Source: Nereocystis luetkeana
Lineage: Eukaryota > Sar > Phaeophyceae > Laminariales > Laminariaceae
Direction of reading: 5' to 3'
DNA length: 64,000 bases
Assembly (NCBI GenBank): GCA_031213475.1
Contig: JARUPZ010000009.1
Span: forward strand, 7,535,601 to 7,599,600
The translations under genes and the position numbers were made by a program. This document shows, piece by piece, positions 1-64,000 of this stretch. Each line of letters starts with the position of its first letter. The stretch's first letter is position 1. Below the pieces are notes generated by a model. The model did not search any database. It was not told the origin of the DNA and worked only from the letters and a program-made list of their open reading frames with translations.

Positions 1-129
1 GGTGTCGTTTTCTTCTCTCCCGCTGAGATTTCGTGTTTCTTGTCTTTGCAGTCGCGACTATGGTGCTATCATCGAGTCATATGTATGTGCGTTGTGATTG
101 GGTATGTCGGTTAACCCTGTGTGATTAAA

Positions 130-420
130 ATACACCAGATGGACTCTAGAGGAGCAATGGACGGATGCTACGGAAGACGTCCACGATTTTGTTCCTGGGG
201 ATCCTAACTTGAGGAGCTCGATACTTCACCCGAATTCAGACTTGAAACAAAAATCGAATAGCGTCCCGATAAATATCCCCATGGCCCACGTATACGACAG
301 AGTCGTTTTTCAGAACACGATTGGAATTCAACGATTTTGGGTTCAAGGGCCACCTAATTCAGGAAGCACTTTAGCGGGTTGTACCGCCTTTTTTATCGTA
401 GCATGCGTTTATGTGTGTTG
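130..420 (+). repeat. Dispersed repeat family A, copy 1
   Basis: This segment is a diverged copy of a noncoding repeat also found at 670-1010 and, inverted, at 7700-8110. The shared landmark is a CTTGAGGAGCTC / CTTAAGGAGCTC motif followed by TCACCCGA and a CTGACTT-like stretch, then a GTTTTTCAGAA block about 100 bp later. No reading frame is conserved between the copies. I do not recognise the family. It could be a solo LTR or an old DNA-transposon remnant. Confidence 0.5.
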
Positions 421-561
421 TTTCAGAACTTCCTGCCGATCCTATCCCTGTGGGTTCGTTGAGGTAATGATTTTCCTTCAGCATGTTCGTATGACCCCTG
501 CATTTCTGTTTCCGTTGCTTCATGGCCGTTACGTTCGCCATCTATCTGATAGCTCCGTCGG

Positions 562-610
562 CTAAGAATATATGTGATGCCGTCTGAGTAGCATATACAT
601 ATATTCTTAG
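562..610. repeat. Near-perfect 49-bp inverted repeat (hairpin)
   Basis: The arm CTAAGAATATATGT at 562 is matched by ACATATATTCTTAG ending at 610. The stem continues inward through ATGC/GCAT around a loop of about 10 bases. It sits between copies 1 and 2 of repeat family A. It could be a tiny MITE, a structured RNA element or a 3'-end structure, and nothing nearby decides between these. Confidence 0.65.
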
Positions 611-669
611 GATAACGCTTCATGCGAAATTTATGCTGGCGTCTTGTGACTCTTACAAGTATAGCGGAG

Positions 670-1010
670 AATATTGCACTTGCTTTCGAGATTTTGGTCA
701 AAAAGCTACGAGGCGTTCGACGATAGAAGTTCACCCTAATTGTTCTCAATCTCCTCGCTTAAGGAGCTCAATGCCTCACCCGAGCACTGACTTCAGCAAT
801 AAATAACCAAATTGCGTCTCGATGGACTATACCATGACCTCAAGCACACAACTATGTCGTGCTTTGAAAAACGACTTCGCATTCCGACGAGTTTGAGACA
901 ACCCGTCGTTCAGAATACTTTTTATTTAGCGGAAATGTGCTACCTTCATCGTAGAACGCGCCCTCAGTGTGTTTGTGGAAGTTTCTGTGTTCCTCGAGTG
1001 ACCAGTCTCA
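670..1010 (+). repeat. Dispersed repeat family A, copy 2
   Basis: This matches copy 1 and, better, the inverted copy at 7700-8110. Shared blocks include an ACGATAGA(A/G)GTTC stretch near 720, CTTAAGGAGCTC near 762, CCGACGAGTTT near 890, and GTTCAGAATAC...GCGGAAATGTGCTACCT near 910-945. All of it appears noncoding. Confidence 0.55.
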
Positions 1011-4000
1011 CAGTCGTTTTGCGCAAGTTTATACCTACTAAACATACCGTCGTATGTGGTTGCGTCTGATGAACAAACCCTTCAAGTATTGACTGGGGGG
1101 TAACCACGCCACACGACAGCAGTACCATCCTTCCAGAAATGGGGGGGGGCACATCTGACAAACGTGAAGGATACGGAGACACGGTGTTCTCCATGCACTT
1201 TAGGCCACGTGTGCAGTGTTTGCTTCTCCGTAACGACCGATATGCTGGCTTTGTCACCACGGTCATTCATATATCATACCTGGTATAAATAAGGAATACC
1301 AGTAACACGTTCCCAAAGCCTACGATCCAGCCCTACCTGGGGCGCAGTCAATAGTTTCCAATACCACATTCTCTGGCGTAAGCGCTTGGCATGATTCCCG
1401 CGTACGAAACGTTCGTAGCGATCAATCCTGGTTTGATCTAAGCGCGACCTCCCAGGTGACGGGAAGGGGCCATTTAGTCCAGGCATGTTTTCATAACTCA
1501 GCGACCACCGGCGAAATACACCTATCTCAGCCGGTCGCTCCCCGACCCAGGTGAGCGTTGGGCGTAGAAAAGGCGAATTTCAGTGTAACATGTGCACCAG
1601 ACGGTAGACCGTTTGTCACGACTCTTGATTGTAATTGAACACTTAAAATCCTTCGATATTGCTCGTACTTGATCCGTTGCCCCCTACCTCGCTCTCGCGA
1701 CCTTAATCAAGAGTTTATCGTGGTTTGATTAATAGCGGAGGGTGGCGTTGAACTGGTATCTTGCATGCACGAGTGCAGCAACCAAACGCTGTACTAACGC
1801 TATGCACATATTTAGATAATTTGTAAGTATTTCGCATGCATACTGTAAGACAGGACGCGGACAGAAGGGATACAAATTGAACCGGCTCAATCGAAGCATG
1901 CAGCGAGCTCTGCTTCGCGAGCTTGCCCGCGCGCTGGTGACGGGAATACTGCAAGTGGTTGCTTCACTTGTTATCGAGGTCTTCAGTTCGCTCACCTTAA
2001 TCGCGTCGGATATGATTCGGCGTGAAACGTGTTCCGTCGAGGTGTAGAGGCAGTGATGTCACCGGTAGTGCAGGGAGAAGGTGCGATTGATCGAGTAGGG
2101 GCTCGGTGCTTGTTTTCACAACAGGACGTTGGCAGGGACGAATGCATGGTGGTGCCCGTGGGGTAACATTCGACACCTCCCTCCGATACGCGCATGCTCC
2201 TGTATGTATGGGGTCCCCTCTGAAAGTCCATCATCGCGCAAACAGAGCGATGATCGTTAACGCTCCTTGGTCTCCCCGTTGTTCCGTGCGTCGGTGATCG
2301 GTGCCTACGTGGTCATTCGGGCAGGCAGGCAAGATGCGGAAAAACATACCTCCCGGTACCTGTAGACAGAACATTTCAGAGTTGCTGTATGTTGTGGTTG
2401 TTGTTGGCGGTGGTGTTCTCACAATGTTGTGTGACATCGCCGCCAAAAGTCTGCAAGCTATAGAGGGCGATGACATACCATACTTCGACACCCCCATGTT
2501 GACCTTTGTTTCTGAAAATTGAGTATGGGATGTGACGTTTTTGCAAACTCTTGGTACGGTGGAATGTGCCGTCGGTGCGGAGCATCATTGTCAACTTTTT
2601 GAGACTCGAGGTGATATCTTTCTTGTCGTTCATGATGTTTGCAGATTGATTTTTCGGATCCCCCGCGGTCAACTTCCAATATCGTGGGTGACATAAATAA
2701 AACTGCACTCCTCCCTTTCGACTGCCCCCCCGCTAATTTGCGGACCTTTTATTGTTCTTTTCTCGTGAGGAAGTTCGCAAAAAGCTCCCTTGCAAGCTCG
2801 AGCCAAGAACTTTCCATTTACGCACAACCGGAGTTGGCGCTTTCTCTACCGATTTCTCCCGAGCAAGTGCACTCTCACCCAACCTCACGGTACCGTTGGC
2901 CGACTTACACGTGGAGAGCGAGACCCCTGCAGCACACCTTCATGGAAGGTATACATCCACGTACGATGATATCAATGGTGGGAGGGGTGGCATCAACTGA
3001 TACTTGACTAGAGCTACAGTTGCTAGTGTAAATCGATTCAATATTTTCCCGAGTAGGAGATCGACATCCACCACTGCTAGTTTATGCCATCCGGGCAGGC
3101 AGACTATATTCGCAAGGACAAAATGCTAGTAGCAGTACGTACCAGGTTTGTCACGTTAGATGGGTGGGGTACGCCACGATCAAAGCAATGCAGTCGGGTC
3201 ATCGTAGGCGCTACTTCTTATCCCTTGCAGTGTTCCAGTTCTATTTTGGGGACAAACCACTTTGAACCTTGACTGGTATGTCCCCACAATGGAACTAACT
3301 GCAGCTCTGAAACGGTTAAACGCCCCACCACGGGCTACCGACAACAACGGATTGGTTGGTGGGCGCTAAATCTTCTTCATGCAATTACGCCTCTATATAT
3401 ACATGAAAGTACGTGTGTACAGTGAGAATCATACCAGATTGACACAAAATATAGCCGAGCAGGGGCATTCCTTGGAACAGCCCTTGCTCGATACTGGGGC
3501 CAGTGCCCGTCTTGTCCGAAACAAACTAACGTAGGTCTGATTCAGTGTCCCACATCACAATCACACGAGGATAATGATTTCGAGATGGACGTCAAAACGG
3601 CGTGACAAGAGGGATTGGATTGGTTTATCAAAACGTGGGCGCTCACAAGCCGGGTAGTCCACTGGAGTTGTAACGGAAAATTGTGTCATACGGTACTTAT
3701 TCGACCGCTCTATACGTTTCTGTGTTGGGAATGAATGCGTGCTGCCGTGGGGGCTGATCGAGGTAGGCGTGCTCTGATCTATAATAGCGTGAACGGAGCG
3801 GACGAACTGAATGTCTCGTCCTAAAGCAACGTCCGTTCGTCTTCGCGATGTAGTAATCGATCGATTTCTCACGCAGTCGGCCGGAAGACAGCCCACCCTT
3901 TGAGAACTGCAACCCCGTATTATGGAGAACCACGCAGTTTCAAGATTGAGACCCCTGTCCTAAAAAGGGCGGAAAAAGCAACGCAACGGTTGCTGTACTG

Positions 4001-4990
4001 TGGTACTTGCGTCATCCAGACAAATGAAAAGACTTTTCGTGTATACATAGTTAAACAGAACTACTACATTGGGTTTCATGGTATAGCTGCATATCACGAT
4101 GCCCTCAAGAACACGGCATAACTTCATCGCTAGGTCTCATGCTACTATCCGAGCAGTCTGTACGTAGGGGGCACATATCGTGAATTTCAAAGTGTCGGAT
4201 CGATCCGGCGCTTAAAACACACATATAGCCTATCTATGCCCTACGCTCTCTCACACTGCCGTGAAGGAGATTTTCTGAGCGCTAGAACGGGAGGAAGTTC
4301 GTTTTCGGTAAGCAGTCTCATGACGGGTCAAGATTATACCAGAAATCGTCTTGCACCTCGAAAAGAGATGTCGCTTCCAATGTTTTAATAGAGTGCAGAG
4401 CTCCTGCATGTTTTTCCTGGAAGAACTCCGTCATACAATACAGGAGTACTTTCGGGTTCATACTGCTGTGTGCAAATAGGCAGCGCTTTGGAAACACAAT
4501 GCAGCTTTAGTTTTTATTCTGTAGAGTAGATGGGTTGGCTTTCGTGTCCAAGGACTATGGTGGTTGATGATACCGACAGCCCTCGCGACGGGTACAATGT
4601 ATGTAGCCAATAACTTTTCAGAACGTCCCGCGCTATGATTTGTACCACGACGATGCCAAAACTAGTAAATCCGTGATAATTAAATGATATGTGTGTTCAC
4701 CCCGTATTTTATTCCATCCACCGGTTGAACAACAACCAAATGTTCCCCAGCGCCAGGATCTACGTTGCTTTGAATACGGTGGCATCTCTATTGTCGACCC
4801 TGGCAGCATTTTCAGTGTTGCTCCCCCCGAACAAAAGGTCCAGGGGTAAATGGTTGGCTGATGAAAAAAACTACTCCAGAGCATAAGAAGTGAGCAGTTT
4901 TTTTGTAGATATGATTTTATTTTTTTACTTGCAGGACTTGCCGCAGGCTAATTGTCGAGGTTACAGAGCCAGAGTGCCGTGGTCTGACAT
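1011..4990. other. About 4 kb with no recognisable gene
   Basis: Only short ORFs are present and they overlap on both strands with no recognisable domain. Homopolymer G tracts occur near 1141. One TACCTGGTA word lies at 1277-1285. I see no RNA gene or intact mobile element here. Confidence 0.5.
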
Positions 4991-5185
4991 GGACTGTTAT
5001 GGGCCGGGGTAGGCCTGCCAATAAACGTTTTGAGTTATGATGGGCTAGGCCAGGTCGCGGTCCATTCTCTAAAAAACCGACCGGTTGGGCCGAGCCGCGG
5101 AAACTGATATGTGGGCTCTACATGGGCGTCTGCACCCTGCTCAAGAGGCCGCCCACGCGTATTGATGGGCCGGTCCGGGAAGCAG
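4990..5185. repeat. GGGCC/GGCCC-rich degenerate repeat, block 1
   Basis: This block is much more GC-rich than its surroundings. It is built of interspersed GGGCCG, GGCCTG and GGTCGCGG words. A second block of the same composition lies at 5995-6240. The ORFs reading through these blocks on both strands have Gly/Arg/Pro-rich translations and are compositional artefacts. Confidence 0.5.
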
Positions 5186-5189
5186 TCTC

Positions 5190-5272
5190 AGCTGCTTCTA
5201 TTGCCACTGCTGCTACTGCTCTGCTACTGATATACTGCTGCTACTCTGTACTATTACAGCTACTGCTACCAG
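5190..5272 (+). repeat. Impure CTG/CTA trinucleotide microsatellite
   Basis: Imperfect runs of CTG, CTA and TAC triplets. Similar triplet-rich DNA recurs at 14.25-14.6, 41.7-43.0 and 45.9-46.1 kb. Confidence 0.65.
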
Positions 5273-5994
5273 CACAAAACCAACAACAGAGTTGACCTTG
5301 TCCATCAGTCGGTTCACGTGTTTTGATGGGACAGCCCGGGTGGCCGCCCGTGATATGTGGTGCACTACTCCTACCACTACGACTACGACCGTTCCTCGCG
5401 TGCCAAGTCGATATACGTCCGACATCGACATCCGTACGATGATTTCTTGGGAAGTCACGAGGCTTTGGTGTGTTGTGTTATACTATGCCTTACGCAAACG
5501 AATGTCAGCTCAAAGTCTGGGTCACGTTGGTAGCGTAACAAGGGCACTTGTGGCCGTCTCCGTGGCGCAAGAAATTTCTAACCTTCTTACCGTAGTTCGG
5601 TGCGAACGTCAGCCAACGGTCAGAACTTGGCTTACCAGGCCTAGACAGTGGCTATCTTCGTACCGAAATTCGAAGGCGCGTTCTTCTTCGGGAACGCCGT
5701 CGTCGAACCAGGGATGGGCATTGCGTTGTGGTATGGGAACCAAAGGCCAAACCATTCCTGGGGTTTTATTTGCTCCCTTGCGACGAACGATCGATAGTCT
5801 GTAGTGCAGCAGAGCAGAGAGTGTATTTGAAACACCAGGTGTAAAAGGGGAAGCAGGTGCTGCTGCTCCTGATGTTTCGGGTGTCGTGGTGGCCGTACAA
5901 AGAGGTCGTCGGGACGGGAGTCGTCGAACCGCGTCGTCCGTGGAGCAGAATTATGTGGGCAGTATGTATTTATGTCTTGGGTAGAAAATGTGAT

Positions 5995-6240
5995 TGACTG
6001 GTACGGGCCGCCGCCCATCCTCGTAAAACATGAAAGCGCGGGGCGGGGCATGACCGACGAAATTCGAGCGGGTGGGTCGGGTCTGGTCGGGCGGCCGCCT
6101 GCCATGAAAACAAAAAGGATAGGCTGGGCTGGGTCGCGGCCCAGCGTATTTGGAATCGATCGGCCTGCCTGTCCGGCCCACGAGCGCCGGCCCATGGCAA
6201 GTCATGACATATTGCTTTGGCAATCCCATGGCCCAACGCT
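5995..6240. repeat. GGGCC/GGCCC-rich degenerate repeat, block 2
   Basis: The same word composition as 4990-5185, with GGGCCG, GGGTCGG, GGCGGCCGCC and GCTGGGCTGGGTCGCGGCCC. It gives long overlapping ORFs on both strands, which I treat as spurious. Origin unknown. Confidence 0.5.
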
Positions 6241-7699
6241 CATGGGTATTATGCTCTCAGTACAACTTCTTTTTGTCGGTTTAGGGCTGGACGGAGAGGA
6301 GCAACGAGCGGTAGTCTAGACGCCGCGTCTCCTTTGGCTTGTGGACTGCGTAGCAAAGAAAGAAAAGACACAAATACAATGCCCACTCGATGCAATATTG
6401 CATACTCTAAATGCTATACACACAATCGCAGCGACACTAAGTTTAAGAATGTGAGTTACTCGGCTTTCGTCTAACTTGACAGATGTCTCTTTTGCGTCTG
6501 CATACTATATAGGCCGTCGACCTGGCCCGCGTGCTTGTTATTTTCTTCGATATGTCTTACTGACAATGTTGTAAACGATTAACGATATAGAGCGCTAAAT
6601 ACAATACCGTATTGTACCTATACATAAATATCATAGCCCTCGCGTTTTAGTTGCAGGTTACTCCTCTGGCTTCATATTCAATGGGTACTGCGTTGCCCCG
6701 TAGCTGTACCTCGGGCTTCGATACACGACGAAACCATATCGATGTGCTCTCCGTCTTCGAAGTGTTTGATGCCTGCGAACTACCCTCTCCCCGCCCGCAA
6801 CTCCCCCTTCGCCGCCGAGGATGACGCACGCAAGGAAGGAGGGGGAGGGCACGGATGGGCAGGGGCACGGCGACCAGGGAGGGAGGAAGGAGGGCGATGA
6901 GACTCTTAGGGCAGGAACGAAGACCTTGCGCACGGCACGTGCCCCCAGGCTGTTCGCCGCCTGTGCCACCAGACGGACCATGTTCAGGAAACACGCCCGG
7001 ATTGGATTGTGTTTGACGACAACCCCCCTCCCCCCCGCCCCCCTACCTTGAAATATGTGGTGGTTTGCGTGGTTAATGCCAAGAGTAGAAGAGCGTGGGC
7101 AGACAAGATGGAGAGGGACCTGGAGTGCGACAGTCTCTCGGCCATTTCTACCCCCTCGATTGCAGAAGGACGATGACACCCCGACTGGCGCACGAAGACG
7201 TTTGTCGGGGTACTTGTACCCAACATTTCAGTCTGTCTTTACCCCCGAGGTTCGCTGTCTTTGTGTGAAAGGTTGGTATTAATAGAGCATTGCACACACG
7301 ACGAGAGTCTACACGGCGTATGCATCTTAAGTGTTAAATACTCCGGTTCTAGTCGGTCTTCTTGTTGGGTCCGTTGGGTAAGTCGCCCTTGTTTCTTTGA
7401 AGGGTTGGTAGAGCGTTGAATCAATGACGGGGAGGGACTCGGAGTGCGTCTCTTTAATACTGTAGTCTTCGGTTATTTTCGGTCTGCTCAAGGGCCAGCG
7501 TATACATTGACGGGATGAACACGCGTCGAAGCCCCGACAATCACTCCATATGTTTTTGATTCCGTCGAGTTTTGCGTTCATATGTTTGTTTGTTTGTTTG
7601 CTTGCTTTTTTTCACATCGTTTACATGCTTTTTTTTTTGCTTGTGCTGTACTTGGCATTGTTCGTTCGGAGTTCTGAGAGCGCTGCACGCAAGACGGGG
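6241..7699. other. No recognisable gene; purine-biased segment
   Basis: The part at 6780-7050 is strongly strand-asymmetric, with GGGAGGG and GGAAGGA runs on the plus strand followed by C-runs near 7023-7044. The translations of up to 173 residues across it are low-complexity. One TATTAATA word lies at 7277-7284. Confidence 0.45.
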
Positions 7700-8110
7700 A
7701 CGCTCTTACCTCCGAACCACACAATGCTCGCATCGCGTTGTGTCCGCTCGTATTTACCTTGGACGTATTCCTCGACAGAGGTAGCACATCTCCGCCAAAC
7801 TGTTCTCTGAATGACAGGGTTCCTTAAGCTAAACTCGTCGCAATGCCAACTAATTTTGTTGGGAAAAAAAAACGATTTCGTCCTCTTGGGCGCTGGTATG
7901 AGTTATCGGAATGCAACTTGAGTTTAGTCGAAGTCAGTTTTCGGGTGATGTATGGAGCTCCTTAAGTGAAGAGCCTCGTAAGAAAAAATGGAGCGAACCT
8001 CTATCGTAGTACGCCTCGAGTCAAAATCCAGTTGTTCCGTCGACATCACCAGAGCATCACGATGGTACCGCGCCGTGGTCACCAACGTGGAATAAAAGCA
8101 ATAGAAGTGG
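7700..8110 (-). repeat. Dispersed repeat family A, copy 3 (inverted)
   Basis: Read on the minus strand, this reproduces copy 2 in order. An ACGATAGAGGTTCG block comes first, then CTTAAGGAGCTC (plus-strand GAGCTCCTTAAG near 7957), a TCACCCGA/CTGACTTC block, a CGACGAGTTT block, and GCGGAGATGTGCTACCTC near 7790. It is the best-preserved evidence that this is a real dispersed family. A short poly-A-like run near 7865 is private to this copy. Confidence 0.6.
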
Positions 8111-9704
8111 ACGTCAGACGAGAATATACGTCTCATTTTACACCAACCACACAAAAGATGCCCATGTCTGTTGGCATGCACTCGAACATTCCCCTGGTCA
8201 CCTAGAGTTGTCGTCGTCGAGAAGAAAGTGCCAGGTTCGCTGACAGGGACCGCAACTCGACAAAGGATCAAACTCGGTCATACACAACACATTTCGGTTG
8301 GTCAGAGCCGATGCGCACAATGTCATGCCTAATTTAATGTATTTCGTATTAATAGGTGTACATACAATGGTCTTCACCGTTCTGTTCTGTTTCGTGTGTT
8401 CCCGCAAATAAATGGTCGAATGTCTAAATAAAGCGTACACCAAGAAGAAAGAATCACGTCAGAGACCAGCAAAAGCAAAGCTGAAGTAAATCGTACTGCC
8501 GAGGGTGTGCACGTGGGATACTGTTGTTGTTATAGAACTTATCTTCCATATTTCTAGAGGACGCTAAATGATAACTATTTAAGAGTAGTAGACAATCTAG
8601 GATTTAAGTAACCGCAGTCGTGGATTTGTTCAGCCATTTTGCGTACAACCTTGACTACGGGCGCACGTACTGAGTGGAGTAATAATGTTGTGGCAGCAAT
8701 AGCTGCTGTCACTGACGTATCGTGTATCATTGTGCATCAAGGATATATGCAAAGGATGCAGTATACACGTTTTCCGGTACGTACTCCTGTTTACTGTCGC
8801 TTGTTGTATTTTAGACCACAAAAAGTATACAATCCCACATAGGACTCGTAGACTACGTGGATTTCTGCCGTACTGTACAGTATAGAATGCAGAGCCAGGC
8901 GAAAGTCAGGTCCACGGCACCGCTGCTGCAGTACTACAATCGCACTACTCCTGCAGTTCTGAACTTGCACTGCGTACTATTAATACAACTGCTGCTGTAT
9001 GCAGGCTGTCTGCGGCATACATCAGTTTATTCCGTAGGCAAACGCTAGGTCACAGAACCTTGTAACAGGTGCCAGCTATGCACAAACAAAAGCATGAAAC
9101 GAATTAAAAACCGTGACATGAAAGTCTTTTTCAAACTATAGAGTCACTCGAACGGTACCTCTTTGTTGCCATGGAGTACAAACAAATCGATACATCTCTT
9201 AATTATTCCGTCGTGCGTAGAACGCCTATACGTAGTACGGGACCACTATTATTCCGCCGGGGTTCAAAATTAATACCAGGTACCAGGTAAGCCCTTCGTC
9301 TCTGACTCTCGGAGCCTGTTGGCGTTGCGTGCGTTGAAAATAGGCGATCTCGCCGGCGCTCGTTTCGCCACTCGTCCACATGGGAACGCGTTCATGTTTT
9401 AAGTCGGTTGTATTGAGTGCGCAAACGTACCGACGTCTGAGCTTTTGACTCCTCCCGCGCTCATACCCGCCGCACGACCCCTCGGGCTGGCCACCGGAAA
9501 GGCCCCGCCCCGGGTGGGGTTGAGGCGGGCGGGCACCTTTGCCGAAGTCCCAGATGAAAGTGTCCAACTCGCGTCGATGGCAGGCATTCGAAGTTCCTAG
9601 AGTACTCGTATTCCCTGCGCTGCTACGACGCGAATCTGGGTTTCAGACACCCCGGTTTGTATTTGTTTTTGGTCAAACACCAAAACCTCGACACATCTCG
9701 TATG
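8111..9704. other. No recognisable gene
   Basis: Short overlapping ORFs only. It contains TATTAATA at 8347-8354 and 8978-8985, and a doubled TACCAGGTA at 9274-9289. Confidence 0.45.
9274..9289. repeat. Two overlapping TACCAGGTA words sharing one TA
   Basis: Two 9-mers overlap by a TA dinucleotide, so the unit repeats every 7 bp as CCAGGTA. This is expected if a second insertion/excision event used the TA left by the first, or if the 7-bp unit duplicated by slippage. Confidence 0.75.
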
Positions 9705-9706
9705 CA

Positions 9707-10050
9707 GTTTTTTTTTTGTTTTTCCTTCATCATCACGTTTACTGTCCAGCCTAACCTCGTAGGAGGTTTTACCCTTGGCGATCTTGCGGACAAGTCGTGA
9801 TCACAGGTGTCGTCCCTTCTCCCCCCCGGTACGTGCCTTTATTGTTTGTCGCGCATAGGGTTCAGCATTCCCACTGCTCGTCGATTTTCATCGTATGTAG
9901 CTAACTCATGCTCTCGTGCTTTCCGCTAATCCTTTTTTATATTCAAGAAAATGTCCCTGCGAGCATGCACTCGGTGAGGCTTGAACCCACGCAATTGATC
10001 TTGATAGGCACGTGGACCACCTACCAAGCACCGGGGGCGCCGACATTGTG
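9707..10050 (-). mobile_element. tRNA-derived SINE, copy 1
   Basis: Read on the minus strand, the element begins with a tRNA-like head (right-hand end, about 10045). This has an A-box-like stretch, GCTTGGTAGGTGG, and a B-box/T-arm near 9974-9988. There GTGGG and CTCAC form a five-pair stem around a seven-base TTCAAGC loop. A roughly 200-bp tRNA-unrelated body follows and the element ends in an A-rich AAAAAC-type tail (plus-strand T-run at 9707-9725). Copies 2-4 lie at 27208-27552, 57175-57527 and 60200-60565. No protein is encoded, so amplification would depend on a LINE partner. Confidence 0.75.
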
Positions 10051-10641
10051 AGCTAAAAACAGGCACCCTGAATAGTTCAACCTGGAAAAGGCTTCGTGGT
10101 TGTAACTGCCAGTGACCAGCCCCCAAACACATGTGTCTTCTTGACTGAAACGTTCAAGGCACACTTCTCCTGCATCTATCTCCCCAAGTTACGCTTCGCA
10201 CGATTTTTGTCTCAGTCATCACACGTGAAAGCTACACGAATGAGCCATTTCGTAGAGAAATTAAGGTACGCCGGCCTTAATGCCGTTGGAACGACAGTTA
10301 CGGTAGTAGTTGGTACGAGCACTCAAGAGAAGAACACTATTATAGTACTGCGCGACATCTCGATTTTTGCGGCGGAAATGAGTATTTCGAGAGAGAATCC
10401 ACTCCCAGACAGGACCACCTCAACGCCCAGTCGGGGGTAGGGTGGAGGGACGACCAAGGCGATCGAAAGAAACAGCAGTCACCAAAATCATATGGAAGCT
10501 AAACACAAATCCATCATATATATCTACAGTAAAACTGTCACCCCAAACCAATACGCGTAGGGTACTACAAAATCCAAGCATTCAACCAAACCCAAACACG
10601 CACAATACAACTATATATAGCAACCTGTATGTAGTTTTCCA

Positions 10642-11271
10642 TCAAGCTCCCAGTTTCCAGCTCGGTCTTATGTATGTGTCTCTTTTACTCGTGTACGCGT
10701 TGGTGTCGTCCCCCGACGCAGCTTGATCTGCGACCGTTGGCAAGTCATGCGGGCTCTCCTTCCAATGCCCCTCTACTTCTTGGCCTCGCTCGTCCCCGGG
10801 CCGTCGTCCACCCGGATGTCCCTCCATCACCTTCGGCGGTCCTTGTTGTCTCATAGATGTTGTCGGCGTCAAATTCGTCAAGCGGCTCCTCCTGGGGTGT
10901 GAGTGAGAACAACACCGATGCTGTAATTTCCCTGATGCACATCGCAGCCAACCCCCTTGGGTTGGCTCGCCTGCTCTCCTCGGCGGTGGCTTCTGCCGGT
11001 CGAGCAGGCTCTCTTGTGCTGGATCTCCCTCCAGTGCGCTCTCTCTCGCGCACGGGGAAGTCTCTCCCGAGTCGGCGATGACCTGCAAGGTGGGAGGAGG
11101 ATTCAGTTCGGCCTCGCCGCCCGACTGCCTCTGCATTGCCCGCGTGTTGCCCATCATTGTCTCGACTTGCACGCCGTGTGTACCCTCTGGCACTTCTACG
11201 TTTCTTCCACGGGGATATTCCTCCCGCCACAACGGCCGGCCGGGTTGGAATAGAATTGCGGTCTGTCTCAC
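10642..11271 (-). pseudogene. Unrecognised minus-strand ORF region, possibly a frameshifted coding relic
   Basis: A 209-codon open frame and a second overlapping 161-codon frame (11230-10745) run on the minus strand. The upstream part of the first frame (MMGNTRAMQRQSGG... and TLQVIADSGET) and the downstream part of the second (ITASVLFSLTPQEEPLDEF) are the least low-complexity. This would fit one coding sequence broken by a frameshift near 11.0 kb. I recognise no domain, signal peptide or catalytic motif. A retrotransposon gag relic is possible. A chance GC-rich open frame is equally possible. Confidence 0.25.
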
Positions 11272-11479
11272 CGGTGCAGCTGCGTCTTCGCCAGCCGCGT
11301 AACTTCCTTCAGCCTATTGCTTACATCGTCTCCCTCCACTCTCTCGCTCTCTATATATTTATGTGTTCCTGTGACGTCCGAAACTCCATCCACCCGGCGT
11401 AGAAGTAGCGAACACGTACTGGCATTGAAACTGCCCGTTTGCACCTCCAACGCCGTCAACAAAGGGTCGCTATATGTTG

Positions 11480-11690
11480 TGGTCTGTGGCAGCTTCAACT
11501 ATGCCATAGATTCGGTGATGCCTCGTGCCCATGTTTCGCTTCAACTCGACGTAGTGTGTACAGACCAGCAGCTAAATCTCCGTATTTCGCGCACTATACA
11601 AGCTGGGCTGGCCAAGACCAACTTTTAGTTTCGTCCTGCGCTTTCGCAACCACTTGGAAGTTTTATGCCTCCAGTTTTGGCAACAACAGC
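11480..11690 (+). repeat. Arm 1 of a local inverted repeat pair
   Basis: The block GCTGGGCTGGCCAAGACCA near 11604 recurs inverted near 12284-12302. Weaker similarity continues for roughly 100 bp on each side. The two arms are about 550 bp apart. No terminal structure or target duplication is evident, so it may be a rearranged duplication rather than a transposon. Confidence 0.45.
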
Positions 11691-12219
11691 GTTACTGGGT
11701 CGGTAGCGCCGACCTTATTTAATATTTTTTATTCGATTTGAATTCGTCGAGAAATTGATAAAAAAACATGTAATTCCCGTCAAGTGTCAGCACTAACACA
11801 GCTAACACCTACACGAAAGCCTGACAACCGATGCCGCTGGTACTCGGTGTGAACAGTTTTGGAGGCATGCCCTCAGTACAGATACCCTTAAAAACGCCTA
11901 AGTTACTTGACACCAATAGATATGGCGTGTGTACGATATCCTATACAAAGTCAAGATATCACGATGATATCCACAAAATCTGCTATTCTTAAACCGGTTT
12001 TTCTTTTTTTGGACCTCTATTTTTTGTCATGCCTTTCTTACGGGCAAGACAAAGAGATTCATTACTGCAGCATTTATTTTTCACTTTTTTTCGTCAGTTT
12101 CGGTCATGAACATTTTTTGGTTAATTTGAATATGTGCCTTGGCTCCCGAAAATATTAATAACGAGTAGACTATAGTGCAGGAAGTAACCCCTCGTGATTA
12201 CTAGGATGAAGCACGTGCC

Positions 12220-12420
12220 AAATTTTTACATCAAAATTCGCAAAAACGGACCGAGAATGTGCGTGGAACCCTAAAAAGCTGGTCTTGGCCAGCCCAGCCT
12301 GTAGCGTATATTTGTAGAGGCTCGGCGTTTCGGTCCCCATATCCGACGCGTGATCTGCAGGCCGCAGATAAAATGTTCGCGTTCGAAATCTCCATTTTTC
12401 GAAACGTTTGTGCACAACGG
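12220..12420 (-). repeat. Arm 2 of a local inverted repeat pair
   Basis: Reverse-oriented counterpart of 11480-11690, with the shared GCTGGGCTGGCCAAGACCA core. It overlaps the end of a Cys-rich minus-strand ORF. Confidence 0.45.
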
Positions 12421-12951
12421 ACATGTTTCTGAGCTTTCCTTCAAGTGAGCATACGTTTTTTTGTATGGCGTGTTTCCAATTGCAGCAATCAGGCCTTCAG
12501 GTAACGTGGTGCACGGGTGGGGTCTGCCTGAACGACAGGTTATACAGGTGATCGTATTATAAGTGCTTGGCGCGTAGACGGTAGTGGACTGGGCAGTGCC
12601 ACACTGCCTGGCCATGCGACCATGGCATAGACAGTCCTCGTACACACTATTGGGTCCACGGCCAATCACGTCCCTGTGTTCTCGGGCGCCACACCGCGCG
12701 CCGATGTAGAACCCGTACATTAACGCTCCTGCAGACGGAGGGAACCCAGGCTGATACCACACACTCGGTGTTGCGAGCCGCACCAGTACACCAATCCGAA
12801 GAGGAATGTGGCCGCTGCTGCCGCTGCTGCTGATAGCTCTGGCCTCCATCCCAGGGCTGCTGCTGTCGCCCACCGAAGTAATAGAGTCCCTGCTGCAGCT
12901 GCCCGGCACAGCCACACTGCCGCCGTCGCTGTTGCTGCTGCTCCCCGGCAC
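12271..12951 (-). CDS. Hypothetical Cys-rich ORF (226 codons), function unknown
   Basis: This open minus-strand frame has a Ser/Gly-rich start, which is the Gln-rich repeat region read in another frame. A more complex C-terminal half follows, with many cysteines (ARCGAREH, EDCLCHG, ITCITC) and a CPLC...H-x3-C pattern near the end that could bind zinc. I recognise no family. The 3' end overlaps an inverted-repeat arm and the 5' half is shared with a differently framed Gln-rich relic, so the ORF may not be a gene. Confidence 0.2.
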   Translation of the reverse strand: MPGSSSNSDGGSVAVPGSCSRDSITSVGDSSSPGMEARAISSSGSSGHIPLRIGVLVRLATPSVWYQPGFPPSAGALMYGFYIGARCGAREHRDVIGRGPNSVYEDCLCHGRMARQCGTAQSTTVYAPSTYNTITCITCRSGRPHPCTTLPEGLIAAIGNTPYKKTYAHLKESSETCPLCTNVSKNGDFEREHFICGLQITRRIWGPKRRASTNIRYRLGWPRPAF

Positions 12952-13201
12952 TCACTTATTGCCGCTGCTGAGGCTGCTGCTGAGGCTGCTACTGCCCTGC
13001 ACCTCCGAACTGCCGCTGATGCTGTTGCTGCTTGTAACTCTGGTCTTCACCCCAGCGTTGCTGCTGTTGTCCACCAAATTGATACTGCCGCTTCTGCGAC
13101 CGCGTGGCATCTCCATGCCGTCGTTGCCGCTGCGCCTCCATACCAAACAGGTCTTCTGTTCGCGGCAGACGCCATTTTACCAGTAGTAGTGCTCTCCTCA
13201 A
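12647..13201 (-). pseudogene. Gln-rich repeat protein relic with two in-frame stops
   Basis: One minus-strand frame runs from about 13201 to 12647 and is interrupted by two stop codons near 12989 and 12956. It contains two copies, about 50 residues apart, of a motif of the form FGG(Q/R)QQQ(R/P)W-x3-QSY(K/Q)QQ, with CAG-rich DNA between them. Because the repeat survives at protein level in one frame, the region was probably once translated. Gln-rich segments like this occur in copia gag proteins, and a similar CAG-rich segment lies in the copia element at 36.25-37.15 kb, but no gag domain is visible here. The function is unknown. Confidence 0.4.
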
Positions 13202-13210
13202 GCACAGTAT

Positions 13211-14230
13211 AATCCTTCAGCGTCCTCCGGGCCCGGAGACACGATGTCGTGTTTGTGTACCAAAAGCTGTCGGACACATCCACATGTTGCACGCGTGGTC
13301 TACACCATGATCGTCGAGGAAGAGCGGCAGATACATATTACACCCACCACACCGAAATACGCCCACGCGCCGAAGCACAATACCTGATAGTCAAAGGTTC
13401 CAATACATGCCAGGCTTTCCAATACCTTTACGTCAGATGCCCCACTAAATAACCCACACCGCAGTAAGACGTACCTTGTCGTCACGCTCTACCCTGTCAT
13501 ATTAATCGAGGAGCATCTTAACATCAAACCCCGGATCGTATCTTAACATCACGACTACCTCGCAAGGCGAGCCATACCCACATGCCAGAAGACTCAGGTA
13601 TACCAAATAATGCCTGGACACATGATGCGAAACCCTAAATTAAGTATGATACCGTCAGATATCTCCAACACCACTATCGAGTACAGCGTACCCGCTCTCC
13701 GGAAGTGTAAGAAATCGTCGGTTATGGTATTAAGATCCAAAGGATCCTTACATTGTCGAACATAATGGTATCGTTCACACGAAAAAACAGAAGGCGCAGC
13801 CCGCGGGTTTCTTCTTGTCAGCCGAAGGAAAACACGCAGTGAAAATACCTAAAATACAAGGGGGTCTTCGCCGTAGCGGGCTGACGCTCGCCTGCAGCTC
13901 CGCGCATGCCCGTAATGTCTAAGGACCTTGTCGGTGTACAACTCGAGGCTGTTAGTGAGGCAGTACTGCCAAGGGGTGCATTGAAAAAAAAAAACTTTGA
14001 GCGAAGAGGGAAAAAAAGTGCAAACAAGAGAAAACTAAATCTTGCCATCCACCATCCGGCCCAACAACGCATTACTCGTTCGAATACAGCAGCAAGCAGC
14101 ACGACAAAGTACTACGTACGAGACGCTTGGCGTCCGTACTCTAAATATCCTGTACAGATAGATACTAAACACGTAGTTGAGCAGCGGTCGATCGAGTTAA
14201 TCGACAGAACGGAGCACCGGCGATTACTTT
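13211..14230. other. No recognisable gene
   Basis: Short ORFs only. An A11 run lies near 13985. Nothing in the stretch could be assigned to a family. Confidence 0.4.
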
Positions 14231-14249
14231 AGTGGGGCAAGTTCAGCAC

Positions 14250-14600
14250 GGCAAGCAGCAGCAGCAGCAGCAGCAGCATAGCGTACCTGCAGGTACATGT
14301 CATACGAAAATTACGCTGGCCCGACACCTCCGTCGAGACGCCAAATAAATGTCAAGTGTGAGAAATAAATACAGCTTCCAAAGCAGATGGGTCTGTCTTT
14401 CAGCTTTCAGATGCGGAGGTATATCACCAAGAGAAGTAGATTTGAACAATAACCATGGTCGGGAGTCAGAAGCAAAAACGTATGGCAGACAAAGCAGCAG
14501 CACTAGCAGCAGAGAACAGAAAAGCAGCAGGACATACATAGCAGTAGCACCAGGGCAGTGAATGAACAGCGGCAGCAGCAGCAGCAGTAGCACATCATGC
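14250..14600 (+). repeat. CAG/AGC microsatellites
   Basis: A near-pure AGC run occupies about 14254-14279. Scattered AGC triplets continue at 14480-14600. Between them at 14284-14297 lies the palindrome GTACCTGCAGGTAC, related in form to the TACCWGGTA words but with a four-base centre. Confidence 0.7.
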
Positions 14601-15479
14601 ACGCCCGAGGCTACCCCTGGCACAACAGTCGGAGAAGGGGAGCCCGGTGTTGCACGAGGAGGAAGAAGCACGACGTCGTCCTCGTACCTCGTCGTAACTG
14701 GTTCATGTTCATGGCTTTTATTTTCGCTTGGCGGTTGCATGATAAAAAACGAAAACGCCTTCACAATACAACCGAAACTCCACGCCCTACGTGATACTCT
14801 GGCGCCCGACGGCAATGACGAGCACTCGTCATTGCCTCAGCATTTCCACTACTCGTCACGGTTATTGCTGGTGCCCAATGAGAATGACTATATCATTCCC
14901 GTGGATGACAATCATTGACAATCAATGCTGCTGCCTGCTGCGCGTAAAAAAAAACACAATCGTAGACACCGTTTGTACCTCCACCACTTTGCCGATTTCT
15001 CCCGCGGCGTAGACTCATCCGATTCGGTCGAAACCATACTTCACCTCTTCTCTGCCTCACGGAGCCCTGTCGCCCGGCGTGCAACAGCAGCCGAAGAGGC
15101 TCGTGACGCTCGTTTCCCGACCATAGGCTAGCCTACGAATATCGAACATTTTGCGCAAAACTCGTGTTTTCACACGCAAAACAGCCCGAATCGGAATTTC
15201 GACACTCGTTTCTGGAACGCCCAATCCTCAACGCACGAGAAACGGCGGAACATGAAGCTGGCCACCCCCATATTCCCCACACTCTTGCCGCCATGAGCTG
15301 TCGAACGCCGCGGAGGATTCGGCCTCTCCCGTTTCGGCCAAAGGAGGAGAAGTCCAATCTGGGTGCTGGCATCGAAAACAGAATATTTTTACCGCCACGA
15401 GCGAGCAGAGATGTCGGTTGACGGCACATTTTCTCCTTGACAAGCAGCCGACAAGGAAATTCGAATGCTGAAAACTATT

Positions 15480-15840
15480 TATTTCAGGAGAGAGTTAGAC
15501 GGGTCAAAGGCAGGCCTGACGGGGCAAATGTAGGCCGCCTATCAAACTCTTTGGCCACGAGCCTATTATAAATAAGTATCGACCACTCAACTCGTCCAAC
15601 TCACAGTTAATGTTTTAATAAATTGCTTCTGCATGTAACTGGCACAGCACCCCGACCACAGCTGTCGAGGACATCCTTACGGGTAAAACTGCAATATTTT
15701 GGAAGAGGGTTTGACGGGCCAAGAGTAGGCCTAACGGGGTAAAGGTAGGCCGACAAATAAGTTGTTTGGCCACGAGACTGTCATAGATCAAGAAGCGACC
15801 ACTCAACTAGTCCAACTCACAGCTGACATATTCACACCGT
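15480..15840 (+). repeat. Diverged tandem duplication, unit about 220 bp
   Basis: The block at 15487-15605 (GACGGGTCAAAGGCAGGCCT, then TTTGGCCACGAG, then GACCACTCAACTCGTCCAAC) recurs at 15708-15815 with the same order and spacing. Both copies end in CAACTCACAG. No coding potential is shared between the copies. Confidence 0.7.
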
Positions 15841-16536
15841 GTCAGCCGGTGGCCAGGGCACCGCGCAAGCACGCCCGAGGCCGCCCCCGACACGCCCCCG
15901 ACAAAGTCGGGATCGGGGATCACGATGAGCTATTTCGTCCCGTGGGGTGAACCTCATCTTGTGCTAGCACAAACAACGCAACAAAACGCATCCAAGAAAC
16001 GCTGGGGAGCGCTGAACGCATAGGGTCCAGCAATATATTATAAATCTACATCACAACAAGGTTCTCACAGGTTGTATGTATGTTGTCGTTCTCCACAATG
16101 AACCGCTCTTTTCTACCTATACACATGTCGACATCCAGCACACGCAGTCAGTGTCCAGTGCTGGTTCTTCATGCTCCTACTGTAGTAGAGCGATGCGTTG
16201 TACGTGCTTGGTGGCCTGGCAAAACTATGACACAGACACTCTACACGATATACATAGGGAACCTCGTGTAGTGAGGAGCCCCCCAGCATCACTCAGAAAC
16301 AGATTTGGCCAAGAAGAGCTACCCCTAACGCAGCGCGGGCCACGGAGTGAGATGAACGCGTGTCAAACAGTCACCTTGTACCGTCAAGCGATAGCCCGAT
16401 GATAGTCAGGGTGGCACCAGACCCTTCATTGATTGGTGGCTGTGCCTAATATTCCCGAAAGCAAACAGGTACTTGGTCGCGTGCATGTCGTGCCGGTGCC
16501 TATATCACTGTTGCGACCCATTTTGCCGTGCCGTCG

Positions 16537-16554
16537 CCCCCCCCCCCCCCCCCC
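16537..16554 (+). repeat. Poly-C tract
   Basis: An uninterrupted cytosine run of about 17 bases. Comparable G or C runs occur at about 19706, 22183, 23728-23748, 40531 and 56496. Confidence 0.9.
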
Positions 16555-16919
16555 ACAGGATTGAACCAACGGAATCCGCCTGACACGACATACTTCCCCC
16601 GCATATTAGGACTGCTGGTCCCGCGAAACAAATGCCACGCCCGTCGTTGCCTCGCCGTGGGTGCCAGGAAGGACTTGGCTACGTGTGCGCAGGGTTTGCA
16701 TGGACACAAGAGAACTTAGACACTGCTCTACATGAATGCGAACGGAGAGTTGAGAGCAGGCACACAAGACTGTTTATCACGATTTCGCGCCATATCAGAT
16801 GTTTCATCCCTTTTTGGGCGGCACTGATGTTTCTCTCTCCCCGCTCCGCGTCTGGTCTTCCCGTCAGGATTTCCACGGCGGCGATCCGGGGGGGAGGGGA
16901 CGAAAGGCGGTGTGAAAAG

Positions 16920-17725
16920 TCCTTGTGCACAACGTGAGCGACCTATGGTATCAAAGGCGGCAAAGCGGTTAAGGTTGCGTAGTGTAAACGGCATGCATGC
17001 GGATGCCGGCAGAGATGAAACGTCAGCAGCACCTTACATGTCACCTACACGCAGACACCTTCAGTTGCTGTCGAGGGCAGCAAAACCACGGGCGTACTAC
17101 AAACAGTATGCTGAAGATGATATAGCCAACGTAGTCAGCATGCGTTTCTACGAAGTATTACAAAACCTGCGCCTGCGAAAGATACCTCCCCACAGTGTTC
17201 AGGGAAGGAAACACGGGGCCTACTGCGAGCTGCATGCCGAGGACGGCATGGGTGACATCCGCGACAAGTGTTTTTCGCACGACACGTTCCCATGGAGACC
17301 TTGGCTCAATCAAGAGGGCAGTAGAACGCCCACATGCTGCAACAGCATGCTAAGGATTATATGGTCGACGTCCACAACTAGGGGTGCGTCCATGCCTTCT
17401 GCACTAAGACCGTTTTACAAAGTAGAGGGCAGAAAGACGGCGGCGTCATACTGCAAGCAGCATGCTGCTGAAGACATACTCACATTCCGCCCCGAAAGCT
17501 TCTTAAATGCAACCTGCACGAAGGCAAGTTATTTCCCCGAAGAATGGAGCAAGATGCCGGCGTACTGCTAGCAGCATGCTGACGAGAGCGTGCAATGTTT
17601 CCGCCTGCGACAATTCGTCGCTCGAACGGCCCTAAAAAGGGCCACTTCCATTCAATATCGAGGGCAGCCAGAAGGCGGTGTATTACAAGAGCAGCATGCT
17701 GCTGACGCCTGATTAACTCCGTCTC
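16920..17725 (+). pseudogene. Decayed tandem EsV-1-7-type zinc-finger repeat gene
   Basis: The translated plus strand shows five to six tandem units of a pattern ending in C-x2-H, followed by a linker beginning A(E/A)(D)G or ADES. The intact unit of this family is C-x4-C-x16-C-x2-H-x12. In one unit near 17515-17580 the second Cys, the exact 16-residue spacer, the third Cys and the His are all in place, but a TAG stop follows the third Cys. The preceding unit keeps C-KQ-H with a 16-residue spacer but has lost both leading Cys. Near 17335 a frameshift separates the first half of a unit from a QQHAKDYMVDV half in another frame. The unit near 17170-17270 reads CELHAEDGMGDI. The EsV-1-7 domain was named from an Ectocarpus virus gene and includes the brown-algal developmental regulator IMMEDIATE UPRIGHT. 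This copy has stops, frame breaks and missing ligands and cannot encode a working array. Family assignment is strong; the parent gene is unknown. Confidence 0.78.
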
Positions 17726-20250
17726 AGGCGCTACTCGTATGCCACCTGTACAAGGAAATGGTTGTGAATTCAAACGGCAACTGTTTGGGAATTGTTTGCG
17801 CTGACCTTAGCACTACAGTCTTTGACGGCCCCTTGATGAACTTCACGGCAATGTACGAGGAGGAAGGTTGTGGGGAACCAGGCGCAGCGGGAAACAGGTT
17901 TAACACTGCCGCGACCACGGCACCCTCGAGTACAGCCCCGTCACGGTTTCACCGGATAATCACAGCCAACGGCTTCCTCCTGTCGCACCCGACTCCGTGC
18001 TATAGAGTGACCGCCGTCCGATGCCAAAGCCGAATGCAGATTTTGACACGTTGGGTGGGCAGAGGAACGTTTCGTTGTTACGGCGCTAGCTTTGGCGGTC
18101 TTCGATGGCAGCACGATAACCGACACATAGAGTAGCTGTCACAGAGAGTGTGAAAGAATCGTCTTACCACTATGCCCTGTGTCGTCGTTTCGAAATTAGC
18201 TTGCTTATATCTGCGTGGGGTGGTCAAGGGGGCAGATACCCGTAGTCAAATGTAGGTTATTTTACGTTTCGTGGTCAAGACTCTCGTCGATAGTCGAGGC
18301 TGTACTCAGACGGGAATGGGGCTTCCATTTCCACAAGGTCGTCTCGCTGTAGTGCGCCTTTGTCGGTTGTCTGCGGTTTATTCAAAGTATTGTCGACCGT
18401 GATGGCCAGCGTTTTTTATGTCATGAAGTGTGTCGTGGGCAGGCAGCAGAAACATGTGGTGGAGGTTTTTACATGCGCTTTTTATAGTCACCGTCCTTCG
18501 TTTCTAGCGTGGCCATGGAAGTGACGACAGCAAATAACCCGGCAAGTTGATTCCTGTTTCGTTGTGCAGCTCATCACCAGATAAGACGAAGAAAACATTG
18601 TGATGCGGTGACAGACAGCCTGATGTACTTATTTCCGTGCGGACTTCGAAATCAAAGGACCATGCTTTACCACTGGACAATTTACTTGGGGTTAGGGTCT
18701 GAGGCCTCTGTCTGCGCAGCTCTGTACGAAGAGCGATATCGTCGCCCCATCATTCCAGGGTTCCCGGATAACTCCAATTTCTAGATGAGCAAGAATTCAA
18801 CCGATATTTTGTAACGCTGCATTTGGACCTTAAGCCGGTTCGCCCTACAGATTGGGGCGTATTCATCAGCTAAGTCTAGGCATTAAAACAGGCGTCCAAA
18901 CGCTTATTGGGTAGATGCCTGGGTGCAGGAAATGACAGGCCATAACCCCTTTTCCTCCCCACAAATCATGAACCCGTCCGCACCGGAAGCCGCAGCACAC
19001 CGAGAGGTCATGCCCTCCCCACGAGCACATCGGCTGCCACTATCGCCACAATGCAGCGACATGTACACAGTACATTGTTGTACGCATCGTCTTCCCGCCG
19101 TTGGACTCCCTGCTAGGGTGAGGGGGGATATTATCTCGCCATCTGTCTCACAACGTAAGCGAGCAGCCCATTTCTCGCTTTCCTGCTGCCAGAAAAACCG
19201 ACAACAAACGAAGGCGTATTCTCTATGTAGGAGGATATATTTTAACACGAAAATCAATAGAAATGACCGTAGGAATCCTTCGCGCGGCGAGCGATGCCAC
19301 GCGCGTCTCCGCCTACCCTCCTCACCCGGGCGTTAGGCGCCGTGGAATCCGTGTCAGCGATGAGTACACTATCGGCGTAAATGTGCATACACCGCTTACA
19401 CGTAGGGCCTCCCAAGTAAGTGCACAAGCCGGGACAGAGGGCTTCTATCCCTGGCGGTTGAGCCTCTTCTGTCTACTCGCCGACCGAAATAACTCGGAAT
19501 CAACTAGTCTACGAGTACTCAGCGCTACCTGGATTTCCCCAACACGATCGGTTCCCCGTCACGAAGCACTCGTACGCACACCATCAAAGCCATAGCCACA
19601 GGTGTTTGAACTGGCTATGTAACGGCCATCATGCATAAAACAAGCATTAATCTTAACCACCGTGAATATAAAACGCAATAAAAGAGCGACTCGTGAGTTC
19701 CTAGTGGGGGGGGGGGGCGTGGAGAAACCGTAGTTATCGGAATTGACATGGTGAAAAGGAGCCACGACGGTAACCCCTAACCCCTAACCCTATAAGGTAA
19801 GCCTCTACCCCTCCCCTTACGTCCCAATTCAACACTCTGTTTCACCCGCGCCGCTCCAAATCGCAATGTCGATGCGGCGCCGGGAATCAACTGTGTGCTA
19901 GAGAAACAGTCTCGCGTTGTCTACCACTCTCTGACACCTATATTCAAAACAATGCTGGCTAACGTCGGAACACAGCTGGCAGTTGCCTGCGCTATGCCAG
20001 GTATTTTCGCCAGTTTTGGAGTTGTCATTAGTCCACCCCAGGGTGGATAGACGCACCACTACCAGATTATTGAGCAATGACACCCACGGTCAAACGTGTG
20101 TGGCAACAGTGAGGCCATGATGCCCCTGACACATATATGCTCTTATAATGTTTTCTCGTGAATCTTCACGAAGTCCCCGCGCATTGGCCGCTGCTGGCTT
20201 TATACGACAAAGGGCGTGAGCGACCTCTACGGCGGCGTCTTCTGGCCATC
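17726..20250. other. No recognisable gene
   Basis: Short overlapping ORFs only, including one of 137 codons at 18923-19336 with no recognisable domain. A G-run lies near 19706. A telomere-like CCCCTAA variant occurs at about 19770-19795. Confidence 0.4.
19768..19796 (+). repeat. Short telomere-like tract (CCCCTAA/CCCTAA variants)
   Basis: Three consecutive variants of a CCCTAA-type unit (AACCCCTAACCCCTAACCCT). It is too short to be a telomere and resembles interstitial telomeric sequence. Confidence 0.4.
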
Positions 20251-20260
20251 ACATGTATTT

Positions 20261-21301
20261 TTACTGCCCGTACAGCATCTCGAAGTCCCGAGAGTAAGCA
20301 TCTGCCACGCGGTAGCTCTCGACGGGGCCGTGGAGGGACCCAAGGCCGCTGGTCACGGGCATCCCCTCGCTGTCGAGGGCAAAGCGGGAGGTGTCACCCA
20401 GCAGCCCGGCGACGTCGCTAGAGAAGTGGATGTCGTCGAAGCCGAGGTCGGTCTGCCAGAACTCCAGCTCGGGAAGCACCGTGGTTCCGTCGGGGGCAGT
20501 CTCGAGGTCCTGATAGTTCACGCCAACGTTAATCCTAACGATGGCCACCGGGGTTTCCACCCGGAATGTGGCATGCTCCGAGCGCGTGGCGAGAAGCCCG
20601 GGGGTTCCTCCCTCTTGCAGGTACTGGGCGCACCAGGACGGAGCGGCCAGGGTTTCGGGCTGTAGGAGCCAATCGGCGAAGGAGACGGTGCCCAGGTGGA
20701 TGTTCAAGCGGCGGGCGGCCATCTTTTGGGCGAACTGCGCCGCCCAGATACGGTCCCCGCCGAACGGCCGGCACTCCGCCGGTAGGTTGGTGGAGGAGAC
20801 AACGACGTCGGATGACCCTGACTCACCCGGAAGGACTACGTTCTCGGCGGGAGATTGAAGGGCAGCGGCGTCCTCCCCGTCCACCTGGATACGGAGGCCT
20901 CCGTCGGCCAAGCAGGGGGCCGCCGGGCAGCCTTCGGTATCAGTGCTGTAGGGGTCCTTTACCTCGACGAGCAGGGAGTGAAGGCCGTTGTCGGTGATGA
21001 TGCTCACCGCGGAGACGAGCTGCCTTTCGGGGAACTCCACCGGCATGGGGGCGGTGAGGCGCACGTTGAGGTGGAAGTCGGGCCCGTTAGAGATGAGGCA
21101 GTACCAAGCGCCGTCCTCGCCGGCCCAGTCGATCTTCTGGCCCAACAAGCCGGTCATATGGGGGTCACCGACCAGCTGGTTGTTCATGGTGGTTTTCATC
21201 ACAGCAAAGGGTGTACGGGCGGAGCGATGCGGGGTGGGGCGGGACGGGATGAAGAGGGGTGGCGGTGTGACTGTATTCAGGTGTGCAGGTTTAGTTGGCA
21301 C
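20261..21301 (-). CDS. Secreted-type protein with GDPH-initiated VWD-like domain (C-terminal exon)
   Basis: This is the most convincing coding segment of the window. The open frame has 346 codons, but the first ~34 residues are low-complexity (Pro/Thr/Ser) and probably not coding. Conserved-looking sequence begins with LVGDPHMTG at residue 43 and continues through GQKIDWAGEDGAWYC, matching the GDPH-started von Willebrand D-like/root-cap-like domain of extracellular proteins. Cysteines in WYC, GCPAAPC, ECRPFGG and SWCAQY suggest disulfides. The C-terminus reads FEMLYGQ. A plausible exon start is 21175, directly after an AACCAG acceptor-like sequence, in which case the signal peptide lies in an upstream exon. 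An alternative start is Met35 (21199). Proteins of this type occur in several stramenopile genomes. I would expect an extracellular or cell-wall role, but no activity can be deduced. A second minus-strand coding segment lies about 270 bp upstream. Confidence 0.7.
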   Translation of the reverse strand: MPTKPAHLNTVTPPPLFIPSRPTPHRSARTPFAVMKTTMNNQLVGDPHMTGLLGQKIDWAGEDGAWYCLISNGPDFHLNVRLTAPMPVEFPERQLVSAVSIITDNGLHSLLVEVKDPYSTDTEGCPAAPCLADGGLRIQVDGEDAAALQSPAENVVLPGESGSSDVVVSSTNLPAECRPFGGDRIWAAQFAQKMAARRLNIHLGTVSFADWLLQPETLAAPSWCAQYLQEGGTPGLLATRSEHATFRVETPVAIVRINVGVNYQDLETAPDGTTVLPELEFWQTDLGFDDIHFSSDVAGLLGDTSRFALDSEGMPVTSGLGSLHGPVESYRVADAYSRDFEMLYGQ

Positions 21302-21570
21302 CGAGACCGTATTTTTGAGGTGTGTCGATGGAAGGGTGCGAGGATAGTGGGGTAAATGATACCAGGACGGTCTACCTGCTGTATATTTGGAGCGAAACGC
21401 GTAGCATATTGCATTTTAAGTGAGCATGGAAGTTGCCCAAAAGAAAGGCAATTGACTTAATACATGGTCGACTGGTAATGCCGAAACGTTTAATCTAGCT
21501 GTTCAGTCCGGACAATGTGACTTTCATCATATGATGCGGGGTGCGTTGCTAGCCTTGGCTCGGCCCCTAG

Positions 21571-22164
21571 TCAAACTATGAGAGGAGCGGCCTTTCGAAT
21601 CTGATTGATCACTCCGTTAAACCGAACCGCACTCACGTAAGCGACAAGGTTTTGGTTGGTTTCGCTCTCGTCGTATCCGTCGCAGTCTCCACGGATGCAT
21701 GCTCCCGCTTCGACGGTCGTGGTGCAGCCAACGCACACCTCCGCATCAATTTCCATGTCGCCGGTACCGTCATGGTTGACTTCGACCTCCTCCTCATACT
21801 CATTAGTAGTCCTGTCGAGGTTTAGTATCGTTATGATACACTTGATGGTGATAGTGGAACCCTTAGCGATTTTCAGGACGACTCCGTAAAACTTGAAGGT
21901 CGTCGTCACCGGCTTGGATGGCAATCCCGGCAGGGGCAGGGATGGGCTTCCCCCGGGTGCCCCAGGCGTCCCGGGTGGCACGGTACGTGACTGCAGGTTA
22001 CGGTCGTAGGCGGCGACGTCTTTCTGGTGGATGGCATCCACCTGACGGGCAAAGTACAACATACAGTGGGGACAAGATCGGGGAGCGGGCGGGGGGGCGA
22101 ATGGGGGAGACTGGGGGCAATGCTTTATTGCAAACCGAACGCAGTCCTGGGGAATAACGTCCAA
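21571..22164 (-). CDS. Hypothetical protein with Pro/Gly linker and Cys-rich C-terminal domain
   Basis: An open frame of 197 codons. The first ~35 residues cover a G/C-run region and may be noncoding. An acceptor-like CCGTCAG before the GTGGATGCC codons at about 22042 could be the true exon start. From there the protein has a polar stretch, a collagen-like Pro/Gly linker (PPGTPGAPGG...), and then a compact domain beginning FKFYGVVLKIAKGSTITIKC. This domain has alternating beta-like strands, an acidic segment (EYEEEVEVNHDGTGD) and five cysteines including CVGC, ACIRGDC. It ends with a stop at 21571. The same-strand GDPH/VWD-like segment follows 270 bp downstream, and the two may be adjacent genes. 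They are less likely to be exons of one gene, because the stop lies between them. No known family recognised. Confidence 0.5.
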   Translation of the reverse strand: MDVIPQDCVRFAIKHCPQSPPFAPPPAPRSCPHCMLYFARQVDAIHQKDVAAYDRNLQSRTVPPGTPGAPGGSPSLPLPGLPSKPVTTTFKFYGVVLKIAKGSTITIKCIITILNLDRTTNEYEEEVEVNHDGTGDMEIDAEVCVGCTTTVEAGACIRGDCDGYDESETNQNLVAYVSAVRFNGVINQIRKAAPLIV

Positions 22165-23533
22165 CAGATAGTCGGGTTACGATCTCTGGGGGGGGGGAGG
22201 GGGCTGCGAATGGTGAAAGCCACGGCACCCATATGCTGTAGGTAGCTGTCGTACTTGGCGGGGTGTGGACGTCACAGCAGTGGAAGCAAGGCTACAATAG
22301 ATAACGTTCGGACCTCCGAGGGGGGAATTGGCGATATAAAATTACGAACTATAGGAGTGTCGACCACTGCTTGGATGGAGGCGTCATCTCACTCGCACTA
22401 CATCGTGCGCACGCTGACGATCTATAAAGCCCAAAAACACAACCAAGCACCATTATGTTAGTCGCTACTCCAAAGGGACTCTTCTACATGGTTGTGTCCC
22501 GGAGACCGCGCGAATACCTTGCTCATCGAGAGAGTAAATGGACGCGGCACACCGCAACAGCTCTTCACGCGATCATATCTACGCACATGGACAACTGGTG
22601 GCGATCTCGGCTCGAATAGATGGCCCCACGCGCAAGTCTAAAAAAACGTGGATTCTCGCAACGAGTAGAGCACACAGAACAACGTATTCTGTTTTGGGGT
22701 TCTACGTTGTTTGTGTTTTTCTCCCGACAGTGTGTTGGCCGTTGTTTATAAATAAACGCGATCGCTCGGGGTGGCAGCATATCGGGCTGGTGGCGGACTG
22801 CGGAGAGGCGATATGAATACAGCCTGCGAGCCGCGCCACTATAGTGCGGTGAGGGTCACAACAGTGAGGTAAGGGCCTCTACAGTGCAGGGGGGAGGGGG
22901 GTACCCTCGTTCCCAAAATCTTTCTCACTGGCGGGGCTATGTTTTATTGACTAGGACCACCCAAACTCGTTGGAGTTCCATTTGGTATAGGATATTGTAT
23001 GCTTTGATTCACATGCGATATGATTGTCCTAGTCAAACAATATTTCTCATCCAGTGAGCGGAGAGTCTACATTTTCTCAAGGGAAAGTGTCGTCAAAATC
23101 AAGATTTTGGATACGTTATAGACCACCACCTCGAGTGAGGGCGCTTAAAAACATTAGATTTACCTCTTCGGAGCACGCCTCGTTCCGGAATGTGTGGGTC
23201 TGCACGACTTAAGTGCCCGACTGCAGTAGGTATTAGAAATACTAGCAGATAGATAGTAGTTTCATGATAGTGCCGACTATCAAACGTATGGGGTCTCCAT
23301 GGTTGTAGGAAGGGTTGCTGCATACGGCTTACATTGCCTCATTTCTGGGCAGGACTCTCTCGTCCGGGGAGGGATGACTTGTCTTGCCTCGCTCGTCTGA
23401 GTCAAGCCGCCAAGCCTGCTGGCCATCTGCTGGCTTCGCCGACGGCTCACGGACTAAAATCAGCCTGTTCGCCAACGGCACTCTATTGGATGGTTGTTTT
23501 TTGTCGTGAGATCCTGCCGGCACACAGATGTAC

Positions 23534-23653
23534 TCATTGCATAGGTGGATACCTGGTATACTCAAAGAACCTGATAGCACCACGCTTGTTTACCTTGCCG
23601 ACAACCGCTTGAGCGAACAGACCCGCCACCAGAAGCCCGAGAGTCGCCCGCAT
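23534..23653 (-). CDS. Signal-peptide exon, copy A
   Basis: The ATG at 23653 opens a 39-codon frame. It begins MRATLGLLVAGLFAQAVVG, a textbook signal peptide with a short basic start, a hydrophobic core and a small-residue cleavage region, and then KVNK. Copy B at 63095-63211 encodes MRATLGLLVAGLSAHAVIG-KVNK. A donor-like AAG|GTGAAC in copy B, and the matching AAG|GTAAAC here, directly follow the Gly-Lys codons. The true exon may therefore end there, with the following residues being intron. A TACCWGGTA word at 23550-23558 is present only in this copy and shifts the downstream frame. This is probably the first exon of a secreted protein family or a pseudogenic duplicate of one, and the remaining exons are not visible. 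Confidence 0.45.
   Translation of the reverse strand: MRATLGLLVAGLFAQAVVGKVNKRGAIRFFEYTRYPPMQ
23550..23558. repeat. TACCWGGTA word absent from paralogous copy B
   Basis: Copy A reads ...TATACCAGGTATCCACC (minus strand) where copy B reads ...GTATCCACC. The flanks have equal length once 7 bp (CCAGGTA) are removed. This is an empty-site comparison supporting clean gain of 7 bp at a TA. Confidence 0.7.
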
Positions 23654-23839
23654 ATTTGTCGAGTTTCCGGCGACCTTTAGCTGGACAGCAGGGAAGGTAG
23701 TAAAATCAAAAACACGAATATAATAGGGGGGGGGTGGGGGGGGGGGGAGGGTAGTACAGAACGTGTTTAGGGTATATTTGAAGGGCGTCCAAGGGATCAT
23801 TTGCGAGTTTATCGTTTTCACCGTGGTTGAGTGGCAAGA

Positions 23840-26075
23840 GGCACGATAACTCATCGCCTACCCCTGCGTCTTCACGTCTGGTATTTTGCCCTGTATTGAC
23901 GCTGTTGCCAATCCTGGTATATACGACAATAAACGTCAACCTATTGTCCATGGCCCGTTCTGGTATTCCTTCGCGACAGCTGAGCAAAGGGCCAATACAC
24001 GTATGACATGCGCAGCCGATGGAGTGCTTGGGATAAATCACAACATATGACGAGGAGTGTAGAACACGAGCGGTCGACATGTATGTACTGAGGTGGGTCT
24101 GAAGGCGAAAAGCGTAGGTCCTAAACTACTGACGAAGGTAAGGAGGAGGGAGTGGTCGCCAGGCAAACGTTCCAGCCTAATAGTGCCAGACATATCGAGC
24201 AAAGTTACATGTGTCCTTCTTTCAGAAAGTCCCTTTTGACACGGAGGAATCCCTAGGATTCGTGCAGGGATTGTTCTGCCACTCAGAACCGTTTCTTCTG
24301 TGATGTATCAAAGTTATATTTCAGGACGAGCCGCAGGTGTCCGTTACATGCATCGTATACAATGTACATAACTCATGGATGCCACAGCCATCGGCACTCT
24401 CAGCTCCCGCTCGCATGCAAAAGCGACACGTTAATCAACGGTGGCACAGATGAGCTCACGCGTGTCCTGTGTGCTTGATAGGTGCGACGGCTTTGATTTG
24501 GTCTCCCACAAAGCGTGCTTATAGATTCGATAACTCCTGAGTAAACACGTTTTAATAATCGGTCGGCGTTCGTTGGTGGCAAAAAACAAACAGTACTATT
24601 AATACTGTATTATCAAACGATCTGAGAAAGAGCCATCATTCCCACGCTTTTACCGGTGCAAGTGGCCTTCGTCGCTCATCGATCGGCACAGAAACCCATT
24701 GCCTGCCATATGCGTTGGAGGTATGTGCGTCGGGACTACTTTGTTTTGAAAAGGGACGTATGCAGAGGCGGTGTCAAGCGTCCGTGAAGAGCACTTGTCA
24801 TGGTGATGGTGCAAACGAAATTGCAAAAAAAAAATGGATTTAACATATATCTATGCATCCATATGGCTCAGTGCGGAAAAGGATAAAAATAGCGGTACAC
24901 ACACGAGAGGGCAAGATAGACGGAAAACAGTTTTCAAGGTGGCAAGAGCTTGACCGTACACCCCAACTAGGTATATACGCTGTCTGCAACGTCTTCACGC
25001 GAAGCTGCAATTTGTACACACGTATACGATATCAGCACGCCCACAGTTCGCCCAGATTCTTCACCGTGAAGAGACATCAGTACAAGGTGCGTGGGTTACA
25101 GACTGTGACAGAGAGAGCACCACAATCATCCCATATTGCTCGAGGTTGGACAGCTGAAATATGCCTACGTACGGGATACGAGAGGGCGCAACTCCATCGA
25201 GTTGCGTAAGAAGCAACCACAACAACTACTGCTGTAAGGTAAACACAGAGGGGCATCAGAGCGGCGCTGAACTCAGACAGAATAGCATGACGCAGGAAGG
25301 ACACGTGAATAAGAGCAACACACCTGGTGCGCAATTGCTGCTCGAACGGAAGAGCCCTCGGAGAAACGTGAACACCGGTAGAGAAGAAAGATTAAAACGA
25401 GAGAACAGAACATTGAATGAAACACAAGAACAAGGCCAAGCAGACTAACGTATCACGCGCCGGGACCATGTGGTACCCCGGGTATCGGTATTTATTTGCT
25501 GAAGGGCAGCGATACCACATATTAGGGGTCCGCCTGTCTGTATCGTGAATGCGCCGTCGATAACTGGTTCGAACATAACATATTCCTGCCTCGAAGATAG
25601 TGACCATAGAGCCACCTTGTTACATATATATATCTCTACGGTAAAACGAAAAGTGACGTGTCAACGTATGATAGAAGAACAGGTTGATAAAAAATGTGAT
25701 GAGCACACTCCAAACAGCGTACACTTGCACTTGCTTGGCCATAGAGTCTTATTTTTTGTGTGGTGTATATATACTATCAATAAAAAAGAAACATTAAACG
25801 CTATAATAACCGTACGCTCGCGATCGGGGGGCAATCACATGTAGGGGGGCAAACGCCGGCTTAGCGGGCGGTGCTGATGCTGGCGCATACACTGTCACAG
25901 CTGATGTAGACCATCATGCTGCGTGGGCGGGCGCAGCCCGTGGGGCCGTTGCTGCGAGCGCATGGCAACTACTCGCGGCATACTAATTATATCGCATCCG
26001 GGTTTCAGGGGTATGTGTTTGGTGCCCAACTCAGGGCCGCTGATTTTCCAGCTTTTTGTTTTCGGACAACGTTTG
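23840..26075. other. No recognisable gene
   Basis: Short overlapping ORFs without domains. It contains TATTAATA at 24597-24604. Confidence 0.4.
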
Positions 26076-26078
26076 CTG

Positions 26079-26185
26079 TAATACGGCGAACCGTAGTAAA
26101 TAGGACCAAATATTGTTGGGAAAAAAAGGAAATACATAATATTTGTGTATGCCGTAGGTTCTATTTACTATGGTTCCCCGTAATT
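26079..26185 (+). mobile_element. Stowaway/mariner-like MITE, copy 1 (diverged)
   Basis: The element is flanked on the left by TA. Its ends are ATACGGCGAACCGTAGTAAATAGG and the inverted equivalent near 26160-26183, diverged from the family ends (TTACGGGGGACCATAGTTAA). The centre has the family's CCAAATATTGTTGG and a TATGCCGTAGG block. It has no coding capacity. It is the oldest-looking of six copies in the window. Confidence 0.7.
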
Positions 26186-26504
26186 ATTTAATAGTGCCTG
26201 TAGAAAAAATGTGGAAACGGTAGCTATGTTGGATAACACAGGACGACCCCAGATGTGCGAATTTGGTGGCGGTACAGACTACATCTTGCCCGCTCTCGGT
26301 AAGTAGTGAAGAGTCTCAACCCGCGGGCCGCCTGATCCCCGTAGTACAGTAGTAGAACGAAACGGTAGTGCTCGGAGGAGGTAGCGGGGGCTCTCCCCCC
26401 CTGTGGGACGGCCGCGTTACAGATTCATTTGCGCGCCGCGGGACTATCTGGTTTTGTTTGCGCTGCACTACTTCCGAGTACGTGCGAGTAGGAAGTTTGC
26501 CTGG

Positions 26505-26640
26505 TAGGTTTCTACAGTAGTAGTTATTCTTGCGCTGCGTTTCGTCTGCACTATGGTGTTTCGAACCTGCCGTTAAAGCATTCAACGAAAGAAAGGATGA
26601 CATGCTCAGCTCTTCTTTCGATCAAGCCCTCACTTCCCGC
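26505..26640 (-). repeat. Dispersed repeat family B, copy 1
   Basis: On the minus strand this matches 59125-59280. Both contain a CATCCT(T/C)TCTTTC block followed by an ACGGC(A/C)G...AAA block, then a CATAG(T/C)GC(A/G)GAC block. No frame is conserved. Confidence 0.5.
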
Positions 26641-27207
26641 TAGATTCTACCAACAATGACAAAAGTGAGAGGCATGCCGGGGTGGGGGGAACTCTACAGT
26701 ACTGACTGCCCTCACCTTATCTCCGCCCACAGCAGCAGTCTTCACCTACCTATCCTTATCTTGTTTCGACTTGAGTCTCTTCGATTCTAAGGGAGGAGAG
26801 GTGACGGACGCTTTGTGAGTGATGGGGGTGGGGCACAACTCCACGGATGGATGCCTAGGGTACCTGACCTGACCCCTATACCGTGATGTTCACATACCAG
26901 GGTACGGTACCACGATCGCCATCCAGAATACCGCACACATATTCACCCCGTGCGGTTAATACACCCAGTGCATACTGTACTAGTATGAGGCATGGGCAGT
27001 AAGGTATCCTTCTGATACATCTTTTACATCGTCATGTATGTATGTGTGATGCATTGAGGGCGGTCGTGGCTGTGGCCGCCAGCACATACTTTCAAGTCAT
27101 ATGATGCATGCAACAAAGGTGCCCAAGGTAAAACAATTAGTGCCCATGTGACACTTTCAAACCACATACCTGGTAGATAGTAGGGTTACAGAGGAACGAG
27201 TGAAACA

Positions 27208-27552
27208 AAGTTTTTTATCATAACTTACACTTTCCGGCATAACTCGTGCAAGGTTTTGCCCTCAGCGGTCTTCTTCTGGTCAAGCCATCGTCACAGGTAT
27301 CGATCCTTCTCCCCCCCGATACGTGCCTTCTTTTTTTCGTCACGCATAGGTAGGGTCCAGCATAGCATTCCCACTGCTCGTCGATTTTCATCGCGAATGT
27401 AGCTAAACTCACACTGTCGTGCTTTCCGCTAATAATAGTCATGTTTTACGCACGAAAAAAACCTTACGAGCATGCACTCGGATAGACTTAAAATCCACGA
27501 CATTTATTTTAGTAGGACCGCGAACCACCTACCACGCCACGGGGGACGCCGG
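27208..27552 (-). mobile_element. tRNA-derived SINE, copy 2
   Basis: The same order of blocks as copy 1: an AACCTTGCACGAG-like 3' region, the ATTCCCACTGCTCGTCGATTTTCATCG core near 27367, GAGCATGCACTCGG near 27470 and the tRNA-like head ending near 27552. The B-box is decayed. It is on the minus strand, with a T-rich tail complement near 27208. Confidence 0.65.
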
Positions 27553-27555
27553 CTA

Positions 27556-28440
27556 TGCTACGAAATAATACTTTCCTGTCTAGGATATATATGATAAGTG
27601 GAGCACAATGAGATGTCGATCGATCAAACTCATTCTAGTAACAACAACAGCGAAAGAAGAAAATACATTACACGTCGACATTTGTTTACCATTAATGATA
27701 GTCTAATCAACACCCCTAGAATGAAGAACAAAAAAAGCACGGGAAATCAACCTACGTACCTCTTACATACCAGGTATATAATGTACCAGGGGCAATGTAT
27801 ATTTATTTTATGTTCACATGCTTGGTATACAAAACGACTACACTGTAACAGCAGAATAGAAGTAGTATCGGCCCTCTTGAAAGAAAACAGACATAAGCTT
27901 TATAGCCGATGAAACGAAACAGGCCAATTGAAGACGGCACGTAGCTCCTGCAGGCGCTCGCCGTCTATTATATAGGAAATTGGAAGAAGTCTACTCCGCT
28001 CTCGCTCAGCCAGACAGAGTAAGTGAGGGTGCTAGCCTGGTATATCAGACACGCCACGGCACGGGTGCTGCCTTACTTTCTGACCTCCTAGCTCAAGGAG
28101 TTCAATATCACGCCCAGACTAAGGCTTTGAAGAAGGCACTGCTGCCGTAGTTCCCGCAGTAACTGTTTGTAAAACATTTCCGTGGCTGGTTTTACAGTGA
28201 GTGGAACGAATACAATATGATCATGTAGTAAAAGTGTCACACTAACTGGGCGCTGCCCACGTGCGGGGATCGACCAGTCAGAACATGTTGCATCAGAAGG
28301 CAAAAAACAGCAACCCTTACACCGTGGGATTGCTCGTAAAATAACAGGTATTAGTTTTTTTTTTCGAGAGGGCCGATGCTCTGCACGAGACACGTACTTT
28401 TGTTTCTTGAGGCCATCTCATCTCTTTTCTTACTGGAGGA
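27556..28440. other. No recognisable gene
   Basis: Short ORFs only. TACCAGGTA lies at 27768-27776. Confidence 0.4.
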
Positions 28441-28452
28441 CCGAAACTGTGT

Positions 28453-28529
28453 GAGGCACGCACGGTAGTTATTTCGTAAGCCACCACCTCGGAGATGGCT
28501 TACGAGAGAAGTACCTGCTTGCGTGCCTC
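28453..28529 (+). ncRNA. miRNA-precursor-like hairpin (candidate)
   Basis: The outer arms GAGGCACGCA (28453-28462) and TGCGTGCCTC (28520-28529) pair perfectly. The inner arms TCGTAAGCCA and TGGCTTACGA also pair perfectly over 10 bp. A partly paired middle contains GGTA/TACC, and the terminal loop is about 12 bases. The stem is about 33 bp in a 77-nt span, the size and shape of a pre-miRNA. It could equally be a small MITE or a chance remnant. Expression is unknown. Confidence 0.4.
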
Positions 28530-28530
28530 G

Positions 28531-30360
28531 ATGGAGATGGCCTACGCGTGCCTCGTACAGAGTGTCAACCCTTTCGTGAGAAACCTGAAATTAAGTATAA
28601 AATATAAGCAATCTCACGGTATATGTTATGGGGGATGCACTTTTTTGCGTCCGAAGGCAATAATACTTTCTGACCGGTCGAGTCCCTCACGTGAGCAGCT
28701 AAGCTGCTCCCGGTTAATCGACACTCTACAGCAATGAGTATTCCATGCAACACCCGGCAACATATGCCAGGTATGCAGCGGGGTGAAATATCAAAATACG
28801 ACACAATCATATGTATCACTGCTTTTCGGAGACGATGGATCTTATTTGGTGGTAAGCAGCGTTGCCCGTTCGATGTCTGCATGACTATTATTGCTGTTTC
28901 TTAGGGTCATTCTTGTCGGAGAACTTTTTCCCTTAATTTCCATTTTTTTCCGCGCAATTAACTCGTGGTGTATATGTCCAAACCGATGCCATGTCAGTTT
29001 GGGAACGTGATCAAACCAAACACCAGCTAAAAAACATACCAGGTAAGCTGCAAGGGTGGCTTCACCGCGGCATGCTGGTGCCGGTCGCGGTTCCATGTAT
29101 GCCCTCAAAGGGAAATAAATGCGTGTAGGTACGGTAGAACAAGCCGAGGTCGCGAAAGCGACACCAGACTGCCAACGGGTAACCACTGCCCGTAGAGCAG
29201 CAACCAGCAGCAATCAGCAGCAATCAGAACATCTACGAGCAACTTGGGAAACAACGTATATATATAATTATATATACAAGTTTTCCCTTCGGAGTGGCAT
29301 GAGCTTAGCGTGTAAGAAGACTCTTGCCGAAATACATATTTAGTGGGTTGGTTTGAACTATTCCACCAATTACTTGCAGTTGTATGTGCTGCAGTTGGGG
29401 CAATAGCTCAAATGTACCTGCTAACAACCAAATATGTATTAGTAAAAAGAAAATACTAGTAGTGGAACATGCAGATGAGGGTGAAGCAAGAGAGCGGTTC
29501 TAATGACCGAAAAAACAGGTAGTAATTATGTATTACTACAACTGTTATGAGATATGAAGGCGAGATGAGCGTGATACCTGGTATGCAACTTCGACAGTAA
29601 GCACTTGCTCCACGAATCGCAGCGCCAGTAGACACATACATGTTTTGCGACACCTAACGGTTCGACAACGAACGAAACCTTTGGCGGACGCCCAAATCAG
29701 CTACGACAGAAATTCCTCAAGGAAAAACGTCTTCAACGAAGCGTAGCAGTGGGCCCGGGGCCGGCGTGAAACGCAAAGAAGTCGAAGCGACGGGAGTTAC
29801 TGTAAGTAGTAGCATTAATTCCCTCGCAAACGCGAATGTCGCTAATTAATATCAACGGAATCAGCACACTGACTGGCAAACACCCAAGGTAGATTGAAAA
29901 AAACGGGATCTTTCGTTGCCCACAGCACCCAAAGAGGATGCAAAAAAGTCAGCTAGACCTTGGCACTCGCCAAGGCACTAGCGTGATGGAGGCGATGCAA
30001 AACCTGACACTCTTCTTGGGTGAAGAAACCACCACCGGAACAAAATGAACCAGTCCGCTCCCCACGCTTGAACTCAAACTACCCGCTGGCAAACTTGCAA
30101 GTCCACGCACAGCGGATGTTTGCTGAAAGTATTGAAATATTATAGAGCCAGGCGCACGCTGCAACGAAACGCCCTCAAACACCTCTGTATTCAGACCCCA
30201 GGCGCAGACCAAAGGCAGATCAACCGTGTATGATACCCTACCGGAAAATCATGACAGACACGAGAACAGACTCTTAAAAGTACGAAGATCTATTCCGAGC
30301 CCGAACCGAGGAGATCGACCGACACAGCCTTCCCGCTTGGCGGCGCTTTTCTCCAGTTCC
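28531..30360. other. No recognisable gene
   Basis: Overlapping ORFs of up to 123 codons on the minus strand (29213-28842) show no recognisable domain. TACCWGGTA words lie at 29037 and 29575. Confidence 0.35.
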
Positions 30361-30368
30361 ACCCAAGC

Positions 30369-31119
30369 CTATTCGCCGAACTTCGCGTGGCGTTCGCCCT
30401 GAACTTGCTCGTCGTGGGCGATGAAGAGCTCCCTGGAGTGCTTGGAGCCCGAGAAGTACAGGGGGGGCTTGCACAGGCCGATCAAGATGCCGTTGTCCTT
30501 GATACCTGGTAATTCCTTTGCAGTAGACACAATCCTTACGGACCTGCAAACATAGATTATAGACAACAAACCGACAGCACAAAGGAGACATGTAAGACGA
30601 GTTGAATACAAATATTTTTGTTGGTATGAGTTTAGTTGACGAAGACTTTAAAAAGGGCAAAAAATGCCAAAATCAGTTATACCGAATCCGTTTGAGCCAA
30701 AATCAGGTGTATGCTAAAACCAGGTAAAAAACGCGGGCCACGAGCGGTGTTCTGCCCATGAAGTCGGGTAAAAAAGAAGCGTGCCATATATGGCCTCCAA
30801 AATCTAAGTCGTTTCGTTTTCTTTACGGTGTAGATACCACGGGCTTCACTTGGACCTGCAGAGGGTCACTGTATATAGGCTTCGTTTGTTCTGCGATGGC
30901 GGGGGCGCCAAGAAGAGTATTTACTCTGGCGCCCCCCCACCGTCGACAGCTTAAATCTTCTTGACCGTCCTCGCGGAACTGCCAGCTCGGCACGAAATTA
31001 TCTTGCCGTACCAAACCTGAGACAAACTCGACGCGGGGTGGTGCAGATAAAGACCATGGTGATGTGTCGACCGCTGTGACCATAGAAAACAACAAAGCAG
31101 CGGCAGCAGGACACAACAA
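30369..31119 (-). CDS. Possible small secreted-protein gene, two exons (hypothetical)
   Basis: Two coding-looking minus-strand segments lie in the right order. The first starts at 31119 with MLCPAAAALLFSMVTAVDTS, which resembles a signal peptide. It continues through a non-repetitive stretch (VRQDNFVPSWQFREDGQEDL) to about 30850, with a CAG|GT donor-like site before the VQVKPVV codons. The second, about 30510-30369, encodes IKDNGILIGLCKPPLYFSG... and ends KFGE-stop. It is preceded by an acceptor-like TTACCAG that is itself part of a TACCAGGTA word. The presumed intron contains CTGATTTTGGC-type repeats. No family is recognised, and the join is inferred rather than seen. Confidence 0.3.
30503..30511. 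repeat. TACCWGGTA word overlapping a candidate splice acceptor
   Basis: On the minus strand this reads TACCAGGTA. The CAG at its centre is the acceptor-like trinucleotide before the putative last exon. If the gene is real, the scar either created or rebuilt the acceptor. Confidence 0.5.
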
Positions 31120-31560
31120 CTACCAGGTATTTAACAACTGAAGCACGTCGCACACCCCAAAGAAGAAAAAAAGTGAAACCAGCGTACCCATGTAGTATGC
31201 ATATTTATGTAGATACGTACTTATTTATGACGTACAACGTGTACGTGCGAGTACAGAGTTTATACGTTGCGTAATGCAGAATAATTTCAACCGAGGGAGG
31301 GCAGACGCATACGGAGAGAAACAGCAGTGTACGTATGTGGCCTCTCTGATTGGTTCAAAGTTGGCCAAAATCAGTTGAAAGCTAGAGAGAGTAGAAAAAA
31401 ACAGGTATAAGTTGGCCTTTTCGAGCCAAAATCAGTTACGATGTCAGCCTGGGCAATAGCAGGGCCAGCCTGGGGCTCCTGGGGTGTGTTGTGTACTTGT
31501 TTTTAGAATGTAACTCCTTTTGGCCGAAAGTGGCCAGGTATATACCTGATTTTGGCAAAA
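30660..31560. repeat. Cluster of GCCAAAATCAG repeats
   Basis: The 11-mer GCCAAAATCAG, or its inverse CTGATTTTGGC, occurs five times in 0.9 kb (about 30665, 30694, 31367, 31424 and inverted 31546). It is usually followed by GTTA or GTGTA and preceded by GAGC or TGGC. The copies are irregularly spaced. Confidence 0.55.
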
Positions 31561-31995
31561 ACACCTTTAAAAACAGTTTGGGAAATACGCGTTGGCCTGC
31601 GCTGTAGAGGCAGAAAGCACGAAAAGGTAAATAGGAATGAGATGCGATGAATGATGTTGGCGAACCCTCACGTTTTTTTCGCGGCAGAGACGGCGACGGC
31701 AGAGTCGGTAGCAGCATAAAACATGGAAACGTGTTAGTGTACTCAACGCTTGTCTGCTATCGTGTCGGAACAACAACAACAGCAGCAGCGGCGGTAGTCA
31801 ACTGTCTCGGTGTGGAAAGAAACGCAGGCTGTGAACAACAACGGCAGCTGTTCGGAAAAAAAAGTTGGTTATAGTGTGCAAAACGAAAACAACGGTATCA
31901 GCAGCGCGTATACAAAAAAAGACATATTACGCAGCTTGCAAATTTGAGTATCAACAATGTAATCAGTCGAACTCACAGCTAGCTGACGTATTTCA

Positions 31996-32345
31996 TCATT
32001 TTATAAAATGGCAGTACGCGTACTATACCCCTATCTCGGTGAGCTCGTATCACGAAAAAAAAAAATGGACATTTGTTTTTGGTTAATAAGTACTGCTGTA
32101 GTACCTGGTACCTGGTATGTATTTTAACAACAACAACAACAACAACAACGACAGCAGCAGCCCATATACAAATGGCAGTACGCATACTATACCCCTGTCT
32201 CGGTGTGAGCTCGTATCAAGGATAAAAAGATGGACATTTGTTTTTGGATATACGTACTGCTCTAGTACCTGGTACCTGGTGCCTGGTATGTATTTGTGAA
32301 CAACAACAACCACAACAACAACAGCAGCAGCCGCGGCGGTCTAAA
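31996..32345 (+). repeat. Tandem duplication of about 170 bp
   Basis: The order ATGGCAGTACGC, ACTATACCCC, TCTCGGTG, GAGCTCGTATCA, ATGGACATTTGTTTTTGG, TACCTGGTACCTGG, and a CAA/CAG triplet run occurs twice in direct orientation (about 31996-32168 and 32169-32345). Both copies carry a doubled TACCTGGTA. The second has a third, mutated unit. Confidence 0.8.
32102..32117. repeat. Two overlapping TACCTGGTA words
   Basis: Two 9-mers overlap on TA (period 7). The corresponding position in the downstream duplicate (32266-32288) has three units, the middle one altered by one base (GGTG for GGTA). Confidence 0.75.
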
Positions 32346-32472
32346 TAGGTAGCACACAAAAACACCACCACCAACAACAGCAACAACAGAGAAGAACAAA
32401 ACCCAATTCACCGCCACCTCCTGTCTCGAGCGTGAAGGACACGGTGCGGACGTCGATAGGCCTGGCGCATAA

Positions 32473-32697
32473 TTCACAGTCTTTGGGCCACTTCAAGATT
32501 ATCCCGCTGCCGGGGCAGGTGTCGTGGTTGCCGGTCGCAAAATCGACCTTGCCTCCAAAGTCTTGTCCCCATCATATAGCTGGGAGATGCAGCGGTTGCA
32601 CTTTACAGTGGGATTGAGCACTGACTTGGACAGGGGGGTTCTGTTCGAGATGGGCTTCCAAGATCCGCCAGAAGAGGCCGAGGCAGAGGTGTATTGA
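32473..32697 (+). CDS. Candidate C-terminal exon, unknown protein
   Basis: An open plus-strand frame ends at a TGA at 32695-32697 and encodes about 74 residues of non-repetitive sequence, such as GAGVVVAGRKIDLASKV and WEMQRLHFTVGLSTDLDRG, with an acidic tail PEEAEAEVY. It has no ATG near the start. A TTCACAG acceptor-like sequence at 32473-32479 could open it as an exon. An overlapping plus frame (32432-32617) is also open. I recognise no family and cannot place upstream exons. Confidence 0.25.
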   Translation, partial: FTVFGPLQDYPAAGAGVVVAGRKIDLASKVLSPSYSWEMQRLHFTVGLSTDLDRGVLFEMGFQDPPEEAEAEVY

Positions 32698-32759
32698 AGG
32701 CAGAACCTTTAATATCGGCAGCAGGAAAAAGTGCAGTCCACTCTGTAGAAGCAGCACCA

Positions 32760-32945
32760 CCAGGAGCAGGCGATGCCATCTATCTACCAGGCAGGAGCAG
32801 CAGCACTAGCGGGAGGAGCACCCGGTACCAACAGAAGCAGCGAAAGCAAAAGCAGCACCAGCAGGAGCGGCACCAGAAGGAGCGGCACGAGCACGAGCGG
32901 CACGAGCAGGAGCGGCACGAGCAGGAGCAACGTCAGCAGGAGGCC
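32760..32945 (+). repeat. Minisatellite of GAGCGGCACGAGCA-type units
   Basis: Imperfect tandem units of 12-15 bp rich in AGCAGGAGCGGCACGAG. All frames stay open, giving Ser/Arg/Thr-rich or Glu/Arg/His-rich translations, so the local ORFs are artefacts of the repeat. Confidence 0.75.
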
Positions 32946-33009
32946 AACTGGCCTAGCGGTATACGAAGAGGCAGCACCAGCGTGACGCGCGTCGTATGAT
33001 GTGTCCACG

Positions 33010-34300
33010 CACGCAAATAATTCAATTCATAGTCCTGTGGTGAAACTTTTACGGAACAAAATAGAAAAAATAATCGGTCTACTACTATTATTGTATGTAT
33101 GCCGTCTTAGAGCCGGTCTCTTCGGGCCAAAGCAGCTGAGATCAACGGCAGTCCTGTTGAATATGTTCCCGAAAAGTCCCTCCACTCGCGAATAGTACAA
33201 AGCTCTCGCGAATCAGTGCTGACGATCTTGCGAAAGGCCACCGAAACGCCACCACGGCGACCGACCAGAGAAAACGAATTTATAGTTTTGTTTATATAAT
33301 ATATGCTCCTCCTCTACGTGCTACGTGCTGCATTTCCCACCCAGTACTGTTCGCAGCAGTTGTATCTCACACCTGTTTGTGGTACCAGGTACATAATTTC
33401 ATTCGATTGTAAAAAGCGGATATATATACCGATATCGTACCTACATCTGCACAAATCGGAAACTCTTTCAACACCGCCTTCAGGTGCGGGCGGTACGTAT
33501 TTCGAAGCGGGCATTCACATGCCGACATTTCGACGGTTTGTATGTCTTGCGCGCTTGCCCCGTCCCCACGAGCCCCTGAGCAGGCCACCGGGCAGGCCGT
33601 CCGCCGGTGAGGTCGAGGCAGGTGGCCACCGTACAGTAGGAGCACGGAAAGAAAACGAAAAGTCCCCCTCGCGATCGATGAAAGAACCTCGAAGGGCGGA
33701 GACACGTCGGGATCCCAGTCTGGCACCGACACGGTTTTGGGTGCCCGACATATGTTCACAGGGTAAGCGTGGGGTAAGGTGATCAGTAAAGACAACGGCT
33801 ATTTTACTGCATCTAATTTTTAGGGGATGATATATATTCGCAGCACGACGAGGTTCAACGTCGATCACACTCATCATACGCATGCCTAAAGAAAGTACTA
33901 AACTGCACGCGAAGGCATAAAAGGAAACCTACAGTCAGCTACGCAGGCACGTGGTCCAACTCCATTTCGCACGTGTCTCGGATCTCATCAAAATATAAGC
34001 ATACAAGTATAGGAGCCACCAGGTGCAACCCGGAAGCCGGTGATGTTCACATGTTGGACCCCCCCCCCATAGAAATGCCGGTACTTGATTATATCTACCT
34101 AGGGGCCACGAAAAACAAGGATCTGATATCCCATTACGTTTTCCGAGACGCAGACAAGGTATGATCTACGAGTCGATGTTTCTCCAGGACAGCCTATCAG
34201 GTGTCCCATTGGAGACAGATAGAAAACCCGACATCCTATCGTATGAACCACAGGACATCCTATATAGTATTCGTATCGTTCTTGTTCAGGTTAGGAATGC
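33010..34300. other. No recognisable gene
   Basis: ORFs of up to 159 codons overlap on both strands at 33303-33883 without a recognisable domain, and none stands out as coding. TACCAGGTA lies at 33383-33391. Confidence 0.35.
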
Positions 34301-34309
34301 CTAACCACA

Positions 34310-34640
34310 ACCCCATGGTCCAGGCTGTCCCCTGCCAGGGTTATTTCGGCTGCGCGGGGTTAGCCTCGCGAGGTCCTGGCTGTCTGGCTGTCCGGACCCA
34401 TGCTGCCAGGTGGTCCGGGCTGCACAGGTCTAGGGTCGCGATTTCCCGGGTGCCCGATTTTGTGTGCTTCCTAGGTCGGTCCGGCTGCGCAGGTTCGCTA
34501 GCTCCAAGCTGCCCGAGCTGTCTTCCCTGCCCGGGTTGCCTCGGCAGGGCAGGGTGTAACCTCGTGGTATCCCGGCTGCTCGGGTCGTCCTGGCCACGCC
34601 AACATTAGTTCACGAGATTCAGGTTTCCCGGGTATCCAGG
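34310..34640 (+). repeat. Degenerate GC-rich minisatellite (GGCTGNCCGGG-like)
   Basis: A recurrent word close to GGCTGTCC / GGCTGCCCGGG appears every 10-30 bp with heavy divergence. It abuts the left side of the copia element and keeps long frames open in several registers. Confidence 0.5.
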
Positions 34641-34750
34641 CCGCCACTGGTCGTCCCGGCTATTCAGACGTAGGCTCTCTGGTTGAGGCGTTGATGATTA
34701 CTGCGAACGTCGAGAGTTCAGGTGCCGGGCGGAGAGTGCGAGTGAGCAAC

Positions 34751-34945
34751 AGAGCATTCGGAGTGCTCACGTACATGGTGCAGGAATTCATTTAGAACGG
34801 TATGTGGGAGTGCCACACACGCAGATATGCGTATTTGTGTGTAGAGCATTCAACGGGTTGCGATACGTTTTGTCCGCCACCCTTCTTGTTCTTCCTTGTC
34901 TTGTGTGTTCTACGTGGATAATATTTATATATATACCCTCAGGGG
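34751..34945 (+). repeat. 5' LTR of copia element (approximate)
   Basis: Matches 41306-41508 in direct orientation. Shared blocks are CGGAGTGC(T/C)CACGTAC, GGTGCAGG(A/G)ATTC, TTTGTGTGT(A/G)GA(G/T)CAT and TGTGTT(C/A)TACGT(G/A)GATAAT. Substantial divergence between the two copies implies an old insertion. Exact ends and target duplication could not be fixed by eye. Confidence 0.65.
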
Positions 34946-35088
34946 CTTCTATGCACTGACTCGGGCTTGGCCCATCATATTTGGGAGTGTATTGAACAAG
35001 CTAACGACTGTTCCAATTAAACGCACTTGCTGGTTGGGGCCACGCCGGGAGAGCAACTCCTCGCTCGAGGACGAGCCAACGATTTTCA

Positions 35089-36500
35089 GTGTTTCTGATG
35101 CAGGGTCCAGAGGGAACTCGGCCGAACAGAGGCACTGCCGACAACGAGGTGGGCAAGGCCAGGACAGCTACAGAAGTGTCAATTACAGCGACAGCAGAGG
35201 CAGACGGCATCGCCGCGGCCGAGGCCGCGGAAATGTCTAGTAGCGCAGGAGCGCGAAAGCCTGCTCCTCCATAGGGCGGAACTGCTCCACCAAAGGGCGG
35301 AGCAAAAACGAGCAGATGAGACGAAGCTTCGCTGGAGGGCGGAGCCGCAGGCCGCGATGATGAGATCGCCCGTCTGAACCGAGAGATGGCTCAGATGTCG
35401 CTCCGGTTAGAGATCAGAGAGGAGGAACGAGCGAGGATGGAGAGGCTCCAGCGGGGGTGGGGGGTGGGATGCGCCCACTGGAGCCACATGGCCAGCCGGG
35501 CACGTCCCTAATCGGTTTTGGTAAGCCCTCACCAAACCTCGACAGCAGCAAGGAGGGAAGTTACTTGAAATGGTCGAACCAGTTTCTGTCATGGGCTGTC
35601 ACAAACACCTGCGACAATGTTTTGAAGGAGGTTAGCGACCCAATAGTATCGCAGGGCCTAAACAGAAGGAGTCAGCAGGGCCTTGATTACCGTTGCAAGG
35701 GTAGCCGCGGCTCGCAGGGCGTACGAGAGCACAACTAACGCAGTGACCAATTCGTCTTTGTTATACAAGATATATGACATAGGCAGCCCTACCCTTGCGA
35801 TGGCCGCGGTACGTCGGGACTACGTCCCGAGCGACGACCTCGACTAGCAGGTATATCAGAGGGAATACCAATGCCCATACGAAAGAGGGAGAGGACCCCG
35901 CCCTTTAGTTTGAAAGGGTGAGCATCATCCGAGAGAAGATCTCTGAAGTAGGCATCCCAAATCGGAGCAAGAAGCCAACCTCCACCCACTGCAATGTCTG
36001 GCGCCAGAGTATGCGGTACGCCGAAACAATCCTGCAGAACGCCCCAGACCTGATTCTCAACATGATCGAGGACTGGGTACGCACAACGTACAGGGAGTTG
36101 GAACCGAGTAGGAAGCACGTGATCGATGGTTCAGCACATTTCTTGGTAGCTGCAGGCGTAGACGGATCAGGTGGACGGGGGAGTTCCCCCGGTCCCAGCC
36201 CTGGCCACTACACGGGCGGCGCAGGTGGCGCGGCGAAAGGTGGCACCAGTGGACACTGGGATCAGCAACAGCAGCAGCCGCACCAGCATCAACAGCAGCA
36301 GTGCCAGGAGCCCAACCAAGAGCAGCCACCATGACAGCACCAACAGCAACACCACCATGAGTAAGGCTGGGCAGGCCAGAACTGGGGAGGTGCCCGTTCG
36401 GGGAACAAGAGGGGGAAGCCGAAGCAAAATCGGCAGAAATAGGACCCGCACAACCGTGGCGGCGGTGCACGTAGGACATGGCTGCCATGCGTCGACGGCG
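35089..36500 (+). pseudogene. gag: copia gag relic
   Basis: The region reads as pieces in different frames. First is an Ala/Thr-rich start at 35089-35274. Next, about 35356-35460, is a heptad-like coiled coil (DDEIARLNREMAQMS... EEERARMERLQ). A segment at 35510-35640 (FGKPSPNLDSSKEGSYLKWSNQF...) follows, typical of copia gag. The segment at 35918-36120 includes the MRYAETILQNAPDLI helix. A Gly/Gln-rich tail follows (36170-36330). No intact CCHC zinc knuckle is visible. At least three frame changes separate these pieces. Confidence 0.6.
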
Positions 36501-36859
36501 ACAGCGTCGGCGATGGAAACTAGTCGTGGCCGCATGTACGCGTCACAAGCTTCGTCGGGCGCGAACGATACCCACCTGGTACCGACCGCGTGGACGGCGC
36601 CGCTGGATATCCCCCTAACCTACGTGAGACGCAAGGCGCCGAGTCGGTAATCCACCGGGGTGACCCCCGCCTAAGGTGTTACAGAGGCAGCAAGATAGGC
36701 AACTTGTTACAGGGGCAGCAAGGTAGGGGCAGCAAGATGGCCACCTTTGTTGCGAACTGCGGAACTATCGTGAGGTTGGTAGATGACCCGAACCCACCTC
36801 GTCAGGTTTATCAGAGCCACTCCGCAACAAATACCGCCCAGCCTACAACAACGATACTC

Positions 36860-37160
36860 CCCACCCCAGCTCCCATCCCCAAGCCACAGCAGCAGCTCCA
36901 GCAGCAGTCACGGCCAGTACCACGAGCCGCAGCAGCCGCAGCACCAGCAGCAGCCACAATACTTGCTGCAGCACCAGCAGCAGTCACAATTCCAACATCA
37001 GCCACAGTACCAGCTGCCGCAGCACCAGCACCAGCACCAGTACCAGCAGCAAACGCAGCTCCCGCAGCCGCCCCAGTTCTGGCATGAGCAACAGCAGTAC
37101 TGCCAGCATCAAGCAGGGGAAGCAGCCTTCACAGCAGCAGGCGCAGGAGTAACAGCAGCC
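36860..37160 (+). repeat. CAG-rich Gln/Ala-coding low-complexity segment
   Basis: Impure CAG repeats inside the gag-protease interval. Reading frames give poly-Gln or poly-Ala. It probably expanded within the element. Confidence 0.65.
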
Positions 37161-37218
37161 ACCGCAGCACTACTCGGCTCCTGGAGAGCCATCGCATCTA
37201 CTCACAGCACAGTCTGGT

Positions 37219-37656
37219 TTGGTTGGTCAGTATGATGGTTTGGGAAGGGGGATTGGGAATTGGCTTGAAGGTTTCGGGGCGGCAACGCACATGACCCCCA
37301 ACCTGGATCGCCTATACAGCAAGCGTCTACCCTCCCGAGAGAACGCGAAGGCATTTATTGGTGACGGTACCGAACTGATAGTCGATTACATAGGCAGTGT
37401 GGACTTGATTTTTCACAGCCCGGAAGACGTGCAAGAAACCTTGGAGTGTGTTTATTTTATCTCGAGCTTGAAGGTACACTTGCTCTCACTGCACACTATC
37501 CAGGTCAAGGAGGCATTCACGTTCGACGCCACTGCTGCCCACCTGATGAGTGGCTGGTTCTGTTTCCCTCAAGACGGAACCGGATCCAGACTGAACGCCA
37601 CGCGTCGTCCCCCCCCCCTTCCTCCTTTCCTCCCTCTCAGGGTGCACCGGCTATGA
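37219..37656 (+). pseudogene. copia protease/GAG-pre-integrase relic
   Basis: The 145-codon frame contains WLEGFGAATHMTPN at residues 15-28, aligned with the copia protease active site. The catalytic Asp-Ser-Gly is replaced by Gly-Phe-Gly, so catalysis would be lost. The downstream FIGDGTELIVDYIGSV...VHLLSLHTIQ region matches the flap and the GAG-pre-integrase start. The frame then degenerates into Pro-coding C-runs at 37610-37690. Confidence 0.7.
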
Positions 37657-37766
37657 TGGGTTTTGATGCAACCCCCCCCCCCCTTCCCCTCGTGCGCGGG
37701 TGCCTGTGACCCTACAACCGGTGAGGGCGCCGGAAGTATGGACACAGCCGGATTCAGGAAGATGGC

Positions 37767-38795
37767 ATGGTCGCTTGCCGTGAAGCCCCCAGGCTGTTCC
37801 CCGAGCACCTCCCGAACCTGGACCCCTATCTGGACCGCTACTGGATGGAAGCGGCCATCCATATGAACGACCGCCTGTACACCACGGCGACGACGGCGAG
37901 AGCCCATTTCAAGTCGCCGCACGAGCCATTACTTGGGGCCCTGCCGCCGCCCGACACCCTCACCACACGGCAGCCCAGATCCCACCACATCCACCGCACC
38001 CACACGTCTGACCCTAAGGTCGAGCGATGGTTTTACCTCAGGAGGGGGAGAAACCATCCGTGCGACTGTGCCAAGGTCGTCACGGCATGCAGTAGTACGA
38101 GCAACCCGCGGAGCGTCACCTGGGAGGTGGAGCGCAAGCTCCTCATCGAGGATGCACCGCAGGCGAAGAGGGACTCGGTGCCGGCACCGTGGAAGGACGA
38201 TCGTCACGTGGGGTATTTACCGCCGAAGCTGGCGACTGTGTCGCCTGGGATGCCATCGGTGATGACGCCCGTGATGACGCCGGTGATGACGCCGGCGCCA
38301 CCAAAGATTCCGCGGCCGACTGCGGAGGTAAGGCCACCGTCAACCCGACCGGAAGCCGAGAACTCTCAGGTCGAGGACGACGAGGGCCCCCCAGACCCGC
38401 GCGAGGCCAAGGGTGACGACGACGGTGCCACATCAAGCGAAAATAACTGCGGTGATAACGCCGGCGCCATTGGAGGTGCCGCCGCCGCGGGGGTGATGAC
38501 ACCGTCATCCCCATGGGGGGACGAGAACCCTCAGGTTGAGGACGACGAAGGCCCCCCGGACAATGTCGATGACAACAGCACCACTTCAAGCGGGAATGAC
38601 GACGGCGATGACGCCGGTGCCACCGTAGGTGCCGTTGGCGCTGGGGGTGATGTCACCGTCATCCCCACGGGGGGACGGCAACCCTCAGGTCGAGGACGAC
38701 GAGGGCTCCCCGGACATCGAGCTCGTTCAACCAGAGCGGGTGCGCGCGAGGACGAGGGCGTATCACCAGGCGTCCACTACGGCGCGACCAGCTGA
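37767..38795 (+). pseudogene. copia integrase C-terminus with expanded acidic linker
   Basis: A 342-codon frame. Residues ~20-140 resemble the distal part of copia integrase (HMNDRLY..., then DPKVERWFYLRRGRNHPCDCAKVV and SVTWEVERK). The DDE catalytic core is absent. The C-terminal half is an acidic Pro/Ser linker containing a repeated unit with the words SQVEDDEGPPD and NPQVEDDEGPPD. A third copy of the unit at about 38684 is out of frame here. The linker continues in another frame (38629-38952) through DIELVQPERVRARTRAYHQ toward RT. Confidence 0.65.
38360..38720 (+). repeat. Three tandem linker repeats inside copia pol
   Basis: The word CTCAGGT(C/T)GAGGACGACGA occurs at about 38365, 38530 and 38684. 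The first spacing is 165 bp (55 codons) and the second 154 bp, which is not a multiple of three and explains the frame change in the last unit. Confidence 0.75.
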
Positions 38796-39362
38796 CCACG
38801 AACGTTTCCACCAGCGCCCGCCCAACCAGCTCGCCCCGCCTCTGCCAACAGGTGACGCGGGACAACTCTCGGAGCCCGCGACCTACCAGGAGGCGATACT
38901 CTCGCCATATCAGGCGCACTGCTCCCATGCAATGGAGAAGGATATTGTCTGATTTGAGTAAGCTGGGGTATTCGGGGAGGCTTAGCTGCAAACGGGAGGG
39001 AGCATGGTATCGGTCAAGTGGGTGTGCACGTGGAAGGCAGATGAGCATGGTAAGATTGCAGAGGCGAAAGGGCGACGAGTGGCGAGAGTATTCAGCCAAC
39101 ACCCCGGAGTTCATTGCAATTTACCTTTTGCCCCCACCCTCTCCGCATCTTGTATCCGTATGATGGCTGCGATAGCCTGCGACTTACAGTTGGATTTATT
39201 TGTCGTTTCGAAGTGCAACAAGAGTTTGTCCAGGCCCAATTCCAAGACCTCGTTTTGATGCGGATGCCACCGGGCGGTGGAGATCTGAGGGGCAAAGTAA
39301 TGCGTTTGAATCGCAGTCTATACGGCTTGAACCAGGCGTCGAGACCCTGGCAAAGACACCTA

Positions 39363-39475
39363 TTACGGGGGACCATAGTTAACAGGACCAAATATTGTTA
39401 GTAAAAATGGCTAAATATGTAGGATTTTTATGTAAACCATAGGTCCTACCAGGTATTACCTATGGTCCCCCGTAA
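39363..39475 (+). mobile_element. Stowaway/mariner-like MITE, copy 2, inside copia RT
   Basis: Ends read TTACGGGGGACCATAGTTAA and the inverse, flanked by TA at 39361-39362 and 39476-39477. RT homology continues on both sides, so the MITE inserted into the copia element. It carries its own TACCAGGTA word at 39447-39455, absent from the other copies at that position. Confidence 0.85.
39447..39455. repeat. TACCAGGTA word private to this MITE copy
   Basis: Other MITE copies read GGTCCTATTAACTATGG or GGCCCTGTTAAC at this place. This copy reads GGTCCTACCAGGTATTACC. The difference is 7 bp (CCAGGTA) gained at a TA. Confidence 0.8.
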
Positions 39476-39949
39476 TAGTCATCCGCCTGAAGAATCTTAG
39501 CTTTGAGCAGAGCCTCGCAGATCCGTGTGTTTGTCGTTTAATCGAAACGGCGTCTGTTTCCTTCATTGCTGAGGTTCACGTCGACGACAGTTTTGCGGTA
39601 GGACGGAAGGAGAGGTGTGACCGTTTTTGCGAGGGCCTGAACCACCTAGTCCCCTTCAATAGCCTTGGCGAGCGGTGATGGTATGCCGGTTGCAACTATT
39701 CCAGAGACAAAGTCGCGGGTTTATTAACAATCTCACAGAAATCGTTCACGGAGAAGCCAGTCATGCAATTTGGCGTGACCGCTGGTAGGAACACCTCACT
39801 TTCTCTTTATCTTTTTTTTCTAGGTGTTTGACAAGGAGGAGACCACTGGTTGACTAGCCGTAAGGTGAACTGGTAGGCAGCTTGATGTGGCTTTCCAATG
39901 AGACGATACTTGATATCTCGAATGCGGTGAGGGCGGTCGCGAGGAATAT

Positions 39950-40574
39950 ATGCATGCCCCCAACTTCAAGCACTGGTTGGTCACGAGAGGGAATTCGGAG
40001 TATCTGAAGGTGACAAGTATCTACGGCACTACTTTGCAGAGGGGCGGTGGCTTTATGTTGGTGGTTTATGCAGGCGCAGCTTATGCCCCCCGACACACTA
40101 GGAGGACGTTAGTCTCGGGTGGGGCGGTGCTTTGTGGGGGTGCGGCCATTCAATGGATTTCTAGGAAGCAGAAGACTTCCACAGTCTCCACGAGTGAAGC
40201 AAGAATACGTTGCGATGGCAGAGGGTTTCAAGGAGGCCCTTTTTCTACGGTCAGGGTGGCGTCTTTTGTTGCCTGATTATGTGGATCCGTGCATTCGGGG
40301 TCTCGAGGGCAACAAGGGGGCGGTCCAGATAGCGGTCGATCCCGTGACGAACTCCAACTTGAAGCAGATCGATGTCCGTCACCACTTCCTGCGAGAACGT
40401 GTCGAGCAGGGAGAGTTTCAAATCACGCATGTGAAGTCGGAAAACCAACATGTCGACTTCTCGACGAAACCCCTTCCGAAAGAAGCTTTCCGCTTCCACA
40501 GGAACTTCATGATGAACATGACTTCATATTTGGGGGGGGGGGGTGGCGAGTTTTATACATTTTCTGAGGTTTGA
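39950..40574 (+). pseudogene. copia RNase H and C-terminal relic
   Basis: A first piece (39950-40276) spans HAPNFKHWLVTRGNSEYLKVTSIYG and the GGAVLCGGAAIQWISRKQKTSTVST core. A second frame (40119-40574) supplies YVAMAEGFKEALFLRS, NKGAVQIAVDPVTNSNLKQ, IDVRHHFLRERVEQGEFQI and KPLPKEAFRFHRNF, the standard C-terminus of copia pol in stramenopiles. It ends in a G-run near 40531. At least one frameshift separates the two pieces. Confidence 0.8.
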
Positions 40575-40915
40575 TGAGTCAATTTTTGGATTGTTTTTAG
40601 ATATGATGAGGCGATTTATTGTACCTGGTATTTTTTTGGGTTTGATGAATCGGTTTTTGTGTTGTTTGGGGGGTTGACGAATTGTATTTCATTGAGGTTC
40701 TACGAGTCAATTTTTATTTTGTTCTGGGATTCGGGGGATAGATCTTGGATTTCCTGACTTGAGAAGTTGATCATCGATTTTTTGGTTGAAGGATTGGTTT
40801 GTGAATTATACTGAACCTTGGAGGTTCTGATTTTTATATTATTGAGATCTGAGGAGTTGAATTTTTTTCTTTTCTATTTTAGGAGATTTGAGACTCTGAT
40901 TATTCTTTTTTTGGG
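40570..40915 (+). repeat. T-rich degenerate tandem repeats, about 30-35 bp, in copia 3' region
   Basis: About ten units of the form (G)TTTGATGAGTCAATTTTTG followed by GATTGTTTTTGGG, heavily diverged, run from the end of pol toward the 3' LTR. The third line carries TACCTGGTA at 40622-40630. Confidence 0.6.
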
Positions 40916-41305
40916 ATCAATCTTCTTCCAGGTTTTGGGGGCTTGAAGCGCTGACTTCATGCGGTCCTCTGCTTTGTGATATATAGTGTTTCGGTGTGAT
41001 CCGACATGACACCATATACCCGCAACTTTTGGGAGGTATGCACTGAAATTGAGGTTGAAAGATATTTTGTTGACTTTGCTGTTTTCCGTGGCAAAATTTC
41101 GTTCGAATGTGTGAACCTGAGTTTTGAAATGCACGGATTCTTCTTGCTCGAACCTCGAGGTTCTGGTTTGAGGCGTTGGTAATCTTGACTTGTCATGTTT
41201 TTGTATATTATCCTGGACTTGGATTTTTGGTGATGTTGGCTTCTCACCATACCGGTCATTAATCATGACCGATATTTTGTTATCCCATTCACCAATTATC
41301 ACAAA

Positions 41306-41508
41306 GCAGAGGGGCTCTTCGGAGTGCCCACGTACTCGGTGCAGGGATTCGTTTGTAACGGTATTTATTTGGGGAGTTTCACAGGGGGAGATTTGCGAGT
41401 TTGTGTGTGGATCATGCAACGGGGTGCTCCCGTTGTGTCCGCCGCTGTCCCATTCCTTCCTTGCCTGGTGTGTTATACGTAGATAATACCTATGTATGCA
41501 AGGTTCCC
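41306..41508 (+). repeat. 3' LTR of copia element (approximate)
   Basis: Direct-repeat partner of 34751-34945. See the shared blocks listed there. About 390 bp of unassigned sequence separates it from the T-rich repeats. Confidence 0.65.
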
Positions 41509-41639
41509 CTTCGAGATGTTTGTAGGTAACGTGAAATCATCCCGAGGGCGTCGAAAGGCCAAAAGGGAGTCGCAGGTAACGCTCGTGGAGCTGTTCTTGG
41601 CGAAAACGTGAGCCATAGGTTAGCGTATAACTCGAAAGA

Positions 41640-43050
41640 AAGAGTAATACTAGTACTACCCTTTCTGTGGTAATTACTACATCGCATGCACGCGGTACCA
41701 TGAGCTGACTACTATACTGTTACTATGCATGTTACTATGCATCACTATCCTCTCAGCGTATTATGGACGTTGAGATCCATATCTATGTTGATGTGCAGTC
41801 ACTTCACACGAGCTCACTGCTGTAAAGTGTCTTGTGATAGATGCGGAGGAATACGATATGCGGCGAGATTTGAGTTTGTTCTCTCTTGCCGACGCACTGT
41901 ATTCAACTTACCTCTATCATACGGATCGTAACGCAGAGTACCACCATAGGTATCAAGTAACGTTACATAGAACGTTACGAGTACGGTACATAGAACGTTA
42001 CATGGACATTGCTAGGAACGGTTCTGGGAACCTTGACGGGCTGCTGTAGAATACACCTGCCCGTAGCATGGGCATTGTCTCGTGATCAGGTGATGGCATC
42101 ACCCCTCTCGATCATTCCTCTCCTCTCCTCCCCTCTCCTCTCCTTTCAATTCCTCTCCTCTCCTCTCCTCTCCTCTCCTCTCCTCTCCTCTCCTCTCCTC
42201 TCCTCTCCTCTCCTCTCCTCTCCTCTCCTCTCCTCTCCTCTCCTCTCCTCTCCTCTCCTCTCCTAGCCACTCCTCTCTCCACTTTCCACTCCTTCACTTC
42301 TTCTCCTCTTGATCTCTGATATCAAGATTCCTTCTAGAATGGCCATTTTTAAGCGCCAAATTCAAACCATCCTTTTTCTTCTTCTTACAAGTGATCTTCA
42401 CAGACAATTCGGTGCCACCTCCGCCATCTCTCTTTACAGAGACAGAGCCTCGACACATGCTGTATTCCCTCATATCCCTACTGGGCAGATGTAATACAGG
42501 TAGAAGCAGAATCATGCACCCTACAAAATACGACGTGGTATACTCCTGCGACTACCAGTTACTAACTACCAAGTATAATACTAAGTACGAGTACTACTGC
42601 TAGAGCATGACCAATCGCTCATACGAAACAGTCAACCTCAAGGTAAACAGAGAGGTCAAGTATTCACACAGTACCATGGGTTGGGGCATGACTACTGTGC
42701 TGTTGTTACACTATACACCACTGCCAGTACTAGAGTAGATGCAGTGCAATAGGTAGAAGCATGAATACATACTACACTAGCACCTACTACTACGACTACG
42801 ACTCGTATTAGTAAATGTACAGGCTACCTATTATATACCATAGAGAGCATCTACTGCTATTGGCCAGGTAGAAGAAGAGCACAGACAGCAACAACAGCAA
42901 TGGCGGACACCACAACGACTGCGACTCTATTGCTACTACTTGCAGTACAGGTAGTTCTACTGCTATTATTGGACAGGCAACGGTAGACGCAGCATGCACT
43001 CGAAACCATTGTCTACTATTATTATTAAAAGTGCAACTACAACTATTATA
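41640..43050. repeat. CTA/TAC/TGC-scrambled low-complexity DNA
   Basis: Dense TACTA, ACTGC and ACGTTAC words without a fixed period, interrupted by the pentanucleotide array. No gene is recognisable. Confidence 0.45.
42115..42265 (+). repeat. (TCCTC)n pentanucleotide microsatellite
   Basis: About 30 copies of TCCTC, almost pure from 42150 onward. The open frames of repeated LLSSP or EERRG translations are artefacts. Confidence 0.95.
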
Positions 43051-43388
43051 CGACTATACTAACTGCTGAAGCATTCTTTACCTGCGTGTCAAAAACAGCG
43101 TCCATAATACAGAAAGGCCAAATACCCAAAAAGATCACTTTTATCTCGATTAGGAAGAATTCTTTGTATATTCTTATTATTAGGCTTGCCATCCGATAAT
43201 GTGCAGCATGCGCTTCCACGTTAATCAATCTAAATATTCCTGAAATAAGAAATCTCCGTATAGAGAGGAAACCTATGCACAAGGTCCATCTATCTTCTAT
43301 GTCTCTTCTTTTTATGTTTTATCTACGATACCCTATGTGTTGTCTTTGCTCCCTCCTGCATCTTAAGCAGTGCTCGTTACTTCTATTC

Positions 43389-43997
43389 TTAAATCCTAAG
43401 CCGCATCCTAGCTCCATCCCCACGCCGTCGGTGTGGGTCTGTCATCTCCCCCCCCCTTCTCCTTCTCGATTCTTGACGACCCCTAAGATGGAGTCGAAAT
43501 TTCGATACCCTCCTCGAAATGGTGACCTGTGTAATCACCGAGACGATTAGGAGTAGGTGTTCCTTCACCCCTCCTTTCCTTCCTATCGACCCACCATCCC
43601 TCCCTCCCACGACTCTAGCTGTCAGCTGGTCAATGAACCTACTGCCCTCTACCCCGAGACGCCCCAAGCTTTCCACTGCTAAAGTGACAAGTTTGTGAGT
43701 TCGTTCGTCAAAGAACACGTATCCCGGACGAGCGTAGTGTTGGCACTTGCAAGCCTCGGAGGTGGAAGAAGCTGATCCATCGTGATCGGCACTGCCTAGT
43801 CGCAGGTGTATCTGCGCTTGAGGGCCCGAAAGGGTTACGTCCAGCAGGATGGACTTCCTCATATACTCCCTATGGGGAGCATCCCGTAGACCTCCTCTCC
43901 TGACGACAATGTCCATCCGCAGATTTTGGTCTGTCGTGAACACCTTGCCGCTTTCCACTTGGTGTGGAATTCCCAGCCGCTTCAACGTACGGGACAT
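43389..43997 (-). pseudogene. LINE C-terminal restriction-like endonuclease relic
   Basis: A 202-codon frame starts MSRTLKRLGIPHQVESGKV. Asp29 in RMDIVV and Asp53 in SILLDVT are the candidate catalytic pair. Then come ADHDGSASSTSEACKCQHYARPGYVFFDER and a helical tail FIDQLTARVVGG...SVITQVTISRR. The zinc-knuckle half lies in an overlapping frame (44547-43870), so a frameshift falls near 44.0 kb. Confidence 0.65.
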
Positions 43998-45028
43998 TGC
44001 GTGGACGAGCGGTTAGTGTTGGTTTACCTGCGCTCCCGCTCTGGGACAGATGCGCGCGTGGCGAGTGTCCACGTCCACTGCATACGTCCACTGCATCGCA
44101 GCAGGGGCACCTCACTGCCACTTGTTCCTCAATCCCAATGAACCGCCTTCCCATGTCCAGAAACCCTTCTGCGTGTATGAGCCGGAGTGAGTCCGTTGGT
44201 CTCGCGCGAAGGTATGCCGTGGCTCCCGCCCCCTGTAAGTTCTTATAGCGAGCTTTGGCGAGGGTTTTGGTTTCGATTCCACCCATCGGGTCGGGTCGCC
44301 CGGTCCGGCGGGGTGTGCTGTCTTCAGGAACTCCTCCAGCGAGGCAGCGTGGGCTGCGGGCCGACGTTGGTATACCAGCTTGCGCAACTTCTGTTGGACT
44401 TTGCGCGAGTTCGTGGCTATGGCGTCGTGTGCAGCCAGCATGTCGGCCTGTGGGGGTCTTGGGGTCAGGTCCCCCTCTGCGCCCAGACCCCATTCCTACC
44501 AAGATTCGGGGACGATGCCCGCCATCGCTTCCTGTGACACCCCCCATTTATCCCTTAGCTCCCACAAGCTGTCTCCCAGCTGAGAAATGATGCTCAATTC
44601 TAGGAGTCCCCTCCTCACATTATGGAACAAACGGGCCTGCGACATCTCCTAGGACCTCTGGCAAGTCCCCCACCCTGCTCCCGATGGATGCCGACATTCT
44701 CCTTGCTTCTGTCGACGGCAGTCCTAACCCTCCCGTTCCCGTAGAAAGGCGTATTTGGGCTTGCTGGTATGGTTTGAGAGTCAGCCGACTATCCGGGCAC
44801 CCCTCCTGGAAAAACGGTTGTGCCTTCGCCGCTCCCGGTAGTCCGAGGATTGTCTCGTACGCCCACTGCGCCCCGTTGTCTACTAATATACATGTTTCGA
44901 GGGCCAACCCCGGGTCCACAGCCCTTTCGAGGTAAATAGTCCGTTGCCCGAGAGATTCGGCGGTGATGAGGGCCACCGCTTGTTTGTCGGGCATGTTAGC
45001 GAGGCAGCGCGCAAGATGGTCCGCGCCC

Positions 45029-45608
45029 CTATCCCTCGCTACCTCCATTTGCTCGCCCCCGCACGTATTTTTCCGTGTCGATCGGGACACCCACCACCGT
45101 CACCCCCCCTTCGTCTGCGATGCGGACCTCAACGCTTTCAAGGAGCGAAATCTCCTCCATCGCCGGCGCGTGCCCGTTTGGTGGTAGTGCCACTGTTTTA
45201 ACGGCGCTGACCGCAATGCCGATGTCGTCTAGCTGTCGTCGGAGGGAGACGAATGATCTAATCGTGTTGGCCGTGATCACTGTGAGGCCGAGAGAGACAT
45301 CGTCCACCTTCGCGAAGGCTTCCACTCTTTCTCTCTCGAGTTCCTGCCGGGATCGCTTCAGCCCCAGTCGAAACTCCAGGCCGAACATTGCTAGTCCCAT
45401 GGGATCCCCTTGCTGGACACCGCTGGTGTGAGTGATCGTCTTGATCTCTCCTGAGTCCATCTTGAAAAGCATGGCATCTGGTCTTGTGCCGTACCACTTG
45501 ACAACTAAAGGCGTGAGCGCTGGCACGCATTTTGCCGCGTCTTCTATTAATAGCACCGCCGCCTACTTTACGGCGTTGAAGGCTTTGCAGCAGTCTGTAT
45601 TGATGCAC
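45029..45608 (-). pseudogene. LINE reverse transcriptase relic
   Basis: The longest open part has 175 codons (45556-45029). Motif A lies immediately upstream in the same frame behind a TAG stop. The codons LLIEDAAKC just inside the open part include a TATTAATA word at 45543-45550. Removing TTAATA would delete two codons without changing frame. C-terminal residues SVEVRIADEGGVTVVGVPIDTEKYV fit the region after the palm. Confidence 0.75.
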
Positions 45609-45884
45609 TGGTATACGTACGGTTGGGGCATGATGAAAACGTTATCTGCATACATTTGATGTCATGAAAACAATACTGGCTGCCGGCGGCTCGTGGCAAC
45701 AGCAGTAGAACTCTACAGTAGCATTACTATTAACATCAATAGGCAGCAACAGGTCAACCTACGATTGAGGGCATCATGAAAACAATATCTGCACCTGTCC
45801 TGAAAAGTGTATCTCTGCGTTTTAATGACTGCCAAAAGAAGTACAATATACTCACGGTTACAGCAGACTCGTGGCAAGGGCAAC

Positions 45885-46080
45885 ATACTACTACCACTAC
45901 TACTACTACTACTGCTACTACTGCTGCTACTACTACTAGTACGACTACTACGACTACTACTGCTGCTACTCCTACTACTGCCACTACTACTACTGCTACT
46001 GCTACTAATACTACTATTATCCTTCTACTACTACTACTGCCACTGCTACTATTATACCACTACTGCTACTATTAATACTA
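45885..46080 (+). repeat. (CTA)n trinucleotide microsatellite
   Basis: Mostly CTA/TAC triplets with CTG interruptions. TATTAATA lies at 46070-46077 at its right end. The ORFs on both strands are repeat artefacts. Confidence 0.9.
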
Positions 46081-46084
46081 CCAT

Positions 46085-46470
46085 GCCAGATGCGGGGGGG
46101 TAGAGGGAGACGGGCGGCAGAATAAACATGGCTCTGTGGCTCTTGCCTGGTTTGTATTACCTGCTGCTGGGAGTGTGTCATTAGAGAACACGTTATGTAT
46201 GATACCTACACATATACATACCTGGTATGCAGTAGATACCTGCCACCAAGTCTCCCCAGGTACATGGGCCGAGGGAGCTAGTTTTGTCGTCACGTACGTG
46301 CTCAATGTGAGGTGTGTGGTGTACGTCAAAGGGCTAGGTGAATCATACATGACGTTCGACAGAAGTTTTCTGCTGCTGCAGTATCTGCTGCTGCTCCGGC
46401 TGCTGAGGTTGATAAAGATCATAACTGGACATACGGGCATTTTCAGTTTTGTTGACTTTTCAACGCAGAG
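46085..46470 (+). repeat. Diverged direct duplication, left copy
   Basis: Shared order with 46570-46960: GGCAG...ATGG, GGCTCTTG, ATTACCTGCTGCTG, CTCCCCAGG-TAC, GTGCTC, a CTGCTGCAGTAT block, and GCTGAGGTTGA. It contains TACCTGGTA at 46219-46227, which has no counterpart in the right copy. Confidence 0.55.
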
Positions 46471-46569
46471 GAAATTCAGCGGCGAAAATTCTTCGTTGTT
46501 GAAAGTGCATACAGCTCGTCGTATCAAACGGGATTTTTAGTTCAAATAAAATATCCAGCCACGCAGTCG

Positions 46570-46960
46570 GGCAGCGTGGGCCATGCCCGGTGGTATACAC
46601 CGAGGCAGTACAGCGAAACGGGAGGCAGTATGGGCCTGCCTCTACGGCTCTTGGCCGTTGCGATTACCTGCTGCTGAGAGCGTGAGACTGGTCAACTAGC
46701 TACTGTAGTTATGGCAACCAGTAATACGTGGTGTCAAAAATTCTCCCCAGGATACACGGACCGTTCGTTGTGGGCACCAACGTGCTCGGTGTTAGATGTA
46801 CGATACTCGGGAAATGGCTTGGTGCAACAGATACGACAGCCAACAGATATGTAATGATGTTGCTGCAGTATGTCTTCTGCTGCTGCTACTTTTTCTACTG
46901 AGGTTGAAAACCCATGTACAGAAGAAGAGAGGGAGTGTTCAAGGGGGGCGGGCTATTTGG
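46570..46960 (+). repeat. Diverged direct duplication, right copy
   Basis: Partner of 46085-46470. The two units are about 490 bp apart and too diverged to share an ORF. Confidence 0.55.
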
Positions 46961-47567
46961 GAAAACACGTTCTAAAATGTGGGGGTTTCCATGTCGCCTA
47001 CTCAGCTCGGCTAGGCGAAAGGCAACGCCTTGCTTTTTCGAGTCAACTCAGCAACGTTCAACACCCCGAGCACCACCATGGTGCTCGGCCGGGATCCAGA
47101 CGTGCGTCGTAATGTACCTACGGCCCCTTTGCTTGGCCCGCAGCCGAAAGTGCGCGAAGGAACCCTCGGCCGCCGGAGAGCAGCATCCTAAACAAATGGC
47201 GCAATATTATACTTATACATATATACCCTGATGGGCCCGTCATGTGAGTGAATGTGTCGCTCTTAAAGAGTGACAGCATGCACTCTCGTCCCTCTGGAGT
47301 GCCAGCATTGCTCGCTGCATCTTCCCCCTGCAATCTGGAAGTCAGCTATCAAAATTGGTTTGTAGCGGCACACCTGCTGCTCGTCGAACAGAAACTTCGC
47401 TATATCACCCTGGTACGTAGCTTCGTTGAACAATACATTTTACGGTGCTAGTCGAGTAAGAATATAGGCGCACTATGTATACGTACGACACGCCGTACGA
47501 CGTACCTGGTAGACGATACGACTTGACTTGATAGGTACTGCTGCAGAGCATTGATACAGTATGCTAC

Positions 47568-47582
47568 TATTAATACCTGGTA
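47568..47582. repeat. Compound scar TATTAATA + TACCTGGTA sharing one TA
   Basis: TATTAATA (47568-47575) and TACCTGGTA (47574-47582) overlap by TA, giving TATTAATACCTGGTA. Two different palindromes used the same TA in succession. Confidence 0.8.
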
Positions 47583-47619
47583 CTGCGTAGAGGTGCTATT
47601 CTTAACCAGAGATGTTCCA

Positions 47620-47885
47620 TGGGCCGTCCCGTGGCCTCTTGAATGTCTATGCGATGCTCGATGGAACGTCCCATTCGTTCATCTATAACATGTCAAACAT
47701 CCCATAGGATGTCCCAACGGATAATCCGTCGGATGGCCCACAGCATGCTATACATCCCATGGGATATGCTGCCAGATGACCAATAAGACGTACCAGGTAT
47801 TAGATATTGGGCATTCTATTGGACGTCCCGCGGGCTGGCTCACAGGATGTCATTCAACCCATGGGATGTCCCATAGTAGAATCGG
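47620..47885. repeat. CCATGGGATGTCC palindromic-word satellite, block 1
   Basis: The block is composed of variants of CATCCCATGGGAT and GATGTCCCATAGGATG at irregular spacing. The same words form blocks at 52090-52350, 53280-53680 and 55290-55780. Many units are themselves near-palindromes. Confidence 0.65.
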
Positions 47886-48060
47886 GTAGATGAAAATGCA
47901 GACAGCGATAGCAAGGAGGCGGCTCCATGAGCTGGAACCCATGAATCTCTTGTAAAACGACTGCCACCCCCATCAGTGCTCTAATTTACTGTTAATACCA
48001 GCCCAAGGCCAGAAGAACAGAGATTTGTTAAGCAATACTGAAGATACGGAGCAAGAGTGT
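47885..48060 (+). repeat. Segmental duplicate a
   Basis: Matches 51610-51770: GACAGCGAT(A/G)GCAAGGAGG, GGCTCCATG, GGAACCC, then CCCAAGGCCAGAAG against CCCAAAGCCACAGA. At the left end the partner at 51600 has TACCTGGTAGAG where this copy reads ATAGTAGAA. Confidence 0.6.
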
Positions 48061-48378
48061 CATCCTCGTCGTCCCGAACGACATTATCATTGGGGCAGAC
48101 TGCCCCCATCTGCTGTGGAGTGGACTTCGCAGGCTCGAGCGTCCGATACAGGCCCAGTACGCAGCACAGAAAGCAAAATTGACGCATCTCGGAAGAGTCG
48201 GCGCAAGCATCGTTGCGATTGATATAAGCAGCACAGGTGGGGCGGGCGCGAAGGAGAACGCAAGCGGTAGCAGTCGAGGCCTTGGTCAGGCCCACTCATA
48301 CTTGTCTACTACTGCTGTAGGCACGACACGCCTGATACCGCCGACGCACAATAGAGCACAAAGTGAGAGGCCCGCTTA
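48034..48378 (+). other. Open frame without start codon, unrecognised
   Basis: A plus-strand frame stays open for about 114 codons (including VVPNDIIIGADCP and RPIQAQYAAQKAKLTHL) and ends at a TAA near 48377. There is no ATG. The minus strand is also open here (48295-47981). It could be a coding relic or chance. Confidence 0.15.
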
Positions 48379-48649
48379 ATGACGCGTGCGCTTCGCCCCC
48401 ATTGTTTCTCAGTACGTCCGTGTCTGGAATGGGGCATGGCGGTAGTCGAGGGCATCGGGTATCGATCTTGCATCTCACCACTCGTACAATATGGTGTACC
48501 AGGTATATATTGTGTACCAGGTTTACGGTATACAGACCATGTGTGTTTGGTGCACTCCCCAAGATACGGTTTGAACAAGAAGGGCGTACCAAACGCATAG
48601 GCAGCCTAGACTATTAACGTATCATACATTCGACATATCAATATACCGT

Positions 48650-51230
48650 ATTGACACTGCCGGACGCTCACAGTCGAAGAGCTATGGCTGACACGGCTCT
48701 GTTGTGGGTTGCGGATGGCATGCTGTTGACCGTTTCCCGTTTGGCGCTGTTGATCCACAGCTGCGATTGCTGACGCTGATGTACCATAGTCCATCGTTGC
48801 AGTTGCTATCCCTCTGGTCGCCCGGTTGATATGTACCTGTTCCGACTATATCGGTCGCAGTCAATATACCGCTGACCACGACTCCTGCCGCTCGCCTATG
48901 ATACACAGATGTTTCTGACACGGTAGGGCCAGAATTGCGGTCGGCACACAGGCTGTTGATAGGCAGCTGATGCTGACACGGGGCAGCAACGGCTGGCCTC
49001 TTTCATCACCGTGCATACAGAGTTCCCCATCACTTCGAACACAACGGTGTTGCCGACACGGTTGAAAAATATAACGGTTGATATACCACTAATACATGAA
49101 GCTATTGATGACACGTTAGAGTCGTCGATCCAGTGGTTTGGGATACCCCGTTCCAACATTGCCCTACCGAGGCTATAGGGGAAGCTGACTCGGGATTGAC
49201 GTAGGCGGTAAACCACACGGCCCCCTCTCTCGGTACGGCATAGCCACCGCGCGTTCACGCAGCTGGCGCGATGTTTTCCTCATTTCGTTCCGACGTCGAC
49301 GTAACCGTAACCAGATTCCAGGTAGTGCGTGGGTGGTAGCATGGTTGCGTGGCAAATCCAGCCACCAATGTTGCACGGGATCGAATTGTTTCGAATGAGC
49401 TTCGTGTTCTTCGCTTGTCGGTCGATACTCAGTGACTGTTCATGACAAGGTTGCCTTCCCGCGGCTCGCGGTTCAAGTACAGCTATGACTGCCGCAGCTA
49501 TGTTCTGGTTGCGGCTGATATATCACGAACTGCTGTTCCCGTGGGCTTCGATTAGTTCCCAGCTAGGATCGCCGACAAAGCTGTGTCATAGCTGGCCCGC
49601 TCGTCGCGCTGTATATTGATACAGCATGTAAGCAGACACAGATACGACAGGGTCACGGCCAATGTATCGCTAGTCGTAGCCCACGCCCCTCGCCGTTGAT
49701 ACTCATACCAGGCAGAAACGGATGCGCCACAGTGGTTATCGGAACATGGGCTGTCGATAGACTGCTCAGTTGGCACGGCGTAGCTACGGCTGTGTTCTCC
49801 TGCATCTCGGTGCATACTGATGTATCGTGTCTCCGATACGGTTGTGTCAAGTTCGTGGTCGATGTACTACTTTTTGATGCACAGCGATTGCGGACAGCGT
49901 TGTGTCATCGTGGCAGTGACTGATACTGCCCGTGCCGACGCTGCTGCACGTGGGCTATATTTCTGGTTTATCTCGAGGTGGTGCTATTAATAGCAGTAGC
50001 CCACACCGCCCCCCCTCCCAGTTGCTTGATACAGACACGATACAGCAACCGCACACCGGACAACGCCGCGTTTTCTTCCTTTCTTACCAATACCCCTGCG
50101 CCATCCGTTCCCCCTCAACCCATTGCTGCGCGGGTGCTATTTATTGCTCTCCGCTGGGCGTAATTGGTACGTAGTGAGGGTGGGCATAGCCATGTCGCAG
50201 ATGAGGTTTGGATACCGCTGGTCGTTTCTCCAGGGGGTGGTGGTTGACATAGCCATAAGACTCTCACGGATGCATGCCGGACCGGTTGATATATCGATGT
50301 TTGCATACCGTTGGCTCCTCCATTGTCGCGTTTGATGCTCAAATGGTGTAGGCAGGGCTGTGCCATTGTGGCGGTCAGTATACCGCTGGTCGGTCTGCTG
50401 CCGGTCGCGGTAGATACACGATTTGGCCCACACGCGGTGGCGCCATTACTGCGATTACTCCCCGATTGACCGCCACTGACACACAGCTACCATACGGCGG
50501 GCAGCCTTCGTATGCGCTTGCTCTACACCTTGTCACTTCACTCCACAGTACGCGTGGTGCAGATACGTCTCTTCCCGGCTGTATACAAAGTACATGGTCA
50601 AGGTCTCGCGCGCTGTACGCGTGATCTTATACGATAAGTACGTCAAAAATACGGTCGCGCGCGCGCAGGTTATAGGACGGGGACTACCACTGCGGTCAAC
50701 AACACAAACAAAGCTTCCTGTTGTGGGCATGACATATGAGAAGTGCGCTTGGCTTCCGCTGTACGTACTATATGTTTCACGAGACTCGTCGTGGTGGCTA
50801 CAACGATTGAATGGATCCACCGTTTTCGATATGCCTTTGTCATCAACGGTCTCACCGAAAAACAAGAGCGTACCTTTATCGCTTTGCTGATGCGGGTGCG
50901 TCTCGTCTATTGCTAAGACGGTTGTGTCAACGGCAAGTATTGTAGTTGCCACACCGGTAACGCTGACAGCGCCGTGTCGTAAGTGTGGGTGTTGTACCGC
51001 TATGGGGAACATACGCCGCTCGCTGTGTATCGGTCGCAGCTGCTAGGTCGCTGTTAACTGACAACGCTGTGTCATGGCCGCGGTTAGTACAACGTATGAT
51101 GGTAATGCCGCGATTACCCCCAAGGGAGAGCGCCAGAAAAACGCTTTGACGGGCCCAAAGGATCTGCAACGCTAATCGTTGCAAGATGAATACCTGGTAC
51201 ACGAGGGTAGGGGATCCGCGCAGGATTTAC
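48650..51230. repeat. Highly degenerate satellite-like array (2.6 kb)
   Basis: Phrases such as GTTGATA(T/C)AC, CTGACACGGTTG, TGTGTCATxGTGGCGGT and GGTCGCxGT recur throughout in the same orientation at roughly 50-120 bp intervals with heavy divergence. No gene is evident. TATTAATA at 49985-49992 and TACCTGGTA at 51191-51199 lie inside. Confidence 0.55.
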
Positions 51231-51599
51231 GGCGGTTGCGGTGGTCAATGAGATTATGAACATACGGGGCTAGAACATGGAACCAACAACGCATTGTTGG
51301 TGTATTTTAGGGCGACCGCTGGTGTCGTTTTAGGAGGGGCGTATCAAACGTACAACTGCGCCTCTTGACAGTTGGCGAATAAGCGACTACCATCGACTCG
51401 CCATTTTTGCCGGTCCGTCGTTGGGTGCACGTCGCGGGACGCTAGATGTAAAAAATATCCGGGTGAGACCACCGAACCCAGTCCAGTTGCAAGTGAAACA
51501 ACGAAGTATGGGTAGGCCCAGCGGCTATGGGCAAGAGGGGATCATCTATTTCATGCGTGCCTAGAACGATCGGGGATGGCGAGGAAGAACACTCTCTCG

Positions 51600-51770
51600 T
51601 ACCTGGTAGAGTAAAATCGCGATCAATGAAAAGGCCTACAGCGATGGCAAGGAGGTGGCTCCATGTATCGGAACCCGCAAACCTATTGCAGAATGACTGA
51701 CCCCCGGATCATTGACCTGTTGGCTTACGACCCCAAAGCCACAGAAAGGAGGCCGTGGAATAAATACTGA
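51600..51770 (+). repeat. Segmental duplicate b
   Basis: Partner of 47885-48060, beginning with a TACCTGGTA word (51600-51608) at the point where homology starts. Confidence 0.6.
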
Positions 51771-52089
51771 CCAACCCAGCTTATGCATGCAGTAGTTCTT
51801 GGGTTTGAAACCAGTGCTGAAGGGAGATTGCTGCCAAAAACCACAGGCAGCGAGCCCTCGCTCAGTACGGGAGATGTGATCAGATGGATCGGAACATGTG
51901 ATAATGCTTTTGGTTCACAAAATGTTTGAGCATGCTGGACATATTTTCTGGGCCGTGATTTTATGTCCAGGATTGCTGACGCGCTGTAGAGCGGAGGTAT
52001 GTCCCAGGCGAGATATTGCTGCTTCGGAGCAGGAGGCCTCAAACAATCCATTGCTTACTAAAAATGATCGGCTATCGCATGCTGTAAGA

Positions 52090-52350
52090 GGTCGCATGGG
52101 GTGGTCCACATCATGTCATACTACGATGGATCAGCCCATGGGTTATGGTACACCTCATACTCGTAGGATTTGTTTCATTCCGTGGAACACCCCGCAGGAT
52201 CTTTTGTTATATCATGGGATATCCCACGGGTTAACCCGTGGGATGCATGTGATACGCTCTTGACCACCCCATGGGGCATCCTATAGGATGGACAGTATGC
52301 CAGTCCATCAGGAATCCGACGAGAAGTCCCATGAGATGTACCGGTATGGT
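52090..52350. repeat. CCATGGGATGTCC palindromic-word satellite, block 2
   Basis: Same words as block 1. It contains a perfect 22-bp palindrome centred on GGGTTAACCC at 52222-52243. Confidence 0.7.
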
Positions 52351-52389
52351 ACGCGACGTACTATGTAAGGTTCCTCATCTGGGTGTGGT

Positions 52390-52970
52390 TTACTTGAAAT
52401 CCCGGTTCTTTTCGCAAATCCACTCCAGGCAAGAGAGCACACAGAACAGAGGTGTTCCTCCTGTGCCTACGAGCCAGTGTGAAGTTGCCCTGTGTTGTGC
52501 CGCTGCTGTCGTTGCTGCCGCTGCTGCTGCTGCTGCTGTCAGACCGCCCCCGTTGTACTGCGCCCTTCGAGGATTACTTAGGCTGTCCAAAGGTAAACCT
52601 GTGGAAAGGTTGCTGCTGCTGTGGGGCTGAGATGGTATGCGATGTTGCTCAAGGCAGCGGCTATGCCAAACGTTGTTGCAGCACAAACAGATCAACGTTA
52701 TATACTGGTATACGGATTGCACAGCATTATCTACTACGTGCGACCAATGCACCGAGCGAGTTTGTGATATATTTATACTTGTCATCGTCGAACGCATATC
52801 AAACGAACTCACCGCGGCACGAAAATATGGGTTACAAGCACGACTGCTACTGCACGCGAGGGAGGCCGGAGGGCGAGGCGACCAGAAGACCAAAATCGAG
52901 TGGGCGGTGGCCAAGCAATCACGCTCCATGTGCGAAGCGGGTCAGGTGACAAAGGAAGGTGCGAGCTGAG
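52390..52970. other. Overlapping ORFs on both strands, uncertain
   Basis: A 179-codon minus-strand frame (52929-52390) and a 110-codon plus-strand frame (52637-52969, ending ARKYGLQARLLLHAREAGG... KEGAS) overlap. A GCTGCTGC run keeps the minus frame open. No domain is recognised on either strand. The segment separates two satellite blocks. Confidence 0.2.
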
Positions 52971-53279
52971 AAATGCCCCGGCAATATACAGCCCAACATG
53001 CGAAAACTTGCTGGTCGTTTTTTATTGACGGGTTCCAAACGCCCTGCTTGGTCCTGATTCGGCGGAATTCGGTTCCATGAAATAGATCAGCTTGGGGAAC
53101 TTCAACGCCAAGCGAACGCGCGACGGAGCCCGGCCGGGGCCCAAATCTTGGGCCGACGTCTACACCCGGCCCGCGTGCGTGCACCCTTGCCGAATGCTCC
53201 AGAAAAAAACCGCGGTCGGAAGAGAAAAGATTCTAATGTGTACGAACACAAGTGCACTTCAAACATATACAAACGGTAT

Positions 53280-53680
53280 GTGACAACTTGTGAGACAGCC
53301 CACGGGGCATTCCATGAAAGATGTTTGGCATCCCACGCCACATCCCATGGTCTTTTAGCCGCATAGAACGTCCCATGGGACGTCCCAAGGGACGGCCAAT
53401 GGGAGTGTATAGTCCATGAACCATATAATGGAAAGTTCCATCGGATATCCTATACGTGTGAGATTCCGTAGAAAGGACGATCGGGCATCGTATTGGCTAT
53501 CCCGTATCATAACCCATGGGATATCGTGTAAAGTCATCCTGGAGGACCTCCCCTAGGATGTACCACGGGACATCTTACAGGAGGTCCCACGATACATCCC
53601 ATGGAACATGCATAGCGGAATGCATGCGGATTGCTACCTATGAACATCCCATATGACTTTCCGTTGGCTGACTGATGGGG
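53280..53680. repeat. CCATGGGATGTCC palindromic-word satellite, block 3
   Basis: Variants of CATCCCATGG, CCCATGGGACGTCCC and ACCCATGGGATATCG at irregular spacing. Confidence 0.65.
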
Positions 53681-53689
53681 TGTCTCAGC

Positions 53690-53800
53690 CTCATGAGACG
53701 TACCGGGTAATCACGATCCTAACGGGGACGCACGAAGAGCACTCCCGCAGGGAAATAAAAAACTGCTGGAAGTGCGCAAGGAGCAAGCCAATGGCACTTG
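53690..53800 (+). repeat. Segmental duplicate c
   Basis: Matches 54890-54985: TCGATCCTA or ACGATCCTAA, GGG(A/G)(A/C)GCACGAAGAGCA, GCTGGAAG or GCTGGAAA. It is adjacent to satellite block 3. Confidence 0.55.
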
Positions 53801-54079
53801 GATTCTCCGCGGTCCAGCGCAACACGAGAACGCGGGCCACGGTGTGGAAAACCAGAGCCCACCTACCTACATATGTTAAACGCGGGAGTCACAGCGGGTG
53901 CCAGCTCGTTGGACCACAACTAGACAATGAGGTCGCTCCTATGTGCCAAACACAGTGTGTACGTCGGGCCCAGGACTCTGGATTTATCTAACACCATCGG
54001 CCGGGACAGCTACAGCATGGCGCAGCGTTACCCAGGGTGACGCCTCTCAGCCCGAAGGAGCAGGCGCCGAGGTCGGAAT

Positions 54080-54684
54080 ATGGAAACAAAAGTGGACACG
54101 AAGAACGCAGCACCGTCGACAGATCCCAGTGGAGTACCTCTTTGTGGCCTACGTTGGTTGCTGGCGTGCTTCTTTTCTGTAGCACGTCAAACTAACCCCG
54201 CTTCACGAAGCGAGCCGAGCTCCCTGCGAACGATTGGCAGCACAGCAGCAGCAGCAGCAGCAACAGCGGCAAGACGGGCAGCAGAGGTAGCAGCTGCAAC
54301 AATTCGTTTCCCGAGCAATCTAGAAGGCGGCGTGATTGAGGAACCGACGTTTACCTCGGAGCAGATGGCCACTAGCTTCCATACCCGTCGGCAGGCTGGC
54401 GTAGAGGATATCTACAGTAGTGCACCATGCAACCCTTAAGGGCGAGAGGGGCGACGAGTCACAAAACGGGCGGTTCGGCTCCGGGCGCCCTTTTGAAGTA
54501 CGTGGAGTGGAAGTTAGTCACCATCGCGAGCAATTACGCAGGGGAAACAGCGTCCGAGGACGCGGCGGGGGTGAAGCGTTCTGTCGAAATGGCGTTGAAA
54601 GAGGGGGGCGTCTTGCCGCCGTCCGGGCAGTGTGCACGCTCGTACACAGGGTTCCTACGGGACAGCCGGAGCGGAATCCGCTAG
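54080..54684 (+). pseudogene. Possible coding relic, unknown protein
   Basis: Two plus-strand frames follow each other. Frame 1 (54080-54439) has a poly-Ala stretch from CAG repeats and then non-repetitive sequence ending EEPTFTSEQMATSFHTRRQAG. Frame 2 (54427-54684) reads LLKYVEWKLVTIASNYAGE and DAAGVKRSVEMALKEGG, then a stop. The pieces would fit one protein broken by a frameshift or a short intron near 54430. No family recognised. Confidence 0.25.
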
Positions 54685-54889
54685 AGGCCGAGGTACATAC
54701 TTGGAAGCTTGAATGTGATAAGGACACCAGGAACTCCGTGGCGAGGAGATCAAGATACTATTCAACTATTCAACTACGGCATCGAGGAAAGGTAGAGAGA
54801 CCAGGTGTATGTCCGGGTGTGAGCTCATGCCGCAGCAGAAAGACCTCACTAGTCACATAACTACATACCAAATAAAGCAACGACGACAT

Positions 54890-54985
54890 GTTGTAGCTGT
54901 AATCTCGATCCTAGAACAGGGATGCACGAAGAGCAGCCCCAGAGGGGAGGAAAGTCTGCTGGAAAGGGCACTTGCATCCTCGGCG
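54890..54985 (+). repeat. Segmental duplicate d
   Basis: Partner of 53690-53800. Confidence 0.55.
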
Positions 54986-55289
54986 GCCTAGTGCAGCAGC
55001 ACGACAAAGTAGGTCCTGGTTAGGAAAAACGGGGCACCCCGGCCGGCCACCGTTGTGCGCGAGGTAATGCGTCGACAACAACATCGGTTTGAGTTTAATT
55101 GTTCGTCAGTGTGTTTATTTTACCAGAGTAACTACTCTCTGCGACGAGGTGACGCGATGATCGCCATCAAATCAACGCGGAGGCGGTAGCCCTGGGTGAG
55201 AGATGTGGCTGATCGTGGCAGAGAGGCCTCAAGAATCCCAAACCTATATGATACTGGTTCGAATTAAAGCGACGACGAAATGTTACTGA

Positions 55290-55780
55290 GGTCATATGTA
55301 TGGGTCATCCCATGGGTTGTGCCGTGTGGAGTACTATGGCGTATCCTACGATATGTACCATGAACTGTTATACGGGAGGGGGGGGGCGATATTAAGTCCG
55401 TTCCTTTTAGCCGCTCAAAGCCATCAGGGCAAGTGAGCCCTACTTATTTGCATTATTGAGCTCTTCAGCTATTTTTCCGTTTCCACAGTACCCCCTACCA
55501 TGCCGCCAACGTTTGCTGCGCTCCGCCAAAAGAGTAATATGGGGGTCCAATTTTGAGTGAGGTACAAAGCCACTCTCCCGACCCGAGTGGCGTAAGCCCC
55601 TCGTAGAAAACGGGGGTAGCCCCCCCACCATAGCACCAGCCCATGAGACCCCCCTCCGGATATGCTATTGGATGCCCCGTGGGTCATCCTTTAGGATGTT
55701 GGGATTCTTATGCGGTGTCCCATGGGATGGCGACAAACCCATGATATGGAACGTCAGTGGGATGTCCCATAGGATGACCT
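55290..55780. repeat. CCATGGGATGTCC palindromic-word satellite, block 4
   Basis: Words CATCCCATGGGTTG, CCCATGGGATGG and GTGGGATGTCCCATAGGATG surround a unique insert at 55370-55650. Confidence 0.6.
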
Positions 55781-56514
55781 ATAGATAGATAAACGAGCAA
55801 TGGACATCATACGATCATACTCCGGTTGCGTGTCCAAAATGGTAGTGGGGTATCGGATCTATTGCTTTCGTATACCCATGGGCTTTCTTGTGTTGGTACC
55901 GGAATCTATTCATGCCAAGGTCCAACTGAAAAATATTCCGGCACCAACATAACATTGGGTCTACGGTTGCATCTGGTGGCTCATAAACTCGTTCGCACTA
56001 TGTCATCCGAAGGTCGAAGAAAACCTCTGGGAGAAGGGCAAATGACGCTTAGTAACGGCGTTGGACTATGTTCGTGCGTAGGCGTCGCCTAGTTTTTTTT
56101 TCACCGTTTCCCATGCGCTTTGCTTCCTACTTGTGGGGATGTGTATGAGTGATCGGCGTGCAAGCCCATCACGTAGCATATATATGGTATGTTTATCGTC
56201 TCCCGATAAAGCTGGAGTGTTTACTATTCATCACAATTTTCACCCCGATATATATAACCTTATTGATACGAAATGGGTGACAGGCCTCGTCCTCAGTGTC
56301 ATGTATACAGGGAGGTCTTCGTAAGGATGCCACACACATCTTGATATCACCTATATCTCACAAACATTGAATCGAAGTACTGTTTCATCCGGTATCTATT
56401 AATAGTCATAGCATTGATGCTCTTCCAAGGGCGCCCGGGAAAAAAAAAAATGTGAACTGTCACATAATTTGTTTTCGCTATTGATAGACAGATGGGGGCG
56501 GGGGGGGGTTACTA

Positions 56515-56626
56515 TTACGGGGGGCCATAGTTAATAGAACCAAATATCGTTGGTAAAAAATCGTAAATATATACCTGGTAGGTTTTTATGTATACCATAG
56601 GCCCTATTAACTATGGTCCCCCGTAA
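56515..56626 (+). mobile_element. Stowaway/mariner-like MITE, copy 3
   Basis: Begins TTACGGGGGGCCATAGTTAA after a TA and ends CTATGGTCCCCCGTAA. The right flanking dinucleotide is TG rather than TA. It carries TACCTGGTA at 56572-56580, shared with copy 6 but absent from copies 4 and 5 at that position. Confidence 0.85.
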
Positions 56627-57174
56627 TGGAACCGAGCAAAAGAAAATGAACAAAACGAAAAAATTACTACGGTACAGTAAGTAAAAAAAACAAAAATCAT
56701 GTGATGACAACGGTGGCAACGGTTTTCCATACAGACCTCAGGGGGTGTGGTGTGTCGTCTTCTCTTCTTCACGGACGCCCCGGGCTCGTCTCTTTCATGA
56801 ACTGTACAGCTGAGCCATCAAGATCTTCCAAGAAATAGTTTCCTCGGTAAGATATCAGTACGTATTTTATATACCATGCTATACAACAACCCTTCGTCGA
56901 CGGGCGGGTCGTGATTCATACATATGTCATGGCGTTGACGCGAGGCGATCCAAAATGCGTACCACGCTGTGGTCACGCCACCTTGCCAACTAATATATCC
57001 TCGCTCGACAGCCTTGTCGCTAACTCTGTATACCCTCGATCGTTCCCGCCCTACGCGTAGTATTGCAATGAACTAATTGCTGCAGCCCTTAAGTCGAACC
57101 TGATACCGTGCTCTCACAATATTATAGCGTCGACCGGAACACTCACATGCCACCACGTAGATACCTCGTATTAT

Positions 57175-57527
57175 TACATTTTTGTTTCTTGTTTTTATTT
57201 TTGTTTTTTAATCCTTACTTTTACTGCCAAGACTACCTCGTAGGAGGTGTTTACCCTCCGCGATCTTCTGGACAAGCTGTTGTCACAAGGTGTCATCCCT
57301 TTTTCCTCCGGTACGCGCTTTTATTTTTTGTCGTGCATAGGGTTCAGCGTTCCCGCTGCTCGTCGATTTTCATCGAATGTAGCTAGCTCACGCTCTTCTC
57401 GCGTGTCCGCCAGTCATTTTTCAAGCTAGAAAAGTCCGTATGAGTACGAGCATGCACTCGGTGAGACTCAAGCCCACGAAATCGATCTTGATAGGCACGC
57501 GAACCACCTACCAAGCCACCGGGGACG
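57175..57527 (-). mobile_element. tRNA-derived SINE, copy 3
   Basis: Minus-strand copy with a well-kept tRNA-like head: GTGGCTTGGTAGGTGG near 57510-57525 and a T-arm of GTGGG/CTCAC around CTTGAGT near 57460-57478. The A-rich tail appears as T-runs at 57178-57210. At the 3' junction it reads CTACGAGGTAGTC, with no TTAATA, in contrast to copy 4. Confidence 0.75.
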
Positions 57528-57557
57528 TGAAACCATGAAACACTGGGGATAGACTAC

Positions 57558-57615
57558 AAAAAAAAATACCAGGTATATATATATATATATATATATATAC
57601 TTGGTATTTTTTTTT
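57558..57615. repeat. AT-repeat hairpin bounded by TACCAGGTA / TACTTGGTA
   Basis: AAAAAATACCAGGTAT, about 24 bp of AT repeat, then ATACTTGGTATTTTTT forms an almost perfect inverted repeat. An (AT)n expansion inside a TACCAGGTA context would explain it. Confidence 0.7.
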
Positions 57616-57811
57616 ACCTGATGATGGTTTTCTAATTTTGATTTCCCTCGGTGGTTTAGTTCGTTCGTGGATTCTTCTGACGAGGATGTTTTTGCAGGTG
57701 ATCGACGGGTAATCTCGTGCCTGTGCTTTCTTGTGTTCTGGGGACATCTGGTGGTCGATCGACGATGAATCTCGCCGTGCTTGTATGTGCCGTCTCCTAA
57801 AAAAGCTGCTA

Positions 57812-57916
57812 TTACGGGGGACCATAGTTATTAAGACCAAATATTGTTGGTAAAATTGTTTAAATATATAGTTTTTTGTATATACCATAGGTCCTATTAA
57901 CTATGGTCCCCCATAA
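57812..57916 (+). mobile_element. Stowaway/mariner-like MITE, copy 4
   Basis: Ends TTACGGGGGACCATAGTTA and TAACTATGGTCCCCCATAA, flanked by TA on both sides within a GCTA...TAGC context. It has no 7-bp insertion. Useful as the empty-site reference. Confidence 0.9.
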
Positions 57917-58602
57917 TAGCAACTACACGGCACCCGTAGTACAGACGCACCAGGTACAGCAGCGGTAGCCGTTTCACCCCGCTCGGTAACCCTACTTCCT
58001 GTATTCCGTGTGCATGTGTATGTGCTAATGTCTATGTTCCCCCCGAACCAAAAGGTATCGTATACAATACCACGTACGACAGCAGTTACTATAATAGTAG
58101 TATGAATAGTGTGCCAGGGTATCGTGTCGCTGAATCGGGTGGAATGAATACGCCAGGCATACATATATATATATATATGCACCCCACTTTTAAGTGGGAA
58201 AGAATCGATTGAAATATATCTCGCCGAATCTTGTACAAGATTGCCTGTAGACTATGTACGTAAAAAAGTTAGCTAGATCCTCAGAGCCGCGTGTTCGTCT
58301 TTCGTACCGTCCCGACAGAGGGGGAAAAAAAAAACCCTCACCTACCGCAGCAATACGGTTCCTGAGTACTACTGTACTCTCAGGTATCAGCTGCAAATCC
58401 CCCGGTCCGTGTGTGTGTGTGTGTGTGGTTTCAAGGCGTTCACATGGGAGGCGAGTTTTTTTTTTCATTCGAGGCTGCTGCACCTTTTGGTCGCATGACC
58501 TCCGAAGTATGTGCTGACGGCGGCTACGACCGCTCCCGATTCATCACGCAGGCACACACTGTACATGGCGGTACAAGATGCGTCAAAACGGAAAAACTAC
58601 TA

Positions 58603-58707
58603 TTACGGGGGACCATAGTTAACAGGACTGAATATTGTGAGTAAAAATGGTTTAATATATATGTTTTTATGTATGCCATAGGCCCTGTTAACTATGGTCC
58701 CCCGTAA
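58603..58707 (+). mobile_element. Stowaway/mariner-like MITE, copy 5
   Basis: Ends TTACGGGGGACCATAGTTAA and the inverse, flanked by TA on both sides within ACTA...TACT. It has no 7-bp insertion. Among the least diverged copies. Confidence 0.9.
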
Positions 58708-58934
58708 TACTACGCACGCCTTATACTCGTACAGCAGTAAGTAGTACCTGGCGCACCAACCATACATATATTGTCGGGCGGGTCACCGTCGGATGGCGGA
58801 CGTAGTAGTGTATGAATTATGCGGTGGAAGCACCAAAGCAGATCAGTCGTTGTGGTAGACCTCCATCCATGGAGGTTGTGCCCTCACCCCCACCGCTCAC
58901 AAGATATTTCGTTCCCTCCTTCCTCTTCACATCG

Positions 58935-59030
58935 GAGCGGCTGAAATCGAGACAAGGCCAAAACCGAGATATATATATCGGAGCGGCTGAAATCGAGACA
59001 AGGCCAAAACCGAGATATATATATATATAC
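58935..59030 (+). repeat. Perfect tandem duplication of about 45 bp
   Basis: The unit ATCGGAGCGGCTGAAATCGA... ending in ACCGAGATATATAT occurs twice in a row without visible mismatch, followed by an AT run. It looks recent. Confidence 0.85.
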
Positions 59031-59124
59031 GTCTAGACTACTCTTGTTGTTGTGGCCGGAGGAGGTCAGGTGAGGGTCTTCAGTGACGGGGAGAGATTTT
59101 GTTTACGATATAATAAGAGGGCAC

Positions 59125-59280
59125 TGACTGAAGGAAGCGGGCATCGAGAGCAGAATCAAAATAGGAGTTGTTGCGCATACCATCCTCTCTTTCTTTCAAC
59201 GTCATCACGGCCGAGTCAAAATGTCATAGCGCGGACAAAGCCCAATCAGATAGACTACTACTACTACTGCCTCGGCATCG
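59125..59280 (+). repeat. Dispersed repeat family B, copy 2
   Basis: Partner in opposite orientation of 26505-26640. Confidence 0.5.
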
Positions 59281-60199
59281 CCGCGGTAGCCAGCATCTAT
59301 CTAGAGAAATCACAATAGAGCCAGCGTATATCGCTTTTTGCGCCCACCCGAAGGCACGAAATGGAGCATGACCGTTCTGACGAGCTCCTCTCACAGGGCT
59401 GGCCAAGGGGTTTCGCAGGATCATTTTGGTTCTCTGATACACCACATGGTTCTGGAGATACGGCTTGGTTCTCATTTTAGGCTTCGTTCCCATTTTTCCG
59501 ATCTGTCTGTTTGCTGCTGTTGAAACCTGTGACGCAAACCTACTCCGCAGGAGTGCAATGAACTTGGTCACACACAGCCGCGTTGCGCGCAAATGAATTG
59601 GTGCCGCGGCGGTCTTACAGGGAGGAAAGTCAGCAATTACGTTCCCCGATCATTCCCGTTTTGTTCGTCCACCACTGCGGGCAACAGGCCCCCCTCGGTC
59701 CCTCCCTATACCTACCGAGAGCGGGCGAGACTTCCTCAGTAAATTTCTTCCACATTCACACGTACATGTCATCTGAGGGAATTATGTGCTTGCTATTAAT
59801 AACACAACTATTAATACCGTTTCCGCACATTTATGCAGGGTGCCAGAATGAAAGTTGCCAAATCGATCCCGCTGAGCCTGGCAGCAGCCATACTTAGTCT
59901 ACCTGAAACCCGAATACCATAGAGATACGAGTAGGAGTACCTGGTATGTTCGCGCCTCGTCTAATAAAACGCCAGACAAAGTACAAAGCGTTGTTCTCGA
60001 GCGATTGCCGTGCGTTCGGACAACGATTGCGCGAGCTGCGCCCGCACCCGCGCAACGTGATGATCTGCTGCAATTGGCTAGCTAACATGCGTCTGCGTCG
60101 GCACCGCCCGCTTTACCATGGGGTGCACCCCTACTCGTTTGTGCTCCTTGCTGTACAAGCATAGGGTAATAATATTGTTTTGTTAATAACATAATACAC

Positions 60200-60565
60200 A
60201 CCGGCGTCCCCGGCGGCCCAGCAGGTGGTCCGCGTGCCTACTAAGATCACTTTCTTTCGTGGGTCAAGCCTCATCGAATGCATACCTACTCGTATAGTAC
60301 GAGTAGTAAGAAGGACTTTTCTTGCAAAAAAATGATTGGCAAAGCGCGAAAGCGTGAGTTTAGCTACATTCGATGAAAATCGACGAGCAGTGGGATTACT
60401 GAACCCTATGCGCGATAAAAATGAAGCCACTTACCGGTGGGGGGAAGGGACGACACCTGTGACCACAGTCTGTCCAGAAGAAGATCGTTGAGGGTAAAAC
60501 CTCCTACGAGCTATTAATAGGCTGGAAAGCAAAAGTGATGATTCTAAAAAACAAAAACAAAAAGC
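60200..60565 (+). mobile_element. tRNA-derived SINE, copy 4
   Basis: Plus-strand copy. The tRNA-like head (CGGCCCAGCAGGTGG, GTGGGTCAAGCCTCA) is at 60211-60275, the body core CGATGAAAATCGACGAGCAGTGGG at about 60371-60394, and the tail ATTCTAAAAAACAAAAACAAAAAG at 60540-60563. It carries TATTAATA at 60512-60519, where copies 1 and 3 have only a TA. Confidence 0.75.
60512..60519. repeat. TATTAATA scar inside SINE copy 4
   Basis: Copy 4 reads CTACGAGCTATTAATAGGCTGG. SINE copy 1 reads CTACGAGGTTAGGCTGG and copy 3 CTACGAGGTAGTCTTGG. The gain is TTAATA at a TA, the predicted excision remnant of the window's MITE family. Confidence 0.75.
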
Positions 60566-60828
60566 TCCAAAAAATCTCGCTAACTAAGTGCAAAAATACG
60601 TGATCGTGTGCTTGACGTAGATATATATATCATCAAAAGACTGCTCTTGGGATGCACATAAAGCTAAAAAAAAAAGTAAAACCGTACGAAAAAAAGAGCA
60701 AAGCACACGTGTGTTGTTCACATTTTTACCATTAATACAATGTAAACCGTTATTTCTATCATACCCATCGACATCCAGCACACTCGGTGTCCGTGCTAAT
60801 AAGGGATACAACAAGCTGCGATGTACTA

Positions 60829-60945
60829 TTATACGGGAGGCCATAGTTAATGGGGCCTCCTTTGGTATACATAAAAACCTACCAGGTATATATTTAGACA
60901 TATTTACTAACAAAATATGGTCCTATTAACTATGGCCCCCCGTAC
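60829..60945 (-). mobile_element. Stowaway/mariner-like MITE, copy 6
   Basis: Ends TTATACGGGAGGCCATAGTTAA and TTAACTATGGCCCCCCGTAC, flanked by TA. The internal sequence is in reverse orientation relative to copies 2-5. It shares the TACCWGGTA word (60880-60888) with copy 3, so the two form a subfamily. Confidence 0.8.
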
Positions 60946-60949
60946 TAAA

Positions 60950-62920
60950 TCATGTATGTCCAGGCAGGAACGACGAGACAGAGGTATGCCAATGCAAAAA
61001 AAAACGATACTTACTTAAAGTTTTACTCCTAGAAAAGGCAATCGATGCAGGTTTCGCCTGCGTATCCATAGCAGAGACGGGAACCCGTATAATATGATAT
61101 TGAGGTCTGGAGTAATACTGCTGTTGTACCAGTATATACTTGGTGCCTGGTTGTACCTTGGTGCCAGTATTACTTACTTCTGCTTGGCCTCGTTTTTCTC
61201 TTTCCATGTTTCGTTTTTTCTTCTCCTTCTTCTCCGTCCTTCTGAATGAAGTCTTTAGATTTATCTGGGTTTTTATTGTTTCGTGCAGCGATTACTACTG
61301 TCCCTTCCACGTGGGTGCTAATATTGTTACATCAGTTACTGTACCCATATGATGCCCTTCTTGCGTCGTGCTATCCTGTGTCAAGCCAGCGCTCACTCCG
61401 ATTGTGTTCGTCTGCATTCACATTATTACAGCAGCACGTGCAGCAGTAAGTAGTAGTGACTTGTAGTTAGTTGCTTCTTGTGTGTCTTGCTATGATACAG
61501 TTGTCGTGTCCTTGGCATTTATTTCTCTCGTCGACCTCGACCAATTTGCTCTCATCATGTTGGAATTATCTATGAGTCTGCTTGATGCATACATACCTTG
61601 TAGCAATAATAGTGGTATATCTTTCTAGGATGAAGAATCTACACGGACACTGTATGTGCTGGTTCCGGAACGGCAGGTAGAATAAACAGAGTAGTAATAT
61701 ATATAAAGATGTATGTGAAGACAACATACCTGTCAACGGCCGGGATGACCAGGCATCGATTTCACACCCTACCTTGATGACTTGTGTTTCGTCTCTCGTT
61801 CCCTCTCATATACTACTGTACGTCGGATCTGTTATCTTCTCCGTTTCCACATTGAGCACGTGATGAACGTAAAAAGTAAATCAGATTCTCCCTTCTTTCA
61901 ATCTTGTTTTCCCGTCATCAAAGCAAGCCCTCCTTCAGATACACCAGGTGCCACCTCTGCATGTTTCACATATATTCGCAGATATGACAGACCCCCGACA
62001 CGCGCCGTTCCAACACACATGATGATTAATTGCATTGGGATTTTGCGTTGATCGATAGACGAGGAAGACCATCCCAAAGGAGTGGAAATGAATAGACTCT
62101 CTCCGATCAGTAGATCATGTCGAGGCATGTTTAGTACTACTAAACGGCGGCCGCTTATTTTTTCTGCTCTACAGAGGATTAAATAGTCATACTCGTACAG
62201 AGAATTAACCGTAAAATAGCACGCTTTGTGGGAGATCAAATCAAGGCCGTCGCGAAAAACAAAGAATACCACCGTACGTAGAAGATCGTGTCGTTTTTGC
62301 GGGAGAACGGTAGCCGAGAGTGACGACGGTTGTTGATTCAATTTGCTAAATAGTATGTAACACATAGAGTAACAGATAACTTAAGCTCGTCCCGTATATA
62401 AAAAACGAATCCCTCCACGAAAGACACAGTTCTCGGTGGCAGTAGAGTGTCACTATGAATGATGGGTGCATATTTCCCAGGGTGCCAGGTGGGGTTTTCG
62501 AACGGAGCGAAAAAAGTGTTATTATCCGTCTGTCTGATGCGATTGGCTCGACGATTGGCCTGGTGATACCCCTGCCCCCTCCTCTTTTATGGCCATACCC
62601 CCACGGCCGTGCATGATAGTGAATGCATCCCCCTTCCTTTGTCAGTAGCCCAGCACGTGCGTTTTTGTGTTCCTCAAGCTTACCTCAGCACATGTCGCCC
62701 GCGCGTGTTCTAGAGCCCTCGCTGCGCTTTGTGATTAATTCCAATTACGGCGTCAGCGGTGCCATGTGTTACATGTATGGGCCTTCGCAGCAGTCTCCAA
62801 AAAGTAGCGAAAAAATGGCGCTTCTTAAAGCATATACCTGCATCAGTAACAACAGCGTCTATTCAGGGCAAATGTGTTGAATTGAAGGAGACACGGCAGG
62901 CTGTAATCATTGTGCCTCTT
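60950..62920. other. No recognisable gene
   Basis: Short overlapping ORFs without domains. A 155-codon minus frame at 62365-61898 has no recognisable motif. Confidence 0.4.
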
Positions 62921-62924
62921 GCCG

Positions 62925-64000
62925 CTTAACCGGGACGAGAACGATAAAACCATACCTGATCCCTCGGACGCCCTTGACCTTTGTCTTCAACACGTTCTGT
63001 ACTACCCCCCGCCCGCCCCCACTAACATATCCGTGTGTGTCCTTGTTCTACCTTCCCTGCTGTTCAGCTAAAAGCCGCCGAAAACTCGACAAATATGCGG
63101 GCGACTCTCGGGCTTCTGGTGGCGGGTCTGTCCGCTCACGCGGTCATCGGCAAGGTGAACAAACCTGCTGCTCTCAATTTCTTGGCGCGTATCCACCTAT
63201 CTATGCAATGAGTAGACCTGTGTGCCGGTAAGATCTCACCACAGACAACCATTCGATGGAGTGCCGTTGGCGAACCAGCAGGGTTCAGTCCGCAAGCCGT
63301 TGGCGAGACCAATAGATGGCCACCAGGCTTGCCGGCTTGACTCGGGCGAGCGAAGCAAGGCGAATCATCCCTCCACGGCCAAGAGAGTCCCCCCCAGAAA
63401 TGAACCAATGTAAGACGCATGCAGCAACCCTTCCTACAACCATGTAGACCCCTTACATCTGTTTGTCGGCACCATCCGGAAATGACCGACTATTAGTCCG
63501 ACTAATACCTACTGCTATAGTCGGGGACTTGAGTCGTGCCGACCCACAACTTCAGGAATGAGGCATGCTCCGCAGGGGAGAACGTAATGTTTTTGAGGGT
63601 CCTCACTTGAGGTGGTGCTCTATGCCCTACACATATCTTGCTTTTGTAAAAAAAAATCCTTCGAGAAGATGTAGGCTCTCCACAGGATGAGAAATCTCTT
63701 GTTTGACTAGGATATTGTATCGTTTGTAAAGTACATCATACTGTTGTCAAACACCTGTGGAAATCCAAATATTTTGGGTAGTCGTTTCGTCTAGAGTAGA
63801 TAGCTCCGCCAGTCCGAAAGGTTTGGGCCCGAACGCACCCGCACTAAAGTGGCCCTCACCTCGCTTTGATGATCCTCACCGCAATATAATGGTGTGGCCC
63901 GTCATCTGTATGCATAGGGCCTCTCCGCAGTCCGCCGCCACCCCGATATGCTGCGACCCCGGAGGATTGCCTTTACTTAATTGCAAAGGCCAGCACATTG
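62925..64000 (-). repeat. Copy B of the 1.1-kb inverted duplication
   Basis: Reverse complement of 22765-23830, with homology still present at the window's end. It lacks the 7-bp insertion found at 23550-23558 of copy A, and has a CTAT duplication near 63198 that copy A lacks. Confidence 0.8.
63095..63211 (+). CDS. Signal-peptide exon, copy B
   Basis: The ATG at 63095 opens 38 codons beginning MRATLGLLVAGLSAHAVIG and then KVNKPAALNF, ending in a TGA at 63209-63211. The hydrophobic signal-peptide part is almost unchanged from copy A, while the sequence after KVNK differs strongly. This fits coding constraint ending at the AAG|GTGAAC donor-like site. The rest of the gene would lie to the right, but the following 790 bp show no second exon that I recognise. 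The opposite strand of both copies also has a 92-94-codon open frame. Confidence 0.45.
   Translation: MRATLGLLVAGLSAHAVIGKVNKPAALNFLARIHLSMQ

Follow-up and report, generated by a model that had tools for sequence, protein, structure and literature searches.

The nine-base palindrome TACCWGGTA occurs 182,395 times in the 465-Mb genome of Nereocystis luetkeana, against 1,744 times for the reversed word (~105-fold), and is probably (we put the probability at about 0.77) the excision footprint of a TA-targeting Tc1/mariner-type transposon, by now scarce or lost, whose ends begin CCWGG or CCW. The genome-wide count bears out an over-representation proposed by a sequence-only reading of one 64-kb stretch of this DNA (the window), in which all 27 of the 27 claimed starts are exact (Table 1), with A at the centre of 11 copies and T at the centre of 16, as it had counted. 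Only 0.50 copies on average, and 3 at most, were present in 100 dinucleotide-preserving shuffles of the window, and chance as the origin of the word is rejected by these shuffles together with the genome-wide count. The centre of TACC-N-GGTA in the window is W in 27 cases and C or G in 1. The ambiguous W had been taken as the sign of an A:A or T:T mismatch, an argument that is uninformative: TACCTGGTA and TACCAGGTA are reverse complements, and the ambiguity arises automatically when one double-stranded word is read from either strand.

The copies were also said to lie in unrelated contexts, which is correct for most of them but not for 56572 and 60880, which lie at one position of a family of miniature elements (MITE1), nor for 32102, 32109 and 32266, which fall within a 164-bp tandem duplication, the unit with 32266 differing from that with 32102 by one extra 7-bp unit and one changed base. 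In all, three of the 27 window scars are in MITE1 copies and three in the tandem duplication. A single dispersed repeat as carrier of the word was rejected, as the flanks are mostly unrelated. When the window was scanned for Rfam families and tRNAs, nothing was found.

Table 1. Scars and MITE1 copies in the window (window coordinates).
Feature	Coordinates	Strand	Basis or remark
Scar TACCTGGTA	1277..1285	+	exact word match
Two overlapping scars TACCAGGTACCAGGTA, starts 9274 and 9281	9274..9289	.	exact word match
Scar TACCTGGTA	23550..23558	+	paralog at ~63190 (minus): TA without the 7 bp, 4-bp gap nearby
Scar TACCTGGTA	27167..27175	+	exact word match
Scar TACCAGGTA	27768..27776	-	exact word match
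Scar TACCAGGTA	29037..29045	-	exact word match
Scar TACCTGGTA	29575..29583	+	exact word match
Scar TACCTGGTA	30503..30511	+	exact word match
Scar TACCAGGTA	31121..31129	-	exact word match
Two overlapping scars, starts 32102 and 32109	32102..32117	.	one unit of 164-bp tandem duplication
Scar, runs on as TACCTGGTACCTGGTGCCTGGTA	32266..32274	+	other unit of 164-bp tandem duplication
Scar TACCAGGTA	33383..33391	-	exact word match
Scar within MITE1 copy	39447..39455	-	other MITE1 copies: bare TA there
Scar TACCTGGTA	40622..40630	+	exact word match
Scar TACCTGGTA	46219..46227	+	exact word match
Scar TACCTGGTA	47503..47511	+	exact word match
Scar TACCTGGTA	47574..47582	+	TA common to preceding MITE1-type scar CTATTAATA at 47567
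Scar TACCAGGTA	47791..47799	-	exact word match
Scar TACCAGGTA	48497..48505	-	exact word match
Scar TACCTGGTA	51191..51199	+	exact word match
Scar TACCTGGTA	51600..51608	+	exact word match
Scar within MITE1 copy	56572..56580	+	other MITE1 copies: bare TA there
Scar TACCAGGTA adjoining (TA)n tract	57567..57575	-	opposite side: one-mismatch copy TACTTGGTA
Scar TACCTGGTA	59938..59946	+	exact word match
Scar within inverted MITE1 copy	60880..60888	-	position as in 56572; other copies bare TA
MITE1 copy, TA-TTACGGGGGACCATAG ... CTATGGTCCCCCGTAA-TA	39361..39477	.	
MITE1 copy	58601..58709	.	inverted-repeat identity 24/24 terminal bases
MITE1 copy without scar	57810..57918	.	
MITE1-type scar, one of 12 listed in window (CTATTAATA or reverse complement)	59793..59801	.	

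Scar density is about one per 2.5 kb, and the 182,395 scars, counted at 7 bp each, make up ~0.3% of the 465 Mb. A 264-kb sample holds 96 exact copies against 2.3 expected, about 40-fold, and 126 one-mismatch words against 54, about 2-fold. The 20 sample stretches lie at fixed rather than random places on C1-C10, and the piece L024 contains 2,500 N. Since the one-mismatch counts hold both centre variants twice, 11 observed and 2.4 expected were subtracted before decay was estimated; the resulting rate, about 7% per base, implies that the original number of events was of the order of 350,000. Minor products, which count against the excision reading, are present as well: words one base short are in excess (20 against 7.9 expected and 17 against 10.2), as is TACCGGTA (10 against 4.0).

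The sequence-only reading had claimed that where a paralog lacks the word the difference is exactly 7 bp at a TA. Three scars of the window (39447, 56572 and 60880) and seven from elsewhere bear this out, and the pair 23550 and ~63190 is consistent with it, though a 4-bp gap lies close by. The comparison was made by fixed criteria, with duplicate loci dropped and with control words. Among 114 scars tested, 21 had a spanning paralog alignment, and in 10 of these, representing eight distinct positions by our own count, the ungapped paralog has a bare TA. The same treatment of 1,138 other TA-N5-TA words gave a bare TA in only 14 of 282 that could be aligned; four of these control sites overlap a true scar, and another two differ from it by a single letter. 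This excess over the control marks the scar as an insertion of 7 bp at TA, and the source of TACCWGGTA thus shows the TA insertion with TA duplication of a Tc1/mariner-type element.

The flanks of the scars likewise differ from those of all TAs, with chi-square values of 48.8, 50.3 and 75.0 at positions -1, -6 and -7 (92 sites, flanks pooled). When sites are oriented by the centre base and the two sides taken apart, position -1 is A or G in 82/98 and 79/98, and position -7 is A or T in 81/98 and 82/98. This AT-rich preference on both sides of the TA is that of a Tc1/mariner-type element, and the target context would be roughly ATR-TA-YAT.

An internal control for reading the word as a scar is provided by MITE1, a ~105-bp MITE (TA-TTACGGGGG...CCCCCGTAA-TA) of which intact copies are present, and which against paralogs without the element appears as an insertion of about 107 bp with TA duplication and inverted repeats. 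Its two ends joined make a second scar, TATTAATA, found 56 times against 1.5 expected. The flanks of TATTAATA (T.56, A.52, C.51) share the preference of intact MITE1 ends (.67,.70,.70; 30 ends), and the commonest triplet before the TA is TAC both in 63 TATTAATA scars and in the 30 MITE1 ends. Excision is the economical reading of such words, because here element and scar are found with the same target preference.

We envisage a cut-and-paste DNA transposon that would insert at TA in AT-rich surroundings, duplicating the TA, and on excision would leave a few terminal bases between two TAs as end joining closes the gap. The 3' overhangs would be CCAGG or CCTGG, five bases that are self-complementary apart from the centre and so could anneal and be ligated, which would account for the uniformity of the scar by analogy with CAG in Sleeping Beauty; a three-base overhang CCA or CCT, with an overlap of one base, is a less favoured version. 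The donor family would have been long mobile, excised nearly always, and would now be rare or gone. More tentatively, and at somewhat less than even odds, a lineage with this unusual self-annealing five-base CCWGG overhang may have made hundreds of thousands of jumps, each leaving a near-invariant scar, and dwindled to rarity while the TAs of its scars became preferred later landing sites. The Tc1/mariner proposal of the sequence-only reading is partly supported, by enrichment, the lack of a single carrier repeat, bare-TA paralogs and TA preference on both sides, and loses its argument from W.

The donor itself was expected to lie outside the window, and no CCW-ended element was recognised among TACC..GGTA inverted-repeat pairs in a total of 357,093 bases, window included (340,662 without duplicates). 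The larger figure gives a rough upper bound of about 4,000 copies. Apart from the window the pieces searched were at most 10 kb long, so that long or edge-cut elements are not visible in them. Neither TA-flanked inverted repeats (288 kb) nor split-alignment insertions and transposase loci contained a recognisable CC-ended donor. The PF13358 transposase profile gave 0 matches and PF03184 gave 28, of which two groups with readable ends (one end only in the second) begin CAG, not CC; Pogo-like groups met in this search have ends CAGTACCGG and CAGTGGGGGG (the latter one end only). No transposase could be linked to CC ends among the PF03184, PF13358 and PF01359 families tried.

Scars stack in overlapping arrays (e.g. 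L027, about 1861-1907), and genome-wide there are 15,917 overlaps, about 12 times the roughly 1,367 predicted from random choice of TA. Among 59 listed pairs 40 have the same and 19 the opposite orientation (p 0.009). The overlap excess and the same-orientation surplus suggest that duplication or a hot-spot effect may explain some of the tandem excess, and the surplus, together with a 6-bp difference at L059:2762 (TACCTGGTA against TACCTGGTACTGGTA) that could be a tandem duplication, is what local duplication or microsatellite-like slippage would produce if it were the means by which the word spreads. As a general explanation this is very unlikely: overlaps of opposite orientation are frequent and are not the product of simple slippage, 15,917 overlaps among 182,395 scars leave most scars without an overlapping neighbour, and slippage cannot start the word from a bare TA, against which single isolated scars are already observed. 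The double word was also met in viral contigs (nine stretches, eight with only that pair and one with one more site), which we take as chance; the MITE1 word was absent from these contigs, and of seven stretches there that fit a pattern for relatives of the window's 346-amino-acid protein none was confirmed.

The absence of a donor from 357,093 bases, the dominance of one product and the strong tendency for existing scars to be hit again would also suit a direct 7-bp insertion, in which a transposase or other nuclease opens the TA and the gap takes up a fixed short sequence, by addition or capture, as an abortive insertion or a self-propagating micro-element. We regard this as unlikely, since the parallel case of MITE1 has both full element and scar with the same target preference, and we know of no enzyme that inserts such a 7-bp sequence directly at TA. 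That scars far outnumber any candidate donor might instead reflect programmed removal, the elements residing in a different nucleus or stage of the life cycle and being cut out, as in ciliates, before the sequenced DNA forms; however, the decay of about 7% per base makes it seem that scars are inherited as scars, MITE1 copies persist in the same DNA, and nothing of the kind is known to us in brown algae, so this is highly improbable. Equally hard to credit is a protein-binding site under selection, for although an exact, strongly over-represented 9-bp palindrome is what one would look for, the clean 7-bp insertion at TA, the decay, the overlapping arrays and the presence of the word inside MITEs and other repeats all speak against it.

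The excision reading places the word beside known footprints without matching any. Sleeping Beauty leaves TACWGTA from joined 3-base 3' overhangs (described in excerpts of PMC4378557 and PMC7827188), likewise palindromic about a central W and bounded by a TA on each side. The word here is TACCWGGTA, with CCWGG rather than CWG and five bases left rather than three; a single genome has 182,395 copies, and no donor was found in the DNA searched; TACAGTA, the Sleeping Beauty-type word, is present 77 times against 35 expected, about 2-fold. Mos1 shares the TA target, and its ends begin CCAGG, which would match the scar bases. According to PMC2642840, the 5' break in mariner elements falls within the element, two or three bases from its end. 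Words that would result if a CCA or CCT overhang were joined in another way are at background level (TACCATA, TACCTTA) or have counts too small to judge (TACCATGGTA, 1; TACCTAGGTA, 0), and the mariner transposase profile PF01359 has 0 matches, in a search without any match anywhere that says little. The 5 bp between the TAs also exceed the footprints of 0-4 and 2-4 bp given for such elements in extracts of PMC9976928 and PMC7913693. A comparable genome-scale view of excision scars comes from rice, where only 8 of 94 putative DNA-transposon excisions are perfect and the rest have deletion or filler (PMC4423477), whereas one uniform scar dominates here. Ectocarpus, also a brown-algal host, has almost 12,000 Mariner-Tc1 copies, mostly non-autonomous and including TcMar-N1_Ec32 and its relatives (sections of PMC12477816), and neither 'footprint' nor 'excision' is present in the main text of that paper. 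A survey of the literature by title, incomplete in coverage, found no report of TACCWGGTA or of such genome-wide transposon footprints.

Excision footprints have been described at individual loci and in assays. Here one scar, at ~0.3% of the genome, can be counted, mapped and dated by its decay, and if our reading is true the genome keeps a tally of the jumps made by a transposon that has since vanished. Such counts would measure the frequency of cut-and-paste jumps over evolutionary time, and the scars would show break repair in a haploid-diploid alga and tell how many small insertions stem from excision rather than insertion. In 3.7 kb compared with a second haplotype (98.6% identical) all three TACCWGGTA copies are common to both, and this stretch gives no example of a TA in one individual where another has TACCWGGTA. 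The same reasoning reveals the MITE scars TATTAATA, and one of them does differ between the two haplotypes, the second having one extra MITE1-type scar.

The word TACCWGGTA, read as TA-CCWGG-TA, i.e. 7 bp added at a bare TA, occurs 27 times in the 64 kb of the window, all 27 copies listed by the sequence-only reading being exact, where shuffles give 0.50 expected and a maximum of 3. It tops the 9-base TA-x-TA words of the window (27 against 0.61 expected; the runner-up has 4 copies), and the genome-wide excess predicted from it is borne out, with 182,395 copies against 1,744 of the reversed word in 465,085,209 bases and 1,987 contigs (window at C9:7535601-7599600, on one of these contigs), a density of one per 2.5 kb. 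A 264-kb sample, comprising the window and 20 stretches of 10 kb at fixed places on contigs C1-C10 (one with 2,500 N), holds 96 copies against 2.3 expected, at 0 to 9 per 10-kb stretch. The central W, found in 27 window copies against one copy with C or G, had been taken as a clue to mechanism and proves trivial, as TACCTGGTA and TACCAGGTA are reverse complements and one scar sequence inserted in either orientation yields both.

The claim that copies of a repeat differ by exactly these 7 bp at a TA was assessed by cutting the 7 bp out of every scar that had sufficient flank and aligning the remainder to the other DNA compared. An alignment counted if it was free of gaps over 15 columns to either side, at least 70% identical over them, showed a TA in the paralog and did not exceed 85% A+T; duplicate loci were left out. 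The difference is confirmed in 10 of 21 alignable scars (114 tested; table), eight distinct positions by our own count, while the remaining 11 align short of these thresholds and 93 have no spanning paralog. The control, all 1,138 other TA-N5-TA words with sufficient flank, yields 282 that a paralog alignment spans, of which 14 show the same difference. Four of these 14 share bases with a true scar (L035:4739, L039:2262 and, in the window, 39440 and 39454), two differ from it by one letter (L024:3703, window 57598), and TACTCGATA accounts for four more, plus a fifth on the opposite strand. The scar at window 23550 also agrees with a 7-bp insertion, though a 4-bp gap lies nearby in the alignment. 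Separately, window 22728-23847 and 62909-64000 form an inverted duplication of about 1.1 kb, roughly 80% identical and 40 kb apart.

Coordinates of scars and elements (L-numbers are DNA stretches compared, with positions within each)
Feature	Location	Remarks
Scars with bare-TA paralog	L011:1501, L029:206	same position of one repeat
Scars with bare-TA paralog	L012:1501, L017:2648, L024:3808, L039:2269	
Scar with bare-TA paralog	L035:4746	paralog is pogo-like L050
Scars with bare-TA paralog	window 39447, 56572, 60880	in MITE1 copies; 56572 and 60880 at one position
MITE1 copy	window 26079-26184	
MITE1 copy	window 39361-39477	
MITE1 copy	window 56513-56627	
MITE1 copy	window 57810-57918	
MITE1 copy	window 58601-58709	
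MITE1 copy	window ~60829-60947	
Pogo-like (DDE_1) elements, TA flanks	L048:235-2422, L051:168-2399, L038/L040	ends CAGTACCGG, or CAGTGGGGGG (one end seen)
Palindromic MITE, TTAA-CCCTTTTAGAACCGCAG...	L059 ~2940-3050, L026:387-463, L028:406-482	
Dispersed ~280-bp repeat with tRNA-like segment (GGTTCAAGCCTCACCGAG, one strand)	window 9756-10040, 27260-27550, 57252-57527, 60200-60510	possibly a SINE

Pooled flanks of 92 non-overlapping scars, compared with all TAs, favour R, T, A and T at -1 to -4 in that order, then A at -6 and W at -7. Because pooling imposes symmetry, the sides were also tallied separately for 98 sites oriented by their centre base, giving for the two sides 82 and 79 sites with A or G at -1, 44 and 49 with A at -6, and 81 and 82 with A or T at -7. 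This two-sided preference is the trace expected of a dimeric TA-targeting transposase.

An internal control is provided by MITE1, a TA-flanked palindromic element of about 105 bp (TA-TTACGGGGGACCATAG), whose two ends joined as TA-TTAA-TA give TATTAATA, which follows TACCWGGTA among the enriched TA words of interest (56 against 1.5 expected in the 264-kb sample); CTATTAATA (54 against 0.6) likewise looks like a second, common scar of joined MITE1 ends. TAC before TA is common to the flanks of 63 MITE1-type scars and of 30 intact MITE1 ends, and MITE1 insertions are visible against paralogs without it. On these grounds at least one TA-type element here, its donor still present, appears to leave palindromic scars. 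The pair TACGAGTA/TACTCGTA, enriched about 5-fold in this sample (42 against 8.75), may be a third type of scar. TACAGTA, a word of the Sleeping Beauty type, shows about 2-fold enrichment (77 against 35).

Searching for a MITE1 word retrieved two bacterial MAG contigs with algal DNA, L058 (JALZVY010000069.1), 100% identical to contig C11 over 91-2087, and L059 (JALZWD010000061.1), 98.6% identical to C4 over 15-3702. This last identity makes the alga look like the same species, and L059 seems chimeric since the algal match ends at about base 3702. TACCWGGTA is common to both haplotypes at 3/3 sites in the 3.7 kb compared. L059 has one additional MITE1-type scar (CTATTATTAATAATAG against CTATTAATAG), TTAA+TA added at the central TA, a difference that excludes a single tandem duplication and that two separate 3-bp slippages would match. 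At L059:2762 the genome carries 6 bp more, TACCTGGTACTGGTA, possibly a new scar lacking one base, possibly a tandem duplication.

For overlapping scars, the double word TACCWGGTACCWGGTA has 15,917 copies genome-wide against 2 for its control word, about 12 times more than scars on random TAs would give. Of 59 plus-strand places listed, 40 overlap in the same orientation, an excess suggesting that some duplication also occurs, and 19 in opposite orientation (14 A then T, 5 T then A), for which simple slippage cannot account. In L027 (~1861-1907) five or six scar-like units stand in a row, TA-joined. One-mismatch words (115 against 51.7 expected in the 264-kb sample, double count removed) imply about 7% decay per base and about 52% of scars intact, hence, as a rough figure and provided decay is simple, roughly 350,000 original events. 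Words expected of ragged CCA/CCT overhangs are at background (TACCATA 17 against 16.8, TACCTTA 9 against 9.0; reverse complements similar), TACCATGGTA has one copy against 0.24 expected, and TACCTAGGTA has none in these counts of minor joining products. Mild enrichment is seen for one-base-short words (TACCAGTA + TACTGGTA 20 against 7.9, TACCTGTA + TACAGGTA 17 against 10.2) and for TACCGGTA (10 against 4.0). Excision with a self-complementary five-base overhang would best fit this pattern.

The footprint interpretation stands in part: excision scars of a TA-targeting element, Tc1/mariner-type by behaviour, are the best supported reading of TACCWGGTA, and the donor predicted with it was not found in the DNA compared, nor a transposase linked to it by the profile searches below. 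The putative source behaves like Tc1/mariner elements, but the scar is 5 bp, whereas passages of two papers state 0-4 bp (PMC9976928, PMC7913693). Among the literature matches listed for TACCWGGTA or genome-wide transposon footprints, no title reports such scars. The search for CC-ended pairs recognised none in 357,093 bases, or 340,662 once duplicates are dropped, and large elements would escape it as pieces besides the window are at most 10 kb. Profile searches of the genome gave zero matches to PF13358, zero to PF01359 (likewise zero in control genomes) and 28 to PF03184 (zero in control genomes). The readable ends of the PF03184 groups begin CAG: L048 and L051 each carry CAGTACCGG at their two ends, and the comparison of L038 and L040 shows CAGTGGGGGG at one end.

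With its flanking TTAA and its CCCTTT ends, the palindromic MITE TTAA-CCCTTTTAGAACCGCAG... looks piggyBac-like. ARAGORN finds no tRNA in the window, and Rfam gives no match there. A 346-aa open frame (window 20264-21301, also given as 20264-21415, minus strand) belongs to a brown-algal protein family without a Pfam match; 67 relatives were found, those named by taxon being from Ectocarpus, Laminaria digitata and Scytosiphon, with a sole exception filed under a Marinobacter MAG. The genome is accordingly taken to be brown-algal. A Copia-type retrotransposon remnant (window 39054-39398 and neighbourhood; RVT_2, E 1.5e-7) is apparently split by a MITE1 copy.
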